Below are positions 1-64,000 of a stretch of 64,000 bases of DNA, one piece after another (position 1 is the stretch's first letter; every line of letters starts with the position of its first letter). Below the pieces are notes generated by a model that made no database searches, was not told where the DNA came from, and was given only the letters and a program-made list of their open reading frames with translations. This stretch comes from Cephalotus follicularis (taxonomy: Eukaryota; Streptophyta; Magnoliopsida; Oxalidales; Cephalotaceae). The stretch lies in contig BDDD01000178.1 of NCBI GenBank assembly GCA_001972305.1, positions 524,417-588,416 on the forward strand, written 5' to 3'. The position numbers and the translations under genes are program-made.

Positions 1-1380
1 CAACATAATAAAAGAGAAGGAAAGAGACGTAACCCTTACTTTGAGTTCTTTACTTCTTAATCTTTTCAAAACACTGTCTTACTTCAAGGCACTTTTGAGT
101 AGTAAAGGATATACTACCTTTAAGATGATCCATACCAAGATAGAAGAAAGAGAGTCTGTAGGGAGAGAGTAAAAATTTGGCCAAGGTAAGAGGAAAGCAA
201 GACTTGGAGATGCTAGTCTCTATCTTACTTTGCTAACGCCTTAGGAAAATAAAACTCTTAAGTCATTACTAAAAAATCATTTCCTTTATATAGTAAGTGA
301 TAATCAAAACTTACTACCTTATGACTTGACCAAGTCAAAGGTAAATAAGTCATGAGGATAGAAAACATGATTAATCTCATTAATCATGTATTTTATCTCA
401 TAAACTAATTCAATTAAAGTAATCGCATTAGTATAATTAATTAAACCCTGATTTTAATTCTTTGTTACATGTGATTAATAATCAATTAATCTCAGTTATC
501 CTAGTGATCAACATCGACATCTAACAAATATAACCTTGAACTTCAAACTACAGTTACGTGTACATATAATCTCTCTACCGACAATGCTTGAATTAAACCT
601 AGGGTAAGGAACATGTCAGACCTTAACAGTTTATTCTTTAAAAATGATATCATAGGTAATTAGCTATCACAAAAAAAATGGAAACTCTTTTTGATTAACT
701 GAAATATGATATTGGAATCAACATTGCAATACCTTTTCATCCTGACCCCCTAAGTATAAACTTCATTTACTAGGAGCAGTAGATCCACTCACATATCTCT
801 ATGCATAATCTATCATGTTCAATTAATACTTGTATACTCTTTGTAGTTAGAAGACGTAGTTAAGTATTATCAAAGCATGATATCTTGTACACAAGGAATC
901 AAGTGGTGGCTCAAGTCTAGGGACTACTCATACTACTGCAATACAAGAAGCATGTCTAACATGTAAGTAAAACTCCATATAGACTTCTTACTGCAAGTCA
1001 TTTTAGTGAACTTATAATATAATGAGTACCCACGTGTATGCCATATAGTCAATACATGATGACTTGTTAGAACAGTCAACATCTTCAATGAGCTGGCATA
1101 TAACGTGCTAGCCTATCTGGATTACACATGTCTTTGTATGTAATCCTACAACTAGGAAGATTCTAGAATAAATCTTATCGATGTGCTAAGTCTCACAGCA
1201 TGATCTTATCATGATCTTAATCATCATACTTTATTCTATGGACATCCATTGATTATATATACAAACATAATGAACAAATATCATTGATTAATATAAAGAA
1301 CATTCTTTATTGAACTTTAATGTTTATTACAAACTATTACTATTACAAGATAACTTGGCTTATAGGTCTTATCCCTAAAA
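1..1380 (-). repeat. LTR of family alpha, copy 1 (partial, runs off the window)
   Basis: This stretch has no coding capacity. It aligns through most of its length with 22176-28489 once the two nested insertions there are removed. Shared blocks include the segments around 300-340, 480-680 and 1080-1380. On the minus strand it begins near 1380 with a TTTTAGGGATAAG form of the TGTTAGGAATAAG start seen at 28489. A polyadenylation-like AATAAA form follows. Its left end lies outside the window, so no TSD can be tested. The two copies differ by many substitutions and small indels, so they are old. It may be the 3' LTR of an element carrying the PMD ORF next to it. Confidence 0.7.
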
Positions 1381-1601
1381 CTTCATATTGATGCCACTCG
1401 AGTAAAAGAATTGGGGCAAAAGTATTCGTGCTAGAGGATACCTCCGAAGTCCTAAGTGGGCTAATCATCAATGGTGCTTTGAAGTGACGCAATTGAGCAA
1501 TAGGTGCAGGGACCAACTATCTTGAAACCTTTCTCCTCTTTTTCGAGACAGCATGGCTTCCTAGTAAGGAGGATGTTGACCTCAAAGATCTCTTTTTTCT
1601 G
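1381..1601 (-). pseudogene. C-terminal tail of a decayed PMD ORF
   Basis: On the minus strand this segment keeps an open, protein-like composition (basic SRKRRK patch, then a Ser/Pro/Thr-rich stretch) with scattered stops. Removing Copia-1 (1602-7584 plus one TSD) joins it to 7590-8020, which is on the same strand. I read it as the far C-terminal tail of the plant mobile domain ORF whose better preserved part lies at 10856-12200. The tail itself has no recognisable domain, so the assignment rests on position and strand. Confidence 0.4.
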
Positions 1602-1977
1602 TGTTAAATAATCATAATTATGAATAACATAATTATAGGATACTTACATTAAATTTGATATTGCTTGTTCTTGATCCAAGGAGTTACTACTAGAGTTACT
1701 CCGTCTAAATCCACGTTCACAAGTCCTAGAAATTATAGGTGATGTTTCTAGAGATAGAGAAGATAATCTGATAGAGAGTTTAGAGGGAGAGAACATCTGT
1801 TGTTCTTCTTCTGTTATTTTCTTGATTTCTATCTCAATTCAATAAGACAGAAATATATAGACATTGTAATAACTCCCAGCAGTTATCTAATTGCCTGGGA
1901 GTTATAAATGACCCACCCATTTCATGTGGGTGGTTCATGGGTTATGGGTCAGGTCAAACCCGACCCATATACTAACA
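1602..1977 (-). repeat. Copia-1 3' LTR
   Basis: A 376-bp direct repeat of 7210-7584 with only a few substitutions (for example near 1670, 1781 and 1790). It ends in the short inverted repeat TGTTA/TAACA and abuts the polypurine tract on its right and the TSD ttctg on its left. Confidence 0.95.
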
Positions 1978-1993
1978 GCTCCCACTCGCCCAC
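1978..1993 (-). other. Copia-1 polypurine tract
   Basis: On the minus strand it reads GTGGGCGAGTGGGAGC, directly before the 3' LTR. This G-rich tract is the expected plus-strand primer site of Copia elements. Confidence 0.8.
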
Positions 1994-3084
1994 ATGACAT
2001 AAAGTATCTCTACAATCAAATTCTCAAACTCTCATAACTCTTCATACAGGAAATGAAACGTGCGACCTCACAAGTAGAACACATCTTCTGAATGTTGTAT
2101 TAAGTCATCACCAAACTAACACAACATATAGTTATTAAAATAAAAATATATATATCTCATTTATGCCCCAGAAAATTCGACTACACCGGACATAGCATTT
2201 TCAATCCCTCGTATAATGAACAATGCTATACCCCTATATATTTATCATGTTCTCATGACTTGACTCAGGAACTAAACCCGATGCAGTCGCCTAGGCTATG
2301 AGTTACACAACATGATGTATTATCGTACTTTCTTCCCAAAACACGCATGTCAATAAAATTTGACTCAACTGCTTTCCTAGACATGTCCCATGAAATCGTA
2401 TTAATCATGATTATAGGGTACATACTAAGGTAGCAACATTGAGTTTCCTCTTATTGACATAGTTTCTAGTCAATAAGGGCACAAGAAGAATCATGTGAAA
2501 AATGATTCAAGTGACTCACACAGTAACAAAGTAGGGATTTATTTGCCACTTTCACTAACGGTCGACTTTCAGCACATACAGTATGAAATGCATGCTATGG
2601 AGTTTTTCCCAAAACATGGGCATGTCACTATACAAACAAAATTAGAGAACGCCATATGAATCTTGGTCTAGTCGCTATTCTAGCGCCTAACCTGAGTTTT
2701 CCAGCACAATTACAATCTCAAAGTATTGTCTGAAATCTCATATTCAGCTATAGACAGGCTACATGGAGTTGTGGTGATACTCCATGATCGACCAAGTAAA
2801 TAGGTCTCATCTTAGATCTAACTAAGGCGACGTACAATATTTAATCTCACTTTGCTCAACTTCTAAGAGCCAAAAGTTTAAACGTCTCAACTTGCTCGCT
2901 ATCTCAATGCCAAGGTGATTTACCTGTGTGAGTAGGTCAAATCAAGCCTGGTGACATCTTTAGAAGAATGTGTATTATAAAAGAAGTATTCCATAATAAA
3001 CCACACATAATTATATTAGGAATAACTAAAAAAATTTACATATGTCATCATACAAGTTAATATAAATATTAACTAATACACGTA
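1994..3084 (-). other. Copia-1 3' non-coding region
   Basis: About 1.1 kb between the end of RNase H and the polypurine tract. It is AT-rich with stops in all frames. No domain or repeat was recognised. It is longer than the usual 3' untranslated region of Copia elements of this type. Confidence 0.6.
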
Positions 3085-5370
3085 TTAAATCCTACATAAC
3101 CCCATGCTTCTAGCATGAGAAAGAAACACATCTCTAACAATAGGGTTAGTCAAGGGATCAGCCACCATCATGCCAGTAGAGATATGATGCAGGATCACCT
3201 CACCACGTGCTACCATGTCTCTAATGAAGTGATAACGAACATCAATATGTTTGGTCTTCCCATGGTACTTGGGATCCCTAACATATGCCAATGCAGCCGT
3301 ACTATCACAGTACATAAGAACAGGCCCTTTGGAATGGGCTGTAACATCTAACCGCTGCAAAAATCTCCTTAGCCATACAGCTTCCTGAACCGCTGCAAAA
3401 CATGCCACATATTCTGCTTCCATTGTAGAAAGGGCAATGCAAGTTTGCTTTTTACTGCTCCAAGAGATAGCACCACCACCAAGTATGAACGCATACCCTG
3501 AAGTGGACTTTCTCCCATCTCTATCACTAGCCCAATCAGCATCACTATAACCTCTCAGTCTTAAGTCACCTCCATGATAACATAAGACGAGGTCAGCTGT
3601 ACCACGAAGGTATCGCAGTATTCTCTTAACAACTATCCAATGAGCTTCTCCTAGATTACTCTAATAACGACTGACCATGCCAACTGCATAGCAAATGTCG
3701 GGTCGTGTACACATCATAGCATACATCAGACTCCCTACAGCAGCTGCATATGGTACTTTGGACATGCGAATCTTTTCTTCCTTATTCTTAGGACATTGAT
3801 CCAAGCTTAAAGTAGATCCTTTTTCCATTGGGGTATCAACAGGTTTCGAGTTATGCATGCGAAATCGTTCAATAATCTTTTTAATGTAAGTTTCTTGAGA
3901 CAAACCTAGAAGTCTCTTTGAACGATCTCTGATTATTTTAACTCCGAGCACATAGCTCGCTTCCCCCATGTCTTTCATCTCAAAAGTAGAAGACAGCCAT
4001 TTCTGTGTGGCTACAATTAAATCCATGTCATTCCCAGCTAAGAGAATGTCATCTACATACAAAGCAAGGATAAGAACGTTCTCTTTTGATTTCTTTATAT
4101 ACATGGAATGATCCTCAGTGACCACATCATGTGATATATAGACGCAGTGGTCTTCCTCCATCATTTCAAAACCAATAGAAGTAATGAAATTATGGAACTT
4201 CAAATTCCACTGTCTAGATGCTTGTTTAAGACCATAAATAGAACGTTTAAGGCGGCAAACTTTGCGCTCTTGTCCTTTAACCTCAAAACCTTCTGGTTGA
4301 GTCATATAGATCTCTTCATCTAGCTCTCCATTGAGAAAAGTTGTCTTAACATCCATTTGGTAAAGTTCTAAATCCCGCTGTGCCACAATAGCAAGGATCA
4401 AACGAAGAGAAGCAATTCTCACCACTGTGGAGAATGTATCTTCATAGTCTATACCCTGCATTTGGGTATAACCTTTCGCCACTAGGCGTGCCTGGTACTT
4501 GTCAATTGATCCAACTGCTTGGTGTTTGATCTTTAATACCCATTTATTTCCAATGGCCTTACGCCCTGGTGGTAGATCAACTAATTCCCAAACATTGTTC
4601 TTGGCCATAGAATCAAGCTCTTCTTGCAGAGCTACTTGCCACTCATCACTAGCCTGTGAAGAAAGTGCTTCCCTGATAGAAGCAGGCTCATCCTCACTGG
4701 ATATGGCACATATGAGAATTTGATTCCCCTCAATCTCAAAATGACGACGAGGAATGTTCCCACGTTTTCTTTTACGCACTTGAGAATCCAGAATTTTCTG
4801 TGGTGATACACTCTTATTATCTGGTATACTCCCACTGGATTGGGGATCACTCCTATTATCATTAGCGATCGGATAAGGAATATTTTCCCCACCCTCGCCT
4901 AATAATGGTAGGATGCTCCCACTGTCCTCTGACTCAAAGAGGTCTAGATTCTTCGAAGTCTCACCCAAACTAGGATATTCATTTTCAAGGAAAATAACAT
5001 CACGTGATTCAACCTCTGTCATTCCTCCTCCATCTGGATGTTCACCATACATCACATAACCTTTTGAGCTATCAGAATATCTAATAAAGATATGCTTTCT
5101 AGCCCTAGGTCCCAAGTTCCCAAATTTATGAGAAGTACTGTGAACATATCCTGCGGCTCCCCATGGGCGCAAATGATTTAAATTAGGCTTTTGATTATTC
5201 CAAAGCTAATATGGAGTAGAGGAAACTGATTATGATGGCACTCTGTTAAGGATGTAGCCTGCAGTCAATAAAGCATCCCCCCAAAAAGATATTGGGAGGT
5301 TAGCTTGTGCCATCATCGACCTAACCATATCTAATAAAGTTCTATTCCTTCTCTCAGCCACCCCATTTTG
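3085..5370 (-). pseudogene. Copia-1 pol remnant: integrase C-terminus, RT and RNase H
   Basis: Read on the minus strand, the segment starts in the integrase region right after a PYTP motif, where a TAA replaces a glutamine codon (QNGVAER follows). It continues through the integrase C-terminus (RPWGAAGYVHS) and the RT core (KWVLKIK, ARLVAKGYTQ, QMDVKTTFLNGELDEEIYM, SIYGLKQASRQW, active-site YVDDILLAGND). It ends in RNase H (SDADWASDRDGRKSTSG, EAEYVA, YCDSTAAL, KTKHIDVRYHFIRD). There is a further TAG near 3661 between RT and RNase H and two stops near 5200. The RT catalytic aspartates are present. The protease and the integrase zinc finger and core N-terminus are missing. Family assignment to Copia is certain. 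Confidence 0.93.
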
Positions 5371-6057
5371 TTATGGAGTGTAAGGAATAGTAAGCTGCCT
5401 TTTTATTCCCTTTAGCTCACAAAGTTCATTAAACTGAGCTGATAAATACTCGCGACCATGATCTGTTCGAAGAATTTTTAAATTTCTTCCTGTCTGATTC
5501 TCACTCTCTGCTATAAAGCATACCCATGAATCAGGTAAGGATCTAATCACAGCTTGAACTTGCTGCTCATCAGAAAGCGCAACTTCAGCATTCTTTAAGT
5601 CCCTAATCATGGCAGACATAATCCTCAGATGCTCAGTCATCGAGTTCTTAGGGTCTTTCTTGTACATTTCAAACTTGAGAACCAAGCTTCGGAGCCTAGT
5701 AACAGAAGTTCCCCCAAAATCAAACCTGAGCTGGTCCCACATTTCCTTAGCTGTGGCACAGTGCTCATAAGCGCCAATAAGGTCGTCATGCATGCAGCAT
5801 AGCAAAGTAAAGCGCGCACAACGGTCCTTTTTGGACCATGTCTCAAAAGCCTCAAGATCTCGGCGAGATTGTGCAGTATTTCCCTCTGGTGGTCTGGTCA
5901 TTATGGTAGTGAGATGCTCAAAAAGTTCTTGCTCGTTAAGTAGAAAAGTCATTTTCTTATGCCAAATGTCATAATTGGTGCCAGTTAACTTTTCTCCCTT
6001 ATTAAGATCAGCAATAATGTTTTTAGTGGCCATATTATCACTGTAATTAGAAGACAC
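5371..6057 (-). pseudogene. Copia-1 gag fused in frame to an integrase fragment
   Basis: A 228-codon open frame. Residues 1-178 are a Copia-type gag (UBN2-like: KLTGTNYDIWHKKMTFLL, EMWDQLRFDFGG, RSLPDSW). Near residue 179 (about position 5522) it switches without a frameshift to integrase (ENQTGR, LRTDHGREYLS, GIKRQLTIPYTP). The zinc knuckle, protease and integrase N-terminus are gone, a loss of roughly 1-1.5 kb by family comparison. The ATG at 6057 suits a gag start. The frame stops at a TAA in place of glutamine. A packaging-competent truncated gag is conceivable but unproven. Confidence 0.85.
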
Positions 6058-7191
6058 AAGATGACATTATACACATTCTTTTTATTTATTCAAAACGCTT
6101 AATTATGAAAAATACATTTTTATTTCACACAGTGAGATCGAAAACTCGTATAAAGCTCATGATCATCTTCCACGTATGTGAATTAAATATATATTTTTCA
6201 TAATTTTTTCGAACAAATGTATATAACTGAAAAGGCATTTTATTCAATTATTAACCACAATCCTTGACTTATAACAATAAACATTAAATAAATCTCAATA
6301 CTAAATTATTTAATCATTCAATTTAAATTATAACCAAAATATGCAGTAAATGTAGCATAACATCATATAATTTAATACCAATGGTCAAATAACAGTATAG
6401 GAGAGAAATAGAAACAATTAGTAAATAATAACTTACTTGGTCAAATAACAGTATAGGAGAGAAATAGAAACAAGTAGTAAATAAAAACTAACTTACGTAT
6501 AAGAAACAGAACAAAACAAATAAACAAAAATCCCTTTCATAGCGCCAGGCGCACATCATCGCAGAGGAAGCGATTGGGCGACATCGCGGAGGAGAAGAGA
6601 GGAATCGACGCCATCGACGCCGGGCGTGCGAGGTGTGCGACGCGATTAGACGCGAGCCGTCTTCATCATAGCACCCGGCACTGGACAGAGAAAGAGAGAG
6701 GGCTGGACGCTGGGCTTTCGAGCGCCTGTTCGCCAGAAGAGAAGGCGTACGGCGCAGGTCCTCAACACCAACGGTAAGCCCATTCCTCTTCTTCCGCCTC
6801 TATCTCTTCCTTCTCCTTCCTTCTCCCCGGCAGTAAAGCAACCGTGTGCCACCACTGGGGTTAATGTGTTTATTTATTTATTTGTAATTACAATAAAATT
6901 AAGATTGTAAATTTCCATTTTTGTAAATTTCAATTCATCAATTTGTCCGTTCCTAGATTACAGAAATTGTGTATGAAATTTGGGTCTTTAATTTTGTGGG
7001 ATGCTTATCACAAATTAAATGCAGTAAAATCGGCGTCGATTTCACCGATGAACATTCATCAGTGGATTCCTCCCTCAATCGATCGCACTAGTGATCGGTG
7101 TTTGCCAGATTGTGTAAAAAAATATTCTCTGTGATTTTGTTTTTTGTTTAATTAATTGCAGATTAACATGATACAGTCAAATCTCAAATTA
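6058..7191 (-). other. Copia-1 long leader with a GC-rich block
   Basis: The 1.1 kb between the primer site and gag is unusually long. It contains an imperfect direct duplication of about 55 bp (about 6382-6436 and 6438-6492, sharing caaataacagtataggag). It also has an abruptly GC-rich block (6540-6860) that reads like a plus-strand first exon: short open frame 6574-6777, followed by an ACGGTAAGC donor-like site and T-rich sequence. The block differs in composition from everything around it and may be captured host sequence. No protein family was recognised in it. Confidence 0.5.
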
Positions 7192-7209
7192 ACCATGCTC
7201 TGATACCAA
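7192..7209 (-). other. Copia-1 primer binding site (tRNA-iMet)
   Basis: The minus strand reads TTGGTATCAGAGCATGGT, complementary to the 3' end of plant initiator tRNA-Met, immediately inside the 5' LTR. Confidence 0.93.
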
Positions 7210-7584
7210 TGTTAAATAATCATAATTATGAATAACATAATTATAGGATACTTACATTAAATTTGAGATTGCTTGTTCTTGATCCAAGGAGTTACTACTA
7301 GAGTAACTCCGTCTAAATCCACGTTCACAAGTCCTAGAAATTATAGGTGATGTTTCTAGAGATAGAGAAGATAATCTGATAGAGTGTTTAGATGGAGAGA
7401 ACATATGTTGTTCTTCTTCTGTTATTTTCTTGATTTCTATCTCAATTCAATAAGACAAAAATATATAGACATTGTAATAACTCCCAGCAGTTATCTAACT
7501 GCCTGGGAGTTATAAATGACCCACCCATTTCATGTGGATGTTCATGGAATATAGGTCGGGTCAAACCCGACGCATATACTAACA
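7210..7584 (-). repeat. Copia-1 5' LTR
   Basis: A 375-bp direct repeat of 1602-1977, with TGTTA/TAACA ends, followed on the right by the TSD ttctg. Confidence 0.95.
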
Positions 7585-8020
7585 TTCTGCAAGGGAGCAA
7601 CTTCCTAACCTTTTTCTCCAATAGACCTATGAGCTGGGGAAAGTAAGGTCCTAGCAGAAGGAAGCAAGGGAGATGGTTCTAAAGCAAAGACTTTTCGAAT
7701 CACAACTACATCAACAAATTATCATGATCAGAATTATAAAAGAAATAGAGTATGTGGAAATAGAGTAATCTAATAATACCTCCTGAGACTGTAGGTCTGG
7801 AAAGCATCTTTTTGGCCATCTGCTTCTCCTTTGAAGAAGCTAGATATGTTTAAAATATTCCAAGGCCTTAGTCAGAGTGGGATCATAGTCATAGCCCAAT
7901 ATGTCCCCCACCAAGCGTCAAATTCATCAGTTGACTTGCATTGGGCCATGATACTATAGATAGACGTCACTTTGTTGAATGTTGAGGTCGTCCTATGTTC
8001 AACGTCTGGAAGCCAGGAAC
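7585..8020 (-). pseudogene. Middle/C-terminal segment of a decayed PMD ORF
   Basis: This links the tail at 1381-1601 to the PMD part at 10856-12200. On the minus strand a run such as FDAWWGTYWAM resembles the tryptophan-rich (WW) segment found after the core of PMD proteins. Stops and frameshifts are frequent. It is bounded by Copia-1 (TSD ttctg at 7585-7589) and by the solo LTR at 8021 (TSD ggaac at 8016-8020). Confidence 0.45.
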
Positions 8021-8193
8021 TGTAATAACCGCTATTTCAATTTGATGTATATTAATCCAATTATTGAAATAAATATACATTTTAATTGAAATATTGTCCA
8101 AATATTGAATTCTCCTGTGAATATTTATGTTTGGAATGTTTGGAGGTTCGTTTGGTGAAAACCGAACTTGTGAAACCCTAATTTCACTCTTGA

Positions 8194-8273
8194 CAGTCGA
8201 CTACCACAGGGGATCAGTCGACTGCCTCAGTCGTGCAGTGGACAGTCGACTGCCATGTGAATCCAGTCGACTG
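8194..8273. repeat. CAGTCGACTG palindrome array (21-bp spacing)
   Basis: Motif starts are 8194, 8215, 8243 and 8264, with a degenerate copy at 8228. Intervals are 21, 28 and 21 bp. The 10-bp palindrome is conserved while the spacers differ. Confidence 0.85.
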
Positions 8274-9272
8274 TAATTTTGACAGAACATGTGTCTGTGC
8301 AGGTGTCATCTGATATTAGGCGTGGCCTGCATGGGAGACAGGTGTCCTAAGCTGCCAATACATGCAGGTAGAGGCCTTGCATGTCCTCTGCTTCACCTGC
8401 ATTTGCAGAACCTGCAATTTACAAGAATTAAGAAAGAAAAGCATATGAGACATGTTCATGTGAGTGAGAGGAAATGGAGGAAATGTGGAGCTAATAATCT
8501 CTGGCGAATTCATGGCCTATATCATCCGAATGTGAGGATGTTATGAGTGTTAGAAACACAAAATATTGAGAGAGTTGCTGGAGAAATTGATTGAAAGCTT
8601 GCATTGGAGAGTTTGGAGCTTGAAGCTCAAAGTGGGAACTTGGGATCCTTGACATTCCTGGTAAGTTCGAATCCTAACTTCTGGGTTGTTGTAAGCTGAC
8701 ATTGAGGTTAGGAGGATGTTTAATCTACTGTATAAACGATTTATTAACATCTTAAGAGGATGAATTGATAAGGAATGTAACTTTGGCTCAAGCATATGAA
8801 CATGCAATCTCTAAATTGTGTTAGAAGGTTGTTACTAATGCCATGATAAGCTACTGAAATTCTTATGTATATACCTACTCATCTTCTGTCCATTAAGAGA
8901 TTAAGAATTGAGATAGTTGATCATGCATAAGAAGTAGTAAAATGGAGGGACATAAAGCTTAATGAAATAATAACTTAAGCTACCGATTGGAATGTTTATC
9001 TGCTACTGATGCATTCACCTATAACATGCATAGATTGAACCTCCTGTGATTGAAAAGAATTGATTGGGTAAAAAGCTTGGAAGAGACTTGGAAAGCTTCA
9101 AAGAGATAGATCATTCAATTGATCTTGGGATAACATTTTGAGGTAGGGATAGTGTTATGTATTGGAAGATATGTTCATGCATGTCATGTATGTTGATTTC
9201 TAATTGCAATTGAGTTGATTTGGCATGAAATTGCATTATACAAACTGATCTGCCTGCATTTCTGGGCAAAAC

Positions 9273-9343
9273 CAGTCGACTGCCACCCAAGGAAGTCGAC
9301 TGCTAAGCCAAACAGCCGGCTGGTTCTTGAGGGCAGCCGACTG
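9273..9343. repeat. CAGTCGACTG/CAGCCGACTG array
   Basis: Four motif copies start at 9273, 9293, 9313 and 9334 (20-21 bp apart) in the second half of the same solo LTR. Confidence 0.85.
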
Positions 9344-10855
9344 TTCTGGGCTGGAACTGCATAATCATCATTGAATTGCTACTGTCTTTGCATTGTTGTT
9401 GAGTGTCCATGTTACCAACATAATGCACATGCTGTATGATGCTAGTTAACATCAATACCACTGAAATATCACTGATTGAATTAAGTATGTGCTATATGCA
9501 CCATTATAGTTTTAAACCTCCGTTCAAATGCAAACTACTATTTGCAAGAGTTACTGATTTGATTAAAGTTACTGTACATACTACTTATGCTAGTATATAC
9601 CTACTGTATGATGTATTAACATCATTATTTTTACTAATATTCAATGATGAGATGAACTAGATACAATAGGTACAAAGTTATGGTTAAATCATTTCAATAA
9701 ACTACCGATTTCAAAACTATTGTTTTGATTACCATATAAACTATTTATACTAGTATATATACAGTTTGGTGCTAATAAACGCCACTGTTACTGTTATTTT
9801 TAAAGATTGAAAACGTTTACGGGACTTGATCCCCAAAATGTGATAATTCACCATCATAAAAGGAATACCGAATTATCCACTACTGTTTATCAACTATTGA
9901 TTGTGAAATACTGTTTTCACCTACTGTTTTCCTCCACTTGTGAGGTACCGACTGTTTGTTTCCAAATTGGAGACCCAACTGTACTGATATCGTTTCCTCA
10001 AAAATGAGATGCACGATTACTGAACTGTTATGTTTAAAGAAAACATTTGATATTGCGTATAGATTATATATGTAATATTACTACTGATTGTACTGATTGA
10101 ATTGATTGTCTATGTTACTACCGTAGTTTGGTGATTGAGGTTATCACTGGCTATGGATGTGATTCTGGGTGCCAGGAGTTGGCCAGAGTATCACCTACTG
10201 TCTGCACATTGCAGAATTACTGTTAAACTACCCGCCAACGCCGGTAGTAACTGATACCTTTTCTATCATTCTCGGAGTGTAGGGTGATAGTTAGGTGGTG
10301 CACAGTTGGGGGCTAGGAGTTAGCGACATGTGACACCCAAACCACTGAACGACTGAATTGATTGTACCCTTGTGCGGTATCTATGCATATGTACTGTTTA
10401 TGGCCACTTGGCATGATTGCTTATATATTGGCTCACTGAAATGATATTTTGATATAAACTGTCATACATACTGCATTCATATATTCTTCTGCATACACTA
10501 TCTTCCTGCTTAGCCAAGTGAGGACAACGGCTAACCCCTACCATTACAGATTGAGCAAGGACTTTTGGAGCTTGCTGCTGAAGCTTTGGAAGCTTATGTT
10601 TATTGTTTAAGGTTGTTATTTCTTTTTGGACTGTATTGTAATGAACGTTTGGATCACACCTTGTTATGTTGTTTTTGTACCCGCACGTGGTATGGGACGC
10701 GTGTGGATGACTTGTAACTTTACATTCTAGCTTATTAACTGCTTCCACATATTGTTATTTCTTTTACATAAATGCTGGAATGTATGTTTAATACTGATAC
10801 TACCTTATATGCTGGTCCTAACGAAGGCATCGAAATGACGGGGTGTGACAGGAAC

Positions 10856-12200
10856 ACTTGATTTGATCGACGTTCACAGGGGCTGTTGTGGGTTTCGAAG
10901 AAGGGAACTGAAATGCTTTGGATCATCCCAAATTGTCTTCCAAACTAAACTGGGTTATAAGGTTTGAAATAAGCACCCCCACTTAGTCGAACTAGCAAGT
11001 CTTGGGGTGTAAGGTTGGCAACCCAGATTGGCAACCCAGATGTTCGTTACATACCCGTTAATTCGAGCAGCCTCACTAACCACTATAATAGCATTTTGGT
11101 ACCAATAAAAGCCATATCTCCTGTCAGCAAATGACATCCATTCACAAATGGAGCGGTCGGTTAGAGAGGATAAGTATTTGAAACAAGATTCAAAATCATT
11201 CGAACCTTTAGTTAGACTCATTAAAAGCTCCCCATAAGAGTTAAAGGAGTTAAAGGAGTCAAGTCTATTAGAATGAATATTGGGTTCTCGATAGGGACGG
11301 CAATTTTACCCGCCCCCGCTCCCCCGTTCCGCCCCGCTTAAAATGGGGTGGGGATTCCCCGCCAAAAATGGAGATGGGGGTGGGGCAAAAAATCAGCCCC
11401 GCAGGCGGGGATGGGGCGGGGGCAAAGCATGTTTTGTGCCCGCCCCGCCCCCGCCACCTAATATATTTCATATCCTCGCCCCCGCCCCCCCCCCCCCTTA
11501 ATTTTCTATCCCCGCTGGCGGGGGCGGGGGGAAGTAGTGGCTGACGGGGCGGGGGTAGGAAAAACTGCCCCACCCCGCCCCATTGTCAACCCTAGTTCTC
11601 GAGACAAAGTAGGCAAATAGGCATTAGCCTAGAGTTGGACAAATCACAAGAGTCCAAAAGTATTTTGATTGAAAGCTTTTATATATCTATATACAAGTCC
11701 TAGAAAGTAAGGAGCCAAAGCAATAGGTCTTGAGCTACAACGAAAAGCAAAGGCCATGGTGAGGAAGTATTTTTGGATATGAGCAGAAGAGTTTCAAACC
11801 ATAAATTTGCAAATAAATTAAGGATAAAAGGAGACCTCTTCGAGGACATAGATGGTCTCAGAAGTTTGACCTCTAATCGTAAGAAAATGAGAATATGTGG
11901 CTTTAGAGGATTGCCAGGGGTAAGAAGAGATATTACAATTCTTCAAATCAAGGTATTAAGCGCCAATGGGACTTAAATTGGTGATTCTCATAACATCATC
12001 CATGGTAATGCCCACTGGGCCACAAGGAAGGCTAAAGAAATTATAAGTGGGATTCCAAAAGAGTAGCATGGACGATATCAATCCGCTATCAAATGTAATC
12101 GACTACTTCAAAAGCATGATTAAACCATAAAAGTATAGTTACCTTCCAATGTTTCTTTAGATATGGATGAAGATGGTCCACCTGTAAGATAGGATGATCT
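10856..12200 (-). pseudogene. Plant mobile domain (PMD, aminotransferase-like) pseudogene, N-terminal and core part
   Basis: On the minus strand, despite stops, there are pieces in the order of a PMD protein. First is MDDVMRITNLSPIG near 11985 (like the early LDDVxxLxxLP segment). Then comes KYFLTMAFAFRCSSRPIALAPYFLG near 11700-11790 (like the ALAPAVLASLYR segment). An 88-codon open piece at 10955-11221 follows, containing WMSFADRRYGFYW, NIWVANLGCQ and YTPRLASSTKWG (like YSPxRVARQFG). PMD ORFs occur in MULEs and as extra ORFs in plant LTR elements. Which kind carried this one is unknown. It is cut by a MITE (11292-11594) and a solo LTR (8021-10850). The family call comes from pattern recognition only. 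Confidence 0.5.
11292..11594. mobile_element. GC-rich hAT-type MITE with 8-bp TSD
   Basis: A 303-bp non-coding element with imperfect terminal inverted repeats, TAGGGACGGCAAT on the left and TAGGGTTGACAAT (reverse complement) on the right. It is flanked by a perfect 8-bp duplication gttctcga (11284-11291 and 11595-11602). The 8-bp TSD and TAGGG-type ends fit the hAT superfamily. The inside is made almost wholly of CCCCGCC/GGGGCGGGG runs, some of them complementary to each other. Confidence 0.88.
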
Positions 12201-13225
12201 GACAAGCCATTAGATGGTTCTTGTATTTGGACTTATTTATGTATAAAACAGTCTTATTTCATCTATACGACGTGTTTTCATTTATATTGTTTATGGCAAC
12301 ATCATATGTGTTTTATCTTATAATTGAAGTAGTTTAATTTCACATTACCTACTTACTCATGTGATGCCAAGTAATATAAGGTTGGATGCCAAGCATGGGG
12401 TTGTGAGATTTCCTATTTTATTCCTTATGACACAATCATTCCAAGTCATAAGTTCACTTCTTGGGCATTAGTGAACCGAATAGACTTGCACGCACTAAGC
12501 CTATTCCCGTTGGGTGGAGGATGGAGAATCTCACTACCATCTGTGGGGAACACTAGGGTTAGTATGGGGTGCATGCGTAGAGCATGCACACTAAATAGGA
12601 CCCAGTTAGGAAATACTATTTAGTTAGTCACTATTATTGTGTCAATGGTGATTTCTATATGTTGCCGTCATGTATAAGTGTTAGACGCCTAACGAGTCCA
12701 TGGAGGACTTGTCTGATCCTTAGACATGAGCAACTATACTATGTTGTATAGAAATTGTCTTGCTTTGATTGTCGCCTTACTCAATTATTTCACGGGACTG
12801 ATAATCGGGTGGTCGATGGCATGATAGAATTTCTATGAATGTATGCAAGTGCACAAAATAAGATCGTCACACTTGAGCGAAGGTGAATTGGCTCTATAGG
12901 CCTGTCTATACTGTGGACTGTTGAACCCTCGACCGAGGTTAAGGTGGACATGAAGTTAGACTTTCGTGAAGGTCTACCGGAAGTCATAGTAATACTCAAA
13001 TGGAATCTGAGCTGACGAGGGATTAAAGTACACGTGAACTGATAACGGAAAAAGACATCGAGTTAGGAAGTATCGAATAAGTAAATAGGGAAATTAATTA
13101 TATTAGTTTTCGCTCACCTGGATAAAATTGGATATTATTTCAGAGTCATTAAAATAGGTTTTGTACTATTTAATATGAATTTACCAGGTCCTTAGGGTGA
13201 GGTTTAGAAATTTATCGATACTACC
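12201..13225 (+). repeat. LTR-like repeat C, left part
   Basis: About 1 kb of AT-rich, non-coding sequence with the look of a long plant LTR or LARD. It continues at 20608 when Copia-2 and one TSD copy (ctacc, 13221-13225) are removed. The exact left border is not visible. A short minus-strand frame (12790-12999) has no recognisable similarity. Confidence 0.4.
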
Positions 13226-14061
13226 TGAAATAAGCACTCTTGAAATATACAAGAGGGGGGGTAAATTGAATATTTAGGTAAAATCAGGAATTTAAAAACT
13301 TTCAAAGTAAATAGTGAAGGGATAGAAAAACTTCTCCGAATTTCGAGTGGTTCGGCTAACTCTTGCCTACGTCCACTTTTCCCAAGGGAGCTCCTTGAGT
13401 TTCCACTATCTCGAATTGATTAAGGCAGCAATTCGTTACACCTTACAACTTCGTGATTGACCTCAATCACAAGACCTTGACCTCAAGATCTTAGAGGATT
13501 CTCCTCTTTTACAAGTGATAAAGAAAGTGTTTACAAGATAACCTCTCAAATAGGTTGATATGAAAAATACAGCTCTCAATATGAAACACTCAGAAAATCT
13601 CAAAGGATAAAGCTTAGAAGCTTGTTAGAACACAATTGAGTACTTTGAGCTTTTTACACACTAGAATGCTTGAATATGAAATCTCTTGATGTTGTGTGAT
13701 TGATGTGAATAATTCTGAATTCTTGTTATTCTGCTGAGGTTTCAATCTTCCTTTTATAGCCATAAAAGATTTGTAGCCGTTGCATAAATCATGGAAGCTT
13801 TTGATTTAAAAATGTGTAGTTTCAATCTTTGATTTTTGTCTCTGCTGACATAAAGACGTCGATGTCTTTATAGTTGATAGCCGTTGGAAGTGCTCATACT
13901 AGCCGTTCTAGGTTTCCCGGGTCTTGTTCATTTAAAAAGACGTCGATGTCTTTTTAAAGGCATCGATGTCATTTCTGGGAAATCTCCAGCATTTGAATCT
14001 TTGAACATCACATCGTCTTCTTCTGTGGGAGTCGACGTATTTTCTGGGAAATGTAGGTAGA
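13226..14061 (-). repeat. Copia-2 3' LTR (truncated)
   Basis: It matches 19322-20176 of the 5' LTR with few changes. The remaining 426 bp of the LTR and the polypurine tract are missing, and the extra ORF runs straight into it. Compared with the other LTR it lacks one palindrome unit of about 20 bp near 13859. Confidence 0.92.
13751..13760 (-). promoter_or_regulatory. TATA box of Copia-2 3' LTR
   Basis: The minus strand reads GCTATAAAAG in a GGCTATAAAAGGAAG context. The same site is at 19847-19856 in the 5' LTR. The palindrome array lies just upstream of it (13857-13966, on the right in plus coordinates). Confidence 0.75.
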
Positions 14062-15357
14062 ATCGGATTCATCGCCCGAAGTCTCTTCGCAACGATCAAT
14101 AGTCTTGGAATCGGCAAGTTTTCGTTCCATTCTTTTGAGACGCCTCTTAACGACTTTTAGATCGTAGTAGATGGTGTCATCAACATTTTCGAAGTCGGAA
14201 TGAAGTATTCCATGATCTTTCTCCAATCTAGTGAGCCGCATGTTGACTTGCTCAAATTTATCTTCAAGCGCGGCTTGCATGGAAGCAAATTGAGAACGCA
14301 TGAACTCCTTCACCATGTCATAATAAGTAGAGGATGAGGTTCCTTGAGCTTGAGCCTGAGCTGGTGCAGATTCTCCTTGAGCTTCCCGAGGAGGATTCTC
14401 TTCTTGCTCTTCAATTGCGATCCTTGGCCCTTGATCCACTTTGGGGCAATAAGTCCAAATCCCTTCTTGTTTCTTCCACCACATCCGATTCAAAGTACTC
14501 TTATTGTACGTGTCTTCTTTCTTCAATTTGGTTGCTGCTTCTCCTTCTAGCCGAATATGACAATGTTGGAAGACTTTGGTAAGAATTGATCCAAAAGGGA
14601 GTACGGATATCTTTTGTGAGAATGCTCTTACCATAGTCTTGAGCATGAGGAGAGGAAAACAAAATTCAATTTTAGAAAGGATGCACCACATGAGAAAAAC
14701 TTGCATCCTAGACAATTTTGCATACCCTCCACCGGTGGGTAGAATTTGATGTACAATAAGATGGTGGAGAAGCCTATGGTCCACTGATAATCTATTTGTG
14801 GTCAGTGCCATATTGGGATGAACATTTGGATCATTTGGGTACAAAAGAGACAAAATTTGGTTAGGGTGAAAACCCTCAACCTCCGGCCATTTTTTGTGTT
14901 CAAAAACATATAAACCGGTATGTGGAATGTGTAAAATAGAGGCTAGAATCCTAGCATCTAGATAAATTCTCTCCCCTTTAACAGATGAGGACAGTGCAAA
15001 TTCCTCATTGTGGCTTGAAACCATTCGAAGGTTGGAGTAAAATTCCTTGACCAATTTTATGTAAAAAGGGTCAAAAATTTGAACAAGAGGGAGGAGATGG
15101 AGATCATCTAACCAAGACACAAAAGAAAACTCGGAAGAACAGAAATCCAAGCCGATATTTCTGCCTCCCATCACTCTTTTGTCAACAAAGGAAATATTCG
15201 TAAGAGGGGCAGGGACTTGCTCTTCGGATTAGGAATCCGATTGGAGAGCAGGGTTAGGAGAAGGCTCTCTAATCTCAAGCCTCTGCTTTTTAGCAGATTT
15301 CGGAGGCTGAGAGGATGAAGCACCTTTCTTTTTGGCACCAAGTTTCGACCTAACCAT
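14008..15357 (-). pseudogene. Copia-2 extra ORF (putative plant transposon protein domain)
   Basis: The likely original start is the ATG at 15355-15357 (MVRSKLGAKKKGASSSQ, a basic N-terminus with KKK and KKQR patches). A single TAA at 15229-15231 interrupts it, and a 388-codon frame is open from 15174 to 14008. The core (WLDDLHLLPLVQIF, IKLVKEFYSNLRM, VKGERIYLDARILASILHIP, IVHQILPTGG) resembles the 'putative plant transposon protein' domain found in extra ORFs of plant retrotransposons. The C-terminal third has a coiled-coil-like region (MRLTRLEKD, LKVVKRRLKRMERKL). The last 18 or so codons lie in LTR sequence, so the natural C-terminus was lost. Position between pol and the 3' LTR resembles the env-like ORF position of Sireviruses. 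Its function is unknown. Confidence 0.7.
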
Positions 15358-15564
15358 TTTTACAAACAGTTGGTGTGCACAAGAGACAAACACAAGGAGT
15401 GATAAAAACAGATGGATTGGACAAGATGAAAACTGTTTTTAAAGATGGAGAAGGAATCAGAGGATGATTTACGACCAAATAGAAAGATTTTTTGAAGAAA
15501 AACGAGAGTGAAGAAAATTTTCGAAAACTCAGAAATGGGGGTAAGGTGAGAAATGAACATGAGG

Positions 15565-15797
15565 TCGACGATTTTATGAAGAAGTCGATTTCTGAGTAAA
15601 AGACGTCGACGTGATTCAAAAGAAGTCGACGCGTTCTTTAAATGAACAGAAGAAATCGATACAGAAAACGCTGCGTTTTAAAAAGCATCGACGCGTTTGA
15701 AAAGTAGTCGACGTGTTTCAAAGAGATCGATGTTTTTCAAAAAGGATCGACGTGATTTTCATAAGTCATAAATTTTTCCAGAAAAGAAGTCGACGTT
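15565..15797. repeat. AGTCGACG-type palindrome array in Copia-2 body
   Basis: TCGA cores start at 15565, 15585, 15606, 15626, 15656, 15688, 15708, 15727, 15747 and 15790. Most are 19-21 bp apart, in the non-coding space between pol and the extra ORF. Confidence 0.8.
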
Positions 15798-15945
15798 ATT
15801 TTGTAAAGCATAGAATTTCCAAAAAAGAAATCGACGTTTTTGTAAAGCAGAGCAGAAAATCAAGCAAAAACAGAACAATAACCAAAAATCAATCATCACA
15901 TAAATTATGCATACAATCAAACATATCATTCAAACATAATAGACA

Positions 15946-17800
15946 TCATTCAAGCTCACATAAACCTAATTCTCTTCTAAACTTAGAAAAAGAATTTTCA
16001 TCTAAGGGTTTGGTGAAAATATCCGCCACTTGTTTTTCGGTGGGAATATACTCTAAAACAATGTCACCACATTCTATGTGTTCTCTTAAGAAATGGTATC
16101 TAATGTCAATATGTTTTGTCCTAGAGTGATGGACTGGGTTCTTAGCAAGACAAATACTACTAGTATTATCACATTTGATAGATACATCCTTAACACATAT
16201 ACCATAATCAACCAATTGTTGCTTTTGCCAAAGAATTTGAGCACAACAACTACCTAGTGCAATATATTCAACTTCGGTGGTGGATAAAGCAACTAAGTTT
16301 TGCTTCTTACTAAACCAAGAGACTAGCATGCTTCCTAGGTATTGGCATGAGCCACTAGTGCTCTTGCGGTCTACTTTATAACCACCAAAGTCGGCATCCA
16401 AGTAAGAATGTAAATCAAAACTGGAATCTCGGGAATACCATAAGCCTAATGTAGGAGTGTATGCAAGATATTTAAAAATCCTTTTCACAGAAAATAAATG
16501 GGATTCTTTAGGATTGGATTGAAAACGAGCACACAAGCATACACTAAACAAAATATCGGGTCTACTTGCGGTTAAGTACAATAAAGAACCTATCATACTT
16601 CTATAAAGCTTTTGATCGATACATAGAAAATAGTTGAGCTCTCCCATTAAACTCATTTCAAACTCAGCTTTCATTGTATTTGAAAAATCCTTGCATAAAG
16701 ATTCATTAGTAGATCCAAAGATAATATCATCAACATAAATTTGAACAATAAGTAGATCATTACCTTTAGATTTTGTAAAAAGAGTGATATCAACATTTCC
16801 ACGTTTAAAATCATTTTCAATTAAAAACTTTGTCAACCTCTCATACCAAGCACGAGGGGCTTGTTTGAGTCCATATAAAGCTGTGTTCAATTTGAAAACA
16901 TGATTTGGAAAGTGAGGATCCTCAAAACCTTGAGGTTGTTCAACATATACCTCTTCTTTGATAAAACCATTTAAAAATGCGCTTTTCACATCCATTTGAT
17001 ATAATTTGAAATTATTAAAACATGCAAATGCAAGCAATAATCTAATGGATTCTAGTCTAGCAACCGGAGCATAAGTCTCATCATAGGCTATACCTTCTTC
17101 TTGGGAATAGCCTTGGGCAACTAGTCTAGCCTTATTTCTAATAATGGTTCCTTGATCATCCATTTTATTTCTAAACACCCATTTAGTTCTTATAACCAAA
17201 TGGTCCTTTGGTCTAGGTACAAGAAACCAAACTTTGTTTCTATCAAATTGGTTTAGCTCTTCTTGCATAGCTAAAATCCAATTTTCATCTTTTTCTGCTT
17301 CTACAAAGTTTTTGGGTTCTAGGTGAGAAAGGAATGCAACATAGTTACAAGTGTTTGCTCTAGATCTAGTTCTAATGCCTTGTTGAATGTCACCTATGAT
17401 AGCCTCATGTGGGTGGTCTCTAACTACCTTATAAGTCTTATCTATAAGTTCTTTTTGGTAGCTTTCCTTAGGTTCTATGTCCACCAATGGTTCATGAAAA
17501 TCTATGCTATCATGCACATGTGAAGTAGAATCATGTAACTCATCAAATACAACATGCATAGATTCTTCAACTAATAAAGTACGCTTATTGAAACATCTAT
17601 AACCTTTACTCGTGAGAGAGTAGCCAAGAAATATATCTTCGTCCGCTTTCGAGTCAAACTTACCAAGTTGGTCTTTTCCATTGTTGTGAATGAAGCATTT
17701 ACATCCGAAGGCACGAAAGTAACTAATGTTAGGCTTTCTCTCCTTCCATAACTCGTATGGAGTCTTTTTGAGAATAGGCATTATTGATGTTAAAAGATCT
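15946..17800 (-). pseudogene. Copia-2 pol: integrase C-terminus, RT and RNase H
   Basis: A long open minus-strand frame. The recognisable part starts near 17778 (PILKKTPYELW, AFGCKCFIHN). It runs through RT (KWVFRNKMD, ARLVAQGYSQ, YQMDVKSAFLNGFIKEEVYV, LYGLKQAPRAWY, active-site IYVDDIIFGS). RNase H follows (DADFGGYKVDRKSTSG, TTEVEYIA, CDNTSSICLAKNP, HSRTKHIDIRYHFLREHI, ADIFTKPL). An in-frame deletion of about 50 codons has joined NYFLC to DQKLYRSMIG in the RT connection, so RT is probably inactive although YVDD is intact. Protease and the integrase catalytic core are missing. The first dozen codons are junction sequence next to the inverted gag. Confidence 0.93.
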
Positions 17801-18703
17801 ATGGCAACTTTCATTTGTGGTGAAAGTCAATCCCTCTATAGCCCACCTTACTTTGATGGTGAAAACTATGGTTATTGGAAAACTAGAATGACTGTTTTTA
17901 TTCAAGCTTTGAACTATGATTTGTGGGATATAATTATGGATGGTCCTAATATACCTAGTACTATAGGTGATTGCAAAGGTGTGCCAAAACTTAAAAATGA
18001 GTACACTATTTTTGACAAGAAGAATTTGCAATTGAATGCTCGTGCGATGCATGTTTTTTATTGTGCTTTAGGCCCTAATGAATTTAATAGAATACGTTTT
18101 TGTCTTTCAGCTAAAGAAATATGGGATAAACTTGAGAGTACACATGAGGGTACTAATCAAGTCAAAGATTCTAGAATTGATATGCTTATTCACGAATATG
18201 AATTACTTGAGATGAGGCATTATGAATCTATCTAATATATGTTTGATAGATTTACCAATATTATAAATTCGCTAAATTCTCTTGGTAAATCATTTTCTAA
18301 TAATGAGCTTGTGAGAAAAATCCTTAGGTCCTTGCCCAAATCTTGGAAAGATAAAGTGACCGCTATTGAAGAAGCAAAGGACCTCACCAAGCTTAAATTG
18401 GAAGACCTTCTTGGAACACTCCTCACACATGAGCTTGCAATGTACAGGATAGAACATGGAAATGAAGAGATGGTTGTGTTCAAATCATTAATAAAAGAAA
18501 ATAGTGATGATGAAGAAGAAGAAGTTAGCAAAGAATGGAAAAATAGGTATGATTTTAGCTCCGATGATGAAGAAGTTGCAAATTTTTGCATGATGGCAAT
18601 AGAAGAAGGACTAAATAATGAGGTATACAAATTTTCTCATACTTATAATGAACCTTATAAATTTGTAATTGATTTTAAAGATAAATGGTTAAATCCCGAT
18701 TAA
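17801..18703 (+). pseudogene. Copia-2 gag, inverted relative to pol
   Basis: A plus-strand frame starting at ATG 17801 (MATFICGESQSLYSPP, FDGENYGYWKTRM). It has Copia gag hallmarks (ALNYDLWDIIMDGP, AKEIWDKLESTHEGT, ELVRKILRSLPKSWKDKVTAIEEA, LEDLLGTLLTHEL). One TAA at 18233-18235 splits it, with the same frame continuing at 18236. The CCHC knuckle is missing: EWKNRYDFSSDDEEVANFCMMAIEE joins regions that normally flank it. Both LTRs, the primer site and pol are on the minus strand, so this segment has flipped. The breakpoints lie near 17780-17800 and between about 18704 and 18890. Confidence 0.9.
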
Positions 18704-19307
18704 TCAATTATATTTTACTTTGTTTTATTGCATCAATAATATTTATATATCTATATATACATATGTTTATTTGAGAAATATTAATGAAGTTTCTTTGAAT
18801 ACTTAATGTTTACATTTGGATCCTATAATGTTAAAATGTGTTTATATATGCTATGTAAGATAGTTATTTGTTAAACTAACATAAATGGCATCGACGCTTT
18901 TTCAAAAGACGTCGACGCTATTTAAATATCTTGTTTCGTGTAAAATTGTTCTACATTTATAGGTGTTTTTTTTTTTATGAAAGACATCGCTGTTTTTGAG
19001 AAAGACATCGATGCGTTTCATTGTTGTCAGAACTTAAAAGTTACAGGCATGTTTTACACACAAGCATCGATCCGATTTAGTAAAAACATCGATGTTGCAT
19101 CAAAAAAAGTCGACGTCTTTTCTACCACATCAACGTGTTTTTCATATCATTGAAGATGGGATCGACGCAGTTCATATGACATCGATCTCGGCTACAAGTC
19201 CAGAAAACACATCGATGCCCACATACGACATCGACACCTATCATTCATTTAAAAAGGACATCGACACCTTTCAATGAAGTCGACGCTTTTGACCCATGAT
19301 TTCCAAA
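18704..19307 (-). other. Copia-2 leader with ATCGACG/GTCGACG array
   Basis: Non-coding sequence between the inverted gag and the primer site. From 18891 to about 19290 it holds at least ten palindrome-like motifs with a TCGA core (first two at 18891 and 18912, 21 bp apart), similar to those in the LTR and after pol. Confidence 0.75.
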
Positions 19308-19319
19308 GCTCTGATACCA
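19308..19319 (-). other. Copia-2 primer binding site (tRNA-iMet)
   Basis: The minus strand reads TGGTATCAGAGC, two bases inside the 5' LTR border. Confidence 0.93.
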
Positions 19320-19846
19320 ATTGAAATAAGCACTCTTGAAATATACAAGAGGGGGGGTGAATTGAATATTTAGGTAAAATCAGGAATTTAAAAACTTTCA
19401 AAGTAAATAGTGAAGGGATAGAAAAACTTCTTCAAATTTAGAGTGGTTCGGCTAACTCTTGCTTACGTCCACTTTTCCCAAGGGAGCTCCTTGAGTTTCC
19501 ACTATCTCGAATTGATTAAGGCAGCAATTCGTTACACCTTACAACTTCGTGATTGACCTCAATCACAAGACCTTGACCTCAAGATCTTAGAGGATTCTCC
19601 TCTTTTACAAGTGATAAAGAAAGTGTTTACAAGATAACCTCTCAAATAGGTTGATATAAAAAATACAGCTCTCAATATGAAACACTCAGAAAATCTCAAA
19701 GGATAAAGCTTAGAAGCTTGTTAGAACACAATTGAGCACTTTGAGCTTTTTACACACTAGAATGCTTGAATATGAAATCTCTTGATGTTGTGTGATTGAT
19801 GTGAATAATTCTGAATTCTTGTTATTCTTCTGAGGTTTCAATCTTC

Positions 19847-19856
19847 CTTTTATAGC
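19847..19856 (-). promoter_or_regulatory. TATA box of Copia-2 5' LTR
   Basis: GCTATAAAAG on the minus strand, identical to the site at 13751-13760. U3 with the palindrome array lies to its right. Confidence 0.75.
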
Positions 19857-20189
19857 CATAAAAGATTTGTAGCCGTTGCATAAATCATGGAAGCTTTTGA
19901 TTTACAAATGTGTAGTTGCAATCTTTGATTTTTGTCTCTGCTGACATAAAGACGTTGATGTCATTCAAAAGACGTCAATGTCTTTATAGTTGATATCCGT
20001 TGGAAGTGCTCGTACTAGCCGTTCCAGGTTTCCCGGGTCTTGTTTATTTAAAAAGACGTCGATGTCTTTTTAAAGGCGTCGATGTCATATCTGGGAAATC
20101 TCCAGCATTTGAATCTTTGAACATCACATCGTCTTCTTCTGTGGGAGTCGACGTATTTTCTGGGAAATGTAGGTAGATCTAGAAAGACG

Positions 20190-20480
20190 TCGATGTCTAT
20201 TGAAAGGCGTTGATGTCTTTCGTACGGATGTCGATGTCTTTACTGATAAGCATCGATGTCATCACTCAAAATTGTCCTGTAACTTTGGCACCTAGAGACG
20301 TCGATGTCTTTCAGATAGGGATCGACTTCTTTCGTACGGACGTCGATGTCTTTGCTTATAGGAGTCGATGTCTTCATGCAAATTTGACCTATAACTTCTG
20401 GCATGAAAGACGTTGATGTCTTCTTGATAGGAGTCGATGTCTTTCTGTACGGACGTCGATGTCATTTCTTGAAAGTCGAT
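20190..20480. repeat. GACGTCGATGTCTTT array with 21-bp and 112-bp order
   Basis: TCGA-core (or TTGA) starts are 20190, 20210, 20231, 20253; 20301, 20322, 20343, 20365; and 20413, 20434, 20456, 20476. This is three sets of four with 20-22 bp steps, separated by two gaps of exactly 48 bp (set repeat 111-112 bp). It lies in U3 of the Copia-2 5' LTR. Confidence 0.92.
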
Positions 20481-20602
20481 GTCTTCTTCTGCAGATGGTA
20501 TTTTGCCATTGTATTGAACTTGTAATTTCTTGCACATCAAGTAAATTTGTTAAATGCAAATATGTTATCATCAAAACAAGGATTGAGACTAAATCGTCAA
20601 CA

Positions 20603-21142
20603 CTACCGTTAATTAAACCAGGTCTTTGGATCCCGCCCAATTATAGTATCCAATCCATTTAGGGTTTTACGGTTTAGGAGGAAAAGTTAATTTGAATTAT
20701 CTTTTGTTTATTATTACTTTATGCCTTAAGGACACATGCCAACAAAATGAAGATGTGGCTTGGCTTAATGTCCTCGGAGCATAAGTAATGAGTAAAGAGA
20801 ATGAGGACTGTAAAGAAGGGTTAGATAAGACTTATAAATATCCTCTTCTTTGTCTTAATGCATGTAAGACAAAAGGAAATCCTCACACTTTGAGGAGAGG
20901 GACAGCCAAGCAAGGAAAGGAGAAAGACTTTGAGTTTCTTCTTTACTTCATCTTCTTCCTCTCACCCTCTCATCCTCTCAAGACCTAGGTTATTTAGGGT
21001 GTAGCAAAAGTGAACCTCCATTTCCTTTTGCTATTTCTCTCTTAACCATATAATACGTTGACCTTGCTCTCTACACACCAAGTCACCCTTTGAAGTCACT
21101 TTGACTTTGGGGAGGCTAAAATAATGTAGATAGAAGCTTGGT
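20603..21142 (+). repeat. LTR-like repeat C, right part
   Basis: Continuation of 12201-13225 across Copia-2. It has a TATA-like box at 20832-20840 followed by about 300 bp of leader-like sequence with small open frames of no recognisable identity. It ends where another LTR begins at 21143. Confidence 0.4.
20832..20840 (+). promoter_or_regulatory. TATA-like box in LTR-like repeat C
   Basis: TTATAAATA in an otherwise AT-moderate context, followed by a leader-like stretch. Presumed LTR promoter, weakly supported. Confidence 0.45.
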
Positions 21143-22175
21143 TGTAATATCCCAAAACAACCCCTACATGCTTTAGCATTTATTGCATCATATTGATATA
21201 GAGTACGAATAAAATGATAAATGATTATGCATAGGGATATTGATGGAGTGGGGTATTTCCAATACCCATATGATATGATTGTATGTATGTTTACAGTATT
21301 GACATTGCATGAAGATAGTTTATGGTAAAGAGAGTATATAAATAGAGCCTTTAACCTTTAACCTTTGAACATTTCATTTTCTTCTTTTCTCCTTCTCTCT
21401 CCCGTTTCTCTCTCTCTCTCTCTAAACTCACCCAAAACTCCACCAAACTAGCTGCCTATAGTCAAGAATCAAAGGGAATGTATATATGGATGATCATAGA
21501 CTTGATTGACACAAGATTGAAGCTCTATTGGCCAAGAACTTGAGTTCCTTCTCACATTTCTCAACCTAGAGGCCAAAAACAAGCTTCAATCTTTGGTAGA
21601 AACCTTCTCTACCTAAATATGCTATTAATTACAAACATATACACATATATAAACTGTTTGGATGGATAGAAATTGAATGAAATGGATTAAAATTGAATAT
21701 TAGAGAGTTAGGTCTAATTGGGGCTTTTAACCCTAGAAATTGAACGAATGGATTTGAATGAATAAAATTGTTTTAATAGCATATAAATAATTAATAGGAC
21801 TTGTATTGAAAGGATTTAAAGAAAGAAATTGAATTTGCAAAGTTTTAAAGCATGAACCTAGGGTTCTAATGACCTAAGCGTCGACGCCCAGTCCATGAGC
21901 GTCTCCGCTTAGTGGTTCTTTTAAAGAGGTCTACGCTTTCAAACTTTCAACACTTAGCCTTCCTTTGGCAGCGTTTGGCTAAGCGACAACGCTTGGTCAT
22001 GAGTATCACCACTTAGGCCCTTTTCAAAATTTTCAAAACCTACTATCTATTGGTTTCATTAAAAAGTGGCTAGATTAACATTTAATTTTACCCAAACTAG
22101 CAAACCATAAAACGGAATGGATTTACTATAAACAAAACCTATTGCCAAGATTATTTTGATCAACACTTTAACATA
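21143..22175 (+). repeat. Truncated gypsy-type LTR
   Basis: It starts TGTAATATCCC, like the long LTRs elsewhere here. It has a TATA box at 21335-21344, a CT-rich leader, and GCGTCGACGC-type motifs at 21881, 21902, 21930, 21986 and 22006. The right end merges into alpha copy 2 without a CA end or matching TSD, so it looks truncated. Confidence 0.6.
21335..21344 (+). promoter_or_regulatory. TATA box of truncated LTR
   Basis: TATATAAATA about 190 bp from the TG start, followed by a CT-rich run typical of an LTR leader. Confidence 0.65.
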
Positions 22176-23948
22176 CCAAACGATCAGGAGAATGAGAAGA
22201 AGATGATGATAACACTTACTCTTAAAGTTCTTTAACTCCTTCTAATCTTTTCAATACACTATCAATTTCAAGACACTTTGATGAGTGAAAAAGTTATGCC
22301 ACCTCAAAGAGGATCCACACCAAAAGAGAAGTAAGAGAGTGTATGGGAGAGAGAGAATAGAAATTTCGGCCAAGCTTGTATTTTACCAATTTGAGATGCT
22401 AGTCCCAAAAGCCTTAGTCAAAATATAAGCTTAGGAAAAATGAACTCTTAACCATTCACCCATTCAACATTGGTATATATACTAAGTCATAAAGTGAGTT
22501 ACTAGCTTTGACTATATCAAGTCAAAGGTAGATAACTTAAGTTAATGTCACATGTAATTAATCAAATTAATCATATAACCTTATGTCACGCCCCGAACCA
22601 TGGGAGAACCCCATGGCCCGACACGTGGCCACCATCCATCAATCCATCCATATAATCATAGCATAATATCCAAAATACGCTATAATTTAAAACTTTAATA
22701 CATACTGATACAGCGAAAAACATCCATCAAATGCTTGCATAGATAAGCCCAAAGTACATATCATATCATCAATAATAGTCTATAGCACTGCCACAAGCCG
22801 ACATGTTAATACAACTAAAGTAAATCAATTCTTATACATTCAAAGTCTCATATAAGGTAGATAAAACAAATACTGGACTTCTATCAAAGATATGCTCTGG
22901 AAGTCCGATCCGTCTCACTTCAAAGCATCCTCTGCACTCAGCCCTAAATGTTGTGCCCATTTCGATAATAGGTCAGTCAAACACAGCTATGTAGGTAATA
23001 CTATATGCAATGAAGTAAGTAGTTATATATATATATACACATGGCATGTGAAATGCATGAATGCCAATTGTGGACAACGTTCATCATCACCGTCCTTAAG
23101 TGGTGACATATTTAATGAGTCTTAACCATACAACTTACCATCCATACACCCTAAGTCTACAGACACTCTAAAAATCATCCATAACCATACTGTACCGTTC
23201 CATAACCATACATGAGTACAAACAATCCCTAAGTCAAGATACCACTATGCCTCTTCTGCCCGAGATAGTACATTCACTGCCCATACACCCTCTGTGTCAT
23301 AGCCCTGTGGAATCAAGATAACACTGACCACATCAACCCTCCCTTAATGCTAGTCCCCTTAGGTTATATCCCTTAGTTCCTTAACCCTCCCATATCCTTT
23401 AATTCCTTAACCCTCCTTTAATGCTAGTCCCATTGGGTTCCAGCCTTTAATTCCTTAACCCTCCCTTAATGTTAGTCCCCTTAGGTTCCAGCCTTTATTA
23501 AATACAATGGTCCTATAGGTCAATCCACAATGCGATGTCTCTCCATAGGCTCACCCATAAAGTGGTTCCTATAGGTCCATACAACTTTCGTATTGTGTGG
23601 TCGATTCTCCTAACCTCCATGATGGGTGAAGATTAGAATTAGTTATCCTTCCCGTAATGCTAGTCCTTAACGGCTCTAGCCCCTAATGGTGTTCCCTTAG
23701 GTCCAACCATACGCCGCCATAACCCTATGTCGGTCCCCATCAAAGTTCATAAAACCATTTATAGAAACCTTGTTGAAATCCATTGGAAATCATATGTGTT
23801 TAAAATGAGTATCCCATAGGTTACACGACCTTAGGGAGGTTTCCTATGGATCCCATTTGGGTATACCAAAATTTTGGATTGATAAGGGGTTGAAACACAT
23901 CATTTCGTATAAAAATAGGGCAAAACGTCACCGGTTTCATGCAAGGGC

Positions 23949-24168
23949 TCGATGGTTAAGGAGTTAGGCCTTAAGCTTCGACAGGTGCACGAAGCATCGA
24001 CCATTTGGAAACACATAAAGCATTGACGATTTAACCAAAAGCCTCAACGGTTTGCCCATTTCCTTGAGCGTCGATAATTGCACGAGGTGTTGACAGTTCA
24101 TCCCTTTAGCAAAGCGTCGACGCTTTAACCAAAAGAATCGACGATTTGCGGCCTTAGCAGAACATCGA
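23949..24168. repeat. GCGTCGACGC array with 21/27-bp spacing
   Basis: Core starts are 23949, 23978, 23997, 24023, 24044, 24071, 24090, 24117, 24138 and 24165. Most intervals are 19-21 or 26-27 bp. A perfect 16-bp palindrome AAAGCGTCGACGCTTT is at 24111-24126. Confidence 0.85.
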
Positions 24169-24693
24169 AAACGACTGTTAATAGTTTACAATTAATCCAT
24201 AACCATTTAAATCAGTTTAAAACCCAATCCAAAGGAAGCTATAAGCTCCAATGGTCGATTACAACAGCTTGAAAACAACTTTAAACCCTTAAACCCATAA
24301 TCGAGAGAGAGATAGGAGATTAGGCCTATAAACCTAAAACTCTCAATTCTCTCTTTGATTTCCATTTTAATTCGTTATTAACCACAACATTTACCCTAAC
24401 TCATCCATCTAGCGGTGATCTATCAAACCATACCCATACCATCGTACGATTTAGCTCTATATGCAAATTCAAAGCATATATGTAGAACCTACCTCGATAA
24501 CTATTGAGCTGCAGATCTGGAAGGATTTGTTGTTGAAACCTTGGTCTGATCCTTCCTTCAAGCTCTAAACTCTGCCACAAACCCAACGACTCCTTCCTTG
24601 CTCAAATCTGAGTTTTCTCTCTCTAACTCACTCTCTCACTATCTCTCTAGAATGAGAAGAAGATAAATTATGAGAAAGAAGAGTTTAGCTCGC

Positions 24694-24703
24694 CTATATA
24701 TAG
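24694..24703 (-). promoter_or_regulatory. TATA box of solo LTR 22584-24861
   Basis: The self-complementary CTATATATAG about 160 bp inside the minus-strand LTR start, followed downstream by a GA/CT-rich leader. Confidence 0.65.
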
Positions 24704-25796
24704 GATCCCTTGGGAGAAAACTCAAAAGCTTGACCAAGGTTCTAATGAACCCCCCATAACCCATAAACATCCATGAAAGGGAAAATACCAGAATATAATA
24801 TACCATCCACAAATACAATAGGATACAATACCATTCTGTACATTAAAACTCAGGGCTTACACCTTATCTCATAAGCTTATTCTATTAAACTAATCGTATT
24901 AGTATAATTCATTAATTCTTTAACTGATTATCTCTCTCCAATTCTCATGCATTCTCACACTTTTATTGTGTGTGACTCTATGGGTTCATAATTACGCTGA
25001 ACATAGGATTAATCATAACGCTTATGATTATCCAATTAGTCATTCGTAATCACATTAGAAACTTATAATCGAAATAAAAGAATTTAACCATGATTTTAAT
25101 TCTTTATTACACGTGATTAATAATCAATTAATCTCGGTTATCCTAATGATCAACATCAACATCTACCAATGCATATTGACCACCGGGTAATATGAATATA
25201 ACCTTGAACCGTGAATTGATGTTATGTACACGTATAATCCCTCTACTGGCAATACTCAAATTAAACCTAGGGTAAGGAACATGTGATGTCCTAATAATTC
25301 ATTCATTAAAATGATATCGTAGGTAATTAGCTATCACGATCAAATTAGAAACTCTTTCTAATTAACTGAATTCTGAGATTGGAATCAACATTCCAATACC
25401 TTTTTATCCTGGCTAGGGAATCTTATAACTAATAAACCTAAGCGTAAACTCCCTTCACTAGGAGCGGTAAATTTCATCTTGCTCACTCACATATCACCAT
25501 GCATAATCTACCATACCCAACTAATATCTGTATACTCCTCACGGTTAGAGGATGTACTTAAGTACCATCAAATTATGATATCTTATCCACAAGACATCTA
25601 GTTGTGGCTCAGGTCTAAGAACCACACACACTACTATAATACAAGAAGCTTGTCTGACATGTAAGTTAAACTCCATACAGGTCTTCTTACATCGAGCCAC
25701 TTCAGTGAACTCATAAAATAATGAGCGCCTACTTGTATGCCATATAGTCACTATATGATGACTTGTGAGAACAGTCAACCTCTTCAACGGGCTGGC

Positions 25797-28189
25797 TGTA
25801 ACGACCCCAACCCGAGCTCGCTAATAGCTCAAAGCAAACTTTGAGGATCGGTTGCGTTACGTTGGGTGTGAAACGTTACATCCTTTGGTACTATTCTCTA
25901 AAAGTACACTACCTCATAAACTCATGTCTTGCAACATCATACATAATCTTAAATTCAAACTTTACACATAATCATCTTATATAAAGATGTCATAACCATA
26001 TCGTTGGTCTACATTACACAGGATCATTCTTCTACATAAACATATATTACAGTGAAAAAACTTTATTCTTATTACATAACAAAACATTAATGCAAACATC
26101 ATTGCATAGCCATTCTTTCTCAAAAACTCCTTCTTAAGAACTTCCTCTAAGCTCGTAATCTCCATTCATTCACTTCCTGAAAACATTTTATTTGAAAACA
26201 ACATTGAAAGGAATGAGCTCAAAATAGCTCGGTAAGGTGTTTTTATAGTAAACACATTTTATCATAACATTTTTCTAGTCAATACATATAACTAGAACAT
26301 TTCATAAAACATATCACTTTTCTAATTACAAACTCGTAACTAGAACATTTCATAAACATAGAAGTCATAAAAACATTAATGAACCCTTTACACCGCTTCA
26401 CTGGGGCATTGTGCACTCCCCGACTACTATCCTTACATCACATGCATGTCCGTGAGCACGCTCGGCTCCATTAACTTTGAGCATCTCGCTCCATTCCCCT
26501 TGGATCGCAATCCAAGGGCGGTTCATTCATCATATACTTTGAGTGATCGGCTCAAAGCATTCATAAAAATCATTTCATAACATTTCTTTCACAATTTATA
26601 ACCTTTATCTTCATTTGAGTTATTGACTCAAATGAGTTCATAAAACAGTTTTACATAGCTTTACAAAACCTGATAATTCATATAGAAATAAGCATTTTCA
26701 GAGAAAACTTAAAACATAAACATTAAAGTAGACATCTTTAAGAATTTACAAAGCTCAAGATCATAACAATTGGTTGAGAATTGAATCCACTATGAATTTT
26801 TTAAAGTGGCTGGTTCCGTAAGAAAACAGGGCATGAGCATTAAAATGAAACATCAATTCTCATCAAGAATTTGACAGAATTTTGAGGTACATAAAACACA
26901 AAAGTTAAAGAGGACATCTTAAGGTTTTCAAAACATCCAACCATTTAATTTTTAATCAAGAAACGAGCAAGATATTATTTAAAGAAGTTGCTGCATAATC
27001 CAGGAATAAAACAGTACCCAAACAGTAATTTAAAACATTGATTTTCATCAAGAAATCGATAGAATCTTGAAACATGCAAAGCATAACATTTAAAGAGGAC
27101 ATCCTAACGTTTCCAGAACATCCAAACATTCAAAAATTTATCAAGAATTGATCAAGATATCAATAGAAAAATCTGCTGTAAAATTTGAAAGCAAAACAGG
27201 GGATGCTTTGTAGAAAATGGGTATAGAATTACCTTACTTTGCTTTAGAATTTCTTTCTCTCTTGCTATCCACAAATTCTCCACTTCACTCTCAGCAGGAG
27301 TACTTTCTTTCTCAGCCCAAATTGACTGAGTTCAACCCTCTTTGCCATTAAATAGAGGGATTACTTGGGAGGCAAGTTTTTTCCCCCTCACATGACTCAA
27401 TTCCCTCTCATAGCAGCCCATGTGTTTAATTTCAACCAATCCAAGTGTTTACACCTGTTAGATTACCAAGTAACATCTCATATCATCCTTCCCTGGCCTG
27501 CCATGTGTCTAAAATTAAAGATTTTCACTCACAAAATGCCCAAAAGTCAGATTTTGTGTTTTGTCTGTAGCGCAAAGCGTCGACGTTTTCTTTCTAAGCG
27601 TCGGCGGTCACGGGCTTGACCTGAGCTTTTCACCTCTATCCCGACTAAAGCACTGACACTTTCTTACAAAGCGTCGCTACTTTAAGTCTTCGTCCAGGTC
27701 AACAGACACACTTGACTTCAAAGCGTCGACGTTTACATTTAGAGCATCGACCGTTTCCCAAAGCGTCGACTCTTTATCCCTAGGCGTCGACGGTGTGAGG
27801 GCTTTGTCCAATTTACCCTTGCACTGGTTTAAAGCGCAGATAGAAAGGGTCTAAGCGTCGACCGTTACTACCCAAGCGTCGACGCTTGAAGTGGAACTAT
27901 CGGCGCTTAAGACAGTTTTGTCAACTCTTAGCCTTTTAGATCGACGCTTTCAACATGACATTCATCCAAAACAAATAGCCAATTTAAATTTTCTTTTGGG
28001 GACGCTGCCCCCCGAACCCATGCCCGCTGACCGGGCAGCGGGACCCCCCATTAGTTCACTGGGAAGCGGAACCCCCGAACCCCCCGAGTGTAGGGTCATA
28101 CTACGGGTCCTTTGAACTATCTGCCAATTTACACAATAGAAAACATTTTCCATAATTAATATCTTACATGGAAATTTGGGTCATTACAC
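25797..28189 (-). mobile_element. Solo LTR, same family as 40603-42592
   Basis: 2393 bp, TGTAACGACCCC...GGTCATTACA. Its reverse complement starts TGTAATGACCCAAATTTCC and follows the LTR at 40603 through the GGGGGTTCGGGGG block and GCGTCGACGC array. It is flanked by ctggc (25792-25796) and cttgc (28190-28194), a 5-bp TSD with one mismatch. The homologous site in alpha copy 1 is empty. Confidence 0.9.
27580..27946. repeat. AAGCGTCGACGCTT array (21-bp spacing)
   Basis: Core starts include 27580 and 27601; 27653 and 27674; 27726, 27747, 27766 and 27787; and 27858, 27879, 27900, 27921 and 27941. Steps within groups are 19-21 bp, mostly exactly 21. Confidence 0.92.
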
Positions 28190-28490
28190 TTGCATACAAC
28201 CTGCTAGTTTATCTGAATAACATATGTCCAAGTATCTTATCCTATGACTAGGAAGGTTCTAGAATAAAGCTTACCGATGTGCTAAGTCTCACAGCATGAT
28301 CTCATCATGTTCTTAGTCATCAAAATTTATTTCATGGACATTCATTGATTATATATATATATATATAAACATACATAAATGAACAATTGCCATTGATTAT
28401 AATGAAGAACATCCTTTATTGAACTATAATGTTTATTACAAACTATTGTTATTACAAGATAACATAACTTGTAGGACTTATTCCTAACAC

Positions 28491-30296
28491 TGTATGCTCT
28501 AAGCGATGATATATCGACCTGATATTTTAAGACCCTTTTTTTATTATACTAGAGATCAAATTGAATTATCGATCTTATGTAATTCAGAATTTACCAATTT
28601 ATCAATAATATTAATCTTAAACAATTTATAGATGATACTATTTAAAACTTAGGTCATAGCCAAACATTTTAATAAATAAAACAAAACAAATATCCACAGT
28701 TTAAAAAAACTTTATTACAACCATGTTTATTTTTTTAAAAAAAAATTAAAAGTTTCTTAACAAAGTTGATTCACCCTTCCCATAATCCCTACCTCACAAG
28801 CTCACCTGTTCTACAAGCAACTTAACTTGAACCTGACAGAAAGCAAAGCAAAGGAGTGAGCTTCAAAGAGCCCAGTAAGGAGATAATATCAAAAACGTTA
28901 AGCTGAAACTCAAGTTCAAGAAAGGCTCAACAATTCAAGTCATATATGCGATCTTAAACATATATGAAATATTCATTAACATACACATGAACACATATTC
29001 ATAAAACCAATAGGAAGATTGAGGGATTTTTAAGAATCCAATTTCACCTTCTCTTTACATTTACCACTGGCTCATCCAGTATTAACCATCGAATTTTCAG
29101 CATTGGATCACGTGCATGGATCGAACAATCTCCGTCATTTTGGGCAGACACTAAGTATGATATTCACTTAAATATTCACATTATATCTCAGTCTATTACA
29201 TAAAACCGAGTAAAATTACAAAGGCTTGGTTTTAAGCACATATAACGATACATATTGGCACACTTGACCAATCATTTTCTTTCAAACATTTGTACCAGTA
29301 GCTTTTAGGTACTGTAAGATCTCAATATGTAACATAAAATAGACATCTCAAAGTTTATGAATTGGTAAGACTCGTACAATTTTGATAAATAACAAACAAG
29401 ATATGCATGTTTGAAGTTACAAGATCAGAAACAGTTTTTCAACCAACCAGTTTGTATAAATCACCAAATATCTCATAGTATGAGTCGGAATTAAGAAAAA
29501 CTTTAAACATAACAGTTGTAAAGGAAGTAAAAATAATTTAAACTGGAAACTTTGATAAATTTATAGCTAATATACAAATTTCTCTAAACATTCTCGCAAA
29601 CTGATTCTACATGTAAATTTCTCAGAAACAATTTTGGAAAATTAATTTTAATAATCAGTAAACGTAGATATTTGACAAAAAATTTTGTATGAAAGTTGTA
29701 TAAAAATGTTAAAACTATTTTCTATAAAAATTTCATCTAAATCCAATAAGTAGTGAATTATCAGTCATCTAAACTGGGTATATCTAAAATACATAGCAAA
29801 ACTATCCAGAATTTTTGAATTTGAAATATCGTATTTTTATGGCTCTCAAATGTTAAAACAATTTTAAAGTAATTTGTAGAGTTTTGATCAAACTATCTAC
29901 CATAAGAATGTCATAGTATTTTGACAGAAAATGAATAAGTTGTGAATTTAAGAACTTAAGACCGAAATGATGACCAATCGACAAGGAAATGAGTTTTACA
30001 AAACATATATGAAGAAGATGATTTCCAGAATCAAAAACATTAGAAATGACTCATATATGAACATATATATGTCATGAATACTTCATTGATAGTTCATTTT
30101 TGAAGCATGACATTGCATAACAAAAGACATGAAAGAAAGATCATAAGAACAAAAGAAGGATAGGACTCTTTACTTTGCTTCTCCTAGCTTGCTTGATTTT
30201 ATGCACTAAAATTCCAGTAACTCTATGCCTAAATTCCAATAGATTCAAGCCTCTCTCTCACTCTTTGGTGCCCGTATGCAAAACATCCTAACTTAG
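28491..30296 (-). repeat. 3' LTR of gypsy A, distal part
   Basis: Non-coding AT-rich sequence continuing across the solo LTR at 30297 into 33127-33713. On the minus strand it has the GGGCTCTTTGAAGCTCACTCCTTT-like segment (near 28855-28885) seen in the same place in the other long gypsy LTRs here. The left border is unclear: alpha copy 2 ends one base before. Confidence 0.5.
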
Positions 30297-30793
30297 TGTC
30301 ACACCCCACTTCATTAACAACATATAAGTCATGGCAATCAACATAAATCCAGCTTATACAAAATAAGATAAATTTAAAACTTGATTCCATTAACATCTTG
30401 TGGAAGTATTTAATAATAAGCTGAACGAGTAAACCGAATCATGTGTCCCATACCACATGATTCCATCGTTTAATATCATTAAGCCATTGTCAATTGTCCT
30501 CAAACGGAGCGTGATCAAAAGTCGATCAACATCATAAATCCATCAATACAGTAATCCAAAATAAAACGTGTCTCAATACATAGTTTAACATTTATTTAAG
30601 TAATAAAACTCCATCTTCCCTCTGATTCGGCCGTGCACGGTCGATATCCATATCACTGAATCAATCTGTAATAGTAGGGGGTTAGCCTTTGTCCCCACTC
30701 GGCTAAATTATAAGTGTAATTCATGGTCAATGATAATGAATGACATGAAATGAATGCACTCATGATGCAATACATAATATATCGCAAAACGTA

Positions 30794-31192
30794 NNNNNNN
30801 NNNNNNNNNNNNNNNNNNNNNNNNNNNNNNNNNNNNNNNNNNNNNNNNNNNNNNNNNNNNNNNNNNNNNNNNNNNNNNNNNNNNNNNNNNNNNNNNNNNN
30901 NNNNNNNNNNNNNNNNNNNNNNNNNNNNNNNNNNNNNNNNNNNNNNNNNNNNNNNNNNNNNNNNNNNNNNNNNNNNNNNNNNNNNNNNNNNNNNNNNNNN
31001 NNNNNNNNNNNNNNNNNNNNNNNNNNNNNNNNNNNNNNNNNNNNNNNNNNNNNNNNNNNNNNNNNNNNNNNNNNNNNNNNNNNNNNNNNNNNNNNNNNNN
31101 NNNNNNNNNNNNNNNNNNNNNNNNNNNNNNNNNNNNNNNNNNNNNNNNNNNNNNNNNNNNNNNNNNNNNNNNNNNNNNNNNNNNNNNNNNNN
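30794..31192. other. Assembly gap (399 N)
   Basis: A run of N next to a TG microsatellite. Open frames reported across it are meaningless. Confidence 1.
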
Positions 31193-31196
31193 TTTT

Positions 31197-31308
31197 GTGT
31201 GTGTGTGTGTGTGCCAATAGGTGAAACCATGCCAAGTGGCTACAACCACCAAATCATCCACAAAGGACAATCAAATCAAATCAAATCAAATCAAATCAAC
31301 TCAAATCA
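31197..31308. repeat. TG microsatellite and TCAAA pentamer run
   Basis: About nine TG units directly follow the gap, and a run of TCAAA units with one variant lies at about 31269-31308. The microsatellite probably caused the assembly gap. Confidence 0.85.
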
Positions 31309-31861
31309 ACTGTACGAAGAGCGCCACCATCTCCTGGCCCTGACGTCGTACTCTTACTTCGGCCCCCGACTCCCGGGTCACGAAGCAAAGCAACAAATCA
31401 AACTCATGATGCTCGCACTCTGTGTTCAGCAATCATGGTATCCCGTGTTACTTGCACTCAGTGTTTAGTAACATTGTATTTGGACTTCCCTGGCCATCTC
31501 CTGGCCCCTAGGAGAACATCCCACCACCAGCCATCGGCGACACTCCGTCACCCCAGCCAGTACGGCATCAATCACAATCAACAAATCAATTCAAATCAAA
31601 TCGTTTCCAAGTAATTTATAAAATACTGAAAATAATACATTTATTTTAAAATGTATTCCATCTTTGAAACCATGTTTCAATCCGTCGAAAACATACATTT
31701 ATCAAAATATACATTTTCGTATCAAATAATGATTTGTATAAAATCATGTACACATTTCTAAAATGAATAAAATACTTTAGAATCATTCATATTCCAATCA
31801 GTAATTCATTTCAATCAAAATGCAATACAAACATATGTTCAAAGTGCAGGTGAGTCCCCAA

Positions 31862-31975
31862 CAGTCGGTTGTCTCTTCTTGACAGTCGGTTGTTTTCCTT
31901 CAACAGTCGGCTAGCCTATTTCGGCAGTCGGCTGTCCCCTTAACAGTCGACTGTCTCCTCTTGACAGTTGGCTGC
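31862..31975. repeat. CAGTCGGCTG array, block 1
   Basis: Starts are 31862, 31883, 31904, 31925, 31944 and 31965 (21, 21, 21, 19, 21). Confidence 0.93.
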
Positions 31976-32057
31976 TTCGTAAACAATACGCATCTTCTAC
32001 ATCACTACTCTCCCCAGCTTTTCCACCTCAGTGAATCCGGGTAAAGTGACACGTGGA

Positions 32058-32301
32058 CAATCGACTGACATCCCAAACAGTCAGTTGTGCCATCTACTGT
32101 CGGCTGCCCTCACTGGGCAGTCGACTACACAACAAGCAGGAGGTGACCTCCATTAAAATGCATGAACAGTCGACTGGCTCCTTAGCACAGTCGGGTGTTT
32201 CCCTCGAGTAGTCGGCTGTTCGCACTGAATAGTCGGCCGGTACCCTTGAACAGTCGACTATCCTCCTGGGATAGTCGGCTGCTCCTGCGAGCAGTGCACA
32301 A
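32058..32301. repeat. CAGTCGGCTG array, blocks 2 and 3
   Basis: Block 2 starts are 32058, 32078, 32097 and 32118. Block 3 starts are 32167, 32188, 32209, 32230, 32251, 32272 and 32292, i.e. five consecutive steps of exactly 21 bp. Confidence 0.95.
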
Positions 32302-32841
32302 AAATAGTAGAAAATACATGCAATTCTTAACCCAATCCAAACACAACAGAGCATTCATCAACAATAACACATTTCATGCTCATATCACAGTCTATTGCAT
32401 GCATTTCATCTATGAACATCCATTATAACGGAACTTAAATCACAATTATAAAATCCCCTACCTTTGAATTCCAAGTTAGGAATTGCAATCCACCTCTTTA
32501 AGTCCTGGATCCGAGGATTTCAAAGCTCCCAGTTCCGTCCAATAGCTCCAACAAGATTGGTTCTTCCACTGGTTCGAGCCTCCAAGCCCCTGGTTCAAGT
32601 ATGGGACATTTGGCTCAAGTTCTCTCTCTCTCTCTCTCTTTTCCTTTCCTTTTTCCTTCGCAAACCCTTTGTTTCTTTTCTCTCCTTTCTCTGTGAAATG
32701 CCGAATAATGGAGGAGAAGAAAACATGTTTTTATGGAGAAAACGTGTTTCTCTTTCTCTCTCTCTGCTGACACTGTCCCCAAAATCACTCTCGCTCTGTC
32801 ATGCCAGGTCGGGCAGCACGTTATGTTGTTTGACCGTATGG

Positions 32842-32967
32842 CAGTCGACTGTCTAATCTCGGCAGCCGACTGTCTCTGTCGACAGTTCTAGCTAGCTGTT
32901 TCTCCCAGAAGTCGGCTGGTTCCACTTAAGGGGGTCCAGTCGACTGTCTCCCCTTGGCAGTCGGTTG
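32842..32967. repeat. CAGTCGACTG array, block 4
   Basis: Starts are 32842, 32863, 32883, 32909, 32937 and 32958. Intervals are 20-21 or 26-28 bp. Confidence 0.88.
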
Positions 32968-33126
32968 CCCGCCCTGTTTCCAGACTTCTCACAATTTCCT
33001 CTATCTTTTTATGTAAGCTTTAACATCACAGAGTGGGAAAATCCATAATTCTCATTAATTCAATGCATAGATTACATAGGGAAATACAATATTACACTCA
33101 ATGAAAATCTCGAGCGTGACACTTAG

Positions 33127-33713
33127 GTACCTTCAGGAGTTTATATAGGAGTAGGTACATGCATGATATTCAAGAGGTATCTTAAGTGTGTGTAACTTTC
33201 CTTTTAAGGTATATTAAGTGTGTGTAACCTCCCTTTGAGTGACTTAAAGGTAGAGGTTAGGAAGTCTTAAAGTTGTTTAGGTTATGTAAATTACTTTTTG
33301 AATTTTTAAAATTTTAAAGGTTATTTTTATTCCATAGCTTACATACTTAATTTTAGAATTAAAAGTTGGTTTGTTATCCTCCTAAACATATTAGTGGGCC
33401 ATTCATAGGGTTTTACAATCTTCAAAAATAAACTTGTTATTTTTCACAATGCTACTTGCATGTGAAATGACCTTTTTGCCCTTTCATGCAATATAATTCC
33501 TCTTTTTTTTTCATATTTTGTACAATTTTACATAATTTTATGATTTAATAGTTCTAAGTATTATCTAAATAACTGAAATAATACTAAGTTAATTCTGAGG
33601 AATTTACGGGTGTTTTGAAGTGAAATTACTAATTTACCCTTATCATTACGCAAAGTCCTACATAACATGATTTAACAAGGAATAATAAAGCTATAAATTT
33701 TTGGGGTGTTACA
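33127..33713 (-). repeat. 3' LTR of gypsy A, proximal part
   Basis: The start of the LTR on the minus strand (TGTAACACCCC at 33713) through its TATA box to the insertion point of the solo LTR. The direct continuation lies left of 30297. Confidence 0.75.
33137..33152 (-). promoter_or_regulatory. TATA box of gypsy A LTR, severed from its start site
   Basis: The minus strand reads GGAG-free CTCCTATATAAACTCC. The solo LTR 30297-33121 lies about 15-20 bp downstream, before where transcription would normally begin. Confidence 0.7.
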
Positions 33714-33735
33714 ATCTATCCTCTTTAAAAAAAAA
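33714..33735 (-). other. Gypsy A polypurine tract
   Basis: The minus strand is A/G-rich (TTTTTAAAGAGGATAGAT) immediately before TGTAACACC. This is the usual gypsy plus-strand primer position. Confidence 0.7.
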
Positions 33736-34619
33736 CATTGTCTTCAAAATTTTATAGTGCCTTATCAATTGAAGAGTTGGGGATGGTTCTCTCGCATTAT
33801 ATCCTCATGTTCTCACATTGCCTTCTCAACTTGATGGTTTCGCCACAACACTTTCACAAGGAAAATCCTTTTTGTTCTTAAAATCTGGTCATGGCGATTC
33901 AAGATTTGTACAGGTTGTTCCTTGTAGGATAAATTTGTTTGCACTTGTGTCGGCTCAATGTTTACAACATGAGACAGATCCGCAATATATTTTTGTAGGA
34001 GAGACACATAGAATATGCCATGAACATCTATTAGATCTTGTGGTAGAGCCAATCTGTAAGCAGCTGCCCCAAGTCTTTTCCAATATTTAAAGGGTCGAAT
34101 ATAGCATGGACTGAGCTTCCCTTTCTTATCAAACCGTTCTATCCCTTTCCATGACGAAACTTTCAGAAACACAGAATCCCAACTTCAAACTCCGAGTTGC
34201 GAAGAAAAGAGTCTCTGTAACTCCTCCGTCTACCTTGGACGATTAGTAGACGACTAGACTTTCCTTTACCCTCATGATCTTCTTCATAGTCTCTTATACG
34301 AATTCCGATCTTAGAAGCGACCTTTCACCAACCTCTTCCCAACATAATAGTGTTCTACATTTTCGTCTATACAATGACTCATACGATGCCATCTCAATAC
34401 AGGTACTTGTCTGTCCCAAATCTCTTGAAAATCCATGTTGTAAGCTCGAAGTATATCCTCCAACGTTTTAAGTGTTCATTCCGATTGATCATCTATCTAC
34501 TGGTAAAAGAAATGTTGAAGTTCAACTTAGTGCCCAATGCTTTTTGTAAACTTTTCTGAACTGAGAAGTGATTCGCATGTCTCAATCACTGGTAATCGAT
34601 ACTGGCACTCCATGCAATC
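33736..34619 (-). pseudogene. Gypsy A integrase C-terminal part
   Basis: Minus strand. At the right edge it begins inside the integrase core (HGVPVSI then TSD with a TGA for arginine), then degenerate core sequence. An open frame of 119 codons (34172-33813) follows, with the C-terminal domain (FDKKGKLSPCYIRPFKYWKRLG, AYRLALPQDLIDVHGIFYVSLLQKYI) and a chromodomain-like end (LRTKRIFLVKVLWRNHQVEKAM). It joins 53740 onward when the array is removed. Sequence style is Tekay/Del. It is heavily mutated. Confidence 0.85.
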
Positions 34620-36930
34620 TGTAAGACCTCGCGCCCACAGGGCGGACACGTGGCATTACTCTCATTCCAAAACACAAAACAATGGTCGGGACTAGCAATA
34701 TAAAAAAAATGCGGAAAACTTTAAAACTTTGGAATACAGCATCAATCTTATACAATGCTAGTATTTTACATTACATTATCAATCTTTCAATACAATATCT
34801 CAATACATTACATTACATCTTTCACTACAATATGTCAATCAGCTCTGCGGTGCCCAAGCAAATGTGTAGTCAATCCGGTCTTCGGTCCTTCTGTCCACTG
34901 TTACCTGCTGCCCTACCTATGCCGCACAAAAAGGTACAACACAGCCCCACCCCGAAGGATGGGATTAGCCACACTGGCTAAGCAGAAACCCCATGCAGTA
35001 TGTATGCAAGTACAATGCGCAATATCGGTGACAATCTATACAATATCTATGTGCGGTGTACAATATCAATGCATGACATGGCAAATGTACATGTACAATG
35101 TGCAATATCGGTGACAATCTACACAATATCAAGGTGCAGTGTACAATTGGCGATCAGACTACCCGTATGATAGTGGCCCATAACAGAGCATACGGATAGG
35201 ATCTATAACAATCAATTAATGGTAGACACTCAATGGTGGTGTATGAAACACCCAATCAATCAATCAATATCCTATAGAGCATGCGACCGGGTCAATACAA
35301 TGTCAATCGGTTAGCGGTGATCAATCCCACGGAAGGTAGTCCTTCAAAAAGGATGGGAGATCTATCTACGGTTCTCAGATTGATCAGGTCTGGGACTCAT
35401 AGATCTTCCAGCCTATGGCTGGGTCAATACAATCTCAATGAGCTAAGGGAGCTACTGATACCGTTAGGGAGCCACGGCCTCAAGGGAGCATCAATCGACA
35501 ATCAATCAATAGGCTCAACCGTTAGGGAGCAACAATCAATACCGCTCGTAAGCGGGTCAATACAATACAATAAGTGAAACGATCGGCGGAATAGGCGGAC
35601 AGAGTCAACGCCCTAACATGCTGACACGAATCATAAGGTCGCTCTATAGGATCCATACAATACAATCAATCAATCAATCGAGTCAATACAATATTGGGTA
35701 AAGTCAATAAGTGGTGGTGTCTAATGGAGAAATGGGAACGTGCGTCCATCGTACCGACTTAGGGTCGCAACAACACTCACGACTCAAGCAATCGATCGAT
35801 GTATTAATACAACATTGAAGCAAAGCAATAAGTGGTGGTGCATAATGGAGGGATGGGAACGTGCATCCATTTTACCGACTTAGACTCGCAGCAACACTCA
35901 TGACTCGAGCAATCAATCAATCAGTACAATCAGTAGCCGCTAGGCGGTGACAATCAAATCGACGGAATAGGAAAGAACATCTATTTGGTCAATGAAAGTC
36001 ACTGAGTCGTCACCTATGGCTCAAGCTGTCACTCTATCAATCTATCATTTCGATCTTTGAAAACCATTGAAAACTGTGTTTTAAAAAGCTTGTATACCTC
36101 AAGTGAGGTTCCGGTCAATCGGCAATGTGAAAAGGGTTGAAAAACAAGCTTTAACAGTTAAAAACTCCACTCAGCCCGAAAGGCATCGATGTCTTTGGCC
36201 AAAGACGTCGATGCTTATCAGGGCATGTCTTTAAAAACTGTAGAAAGACGTCGATGTCTTTCTCAATTTGGACGAAATTTAATACTTCAATCATCCTAGA
36301 TCCATTGGGTCAATGAAATCAATAAAAACCCTAGTTTTTACAATTCATTTCAATTCAATCATTCAATCACTCAATCAATCATTCAATTCAGTCAATCAAT
36401 CAATAAAGCGATAGGCAATTCAGTAAAGAAGTCCTACCTTTCACTGAAGCTTCAAAAGTTGAGCTGACGATCGATCAATCGGCTGAAATCGCTCAATAAT
36501 CCGTTGCTTTCTTGTTCAATCGGTAAGCCACTACTTGTAATCACTGTCCTTGTCGATGGAGATGCAATTCCAGCTGCAAGGGAGGAAGATCGGTAAGCCA
36601 CTACTTGTAATCACTGTCCTTGTCGATGGAGATGCAATTCCAGCTGCAAGGGAGAAAGATGGAGGCTCCAGCTAGAGAGGGAGGGAGAAGGATAGAGAGA
36701 GAGAGATGAATGGTGAGAATGACAGAAATGACAAAGGAATTAACTTATATAGTCGATTCGGTCAATTCTCTGAAACTCAGCCCAAAATCCCGACTATACA
36801 TGCATAAGATCAATACAATATCAATAGGTATAAGAATACCTCAATTCAATGCAGTTCAGTACGGTCCAAAACGATACAATACGATACGATGTATGCATGA
36901 ACAGTACAAAAGGGAATTCGGGTCGTCACA
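34620..36930 (-). repeat. Array LTR 1 (2311 bp, no solo LTR inside)
   Basis: TGTAAGACC...GTCGTCACA. It provides the empty site for the solo LTR near 34998. About 350 bp present in LTRs 2 and 3 are deleted at 36276, removing most of the palindrome array. A segment of about 83 bp is duplicated at 35011/35094 and one of about 70 bp near 36520-36655. Confidence 0.93.
36744..36752 (-). promoter_or_regulatory. TATA box of array LTR 1
   Basis: Minus-strand CTATATAAG about 185 bp from the LTR start. Matching sites are at 44620-44628 and 53553-53561. Confidence 0.65.
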
Positions 36931-36950
36931 TTCTCCCCTCCTTAAAAGAA
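36931..36950 (-). other. Array INT1 polypurine tract
   Basis: The minus strand ends AAGGAGGGGAGAA right before the LTR start TGTGACGACCC. Confidence 0.85.
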
Positions 36951-37057
36951 TCTGGTCCTCAGATTCATCGGTCAAACAATCAATCAGTCAAAAGAAAAGG
37001 ATATGTCTCTCTCATATCGTCCTCGTGCTCCCAGGTGCACTCCATAGAACCATGACA

Positions 37058-39036
37058 CTACCATAGAATACTGACCAAAGGGATGGTCTTGTTCCTAAAT
37101 ACTCTGATCTGTCGGTCAATAATCTGTATAGGAGTCTTCTGTAAACGATAACTCAGGTTCCAGCAGAAACTGACCATACTCAAGATGTGTGAAGGATCTC
37201 GAACATATCTCCTCAACTGAGAAACATGGAAGACATCATGCACTCCCGACAATGCTAGAGGCAAGGCAAGCCTGTAACAAAGTCGGCCAATCCAATCCAA
37301 TACCTCGAAAGGTCCAATAAAACGAGGAGAAAGCTTTCCTTTCTTCCCGAATCTCATGACTCCTTTAGTGGGCGACACTTTGAGGAAAACATGGTCACCA
37401 ACACTAAACTCTAAGCCTCTGCGATGAACATCAGTATAGCTTTTCTGTCTACTCTGTGCAACAATCAATCGGTTTCTAATCAGTTTCACTTTCTCTGCGG
37501 TAATATGTACAATCTCTGGCCCCAAAATACTCTTTTCACCGACCTGATCCCAATAACTGGTGATCGACACTTCCTACCATATAGGGCTTCATAGGGAGCC
37601 ATCTGTATGCTCTCGTGATAACTGTTGTTATACGACAACTCAATCAAATGCAAGTAGTCTGATCGTTTCCAATCTACGAACTTCGGAAGCTACGAACTTC
37701 GGAAGCATTCGCCGATCGTTTCCAATCTTTCACTGCCTCTACTTTCGATGGATCCACTGATAAACCGTCACTAAAAACAATATGCCCAGGAAAAGCAACC
37801 TCCGATAACCAAAACTCGCACTAGTCAAATTTGGCATACAATCGATGATCCCTCAAAGTTTACAGTACAATGTAGAGGTGCTGGGCATGCTCCTCATTGG
37901 TCCTGGAATAGACCAAGAGGTCATCAATGAACACTACAATAAACTGGTCCAAATACTGCCTGAACACTCGGTTCATCAGGTCCATGAAAGCCGCAAGAGC
38001 ATTAGTCACACCAAAAGGTATAACTAAGAACTCATAATGGCCATATCTCAAACTGAAAGCCGTCTTCGGAACATTCTCCGGTCTGACTTTCAACTGGTGG
38101 TAGCCCGATCTCAAGTCGACCTAGAAAACACTGTTGCTCCTCTAAGCTGATCAAACAACTCATCAACGTGCGGTAGAGGGTACTTATTCTTCACTGTAAC
38201 TTTTTTGAGCTGTCGGTAGTCAATACACATACGGAGCGATCCATCTTTCTTCTTGAAAAAAAGAACCGGTGCTCCCCAGGGTGAAGCACTAGGTCTTATA
38301 AAACCTTTGTCGAGAAGATTCTGTAACTGTATCTTGAACTCTTTCAACTCTATAAATGCCATTCGGTACGGTGCTCGAGAAATTGGTGCAGTTCCTGGTA
38401 TCAGATCAGTCACAAACTCTATCTCTCTGTCTGGTGGTAACAACGTCAAATCCCGAGGAAAAACATCTACGAACTCGCAAACCTCTGGAATGTCCTCCAG
38501 TTCCGGCCGCCATCTGTCTGTATCGAGCACATGTGCCAGAAACCTCTGGCATCCCTGTCGTAACAATCTGTCCGCACGCAAAGCCGAAATCATCGGAACA
38601 AACAATGGCTCTAAGGTGCCAAGAAACCGAAAAGGTGGTCGTCCCAGAGGACTGAAAACCACTACTTTCCGATGACAAACCACCTGAGCAAGGCTAGCAG
38701 ACAACCAATCCATGCCAAGAATCACATCTAGGCAATCCATCTGTAAAACAATAAGATCGGCTAATAAGCAACGATCATCAATCTCAACAATACAATCTCT
38801 ACACACTCGATCGGTGGTCGCTGACTCACCGAGAGGTGCTGATACCTCCATCAAGAAAGGAAGGTACTCAGGCCTTAAACCAACGTGGGAGACAAAAAAA
38901 AATGCAATGCAATGAATGAATGGGATGAACTCGGATCAATAAGAACCCGCGCTGGAAGCTAAAAGAGTCGAATGGTACCTCCAAACACAACATCTGACCC
39001 TGCTGCAGCACTCGGTCCCATAGCAAACACTCTAGC
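37058..39036 (-). pseudogene. Array INT1 pol remnant
   Basis: Minus strand. Protease C-terminus ([10 protein letters not shown]) and RT part 1 ([57 protein letters not shown]) occupy 38854-38111. A frameshift at the GTCGACTTGA site follows. RT part 2 ([18 protein letters not shown], active-site [10 protein letters not shown]) is at 38114-37860. About 810 bp present in INT2 (end of RT, integrase zinc finger and core) are missing at about 37660-37690, where a 30-bp filler sits. The integrase C-terminus with chromodomain-like end is at 37570-37058 (GPFEVLDWIGR, HDVFHVSQLRRYV). Confidence 0.92.
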
Positions 39037-40055
39037 CTAAACTGTCGGAGCAGAACTCATAGGCTGCTTCCCCCTGGACTGCAAAGTCCCACAGGAAGAA
39101 AATGGTACACTAGCTGTCGGTCCCGATGGAGGCGATGCCCGCTGTGTCTGATCAAATCCTCTAGGACGAGAACTCCGAGGAAAATCTCTAGCAATGTGGT
39201 CAGAAACACCACAAACCAAGCAATGGCTCAAGAACCATCTACAATTCTTAGAAGTATGGTTGGCCTTCTGACAATGCACACAAGGAACCGTAGCACTCTG
39301 ATTACCGCTCCCAGAAAGTCTGGAGGGTGTACCCTGACTAGGTGCTAAAGATCGGTCTCCTCGACGTGCGTTCATCGATCTGCCTCTCCTACGAGAACGG
39401 GACGGATTCCCCCTATCCAGATTGTTACCCTGAGAACCAGGTGAGGGGCTACTATCAGTCTTCTGTGATTTAGTACTGCCACTATCACTACCACTCTGCC
39501 AAGAAGAAGGAGTAGGCCTTGTACAGGCTATATTTCTCATATGTTTAGCCTCAGCTGCAATATCCTCAAGCTGCATAGCTCGGGAAGAAATATCTGATAT
39601 GGAGGTCAACCCCAAGGGAGTCAATTGACTCCTCAAATCCAATCTCATTCCCCGAAGGAACTTCTTTGCTCTACGCTCTTGGCTCCCACTAAGTACGGGG
39701 CGGATCGGGCTAGCTGCGTGAACTCCGCCTCATACTCAGTAACTGTCATGCGTCCTTGTACCAAGTTAGCAAATTCAATCTCTCTTCTGTCTATCTCTAC
39801 CTGAGGGTAGTACCTTGCATAGAATTCTCTTTTGAAGGCATCCCAAGAGCGGACTGTACCATCCCTTGTCCAATCTGTATTGACCATAGCCCACCAGTGT
39901 TCAACTTCTCCTTGGAGCATATACACTACCAATACCAATAACTGTTCATCATCACATCCCATGACCTCAAGGACCTTCTCCAAATGGATTAGCCAAGACT
40001 CAGCAAGAGTAGGACCAGGAAGCCCTACAAATGCTGGAGACTGGTAACGATGGAA
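39037..40055 (-). pseudogene. Array INT1 gag
   Basis: Two overlapping minus-strand frames split by a +1 frameshift near 39645. N-terminal retrotrans_gag part: MEKVLEVMGCDDEQ, VEHWWAMVNTDW, WDAFKREFYARYYP, MTVTEYEAEFTQLARSAPYL. C-terminal part: a basic Ser/Arg-rich stretch, then a CCHC knuckle CVHCQKANHTSKNC (intact C-x2-C-x4-H-x4-C) and a second one CLVCGVSDHIARDF whose last Cys is Phe. The frameshift is shared with INT2. Sequence upstream of the first Met (to about 40055) still resembles gag. Confidence 0.9.
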
Positions 40056-40200
40056 TGATCAGATGCAATCACCTTCAATTTCCAATATCAATCTCCTTTC
40101 CAATAACAATAGCATGAATAAGCAAGAGCACATATCATGCAAATCCATTCAGTCAATCTCAATCAACGCATTTATATACTTAGCTAGCAGGCCGACCAAT

Positions 40201-40213
40201 GTCTCTGATACCA
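40201..40213 (-). other. Array INT1 primer binding site
   Basis: The minus strand reads TGGTATCAGAGAC, a tRNA-iMet-type site three bases inside LTR 2. Confidence 0.88.
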
Positions 40214-40835
40214 TACTGTAACACCCTGCGCCCGCAGGGCGGACACGTGGCATTACTCTCAATCCAAAACACAAAACAATGGTCGGGACTAGCAATATAA
40301 AAAAATGCGGAAAACCTAAAAACTTTGCAATACAGCATCAATCTTATACAATGCTAGTCTTTTACAATACATTATCAATCTTTCAATACAATATCTCAAT
40401 ACATTACATTACATCTTTCACTACAATATGTCAATCAGCTCTGCGGTGCCCAAGCAAACGTGTAGTCAATCCGGTCTTCGGTCCTTCTGTCCACTGCTAC
40501 ATGCTACCCTACCTATGCCGCACACAAAGGTACAACACAGCCCCACCCCGAAGAATGGGGTTAGCCACACTGGCTAAGCAGAAACCCCATGCAGCATGTA
40601 TGTGTAAGGACCCAAATTTCCATGTAAGATATTAATTATGTTTGCTATTGTGTAGTTGGCAAATATTTCAAGGGACCCGTAGTATGACCCTACGTTTGGG
40701 GAGTACGGGGGTTCCACTCCCCGGTGAGCGGACGGTGGGTCCCGCTATCCGGTTAGCGGGCGGGGGTTCGGGGGGCAGCGCCCCCCGAAGAAAATTTTTT
40801 TAGCTAAGAGATGAGAAGGAAAACTGTCTAAAGCA

Positions 40836-41145
40836 CCGACAGTTCCACTTAAAGCGCCGACGCTTTGGTAGTGACGGTCAACGCTTAAAACCCTTCTATC
40901 TGCGTTTTAAACCAATTCAAACCGTCGACGCTTTGGGTAACGGTCGACGCTCTAAATGTAAATGTCGACGCTTTGAAGTCAGGTGGGTCAGTTGACATTG
41001 ACGTTGACGTTGACGTTGACGAAGACATAAAAGCGGCAACGCTTTGTAAGAAAGCGTCAGCACTTTAGTCGGGATAGAGATGAAAAAGCTCAGGTAAAAC
41101 CCTTAACCGCTGACGCTTAAAGAGAAACCGTCGACGCTTTGAGTC
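40836..41145. repeat. GCGTCGACGC array upstream of TATA
   Basis: Core starts include 40836, 40857, 40878, 40925, 40944 and 40965 (21, 21, 47, 19, 21), then further copies to about 41140. It ends some 60 bp before the TATA box. Confidence 0.9.
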
Positions 41146-41199
41146 GTTTTTCTGATGTTTTGTACGCCACGAGCAACGAATGGAGGCGGCGTTTTTTTT

Positions 41200-41209
41200 C
41201 TATAAATAG
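41200..41209 (+). promoter_or_regulatory. TATA box of solo LTR 40603-42592
   Basis: CTATAAATAG after a T run, followed within 30 bp by a long GA-rich leader. Confidence 0.8.
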
Positions 41210-41413
41210 CAGTGATCAGTAGAAAAATTTGAAAGAAAGAGAAAGGAGAAAAGGAAGAGAGAAAGAGAAAGGAGAGAAGGAAAAGAGAAAGAGAAAGAAG
41301 AGAAGGAAGAGAGGAAGAGAGAAAGAAGGAAAGAGGAGAAAAGAGAATTTTGTTGGGATTTCAGCATAGTAATTTCTTCAGTGTGGAGAAAAGAGAGAAG
41401 GAGATAAAGCAAG

Positions 41414-42265
41414 GTAAGGACTCTTGTTCTTTTTTTTTTCTTCTAAAAATACTTTATGTTAGGAATTTCTACTCATTCTTGTAAAGTATTTTATTTTAGT
41501 ATTCAGCTCAATTTAATTTAACTTTCCCATCGATATGATCGGTATATCCGTCTGACCGAGTGGAGGAAGTTAATTTTTAATTTAATATTTCAATTAAGCA
41601 ATTTTTATGCTCGATATTTAAATAACTTATTTGTATATATCTTTTATAATTATTACGTTCCCGTATTTTAAATTTCTGCCAATATTCGTGATAAATGTCT
41701 ATATTAAATTTATGTAAATTCTTAAATTCTATGTTGAATTGCTGCCATTTTCTTAACGAAATTATATATTACCATTTTAAAATATTTCCGTTTGAAATAT
41801 GAATTCTAGAAATTGTTGTACAAAATTATTTATGAATGCTTTGAGCTGATCACTCAACGTATCAAGAAATGATTATTTTTACGAAATGAGAAAAGGCAAC
41901 ATACTGAGATGAACAACGACTGGATTGCGATCCAGGGTGGATTAATCTAGTAAAAGATTAATGTGAAAGAGTGGAGAGTGCTCTCGGACATGCATGTGAT
42001 GTAAGGATAGTAATAGGGGAGTGCACAATGCCCCGGTGAAGCAATGGTTCAACAGGGTCATTTAATTTTATAAACTCCTCAGTATTTATGAAATATTCTC
42101 ATTCATGAGATATTATCAGAAAAGAAATGAATGAATGTGAAATATACTGATTTTATAAAAATACAAGAAAATGAATTTCAATAATGTTTCATTACGATAA
42201 TTCTTACTGAGCTATTTTGGTGCTCACTCCTTTCAATGTTTTTGTTTTCAACTAAAATTTTCCAG
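41414..42265 (+). other. Putative intron inside the solo LTR leader
   Basis: A strong donor AAG|GTAAGG at 41413/41414 and an acceptor TTTTCCAG|G at 42265 bracket 852 bp of AT-rich sequence downstream of the TATA box. The same signals are kept in 49271-51437. Splicing is inferred only. Confidence 0.4.
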
Positions 42266-43785
42266 GAAAAGATTGAACGAGGAAAGTCGAGCTTTGGCAG
42301 GGGCTCATAAGTGATAATTTCAAGAAGGAATTATGTTACAAAATATAGTTTTGTGTAATAGTTTATGACATTATAACTAATGTTTTCCGCTGTATAATGC
42401 CTTTGATGGATCTTGTGGAGATGTAAGATGTTAACTATAATTGTTATGATTTTAAGGTTTAATATATCAAGTTATTTATAGATTAGCAATTAGTAGGATT
42501 GTTAAAGGATAATAGGTTTCATCACCACGTAACGAACCGACTCCCCAAAGTTCACTTTGAGCATAAAGTAGACTCGGATCTGGGGCGTTACAGTATGCAT
42601 GTACAATGTGCAATATCGGTGACAATCTATACAATATCTATGTGCGGTGTACAATATCAATGCATGACATGGCAAATGTACATGTGCAATGTGCAATATC
42701 GGTGACAATCTATACAATATCAAGGTCCAGTATACAATTGGCTATCAGACTACCCGTATGACAGTGGCCCATAAAAGACCATACGGATAGGATCTATAAT
42801 AATCAATCAATGGCAGACACTCAATGGTGGTGTATGAAACACCCAATCAATCAATCAATATCCTATAGAGCATGCGACCGGGTCAATACAATGTCAATCG
42901 GTTAGCGGTGATCAATCCCACGGAAGGTAGTCCTTCAAAAAGGGTGGGAGATCTATCTACGGTTCTCAGATTGATCAGGTCTGGGACTCATAGATCATCC
43001 AGCCTATGGCTGGGTCAATACAATCTCGATGAGCTACAACCGAGGGAGCTACTGATACCATTTGGGAGCCACAGCCTCAAGGGAGCATCAATCGACAATC
43101 AATCATTAGGCTCAACCGTTAAGGAGCAACAATCAATACCGCTCGTCAGCGGGTCAATACAATACAATAAGTGAAACGATCGGCGGAATAGGCGGACAGA
43201 GTCAACGCCCTAACATGCCGACACGAATCATAATGTCGCTCTATAGGATCCATACAATATAATCAATCAATCAATCGAGTCAATACAATATTGGGTAAAG
43301 TCAATAGGTGGTGGTGTCTAATGGAGAAATGGGAACGTGCGTCCATCGTACCGACTTAGGCTCGCAACAACACTCACGACTCAAGCAATTGATCGATGTA
43401 TTAATACAACGTCGAAGCAAAGCAATAAGTGGTGGTGCCTAGTGGAGGGATGGGAACGTGCATTTATTTTACCGACTTAGACTCGCAGCAACACTCATGA
43501 CTCGAGCAATCAATCAATCAGTACAATCAGTAGCCGCTAGGCGGTGACAATCAAATCGACGGAATAGGAAAGAACATCTATTTGGTCAATGAAAGTCACT
43601 GAGTCGTCACCTATGGCTCAAGCTGTCACTCTATCAATCTATCATTTCGATCTTTGAAAACCATTGAAAACAGTGTTTTAAAAAGCTTGAATACCTCAAG
43701 TGAGGTTCAGGTCAAACGGCAATGTGAAAAGGGTTGAAAAACAAGCTTTAACAGTTAAAAACTCCACTCAGCCCGAAAGGCATCG

Positions 43786-44090
43786 ATGTCTTTGGCCAAA
43801 GACGTCGATGCTTATCAGGGCATGTCTTTAAAAATAGTAGAAAGACGTCGATGTCTTTCTCAATTTGGACGAAGTCGTCGATGTCTTTGGACAAAGACAT
43901 CGACGTGTTTCAATGAAAATGGCCTGGAGATACGCAACGATGTCTCGCGTCGATGCCTTTTCTGAGGAAAGGCATCTCAAGCAAAAGACGTCGACGTCTT
44001 TCAAAGACATCGATGTCTTTTCTTCGAAAGCAAGGCGGCTGCATCCCAAAGCGAAAGACATCGATGCCCATGGGCAAAGGGATCGACGTC
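43786..44090. repeat. AAAGACGTCGATGTCTTT array in array LTR 2
   Basis: Many TCGA-core motifs, including two adjacent perfect 18-bp palindromes, AAAGACGTCGACGTCTTT (43984-44001) and AAAGACATCGATGTCTTT (44003-44020). The equivalent in LTR 3 is 52628-52960. In LTR 1 it is reduced to 36186-36260. Confidence 0.9.
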
Positions 44091-44619
44091 TTTGCTGGAA
44101 ATGGCCGATTTTTCTGTAGAAAACCAGCAATTTTCAAGCCAAAACCCAATTAAATCCATTCTTTAAGAAACCAAGGGTTAAAAATCAGTCTTTAAAGTTA
44201 GTAAAACTAGTTATAACCTTTAATTTAATACTTCAATCATCCTAGATCCATTGGGTCAATGAAATCAATAAAAACCCTAGTTTTTACAATTCATTTCAAT
44301 TCAATCATTCAATCACTCAATCAATAATTCAATTCAGTCAATCAATCAGTAAAGCGATAGGCAATTCAGTAAAGAAGTCCTACCTTTCACTGAAGCTTCA
44401 AAAGTTGAGCTGACGATCGATCAATCGGCTAAAATCGCTCAATAATCCGTTGCTTTCTTGTTCAATCGGTAAGCCACTACTTGTAATCACTATCCTTGTC
44501 GATGGAGATGCAATTCCAGCTACAAGGGAGAAAGATGAAGGCTCCAGCTAGAGAGAGAGGGAGAAGGATAGAGAGAGAGAGATGAATGGTGAGAATGAGA
44601 GAAATGACAAAGGAATTAA

Positions 44620-44628
44620 CTTATATAG
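44620..44628 (-). promoter_or_regulatory. TATA box of array LTR 2
   Basis: Minus-strand CTATATAAG, in the same position as in the other two array LTRs. Confidence 0.65.
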
Positions 44629-44806
44629 TCGATTCCTTCAATTCTCTGAAACTCAGCCCAAAATCCCGACTATACATGCATAAGATCAATACAATATCAA
44701 TAGGTATAAGAATACCTCAATTCAATGCAGTTCTGTACGGTCCAAAACGGTACAATACGGTACGATGTATGCATGAACAATACAAAAGGGAATTCGGGTC
44801 GTCACA

Positions 44807-44826
44807 TTCTCCCCTCCTTAAAAGAA
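44807..44826 (-). other. Array INT2 polypurine tract
   Basis: Same AAGGAGGGGAGAA sequence as at 36931-36950. Confidence 0.85.
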
Positions 44827-44855
44827 TCTGGTCCCCAGATTCATCGGTCAAACAA

Positions 44856-47660
44856 TCAATCAGTCAAAAGAAAAGGATATGTCTCTCCCATATGGTCCTC
44901 GTGCTCCCAGGTGCGCTCCATAGAACCGTGACACTGCCATAGAATACTGACCAAAGGGATGGTCTTGTTCCTCAATACTCTGATCTGTCGGTCAACAATC
45001 TGTATAGGAGTCTTCTGTAAACGATAAGTCAGGTTCCAGCAGAAACTGGCCATACTCAAGATGTGTGAAGGATCTCGAACATATCTCCTCAACTGAGAAA
45101 CATGGAACACATCATGCACTCCCGACAATGCTGGAGGCAAGGCAAGCCTATAAGCAAGTCGGCCAATCCGATCCAATACCTCGAAAGGTCCAATAAAACG
45201 AGGAGAAAGCTTTCCTTTCTTCCCGAATCTCAAGACTCCTTTAGTGGGCGACACTTTGAGGAAAACATGGTCACCAACACTAAACTCTAAGCCTCTGCGA
45301 TGAACATCAGTATAGCTTTTCTGTCTACTCTGTGCAACAATCAATCGGTTTCTAATCTGTTTCACTTTCTCTGCGGTAATCTGCACAATCTCTGGCCCCA
45401 AAATACTCTTTTCACCGACCTGATCCCAATAACTGGTGATCGACACTTCCTACCATATAGGGCTTCATAGGGAGCCATATGTATGCTCTCGTGATAACTG
45501 TTGTTATACGAGAACTCAATCAAATGCAAATAGTCATCCCAACTACCTCCAAAGTCGAGCACGCATGCTCGAAGCATGTCCTCCAATGTCTGAATGGTCC
45601 TTTCAGACAAACCATCTGTTTGGGGATGAAAAGCAGTGCTGAAACTTAATTCTGTACCCATAGCTACCTGTAACTTCCTCCAAAACCCGGAAATGAGGTG
45701 AGAGTCTTGCTCTGAAACAATGTTGACAGGAGCTTCATGTGCTTTAACAATCTCTTTCATGAACAATCTGGACAACTTTTCTCTAGAATAAGTCATCCGA
45801 ATCGGTAGAAAGTGGGTCGACTTCGTGAGTTGATCGACCACAACCCATATACCATCATGTCTGTCACGAGTCAGAGGCAACCCAGACACGAAATCCATGG
45901 TAATGTGCTCCCATTTCCACTCGGGAATGAGCAAAGGCTGAAGCAAGCCTGCCGGTCTCTGGTACTCTGCCTTAACTTGCTGACAAGTGAGGCATCTCGA
46001 TACAAACTCTACGATTTCTCTCTTCATGTCAGTCCACCAATAGCTAAGTTTTTTTTTTAGGTCACGATACATCTTCGTACTCCCTGGATGGACAGAGAGA
46101 CAAGATTTATGAGCTTGAGAAAGAAACTCTTCCCTCAACTCGCTATCGGCTGGAATGCAAACTCTGTTCTTGTATGTCAATAACCCATCCGTAGATAGGG
46201 AGAAATCGGGTTTCAATCTTTATCAATAACAGTAGCCACTCTCTGCAATCACTACCACACAAGGACAGTGTTTCTCTGTGTCAAACTAGTCAATACTATA
46301 GCAATACGGGAAGATCCCTCAACAAATCGAAGATAATACCCTGTTAAACCCAAGAAGCTACGAACTTCGGAAGCATTCGCCGGTCGTTTCCAATCTTTCA
46401 CTGCCTCTACTTTTGATGGATCCACTGATAAACCGTCACTAAAAACAATATGCCCAGGAAAAGTAACCTCCGATAACCAAAACTCGCACTTGTCAAATTT
46501 TGCATACAATCGATGATCCCTCAAAGTTTACAGTACAATGTAGAGGTGCTGGGCATGCTCCTCATCGGTCCTGGAATAGACCAAGAGGTCATCAATGAAC
46601 ACTAAAATAAACTGGTCCAAATACTGCCCTAACACTCGGTTCATCAGGTCCATGAAAGCCGCAGGAGCATTAGTCACACCAAAAGGTATAACTAAGAACT
46701 CATAATGGCCATATCTCAAACTGAAAGCCGTCTTCGGAACATTCTCCGGTCTGACTTTCAACTGGTGGTAGCCCGATCTCAAGTCGACCTAGAAAACACT
46801 GTCGCTCCTCTAAGCTGATCAAACAGCTCATCAACGTGCGGTAGAGGGTACTTATTCTTCACTGTAACTTTATTGAGTTGTCGGTAGTCAATACACATAC
46901 GGAGCGATCCATCTTTCTTCTTGACAAAAAGAACCGGTGCTCCCCAGGGTGAAGCACTAGGTCTTATAAAACCTTTGTCGAGAAGATTCTGTAACTGTAT
47001 CATAAACTCTTTCAACTCTATAAATGCAATTCGGTACGGTGCTCGAGAAATTGGTGCAGTTCCTGGTATCAGATCAGTCAGAAACTCTATCTCTCTGTCT
47101 GGTGGTAACGACGTCAAATCCCGAGGAAAAACGTCTACGAACTCGCAAACCTCTGGAATGTCCTCCAGTTCCGGCCGCCATCTGTCTGTATCGAGCACAT
47201 CTGCCAGAAACCCCTGGCATCCCTGTCGTAACAATCTGTCCGCACGCAAAGCCGAAATCATCGGAATAAACAATGGCTCTAAGGTGCCAAGAAACCGAAA
47301 AGGTGGTCGTCCCAGAGGACTGAAAACCACTACTTTCCGATGACAAACCACCTGAGCAAGGCTAGTAGACAACCAATCCATGCCAAGAATCACATCTAGG
47401 CAATCCATCTGTAAAACAATAAGATCGGCTAATAAGCAGCGATCATCAATCTCAACAATACAATCTCTACACACTCGATCGGTGGTCGCTGACTCACCGA
47501 GAGGTGCGGATACCTCCATCAAGATGGAAGGTACTCAGGCCTCAAACCAACATGGGACACAAAAAAAAATGCAATGCAATGAATGAATGGGATGAACCCG
47601 GATCAATAAGAACCCGCGCTGGAAGCTAAAAGAGTCGAATGGTACCTCCAAACACAACAT
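44856..47660 (-). pseudogene. Array INT2 pol: protease, RT and integrase, RNase H mostly missing
   Basis: Minus strand. The protease region has a VLIDPGSSHSF motif near 47620 (DPG instead of DSG/DTG), then a stop and a T9 run that shifts the frame, then LGMDWLS. RT is split at 46780 by the same frameshift as INT1, with [10 protein letters not shown] present. The RT thumb is at 46524-46252 ([26 protein letters not shown]). RNase H is almost absent. Integrase 46216-45362 has the zinc finger (HKSCLSVHPG, CLTCQQVK), a first Asp in HITMDFVSG, SEQD where SDRD is usual (catalytic Asp replaced by Glu) and QTDGLSERTIQTLED. The C-terminal domain and chromodomain-like end lie at 45446-44856. Tekay/Del-like. 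Confidence 0.93.
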
Positions 47661-48722
47661 CTGACCCTGCTGCAGCACTCGGTCCCATAGCAAACACTCT
47701 AGCCTGAACTGTCAGAGCAGAACTCATAGGCTGCTTCCCCCTGGACTGCAAAGTCCCACAGGAAGAAAACGGTACACTAGCTGTCGGTCCCGATGGAGGC
47801 GATGCCCGCTGTGTCTGATCAAATCCTCTAGGATGAGAACTCCGAGGACAATCTCTAGCAATGTGGTCGAAAACACCACAAACCAAGCAATGGCTCAAAA
47901 ACCATCTATAATTCTTATAAGTATGGTTGGCCTTCTGAAAATGCACACATTGAACCGTAGCACTCTGATTACCGCTCCCAGAAAGTCTGGAGGGTGTACC
48001 CTGACTAGGTACTGAAGATCGGTCTCCTCGCCGTGCTTTCGTCGATCTGCCTCTCCTCTGAGAACGGGACGGATTCCCGCTATCCAGATTGTTACCCTGA
48101 GAAACAGGTGAGGGGCTACTATCAGTCTTCTGTGATTTAGTACTGCCACTATCACTACCACTCTGCCAAGAAGAAGGAGTAGGCCTGGTACGGGCTATAT
48201 TTCTCATCTGTTTAGCCTCAGCTGCAATATCCTCAAGATGCATAGCTCGGGAAGAAATATCTGATATGGAGGTCAACCCCAAGGGAGTCAATTGCCTCCT
48301 CAAATCCAATCTCATCCCCCAAAGGAACTTCTTTGCTCTACGCTCTTGGCTCCCACTAAGTACGGGGCGGATCGGGCTAGCTGCGTGAACTCCGCCTCAT
48401 ACTCAGCAACTGTCATGCGTCCTTGTACCAAGTTAGCAAATTCAATCTCTCTTCTGTCTATCTCTACCTGAGGGTAGTACCTTGCATAGAATTCTCTTTT
48501 GAAGGCATCCCAAGAGCGGACTGTACCATCCCTTGTCCAATCTGTATTGACCATAGCCCACCAGTGTTCAACTTCTCCTTGGAGCATATACACTACCAAT
48601 ACCAATATCTGTTCATCATCACATCCCATGACCTCAAGGACCTTCTCCAAATGGATTAGCCAAGACTCAGCAAGAGTAGGACCAGGAAGCCCTACAAATG
48701 CTGGAGACTGGTAACGATGGAA
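47661..48722 (-). pseudogene. Array INT2 gag
   Basis: Nearly identical to the gag at 39037-40055, with the same frameshift near 48313. Here the first zinc knuckle is ruined (CVHFQKANHTYKNY) and the second is intact (CLVCGVFDHIARDC), the reverse of INT1. The N-terminal matrix-like part (WDAFKREFYARYYP, MTVAEYEAEFTQLARS) is well preserved. Confidence 0.9.
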
Positions 48723-48867
48723 TGATCAGATGCAATCACTTTCAATTTCCAATATCAATCTCCTTTCCAATAACAATAGCATGAATAAGCAAGAGCACAT
48801 ATCATGCAAATCCATTCAGTCAATCTCAATCAACGCATTTATATACTTAGTTAGCAGGCCGACCAAT

Positions 48868-48880
48868 GTCTCTGATATCA
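48868..48880 (-). other. Array INT2 primer binding site
   Basis: The minus strand reads TGATATCAGAGAC, a one-base variant of the tRNA-iMet-type site, three bases inside LTR 3. Confidence 0.85.
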
Positions 48881-49270
48881 TAGTGTAACACCCCGCGCCC
48901 GCAGGGCGGACACGTGGCATTACTCTCAATCCAAAACACAAAACAATGGTCGGGACTAGCAATATAAAAAAAATGCGGAAAACTTTAAAACTTTACAATA
49001 CAGCATCAATCTTATACAATGCTAGTCTTTTACAATACATTATCAATCTTTCAATACAATATCTCAATACATTACATTACATCTTTCACTACAATATGTC
49101 AATCAGCTCTGCGGTGCCCAAGCAAACGTGTAGTCAATCCGGTCTTCGGTCCTTCTGTCCACTGCTACATGCTGCCCTACCTATGTCGCACACAAAGGTA
49201 CAACACAGCCCCACCCCGAAGAATGGGGTTAGCCACACTGGCTAAGCAGAAACCCCATGCAGCATGTATG

Positions 49271-51437
49271 TCTAAGGACCCAAATTTCCATGTAAGATAT
49301 TAATTATGTTTGCTATTGTGTAGTTGGCAAATATTTCAAGGGACCCGTAGTATGACCCTACGATCGGGGAGTACGGGGGTTCCGCTCCCCGGTGAGCGGA
49401 CGGTGGGTCCCGCTGCCCGGTTAGGGGGCAGGGGTTTGGGGGGCAGCGCCCCCCGAAGAAAATTTTTTTTAGCTAAGAGATGAGAAGGAAAACTGTCTAA
49501 AGCGCCGACAGTGCCACTTAAAGCGCCGACGCTTTGGTAGTGACGGTCGACGCTTAGAACCCTTCTATCTGCGTTTTAAACCAATTCAAACCGTCGACGC
49601 TTAGGCATAAAGAGTCGACGCTTTGGGTAACGGTCGATGCTCTAAATGTAAATGTCGACGCTTTGAAGTCAGGTGGGTCAGTTGACGTTGACGTTGACAT
49701 TGACGAAGACTTAAAAGCGGCGACGCTTTGTAAGAAAGCGTCAGCGCTTTAGTCGGGATAGAGATGAAAAAGCTCACCGCTGACGCTTAGAGAGAAACCG
49801 TCGACGCTTTGAGTCGTTTTTCTGATGTTTTGTGCGCCACGAGCAACGAATGGAGGCGGCGTTTTTTTTCTATAAATATCAGTGATCAGTAGAAAAATTT
49901 GAAAGAAAGGGAAAGGAGAGAAGGAAGAGAGAAAGAGAAAGGAGAGAAGGAAAAGAGAAAGAGAAAGAAGAGAAGGAAGAGAGGAAGAGAAAGAAGAGAA
50001 GGAAGAAAGGAAGAGAGAAAGAAGGAAAGAGGAGAAAACAAAATTTTGTTGGGATTTCAGCATAGTAATTTCTTCAGTGTGGAGAAAAGAGAGAAGGAGA
50101 TAAAGCAAGGTAAGGACTCATGTTCTTTTTTTTCTTCTAAAAATACCTTATGTTAGGAATTTCTACTCATTCTTGTAAAGCATTTTATTTTAGTATTCAG
50201 CTCAATTTAATTTAACTTGCCCATCGATATGATCGGTATATCCGTCTGACCGAGTGGAGGAAGTTAATTTTTAATTTAATATTTCAATTAAGCAGTTTTA
50301 TGCTCGTTGCAACCGTTTATTTTATCAACTCAATTTAATTTAACTTTCCCATCGATATGATCGGTATATCCGTCTGACCGAGTGGAGGAAGTTAATTTTT
50401 AATTTAATATTTCAATTAAGCAATTTTTATGCTCGATATTTAAATAACTTATTTGTATATATCTTTTATAATTATTACGTTCCTGTATTTTAAATTTCTG
50501 TCAATATTCGTGGTAAATGTCTATATTAAATTTATGTAAATTCTTAAATTCTATGTTGAATTGCTGCCAATTTCTTAACGAAATTATATATTACCATTTT
50601 AAAATATTTCCGTTTGAAATATGAATTCTAGAAAATGTTGTACAAAATTATTTATGAATGCTTTGAGCTGATCACTCAACGTATCAAGAAATGATTATTT
50701 TTACGAAATGAGAAAAGGCAACATACTGAGATGAACAACGACTGGATTGCGATCCAGGGTGGATTAATCTAGTAAAACATTAATGTGAAAGAGCGGAGAA
50801 TGCTCTCGGACATGCATGTGATGTAAGGATAGTAATCGGGGAGTGCACAATGCCCAGGTGAAGCAATGGTTCAACAGGGTTATTTAATTTTATAAACCCC
50901 TCAGTATTTATGAAATATTCTGATTCATGAGATATGATCAGAAAAGAAATGAATGAATGTGAAATATACTGGTTTTATAAAAATACCAGAAAATGAATTT
51001 CAATAATGTTTCATTACGATAATTCTTACTGAGCTATTTTGGTGCTCATTCCTTTCAATGTTTTTGTTTTCAACTAAAATTTTCCAGGAAAAGATTGAAC
51101 GAGGAAAGTCGAGCTTTGAACGAGGAACGTCGAGCTTTGGCAGGAGCTCATAAGTGATAATTTCAAGAAGGAATTATGTTACGAAATATAGTTTTGTGTA
51201 ATAGTTTATGACATTATAACTAATGTTTTTCGCTATATAATGCCTTTGATGGATCCTGTGGAGATGTAAGATGTTAACTATAATTGTTATGATTTTAAGG
51301 TTTAATATATCAAGTTATTTATAGATTATAGCAATTAGTAGGCTTGTTAAAGGATAATAGGTTTCATCACCACGTAATGCACTGACTCCCCAAAGTTCAC
51401 TTTGAGCATAAAGTAGACTCGGATCTGGGGCGTTACA
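49271..51437 (+). mobile_element. Solo LTR nested in array LTR 3 (same event as 40603-42592)
   Basis: 2167 bp, flanked by gtatg at 49266-49270 and 51438-51442. The first bases are TC instead of TG. It differs from its twin by substitutions and a duplication of about 128 bp (starts 50201 and 50329) plus a small duplication near 51095-51140. The palindrome array is at 49505-49815 (starts 49505, 49526, 49547; 49594, 49615, 49634, 49655) and the TATA box at 49870-49879. Confidence 0.95.
49870..49879 (+). promoter_or_regulatory. TATA box of solo LTR 49271-51437
   Basis: CTATAAATAT, one base different from the twin at 41200. Confidence 0.75.
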
Positions 51438-52627
51438 GTATGCATGTACAATGTGCAATATCGGTGACAATCTATACAATATCTATGTGCGGTGTACAAT
51501 ATCAATGTATGACATGGCAAATGTACATGTACAATGTGCAATATCGGTGACAATCTATACAATATCAAGGTGCAGTGTACAATTGGTGATCAGACTACCC
51601 GTATGACAGTGGCCCATAACAGAGCATACGGATAGGATCTATAATAATCAATCAATGGCCGACACTCAATGGTGGTGTATGAAACACCCAATCAATCAAT
51701 CAATATCCTATAGAGCATGCGACCGGGTCAATACAATGTCAATCGGTTAGCGGTGATCAATCCCACGGAAGGTAGTCCTTAAAAATGGGTGGGAGATCTA
51801 TCTACGATTCTCAGATTGATCAGGTCTGGGACTCATAGATCTTCCAGCCTATGGCTGGGTCAATACAATCTCGATGAGCTACAACCGAGGGAGCTACTGA
51901 TACCATTAGGGAGCCACAGCCTCAAGGGAGCATCAATCGACAATCAATCAATAGGCTCAACCGTTACGGAGAAACAATCAATACCGCTCGTCAGCGGGTC
52001 AATACAATACAATAAGTGAAACGATCGGCGGAATAGGCGGACAGAGTCAACGCCCTAACATGCCGACACGAATCATAATGTCGCTCTATAGGATCCATAC
52101 AATACAATCAATCAATCAATCGAGTCAATACAAAATTGGGAAAAGTCAATAAGTGGTGGTGTCTAATGGAGAAATGGGAACGTGCGTCCATCGTACCGAC
52201 TTAGGCTCGCAACAACACTCAGGACTCAAGCAATCGATCGATGTATTAATACAACGTCAAAGCAAAGCAATAAGTGGTGGTGCCTAATGGAGGGATGGGA
52301 ACGTGTATCCATTTTACCGACTTAGACTCACAGCAACACTCATGACTCGAGCAATCAATCAATCAGTGCAATCAGTAGCCGCTAGGCGGTGACAATCAAA
52401 TCGACGGAATAGGAAAGAACATCTATTTGGTCAATGAAAGTCACTGAGTCATCACCTATGGCTCAAGCTGTCACTCTATCAATCTATCATTTCGATCTTT
52501 GAAAACCATTGAAAACTGTGTTTTAAAACGCTTGAATACCTCAAGTGAGGTTCCGGTTAAGCGGCAATGTGAAAAGGGTTGAAAAACCAGCTTTAACAGT
52601 TAAAAACTCCACTCAGCCCGAAAGGCG

Positions 52628-52960
52628 TCGATGTCTTTGGCCAAAGACGTCGATGCTTATCAGGGCATGTCTTTAAAAACGGTAGAAAGACGTCGATGTC
52701 TTTCAAAGACGTCGATGTCTTTCTCAATTTGGACGAAGACGTCGATGTCCTTGGACAAAGACATCGACGTGTTTCAATGAAAATGGCCTGGAGATGCGCA
52801 TCGATGTCTCGCGTCGATGCCTTTTCTGAGGAAAGGCATCTCAAGCAAAAGACGTCGACGTCTTTCAAAGACGTCGATGTCTTTTCTGCGAAAGCAAGGA
52901 GGCTGCATCCCAAAGCGAAAGACATCGATGCCCATGGGCAAAGGGATCGACGTCTTTGCT
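52628..52960. repeat. AAAGACGTCGATGTCTTT array in array LTR 3
   Basis: Core starts include 52628, 52650, 52693, 52712, 52742 and 52764, then more to about 52955. A perfect 18-bp palindrome AAAGACGTCGACGTCTTT is repeated near 52849-52866. Confidence 0.88.
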
Positions 52961-53552
52961 GGAAATGGCCAATTTTTCTGTAGAAAACCAACAATTTTAA
53001 AGCCAAAACCCAATTAAATCCATTCTTTAAGAAACCAAGGGTTAAAAATTCAGTCTTTAAGGTTAGTAAAACTAGTTATAACCTTCAATTTAATACTTCA
53101 ATCATCCTAGATCCATTGGGTCAAGGAAATCAATAAAAACCCTAGTTTTTACAATTCATTTAAATTCAATCATTCAATCACTCAATCAATCATTCAATTC
53201 AGTCAATCAATCAATAAAGCGATAGACAATTCAGTAAAGAAGTCCTACCTTTCACTGAAGCTTCAAAAGTTGAGCTGACGATCGATCAATCGGCTGAAAT
53301 CGCTCAATAATCCGTTGCTTTCTTGTTCAATCGGTAAGCCACTACTTGTAATCACTGTCCTTGTCGATGGAGATGCAATTCCAGCTGCAAGGGAGGAAGA
53401 TCGGTAAGCCACTACTTGTAATCACTGTCCTTGTCGATGGAGATGCAATTCCAGCTGCAAGGGAGGAAGATGGAGGCTCCAGCTAGAGAGAGAGGGAGAA
53501 GGATAGAGAGAGACATGAATGGTGAGAATGAGAGAAATGACAAAGGAATTAA

Positions 53553-53561
53553 CTTATATAG
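53553..53561 (-). promoter_or_regulatory. TATA box of array LTR 3
   Basis: Minus-strand CTATATAAG, as in LTRs 1 and 2. Confidence 0.65.
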
Positions 53562-53739
53562 TCGATTCGGTCAATTCTCCGAAACTCAGCCCGAAATCCC
53601 GACTATACATGCATAAGATCAATACAATATCAATAGGTATAAGAATACCTCAATTCAATGCAGTTCAGTACGGTCCAAAACGGTACAATAAGGTACGATG
53701 TATGCATGAAAAGTACAAAAGGGAATTCGGGTCGTCACA

Positions 53740-54720
53740 CAATCTGGCTATCTCTACCACATATTCATGTCAAACGCTCGAGAGTGTAGTCATCACGAAT
53801 TGGTAGGAAATGTGCTGACATCGTCAATCGGTCAACAATTACCCATATAATGTTATGGGTCCTTAGCGTTCTTGGTAGTCTCTTCACGCTTCCGTTGCAC
53901 CATTCTGATCTCGATAATGACTGAAACTTCCCTGTAGATATTTGGTTGTTATCTACATAGCTAAACTCTCCAAATTCTGTGAACCAGATGAACTTGACAT
54001 TATTCCGCATCATCTTCATTAACGGATTTGCAATAAAATAAAAAACTTTCTTAAACCGTCTATCTTATCCAGTAAGTCCTAAGAAACTTCTAATCTCTAT
54101 CGCGGATACTAGTCGTTTCCATTTCTCAATCGCTCTCGTTATAACTGGATCTGCCAAAATTCTATTTTTTGTGATCACATGATCAAGAATAGATACTTAC
54201 TCCTTAACTCTTAACTGACAATATATAGATTGAAGGTCGATCTTTAAGAATTACTTTGCTCCTTCCAGCTGATCAAACAGGTCATCGATTCTTGCAACGG
54301 ATACTCGTTCTTGCTTGTTACTCGATTAAGTTCATAAAAATTGATGCGTAGCCTCTTCGATCCATCCTTCTTCTTCACAAACAAAACTAGGGTCCCCAAA
54401 GTGATATGTTGTACTGAAATAATTCTTTTCTCCATTGCTTTTTGTAGATGTTCCTTCAATTCCTTAAGTTCTTTCTGGAATCTTGAAATGGCCCAGGATC
54501 TTCTTCTTGTGGCAATCCATAATAGCATGACATGTCACAAGCCAAACCATTCCTAGTACAACATCAAACTCAAAAATTCCTACATCAACTAGTAACTCCT
54601 GCCCCTCAATATTCTCCAAACAAGATTATAAAAGGTGTTTGCCCTAAGTACTCCCACTACTGGTTTCAGCTTCCAATTCTACTTCTAATATTTGCGATGG
54701 CACACTTAAAGATTGTATAA
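53740..54720 (-). pseudogene. Gypsy A protease, RT and integrase N-terminal remnant
   Basis: Minus strand, upstream half of the element continued at 33736-34619. It has the protease end (DVVLGMVWL near 54520), then RT ([44 protein letters not shown]). RT jumps near 54190 from YCQLRVKE to VITKNRILADP, so the FxDD active-site segment is deleted. RT thumb follows (IRSFLGLTG), then a jump into integrase (IIWVIVDRLTMSAHFLPIRDDYTLERLT, 54019-53765) and VVEIARL up to the array border. RNase H and the integrase zinc finger are gone. An old, heavily deleted Tekay-like element. Confidence 0.88.
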
Positions 54721-54907
54721 AAACTAAGAACACAAATGAATGGGTGTCACAACTCTCCACTCCTAAGCAAAATTTTAACCTCAACATTTTTTATATAATT
54801 AATCTACAAAACAACGCTTTTCTGACACCTCACTTTTAACACAGCATTCACAAGACATGTATTTACAAGTACTCTTGTCAACCTTAAATGATATACAAGA
54901 GCTATAC
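54721..54907. other. Unassigned AT-rich sequence
   Basis: Presumably decayed gypsy A upstream sequence. No motif was seen. Confidence 0.3.
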
Positions 54908-56850
54908 TGTCACACCCCGTTTCATTGACAACATAAAGGTCATGGAAATTTAACATAATTATTCAGCTTATGCAAATACGGTAAAATTTAAAACTTTAAA
55001 TACCAACAATATTATGCCAACAGGCTACAATCTCACAGTTCACAATCATGTCCAAAGGACCAATCAATTCACAATGGGTACAAAGAGCGTCGCCAACTCC
55101 TGGCCCCAACATCGTACATCCTGACATTGGCCCCCAACTCCTGGAAGCACGAGCAGGTCACGGTACAGTGAGTTACCCATTCATCTCCTGGCTCCTGGGT
55201 CAACCCGACCACTAGCCATCGCTGGCATCTCCGCCACGCAACTAGTATGGCCACAATCACAATCACAATCAATATCACAGTCCAAATCACAATCACAATC
55301 ATCTCAATACTCAATCAGTTTTCAAAGCAATTTATAAGATAAAAATACTTGAAAACAATCACATTTTTACGATGTCACGGTTCTCAGTTCACGATGTCAC
55401 AAATCTCAGTTCACGATGTTTTGGAAGCCATTTTCACAATCTTCCGAAAATATACATTTTACTCAAAACATACATTTTTGTATAAAGTAATGATTCATAA
55501 TAATCATGTATGCACTTCCAAAAATGATAAAACATTTCATAATCAATAATAATCAATTCACAATTCAGTTTATCACAGTACACAATGCACACATATGCTC
55601 ATAATGCAAAACAGTCCCAAACAATCGGCTGTCTCCCCCTGACAGTCGGCTGTTTTCCTTAAACAGTTGGCTGTCCTCACTCAGCAGTCGGCTGCCCACG
55701 GTCAACAGTCGACAGTCGGCTGCCCCCTTTGGCAGTCGGCTGGTCCCTCACTCAACCAGTTGGTTGTCCTCCTATGGACAGTCGGCTGGTCCATGAACAG
55801 TACACGTTTCGTCAACGTCACTTACCCCAACATGCCATCTCAGTAAACCCGGGTAAAGTGACACGTGGACAGTCGGTTGTCACCCCAAATAGTCGGCTGT
55901 ACCACCCACAGTCGGTTGCCTTCTCTTTGGCAGTCGGCTATCCCAAACAGCAGGAGGTAACCTCCATTAAAATGCATGAACAGTCGACTGGCTCCTTTGC
56001 GCTGTCGGCTATTCTCACCGAACAGTCGACTGCTAGCCTCGGATTGTCGGCTGTCCTCCTTGGACAGTCGGCTGGCCCTGCGGATAGTGCACAAAAACAT
56101 CAGATAATACATGCAATTCTCAATCCAAATACATTTGAAACAGAGCATTCATCAACCACAAAACACATTCATGCTCATATCACAGTACATTGCATGCATT
56201 TCATCTATGGACATTATTATGATTAAACTTAAACCACAATTATAGACTATCCCCTACCTTGAATTCCAAGTTAGGAATTGCAATCCACCTCTTTAAGTCC
56301 CGGATCCGAGGCATTCAAAGCTCCCAGGTCCGTCCAATGGCTCCAACAAACTCGATTCTCCCACTGGTTTGAGCTTCCCAGCCTCCGGTTCAAGTATAGA
56401 ACCTTGGGATTAACTTCTCCCTCTCCTCTCCTCTCCTTCTTCCTCACAACTCTCAGGTTTCTTTTCTCTCTTAGAAAAGCTGATTGAAAGAGGAGAAGAA
56501 ATGTGTTTTTATGGGGAAAACATGTTTCTCCATTTCTCTGCCAACACAATCCCCCAAATCACTCTCCCTTACTGCCAACAGGTCTGGCGACGTTATGTTG
56601 TCTGACCTGTTGGCAGTCGACTCCCTCGACTTGGAAGTCGACTGTCACAACCGATAGTCCCAGTCGACTATTTCTCCCAGCAGTCGGCTGGTCACACTAA
56701 GGGGGTCCAGTCGACTGCCTCCTTCCAGCAGTCGGCTGCCCACCGTGTTTCAACACATCCCTTTATCTTTCCATGCAAGTTTTAACACACAATATAGGAA
56801 ACTCATGATTCTCATTAATTTAAAGCATAGATTACATTGGAAATACAATA
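54908..56850 (-). repeat. 3' LTR of gypsy B
   Basis: Starts TGTCACACCCCG and matches the solo LTR 30297-33121 over most of its length. The last 33 or so bases of the LTR and the polypurine tract are deleted: TACAATA runs straight into CTCGAAGAATTTCATCC of the internal region. It has CAGTCGGCTG blocks at 55622-55788, 55870-55940, 55981-56095 and about 56612-56745. Confidence 0.88.
55622..56095. repeat. CAGTCGGCTG array of gypsy B LTR
   Basis: Starts are 55622, 55643, 55664, 55685, 55706 (four exact 21-bp steps), 55713, 55733, 55757 and 55779; then 55870, 55890, 55909 and 55931; then 55981, 56002, 56023, 56044, 56065 and 56085 (four exact 21-bp steps). Confidence 0.95.
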
Positions 56851-57183
56851 CTCGAAGAATTTCATCCTCAAAATTAAACAGTACTAGAATAAGTGAGAGT
56901 AACACTCCCTCGTCTCTTCTTCATGTTCCCAAGTTGCTTCATCCGGATGGTGGAACTTCCATTGAACCTTCACCATAGGAATGATTCGGTTCCTCAATAC
57001 ATGCGTCTTCCGGTCCAGAATCCGCACTGGCAACTCCTCCCAAGATAAGTCATCTCGTACAGGGACTAAATCAAAATCCAAAACATGCGAAGGATATCCG
57101 ATATACCTCCTCAGCATGGACACATGGAAAACGTCATGCACATTTGACAGTGTTGGAGGTAAAGCTAGCTGATAAGCCACCTC
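56851..57183 (-). pseudogene. Gypsy B integrase C-terminus with chromodomain-like end
   Basis: The minus strand reads AYQLALPPTLSNVHDVFHVSMLRRYI, then VRILDRKTHVLRNRIIPMVKVQW and DEATWEHEEE, the typical end of a Tekay/Del pol. The rest of the element is displaced by LTR D, which begins at 57184. There is no stop inside the piece except at its natural end. Confidence 0.9.
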
Positions 57184-57771
57184 TGTCACGCCCTGAACCG
57201 TGGGTTGGGCCTCACGACTTGACACATGACAATCCGTACAATCATCATAAAAATTAACCATGAAAAATTTAAACTTAAATAAATCATGAACATAATTCTT
57301 TATTTAATGTGTCGATATACAGACCCAGTTCAAAAACATATAAAATACACTACTATAACCAGTAGATAATAAAAATAAATACATAGATTATTCTTTGAGA
57401 ATCCAACCATAAAGCGTACTGCAGAGGAGGAGGATCTTACTTCCCCCTTTATCCTTGACGCTGTTGCGATGTGCCACCACTACTTGTTCCTGTACTTGGC
57501 TTATTCAAAGGAATGGGTGAGCAACTCTGGGGGTTGTGTAGGTTACCACATATACGGGCACATACCAAAGGAACAACCAATAAATGTAGAGGAGAAATAA
57601 ATATGCATGCCTACATGAATGCAGATCACAAACCATAACATAACATAATCATCCTTTGTCCTCGAACTACTCTACTCAAATCATACATATCAATCACTTA
57701 ACAGAGGAGTCTAGTCTGGTCATCCTATGGTCTGGTCAATATATAAGGTTCACCTTTAGGCTCACCTGCCC

Positions 57772-57955
57772 GCGGAATTCTCCTCCAGGTTCAATGCCGA
57801 GCGGAATTCTCCCTTTGCTCACCTGCTCTGGCAGTTCACCCTTTGGATCACTAGCTCTGGCGGAATTTACCTTTAGGTTCACTGTTGGTGGATTCGCCCG
57901 AGATGACCTGCCTCGCGGAGTTCACCCCTTGGGTTCACCTGCTCGGCGAAATTCT
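57772..57955. repeat. Tandem GCGGAATTC repeat, about 29 bp
   Basis: GCGGAATTC-like cores start at 57772, 57801, 57830, 57860, 57888, 57915 and 57946, with TTCACCTGCTC-like spacers. Confidence 0.85.
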
Positions 57956-60297
57956 CCCTTGTTGGGCTCGCCTGCCTGGGTCCATCTATATAATTCCTTT
58001 CCTTTTACATTCCATTTTCTAAATCTATTTCCTTCCTTTTATTATTTCCTTTTTATCTCTTTGTCCATTAAGCGCGTCCCGGGTATAAAAAGAGCACGGC
58101 ACCTTCTCATGCTCACTATACTTAACAAATTCATGCATGTAAACTCTCTCAATTACCTTATTCTTCACCTGCCCGGGGTCGCATACCTACATACTCATTT
58201 CCTCACTTTATGATTGCATGCAGGGAGTATGACAGGGATGCATGCACACACATATACCATTTCCTTCTTCAATAACGCATGCAAGGCTATATTCATCACA
58301 TAATTACCTGCCTAGGGACGCATGCCTATACTTATCCAACTCCCTTCTTCATGACGCATGTAGGGAGGTCATGCCAGGGGACGTATATGTACTCATATTC
58401 CATTTCCTTTCCACGTAGGTGCATGTAGGGGACAACTCCAGGGGACAATGCATGCATAGTATGCATACTTGGCTCATAGCATCGAAGAACTTAGTGTCCT
58501 CTCATGCTTGACGAAGCTAGAGGAGGATCATAATGCGAGCATGGTAGGGAAGAGCCATGGATGGCTCCTTTAGCATTGGCACATAGCATATGTTACCCCT
58601 GGCGTCGTCACCTCGACGCCTGTCCTCCCAGGAGTTGTCACCTCGGGCTCGTGACATTCCTGGCATGGCATCTCGGCATGACTCCTTTGGCGTCACCACC
58701 TCGGGCACATGGCACCCCAGGCATTGACAGAGCAGCTCGGGCATGTTTACCCTGGCATCACATCTGTAATACCCCATACCTGTTTTTAGAGGATTATATT
58801 TTAAGGTCTTGTTTGGCTCATGGGAAGGATTAAGTGGGATTGGTGGCTTATTTAAAACATGTGGACAAGAATGGTTTAAGTTTTATATTATTATTTTGGT
58901 TAGCTTCTTGAAGAAGCTTGTTGTTCCCAATGTTGTGTTGGGATAAGAAGGTGTTGGAGTTGGTAGTTCTTCTTGGTAAGTGAGTTCGGTTTTTGGAGAG
59001 AGAGAAAGAAAGGGAGAGCTCTAGTCTTCTTCTTCCTTGCCGAGAGTTGGAATCTTTGTCTTGCTTATGAGCTTTGGAGGTGAGCTCCCACCTTCTCTGG
59101 TTTCGGTAAGGGCATGGTGGTACGTTGTGCTCGGGCCGAGGAAGAGGATGATGGCCTGGTTTGGCTAGTTATGTTATCTTTATGTATGTGTTTGTGTTTC
59201 TTCCTAGGTTGATTCGTGTTAGTTTTGTAGACGACGGTCCCGTTGCTGAGACGGAGCACCTCGGCGTTGGTCGGCGATAATGTGTGGGGTGTTTCTGTGA
59301 GTGGGACATTCTCCTATTTCTTTTATTGATATTTACGTGTGCCTATTATTGTCCTCTTGTTGAATGTTTTCCTTGGGGATTTGGATCCCAGTTATTCTTG
59401 TATATTTGTGTTCTTGATCTAGGATGAGCTTGAGAGCTCGGTTGGTCCTCAGGATGGTGTATTTTCATCTTCGGATGTGTTGTTATCTTTGTTGATGATT
59501 CTCTCCTTATAGCGTGGTTTTCCTCTGTTATGAGGGGTGCATGAAATTGTGCAGTTTGGTTTCTTGGTTTTCCCCTGGTTGTACGGATAAAGGGTAGCGA
59601 GCTGAGGATCGGATAGATACTAGTGAACGAGGTCCGGATAGATACTAGCGGACGAGGTCAGGATAAAATCTAGCAAGCGAGGCCTGGATATGTGTGTGTG
59701 TGTGGTGTCATGGTGTATGACGGCAGACCAGGGGATGTGGTGATGTGTGTTTGTCTTCCTCTTCCTTATTTGTTGTCCCCCGGCATGGTTATTATTTGTT
59801 GATGATGATATAATCTTCCATTGGACTCTTATACTTGTTGATATTTGACTCTCTTGACAGGCTCCGAGGAGCTGGATGTTGTCATGTGGTTAAGTTGTAC
59901 ATTCTTTTATTGTCCCCTGATATATTCTTGTTTCTCCCAGTTGGGTATGACCTAATATATGTTTCCTTGTGCGTCCAATGGTTGTGGATGCTGTGGAGAA
60001 TGCTTGTTCTTCCTCACTAGTCATTTGGACTAATCCCCTCCCAGTTGTTTTGGAGAGGAAGCTGTTGTTACTGTCAGGGCATTCTTTTGGGTTGACAAGG
60101 TAGTCTGCGGGGGATGAGCATAAATGCCGGCTTCACGGGCTCATCCTTGCATGCATTCATGGGGGAATATGGGTTTTATTCTTTTTTTTTATGGTCCTCG
60201 GCCTAAGGAGGAAATGATATTCTTTTGTATGGGTCCTCGGCTTTTGAGCAGGGGATGATATTTTGTGAACAAGATATATATTATTTTGGAATGATAA

Positions 60298-62979
60298 TGT
60301 GACACCCCCGAACGGCGGGAGTCCTTACCGGTTCATAGTCCGAAACTAAACATAACCTATCATGAAACATGGCTCAATTTTATTCTTTTTATCAAAATGT
60401 TAACTCATCTTTTATTCAATTTGCGTGATGGTCATAACATAACATTTATAATCTAAGACATAGTATGAAAACTTTATTCATAAACTGAAAACTAAAACAT
60501 AAACCAAAACTGAAACATAATCCAAAGGCATAAACTGAAAGGCATAATATTGTTCAAATAGGGGTTCTAACATGACCACAAAATAACTAAGCATAAACGG
60601 TTCCATCTCCTAAGTGGTCCTTATCATAGGTGACATCTCGATCATCACACATTGCCCGGATGCTGTCCCAGAATACCTGCCGCATGGAAACAAAAACGCG
60701 GCTGAGCAAACCTCATTACGGATATAGAATCATAAAACATAAAACGATAATTTAAAAGATAGAAAATACCTGAATCTTTAAATATCGTATACCTTATGCA
60801 TAAAATAATTTAACATTATTTTCAAAAGCGAGGGTAAGTAGTCATACAATCAATTCAAAACGAATATCCAATTTTCAAAGCGTTATTCAATTTCAAAAAA
60901 TAATCCAAGTTCAAAATTTCAAAACATATTCAAAACAAAAAACAAACAGAGACTTATCCGATTCCATAATCTCATCTCAGAGATCCAAAGCGCATACACA
61001 TATGCGTAATTGCAATGGGTTTGCAAGGCACACATGCCAAACGCCTCTATCACACATATCGGATCCATAAGTCCACATCATGGGACTTATTCATAACATA
61101 GAGAGATGTCGTAGTCAAATCACACTGCTACGGAAGTGTCATGTCCCCGTGCCAGGCCTACGACATGCCTACGGTACCTCCATAGGTAGGAAATATCTCT
61201 GTGTATATCCTTATTTCAAAAACATTGCTTTATTTCTAAAACAATTTAAAAACTTAAACACATTTTCTAAACATTTTCTGGACATGGCAGAATCATTACA
61301 TAGCATCAACTCATTTATTTTCCACTGTAAAGAGATGATAGTATCATATTTCTTAACATGTCATAGCATAAAGTCAAGAACATTAAATTCGCAAAATGTC
61401 AACTGACTTTTATTTTCAAAATCGTATCGAATCATAAAACATGGCCAAGTTCATTAAAACAGCAGGAATCACATTTGAATTCATTTCAGTAAAACCGTAG
61501 GAAGAGACCAATAACAAAGAATCGGTACGTTATCCATAAAGTAAAACTATCTTTTATTTACTACAGTAAAACCGATAGGAGGGTATCAAGGAACGAAAAT
61601 CCGTACCTTAAGCGATCACAACAAAGATAGAGGAATTGATCAACAATTTTAAAAGTCCCTCGAAGCACAAAAATCTAAAAGATACAATATCATTCATATA
61701 AGGATTCAAAAATCACTTCCAAACATCAAACAGTAATTTAGCAGTGTCAAAAGCATACTCCAAATCATTACAAAACCAAACGGATAACAAAACTTGAAAC
61801 CAAAAAATTTACTGGACAGAACCAGCCGACTGTATCAAAATCCAGTAGACTGTTCAAAGGTGGCAGTAGACTGTATTGCATAGGCAGTCGACTACTCAAA
61901 CTGGGTTAAATCCAGTCAACTGTGACAGGGGTCCAGACGACTATGCAAGGCAACCAGCCGAATGTTTCTTAAGACAGTCGACTACACAAGGCAAAACAGA
62001 CGACTGTTTAAATGGACAGCAGACTGTTCTGCTCGAAAGAACAACAAAACACAGAAGTTTCAATAAAAAATTTCTGTCAAACTTCCAATATTACAATACC
62101 AGATGATCATAGCTATATTCATAGGACTTATGTGATATATCCGTTGAATTAAAAGCATAAAAAACAAGAAATTTATGCCATTAGTGATCATGCTTTTAAG
62201 AGAGGCAATTTCAATTCATTGCATGTATATCTATGTAATCAATTTTCTATCAAACACTAATTGCTAGTTTCAAAATCTGTTTATTACCATTACAAGTCAC
62301 TTCAACACTTGCTAACGATTTCATAAACAGCAGTAGAACATATATGACAGGAATAAAAATCGAACTATAACAGTTTATGTATACATCATAACAAAACAGG
62401 ATAACCATATACTAATTGAACCATGATACACAAACCTGATATGATGAACAATGGGGGACACAGCAATTTCTAAATCATGCAGGTTCGGTTCTAGGCACAA
62501 TGACACAGTAGAGGCATAAAAGGTGAATGATGGCATACATATACAATATGGGAAAGGCAATTTAGGTCATGGTAAGGAAAAAGGAATCCAAAATCTAATG
62601 AGATAAGGAAAGAGAGCAAGAATTTCGAGATTGAGGGTGAGAATATCAGTTTTGTGAGGGAGAGGGAAGAGAGGAAATAAGGAAAATAAGTCTTTTAACC
62701 AAAAATAAAGATTTTGTTTCTTAATAAAAAAAATTTGCCAATTATAATAATAATAACTGATTTTAAAATACAAAACAATTAATTTTTATTTTTCCCATAA
62801 TCCTTATTCCATTAATTTATCAAAAGCCCAAAGATGGTATTATTTAGCCTAAGACATAAAAGCCCAAAAATTATAATATCATATAGCCCATAAATTAAAA
62901 TAGGCCAAAATAATATAACAACCAACATAAAATCAAACAAAAATCCAAAAATATGCATATGAACAAACGGGTTATTACA
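60298..62979 (-). mobile_element. Solo LTR F
   Basis: 2682 bp, TGTGACACCCCC...GGGTTATTACA, flanked by gataa at 60293-60297 and 62980-62984. Minus orientation is judged by the CACCCCCGAAC end. It carries a CAGTCGACTG array at 61823-62026. No coding sequence. Confidence 0.93.
61823..62026. repeat. CAGTCGACTG array of solo LTR F
   Basis: Starts are 61823, 61843, 61864, 61885, 61913, 61934, 61955, 61975, 61997 and 62017: steps of 20-22 bp with one of 28. Confidence 0.92.
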
Positions 62980-63215
62980 GATAATATGATGTGTTCGTGA
63001 GATGAATTATTGCGTTTAATGAAGAGATTTCATGTTTTTACTTGAAACGCTGTGTTACGATCTTCTGCTTGTTTACCGAGAAGGTTACCCGAGGTCGGGC
63101 AGGTGGGGGATCTCCCCAGGGTGGGGGTCAACCTGTGGGGCTCATGTCCTGACCTCGGGGTTGTTAGTGCTGGGATGGTTTATGTTGTGGTCTGGCACTT
63201 GTCATCGGGCTTTGT

Positions 63216-63365
63216 CCGAGGAGAACATGTTGTCAGAGGAGACGTCCGAGGAGAACGTGTTGTCCGGGGAGGACATACCCGAGGAGGTCATGCCCGGGGA
63301 GGACATGTCCAAGGTTAGTCGTCCAATGAGGACATGCCCGAGGATGGCTCATCCGAGGAAGGCAT
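63216..63365. repeat. CCGAGGAGGACATG repeat, about 15 bp
   Basis: Starts at 63216, 63231, 63246, 63264, 63279 and 63294, then weaker copies. Near-regular 15-bp steps inside solo LTR E. Confidence 0.75.
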
Positions 63366-64000
63366 GTCTTAGGATGGAGGTGCAGTCCTGGCTTGCAATA
63401 CGTCATGTTGTGTTGGGTGGTGTTGGCATCCCCTGCCCGGGACCCCAGGCAAGACGTAGTGTTACGTTCTCTGCCCTGGCTCCCTCCCCTAGAATGTTCC
63501 TTTAGTGGAACGGTGCATTTGGACAATGGTTGTTGTGTGTGTTCCCTTTAGTTAAACGGTGAGTTTTGAAATGGTTTTGTGTAAGGGTTATTTATAGTTA
63601 TGCCATTTCCTGTTTTGTTTTCTTCCCTGCCAGGAGTTGTGGCGTTGTTTTGGCTTAGAGGAGATGGGAAATTCCTCCTTCCTACCGGGCGATTCGTCCG
63701 GGGTGGTTATCCTGAGGGACGGTTTGTCACAACATCTCCTCGGGCGCATGTCACCTCGGGCATCGTCTCCTCAGCGCATGTCAACTCGGGCATCGTCTCC
63801 TCGGGCGCAAGTCACCTCGGGCATCGTCTCCTTGGCACCTCGGGCGTCATGCGTTTCATGCCTTGGACTCATGATCCTTGCTCTCTGGTGTTCACGTAAA
63901 AAGAATGTTTTAAAATTTATAGCCGCAAGTGCACGGATCATGCAGTAACGGGTCGAACGCAGGGAAACGTAAACTAGTTATAATTTATCCAACCTAGGCG

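Follow-up and report, generated by a model that had tools for sequence, protein, structure and literature searches.

Arrays of short palindromes with a [AG]TCGA[CT] core, set about 21 bp apart, are present in LTRs of both Copia and Ty3/gypsy retrotransposons of Cephalotus follicularis, in the window (the whole 64-kb stretch of DNA analysed) and genome-wide. The Copia carrier in the window belongs to the Sireviruses, whose palindromic repeated motif (RM) boxes have been described before (Bousios 2010), and its arrays are boxes of this type. Compared with that description, the occurrence of class A and class B boxes in Ty3/gypsy LTRs, the tight spacing of about 21 bp and a shared A-box spacer are new, as is the better retention of CpG in the boxes than outside them in two diverged LTR pairs. 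We lean slightly to the view that the arrays are cis-regulatory boxes of the Sirevirus RM type, which would bind a factor shared in trans, probably supplied by the host, and would serve the LTR promoter.

Nineteen clusters of at least three sites, with a total of 155 sites, span positions 8190-62030 of the window; 21 further lone sites were excluded from the cluster set. Sites were called at 72-75% or more consensus match, and some calls are weak. The clustered sites belong to class A (consensus ACAGTCGACTGT, 10-12 bp, 62 of 155), class B (AAAGACRTCGAYGTCTTT, 18 bp, 59 of 155) and class C (AAAGCGTCGACGCTTT, 16 bp, 34 of 155), with spacing near 21 bp in all three; mixed B/C half-sites are also present. 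None of the 155 clustered sites lies in the 11,667 bases of coding DNA in 13 listed ORF stretches; of the 21 lone sites, which are weak calls, 7 are located there. By the same clustered-site calls, the 376-bp LTRs of a Copia element at 1602-7584 hold no arrays.

The interval between clustered sites is 19-22 bp in 83 of 136 cases, with a mode of 21 and none at 14-18 or 23-25 bp; after removal of duplicate LTR copies the count is 74 of 117. Palindrome identity is inflated because the sites were called with a consensus, but the TCGA-lag and TCGA-symmetry counts are free of that bias. With no motif model, TCGA pairs in the window number 11, 9, 16 and 11 at lags of 19, 20, 21 and 22, and zero at 18 and 23-25. 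The 47 pairs at these four lags pooled compare with a mean of 2.1 and a maximum of 5 in 12 dinucleotide shuffles, and the 22 near-palindromes centred on TCGA with a shuffle mean of 1.3 and a maximum of 3. Among the 275 TCGAs of the window, 81 have a partner at 19-22 bp, 168 are isolated and 26 are in neither group; mirror symmetry around the partnered TCGAs reaches offset 9 and stops there, while the isolated ones are near background. The original prediction of short TCGA-core palindromes with start-to-start distances of 19-22 bp, mostly 21, is thus borne out. Its suggestion of phasing by two turns of DNA applies to neighbouring sites. The longer gaps, 52 in number and 24-120 bp in length, are concentrated roughly a quarter period away from the multiples of 21 bp (R 0.39, phase 0.27), so that the two-turn rule is valid for neighbours only and helical phasing of long gaps is not supported. 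Among the places listed, class A has a second spacing mode at 27-28 bp, or 2.6 turns.

The peak is also found beyond the window. A systematic sample of 200 kb of the 1.58-Gb genome was drawn from 20 large contigs, each of which gave a single 10-kb stretch at a fixed offset; L031-L033, selected in order to lengthen three of these stretches, stand outside the lag counts. TCGA pairs at 19-22 bp number 80 in the sample, against a mean of 4.8 and a maximum of 11 in 30 shuffles, and are seen in 18 of the 20 stretches, the lag peak at 21 having echoes at 42 and 63. Only TCGA among the 16 palindromic 4-mers tops its neighbouring lags so strongly (80 against 8 and 15). In the whole genome there are 38,225 occurrences of the exact pair CAGTCGACTG...CAGTCGACTG at 18-24 bp and 137 of the reversed pattern. 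In viral contigs the class A pair had no match and the maize box had 6 single matches. The 21-bp peak is therefore neither limited to the copies in the window nor confined to one family, two points on which the prediction could have failed.

The 5' LTR of the window Sirevirus (19322-20578, minus strand, 1257 bp) has 16 called sites with centres at 121-689, the last of which (689) is a weak C-like call. The other 15 lie at LTR positions 121-622, the TATA box is at 724 of 1257, and the last clear B boxes are about 90-115 bp upstream of it. The CpG o/e of the LTR array is 1.38 at a GC content of only 0.41. The truncated 3' LTR, which has become fused with the ORF, has three class B boxes and one weak C-like call (13785-13973, minus); in Sireviruses, multiple polypurine tracts precede the 3' LTR. 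Arrays are also located outside the LTRs. In the 5' UTR, downstream of the primer-binding site (19308-19319) and ahead of gag, there is a class B array of 11 called sites with mixed B/C half-sites (18884-19290, minus), and the linker between pol and the env-position ORF has a class B array of 10 called sites (15558-15841, minus). Linker copies are likewise found at C95 208270-208314 (L021) and C5 205089-205133 (L011). Where at least 8 dyad-palindromic copies are expected of a Sirevirus, the window element has 37 called sites without its 3' LTR, some of them weak. The CGG-CCG core signature is absent, the consensus cores being GTCGAC/RTCGAY.

The polyC-rich integrase signal CCCCCCCTCTTG is present 24 bp before both LTR ends in the window, and is expected about 21 bp before the LTR end in Sireviruses. 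The 16-bp junction CA-ATTGG-TATCAGAGC is exact at window positions 19308-19323 (minus), has one mismatch in L021 and was not found in L011, which is without that region; L011 is assigned to the Sireviruses from an RNase H stretch of 153 aa at 67%, together with an env-position match that is weak. The extra ORF of the window element (14062-15228, scanned as 14008-15228, minus) belongs to PF20167 (E 1.6e-21) and has 377 homologues, and all 120 among the matches listed are from Cephalotus. Its identity to the ORF in the same position of class-A Sireviruses is about 23%, and its predicted structure is poor (mean pLDDT 38) and unfit for structure search.

The remaining carriers are of gypsy type or solo LTRs. 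Solo LTR E2 (8021-10850, plus, with LTR ends and a GGAAC duplication) contains two class A arrays of four sites, at 8190-8277 (plus; LTR 170-257; intervals 21, 28 and 21) and at 9269-9347 (plus; 20-21 bp). LTR E4 (plus, start about 21143, no target duplication found) has three weak class C sites at 21874-21996 (intervals 49 and 56) and a class C array of nine called sites at 27573-27889, homologous to the C arrays of E5. Nested in E4 is a solo LTR of 2278 bp (22584-24861, plus, duplication CCTTA) with six called class C sites at 23921-24148. Solo LTR F6a (30297-33121, minus, 2825 bp, duplication CTTAG) has class A arrays at 31858-32401 and 32838-32950, and LTR F6b (minus), which adjoins a gypsy pol remnant at 56887-57189, has class A arrays of 15 sites (55618-56078) and six sites (56610-56742). 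Solo LTR E7 (60298-62979, minus, duplication GATAA, with a further match for an alternative end at 59281) has ten class A sites at 61819-62030. E5 is a Ty3/gypsy compound of the form LTR-internal-LTR-internal-LTR (34620-53739, minus, CAATC on both sides). Three class B boxes remain in its internally deleted LTR1 (36179-36261); LTR2 has seven called class C sites (40850-41141) and nine class B sites (43776-44093), and LTR3 has eight called class C sites (49519-49811; LTR 3929-4221 of 4856) and ten class B sites (52621-52957; LTR 783-1119). The exact 18-mer AAAGACGTCGATGTCTTT is common to the LTR3 B array and the Sirevirus LTRs.

The strands of E2, E4, E7 and F6 were assigned from LTR-like ends. 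The four solo-LTR candidates have 5-bp target duplications; since thousands of ends were tried for 8 starts, single matches may be due to chance. Starts 21143 and 57184 had no match, and matches for 58765 and 33713, the latter overlapping F6a, were left unused. The calls of E2 and E7 are supported by shared TGT...ACA-type termini and by long matches to LTRs beside gypsy pol.

Seven LTR types in the window thus carry arrays, as proposed, but they are not all unrelated. With arrays masked, E4 and E5 share stretches at 61-78%, and close to the LTR end an 83-bp stretch of E2 matches F6 at 75%. Two Sireviruses (L011; L021/L031) carry class A boxes, as do LTRs that lie downstream of gypsy pol (L014, L026, L028, F6b). 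Class B boxes are found in the Sirevirus of the window and, on the gypsy side, in E5 and L026, so the boxes are not confined to Sireviruses. The proposed spread of the palindrome forms across Copia and gypsy holds for classes A and B; class C is found only in gypsy-type LTRs. A class C array first read from L022 as part of a Sirevirus was withdrawn, since it sits in an apparent gypsy LTR, as was class B in the L017 Sirevirus, where 963 bp match the E5 LTR at 73%. One A-box spacer, YCACAGGGGWN, recurs in Sirevirus LTRs and gypsy LTRs, which gives some support to the idea that arrays were gained repeatedly or exchanged. Among the matches listed from open-licence papers, none described such boxes in gypsy LTRs, and among those listed for the box sequences none concerned plant transposons.

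In the proposed explanation, each palindrome would be read as double-stranded DNA by a putative dimeric factor. Neighbouring dimers would touch along approximately one helical face, and such contacts would keep the sites close to two turns apart (19-22 bp), leaving most of the spacer free to drift. Spacers of equal length in the same array have an identity of 0.41-0.44, against 0.76-0.82 for the palindromes (classes A, B and C; C with only 5 pairs), a comparison that favours the cores since these were picked by consensus match. The expectation of poorly conserved spacers and retained palindromes was therefore confirmed. Some observations weigh against the proposal: the off-phase longer gaps, the second spacing mode of class A, the slight similarity of spacers within an array, and a conservation of boxes in diverged LTRs that exceeds that of spacers only modestly (0.83 against 0.75-0.77, and 0.91-0.92 against 0.84-0.86); young LTR pairs have no box excess, the boxes of the Sirevirus LTRs being slightly less alike (0.957 against 0.971). 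In its favour, CpG is kept at 69 of 77 positions in boxes, 21 of 35 in spacers and 28 of 53 outside in two diverged LTR pairs, with each pair counted in both directions and 9 gapped cases omitted. As to the dimeric host factor of the original prediction, a dimer-type DNA site has indirect support from the dyad symmetry, from the retained CpGs and from the absence of clusters in coding sequence. The factor would act in trans on several retrotransposon families, which makes a host-encoded protein more likely than one from any single element, and it would most likely help to drive the LTR promoter or keep it open. An enhancer, an insulator and a silencing signal, the roles originally suggested, would look alike in sequence. 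Arrays would grow and shrink by single-unit gain and loss within families, and array modules may have moved between Copia and gypsy elements.

The palindromes could also matter as hairpins in the transcript, feeding small RNAs or dimerising genomic RNA, although we consider this unlikely. When both strands of 14 arrays are folded, each of the 28 structures is stabler than the mean of its 60 dinucleotide shuffles (z -1.5 to -11.7), and palindromes in maize Sirevirus LTRs are small-RNA hotspots (Bousios et al. 2016, cited in PMC5311732, PMC10760457). However, the half-sites have no covariation, permuted halves pairing equally well or better in classes A, B and C, and this speaks against selection for RNA hairpins. 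Wobble-compatible half-mismatches number 127 on the presumed antisense strand against 82 on the sense strand, and the antisense strand folds better in 9 of 14 arrays and the opposite is seen in 5, the strand assignment being our own. Neither CpG retention nor 21-bp spacing is predicted by RNA structure. The CpG retention is compatible with hypomethylation, and the Sirevirus has the extra PF20167 ORF, as might be expected if a VANC-like anti-silencing factor, encoded by a transposon, binds the boxes and strips methylation, and unrelated elements carry boxes to profit. Such a factor is quite doubtful: E5 has B and C arrays, but its internal ORFs (150 aa or more, stop to stop, in degenerate copies) are only gag-pol pieces and one antisense 151-aa ORF per copy, and no tie of the env-position ORF to DNA binding was found.

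Functionless tandem duplication of a 21-bp unit, giving plain minisatellites, would account for the single-unit indels of about 19-21 bp by which LTR copies differ, for the directional bias of the half-site asymmetry (class A T..G 24, C..A 5; class B G..T 27, A..C 10) and for a same-array spacer similarity slightly above the expected 0.26-0.28. It is nevertheless improbable, since near-random spacers keep their spacing at 19-22 bp with none at 14-18 or 23-25, CpG retention peaks in the boxes, classes A and B occur in two superfamilies and the listed coding DNA is without clusters. A coding repeat was rejected: no related protein matched the translated A and B arrays at E<=1, and the reading frame is lost at intervals of 19, 20 and 22. 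Nucleosome-type curvature was set aside because the TCGA and A/T tracts of the B box are 10.5 bp apart on one face and class A is without A/T flanks.

The reading of the arrays as boxes for a shared factor can be extended, more tentatively. One family of dimeric host proteins with a few related specificities (A; B grading into C) might be exploited by both LTR superfamilies through converged and swapped 21-bp-phased arrays, and much of the LTR content of the genome would then be under the same trans factor. Since the gypsy LTRs of one genome have the same kind of box at a fixed spacing, the question of the factor can be tested: a shared factor is expected, the array can be used as affinity bait and the spacing is a clean mutational handle. 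If the host supplies the factor, the control of unrelated retrotransposons would be linked to one regulator.

It is useful to compare the arrays with known systems. The BII boxes of Tnt1, the 13-bp motif of Tto1 and the Su(Hw) sites of Drosophila gypsy are repeated factor-binding sites in retroelement regulatory regions, each in a single family. The claim that precedents are of this kind is not supported, given the RM boxes, described for 13 Sirevirus elements and called Sirevirus-specific among the Ty1/copia elements compared (PMC2829016). Some RM boxes are centred on TCGA (Tnd-1 ACAATCGATTGT, Vitis CGGTCGACCG), and Tnd-1 also has boxes without the CGG-CCG core; the RM island ends about 45 bp past a box, with the TATA box about 37 bp further (PMC2829016). 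RM boxes are rich in CpG and form CpG islands (PMC2829016). The Cephalotus arrays resemble them in having at least 8 palindromic copies, mostly in the upper LTR ahead of the TATA box and in the linker that precedes the env gene, with divergent flanks. They differ in that classes A and B are also in Ty3/gypsy LTRs, boxes are also in the 5' UTR, the cores are without CGG-CCG, and 21-bp spacing and CpG retention were measured. The factor for RM boxes could not be named in 2010 (PMC2829016), and the passages covered of later papers name none either. Like the Cephalotus boxes, the maize palindromes are clustered in the LTR regulatory region and evolve fast, and one of them is also found in structured regions of Helitrons; they were explained by secondary structure (PMC5311732, PMC10760457), whereas the Cephalotus half-sites have no covariation. 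The targets of VANC proteins in VANDAL elements are also short tandem motifs in non-coding regions, with related elements differing in motif and one motif shared with an unrelated element (PMC5735166). Unlike the Cephalotus boxes, the VANC motifs (YAGTATTAY and AGTTGTCC, as printed) are non-palindromic, and the VANC systems are those of DNA transposons with an element-encoded factor (PMC5735166).

Within the window, 19 clusters of at least three sites each hold 155 called sites; 21 lone sites are excluded from this set. The sites, or boxes, are TCGA-centred palindromes of three classes: class A, ACAGTCGACTGT, with variants such as CAGTCGGCTG; class B, AAAGACRTCGAYGTCTTT; and class C, AAAGCGTCGACGCTTT. 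Classes B and C intergrade, since mixed half-sites are found: seven in the Copia Sirevirus (3' LTR excluded), one per LTR of the gypsy element E5 and one in the LTR element E4. Mixed half-sites of A/C (n=5) and A/B (n=2) were also called. The interval between neighbours is 19-22 bp in 83 of 136 cases (74 of 117 without duplicate LTR copies). The strongest test of the arrays is a count of TCGA pairs made with no motif model. It gives 47 pairs at lags 19-22, compared with a mean of 2.1 and a maximum of 5 in 12 shuffles, and no pairs at lags 18 and 23-25. A partner at 19-22 bp is present for 81 of the 275 TCGAs in the window. The flanks of these partnered TCGAs have a mirror symmetry of 0.44-0.63 at offsets 3-9 and of 0.23-0.33 from offset 10, while the value for isolated TCGAs (n=168) is 0.24-0.35 at offsets 3-9.

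The same spacing is found in the genome at large (1,577,397,061 bases, 9,746 contigs, with the window at C178:524417-588416). A sample of twenty 10-kb stretches, each from a different contig, has 6, 22, 36 and 16 TCGA pairs at lags 19, 20, 21 and 22, respectively, and further peaks at 42 and 63, so that the predicted 21-bp autocorrelation does extend beyond the window copies. The value for lags 19-22 in 30 shuffles is 4.8, with a maximum of 11. Twenty-seven of the 32 sample clusters (at least two sites) could be assigned to a class (A 13, B 9, C 5); the remaining five are weak. The whole-genome pair counts cover class A. The pair CAGTCGACTG-N8..14-CAGTCGACTG occurs 38,225 times, and its reversed-pattern control 137 times; at N15..28 the corresponding numbers are 8,820 and 20. 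Among the matches listed, which come from the first part of the genome, most of the latter pairs are at 27-28 bp, and their spacer is often CACGTG- or ACGCATC-like (e.g. C1:67026-67063). This second mode of class A spacing is possibly a composite with the site of another factor. The window itself has 28-bp steps as well (8214-8242).

The window is plant DNA rich in LTR retrotransposons. It contains a Copia element (1602-7584) whose LTRs are 376 bp long and a rearranged Copia Sirevirus (13226-20578), Copia identity following from Pfam matches RVT_2 and Retrotran_gag_2. E5 (34620-53739) is a compound element of the form LTR-internal-LTR-internal-LTR with CAATC at both flanks, and is assigned to gypsy by Pfam matches RVP_2, Integrase_H2C2 and SH3_Tf2-1. 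Its LTRs reach 4856 bp, LTR1 being about 2.3 kb shorter than LTR2, and the 5-bp flanks match. Solo-LTR candidates are located at 8021-10850 (E2), 22584-24861, 30297-33121 and 60298-62979 (E7). Two minisatellites are unrelated to the boxes: one of CCTTAACCCTCCC type within a nested solo LTR (23335-23497) and one of CCCGCCCCG type beyond the described LTRs (11439-11515).

The Sirevirus is recognized by an exact CA-ATTGG-TATCAGAGC junction and a polyC signal. In its LTR, 15 of 16 called box centres lie at 121-622 of 1257, with the TATA box at 724; the sixteenth, at 689, is weak and C-like. Boxes are also present in the linker upstream of the env-position ORF and between the primer-binding site and gag. 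The gag (17723-18703) is read from the plus strand, opposite to the pol, ORF and LTRs (minus strand), which indicates an internal inversion. The env-position ORF (14062-15228, scanned as 14008-15228, minus strand) matches Pfam PF20167 and has 377 protein relatives; among the matches listed, 120 of 120 are from Cephalotus follicularis. Class-A Sireviruses have an ORF at this position, to which it is only about 23% identical. Two more elements from the sampled contigs are read as Sireviruses, on C95 (stretches L021 and L031, the latter an added extension) and C5 (L011). Their pol stretches have 65-67% identity to the window Sirevirus, and in each of them class A boxes are present in the two LTRs and in the linker.

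In gypsy LTRs, class A is found in the window element F6b and downstream of gypsy pol in the sample stretches L014, L026 and L028, whose LTRs match E2 or E7. Class B is found in E5 and L026, and class C in E5 and L022. The original prediction placed the boxes in both Copia and gypsy. This holds for A and B, which are found in Sireviruses and gypsy LTRs alike, but not for C, which is restricted to gypsy in the window and sample. Sirevirus assignments of the class B array of L017 and the class C array of L022 were dropped, and both arrays were reassigned to gypsy-type LTRs.

The spacer YCACAGGGGWN joins A boxes of L011 and L031 (Sirevirus) and of L014, E2 and, reversed, L026 (gypsy). When 26 Sirevirus spacers are compared with 44 gypsy spacers, the mean best gapped identity is 0.781; for shuffled spacers it is 0.738 (60 shuffles, sd 0.012, maximum 0.768). 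We read the shared spacer as a probable sign that array modules were exchanged between the superfamilies. Alternatively, the spacer could have a function of its own.

In two diverged LTR pairs the box identity is 0.83 and 0.91-0.92, the spacer identity 0.75-0.77 and 0.84-0.86, and that of the remaining LTR 0.77-0.79. No clear excess of boxes over spacers is seen in three comparisons of young copies. CpG is retained in 69 of 77 cases in boxes, 21 of 35 in spacers and 28 of 53 outside (each LTR pair taken in both directions, nine gapped cases excluded); P values calculated from these counts are therefore too low. Coding DNA (11,667 coding bases listed) contains 7 of the 21 lone sites but no site of the 155 in clusters. 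Whole units turn over as indels of about 19-21 bp between LTR copies.

The boxes might act as RNA hairpins, and stable folding of the arrays is indeed seen for both strands; this is, however, expected of palindromic DNA. Selection on hairpins should also produce covariation of the site halves and a bias of mismatches to wobble pairs in sense RNA, and neither was found. Because these predictions fail, the box is favoured to be a double-stranded DNA site. Wobble-compatible half-site mismatches are commoner on the presumed antisense strand (127 vs 82), mainly at 19881-20466, 31858-32401 and 55618-56078; the direction is opposite at 18884-19290, 61819-62030 and in the E5 C arrays. Tandem copying and avoidance of sense hairpins are candidate causes of this excess. 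If the box is a double-stranded DNA site, the neighbour spacing of about two turns, common to boxes of differing length, suggests that bound dimers on neighbouring boxes may contact each other. The factor would probably be of host origin, since the boxes are common to both superfamilies.

Boxes in gypsy LTRs, classes common to the superfamilies and the 21-bp rule were not found in the open-licence literature searched, and on that basis appear to be new here. The question of the putative factor can now be tested. The expectation that precedents would be single-family is not supported, since palindromic box arrays in Sirevirus LTRs are already described by Bousios et al. 2010 (PMC2829016). The box layout of the window Sirevirus is that of their palindromic repeated motif, with additional copies in the 5' UTR. 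The layout in that paper implies a TATA box about 80 bp after the last box.
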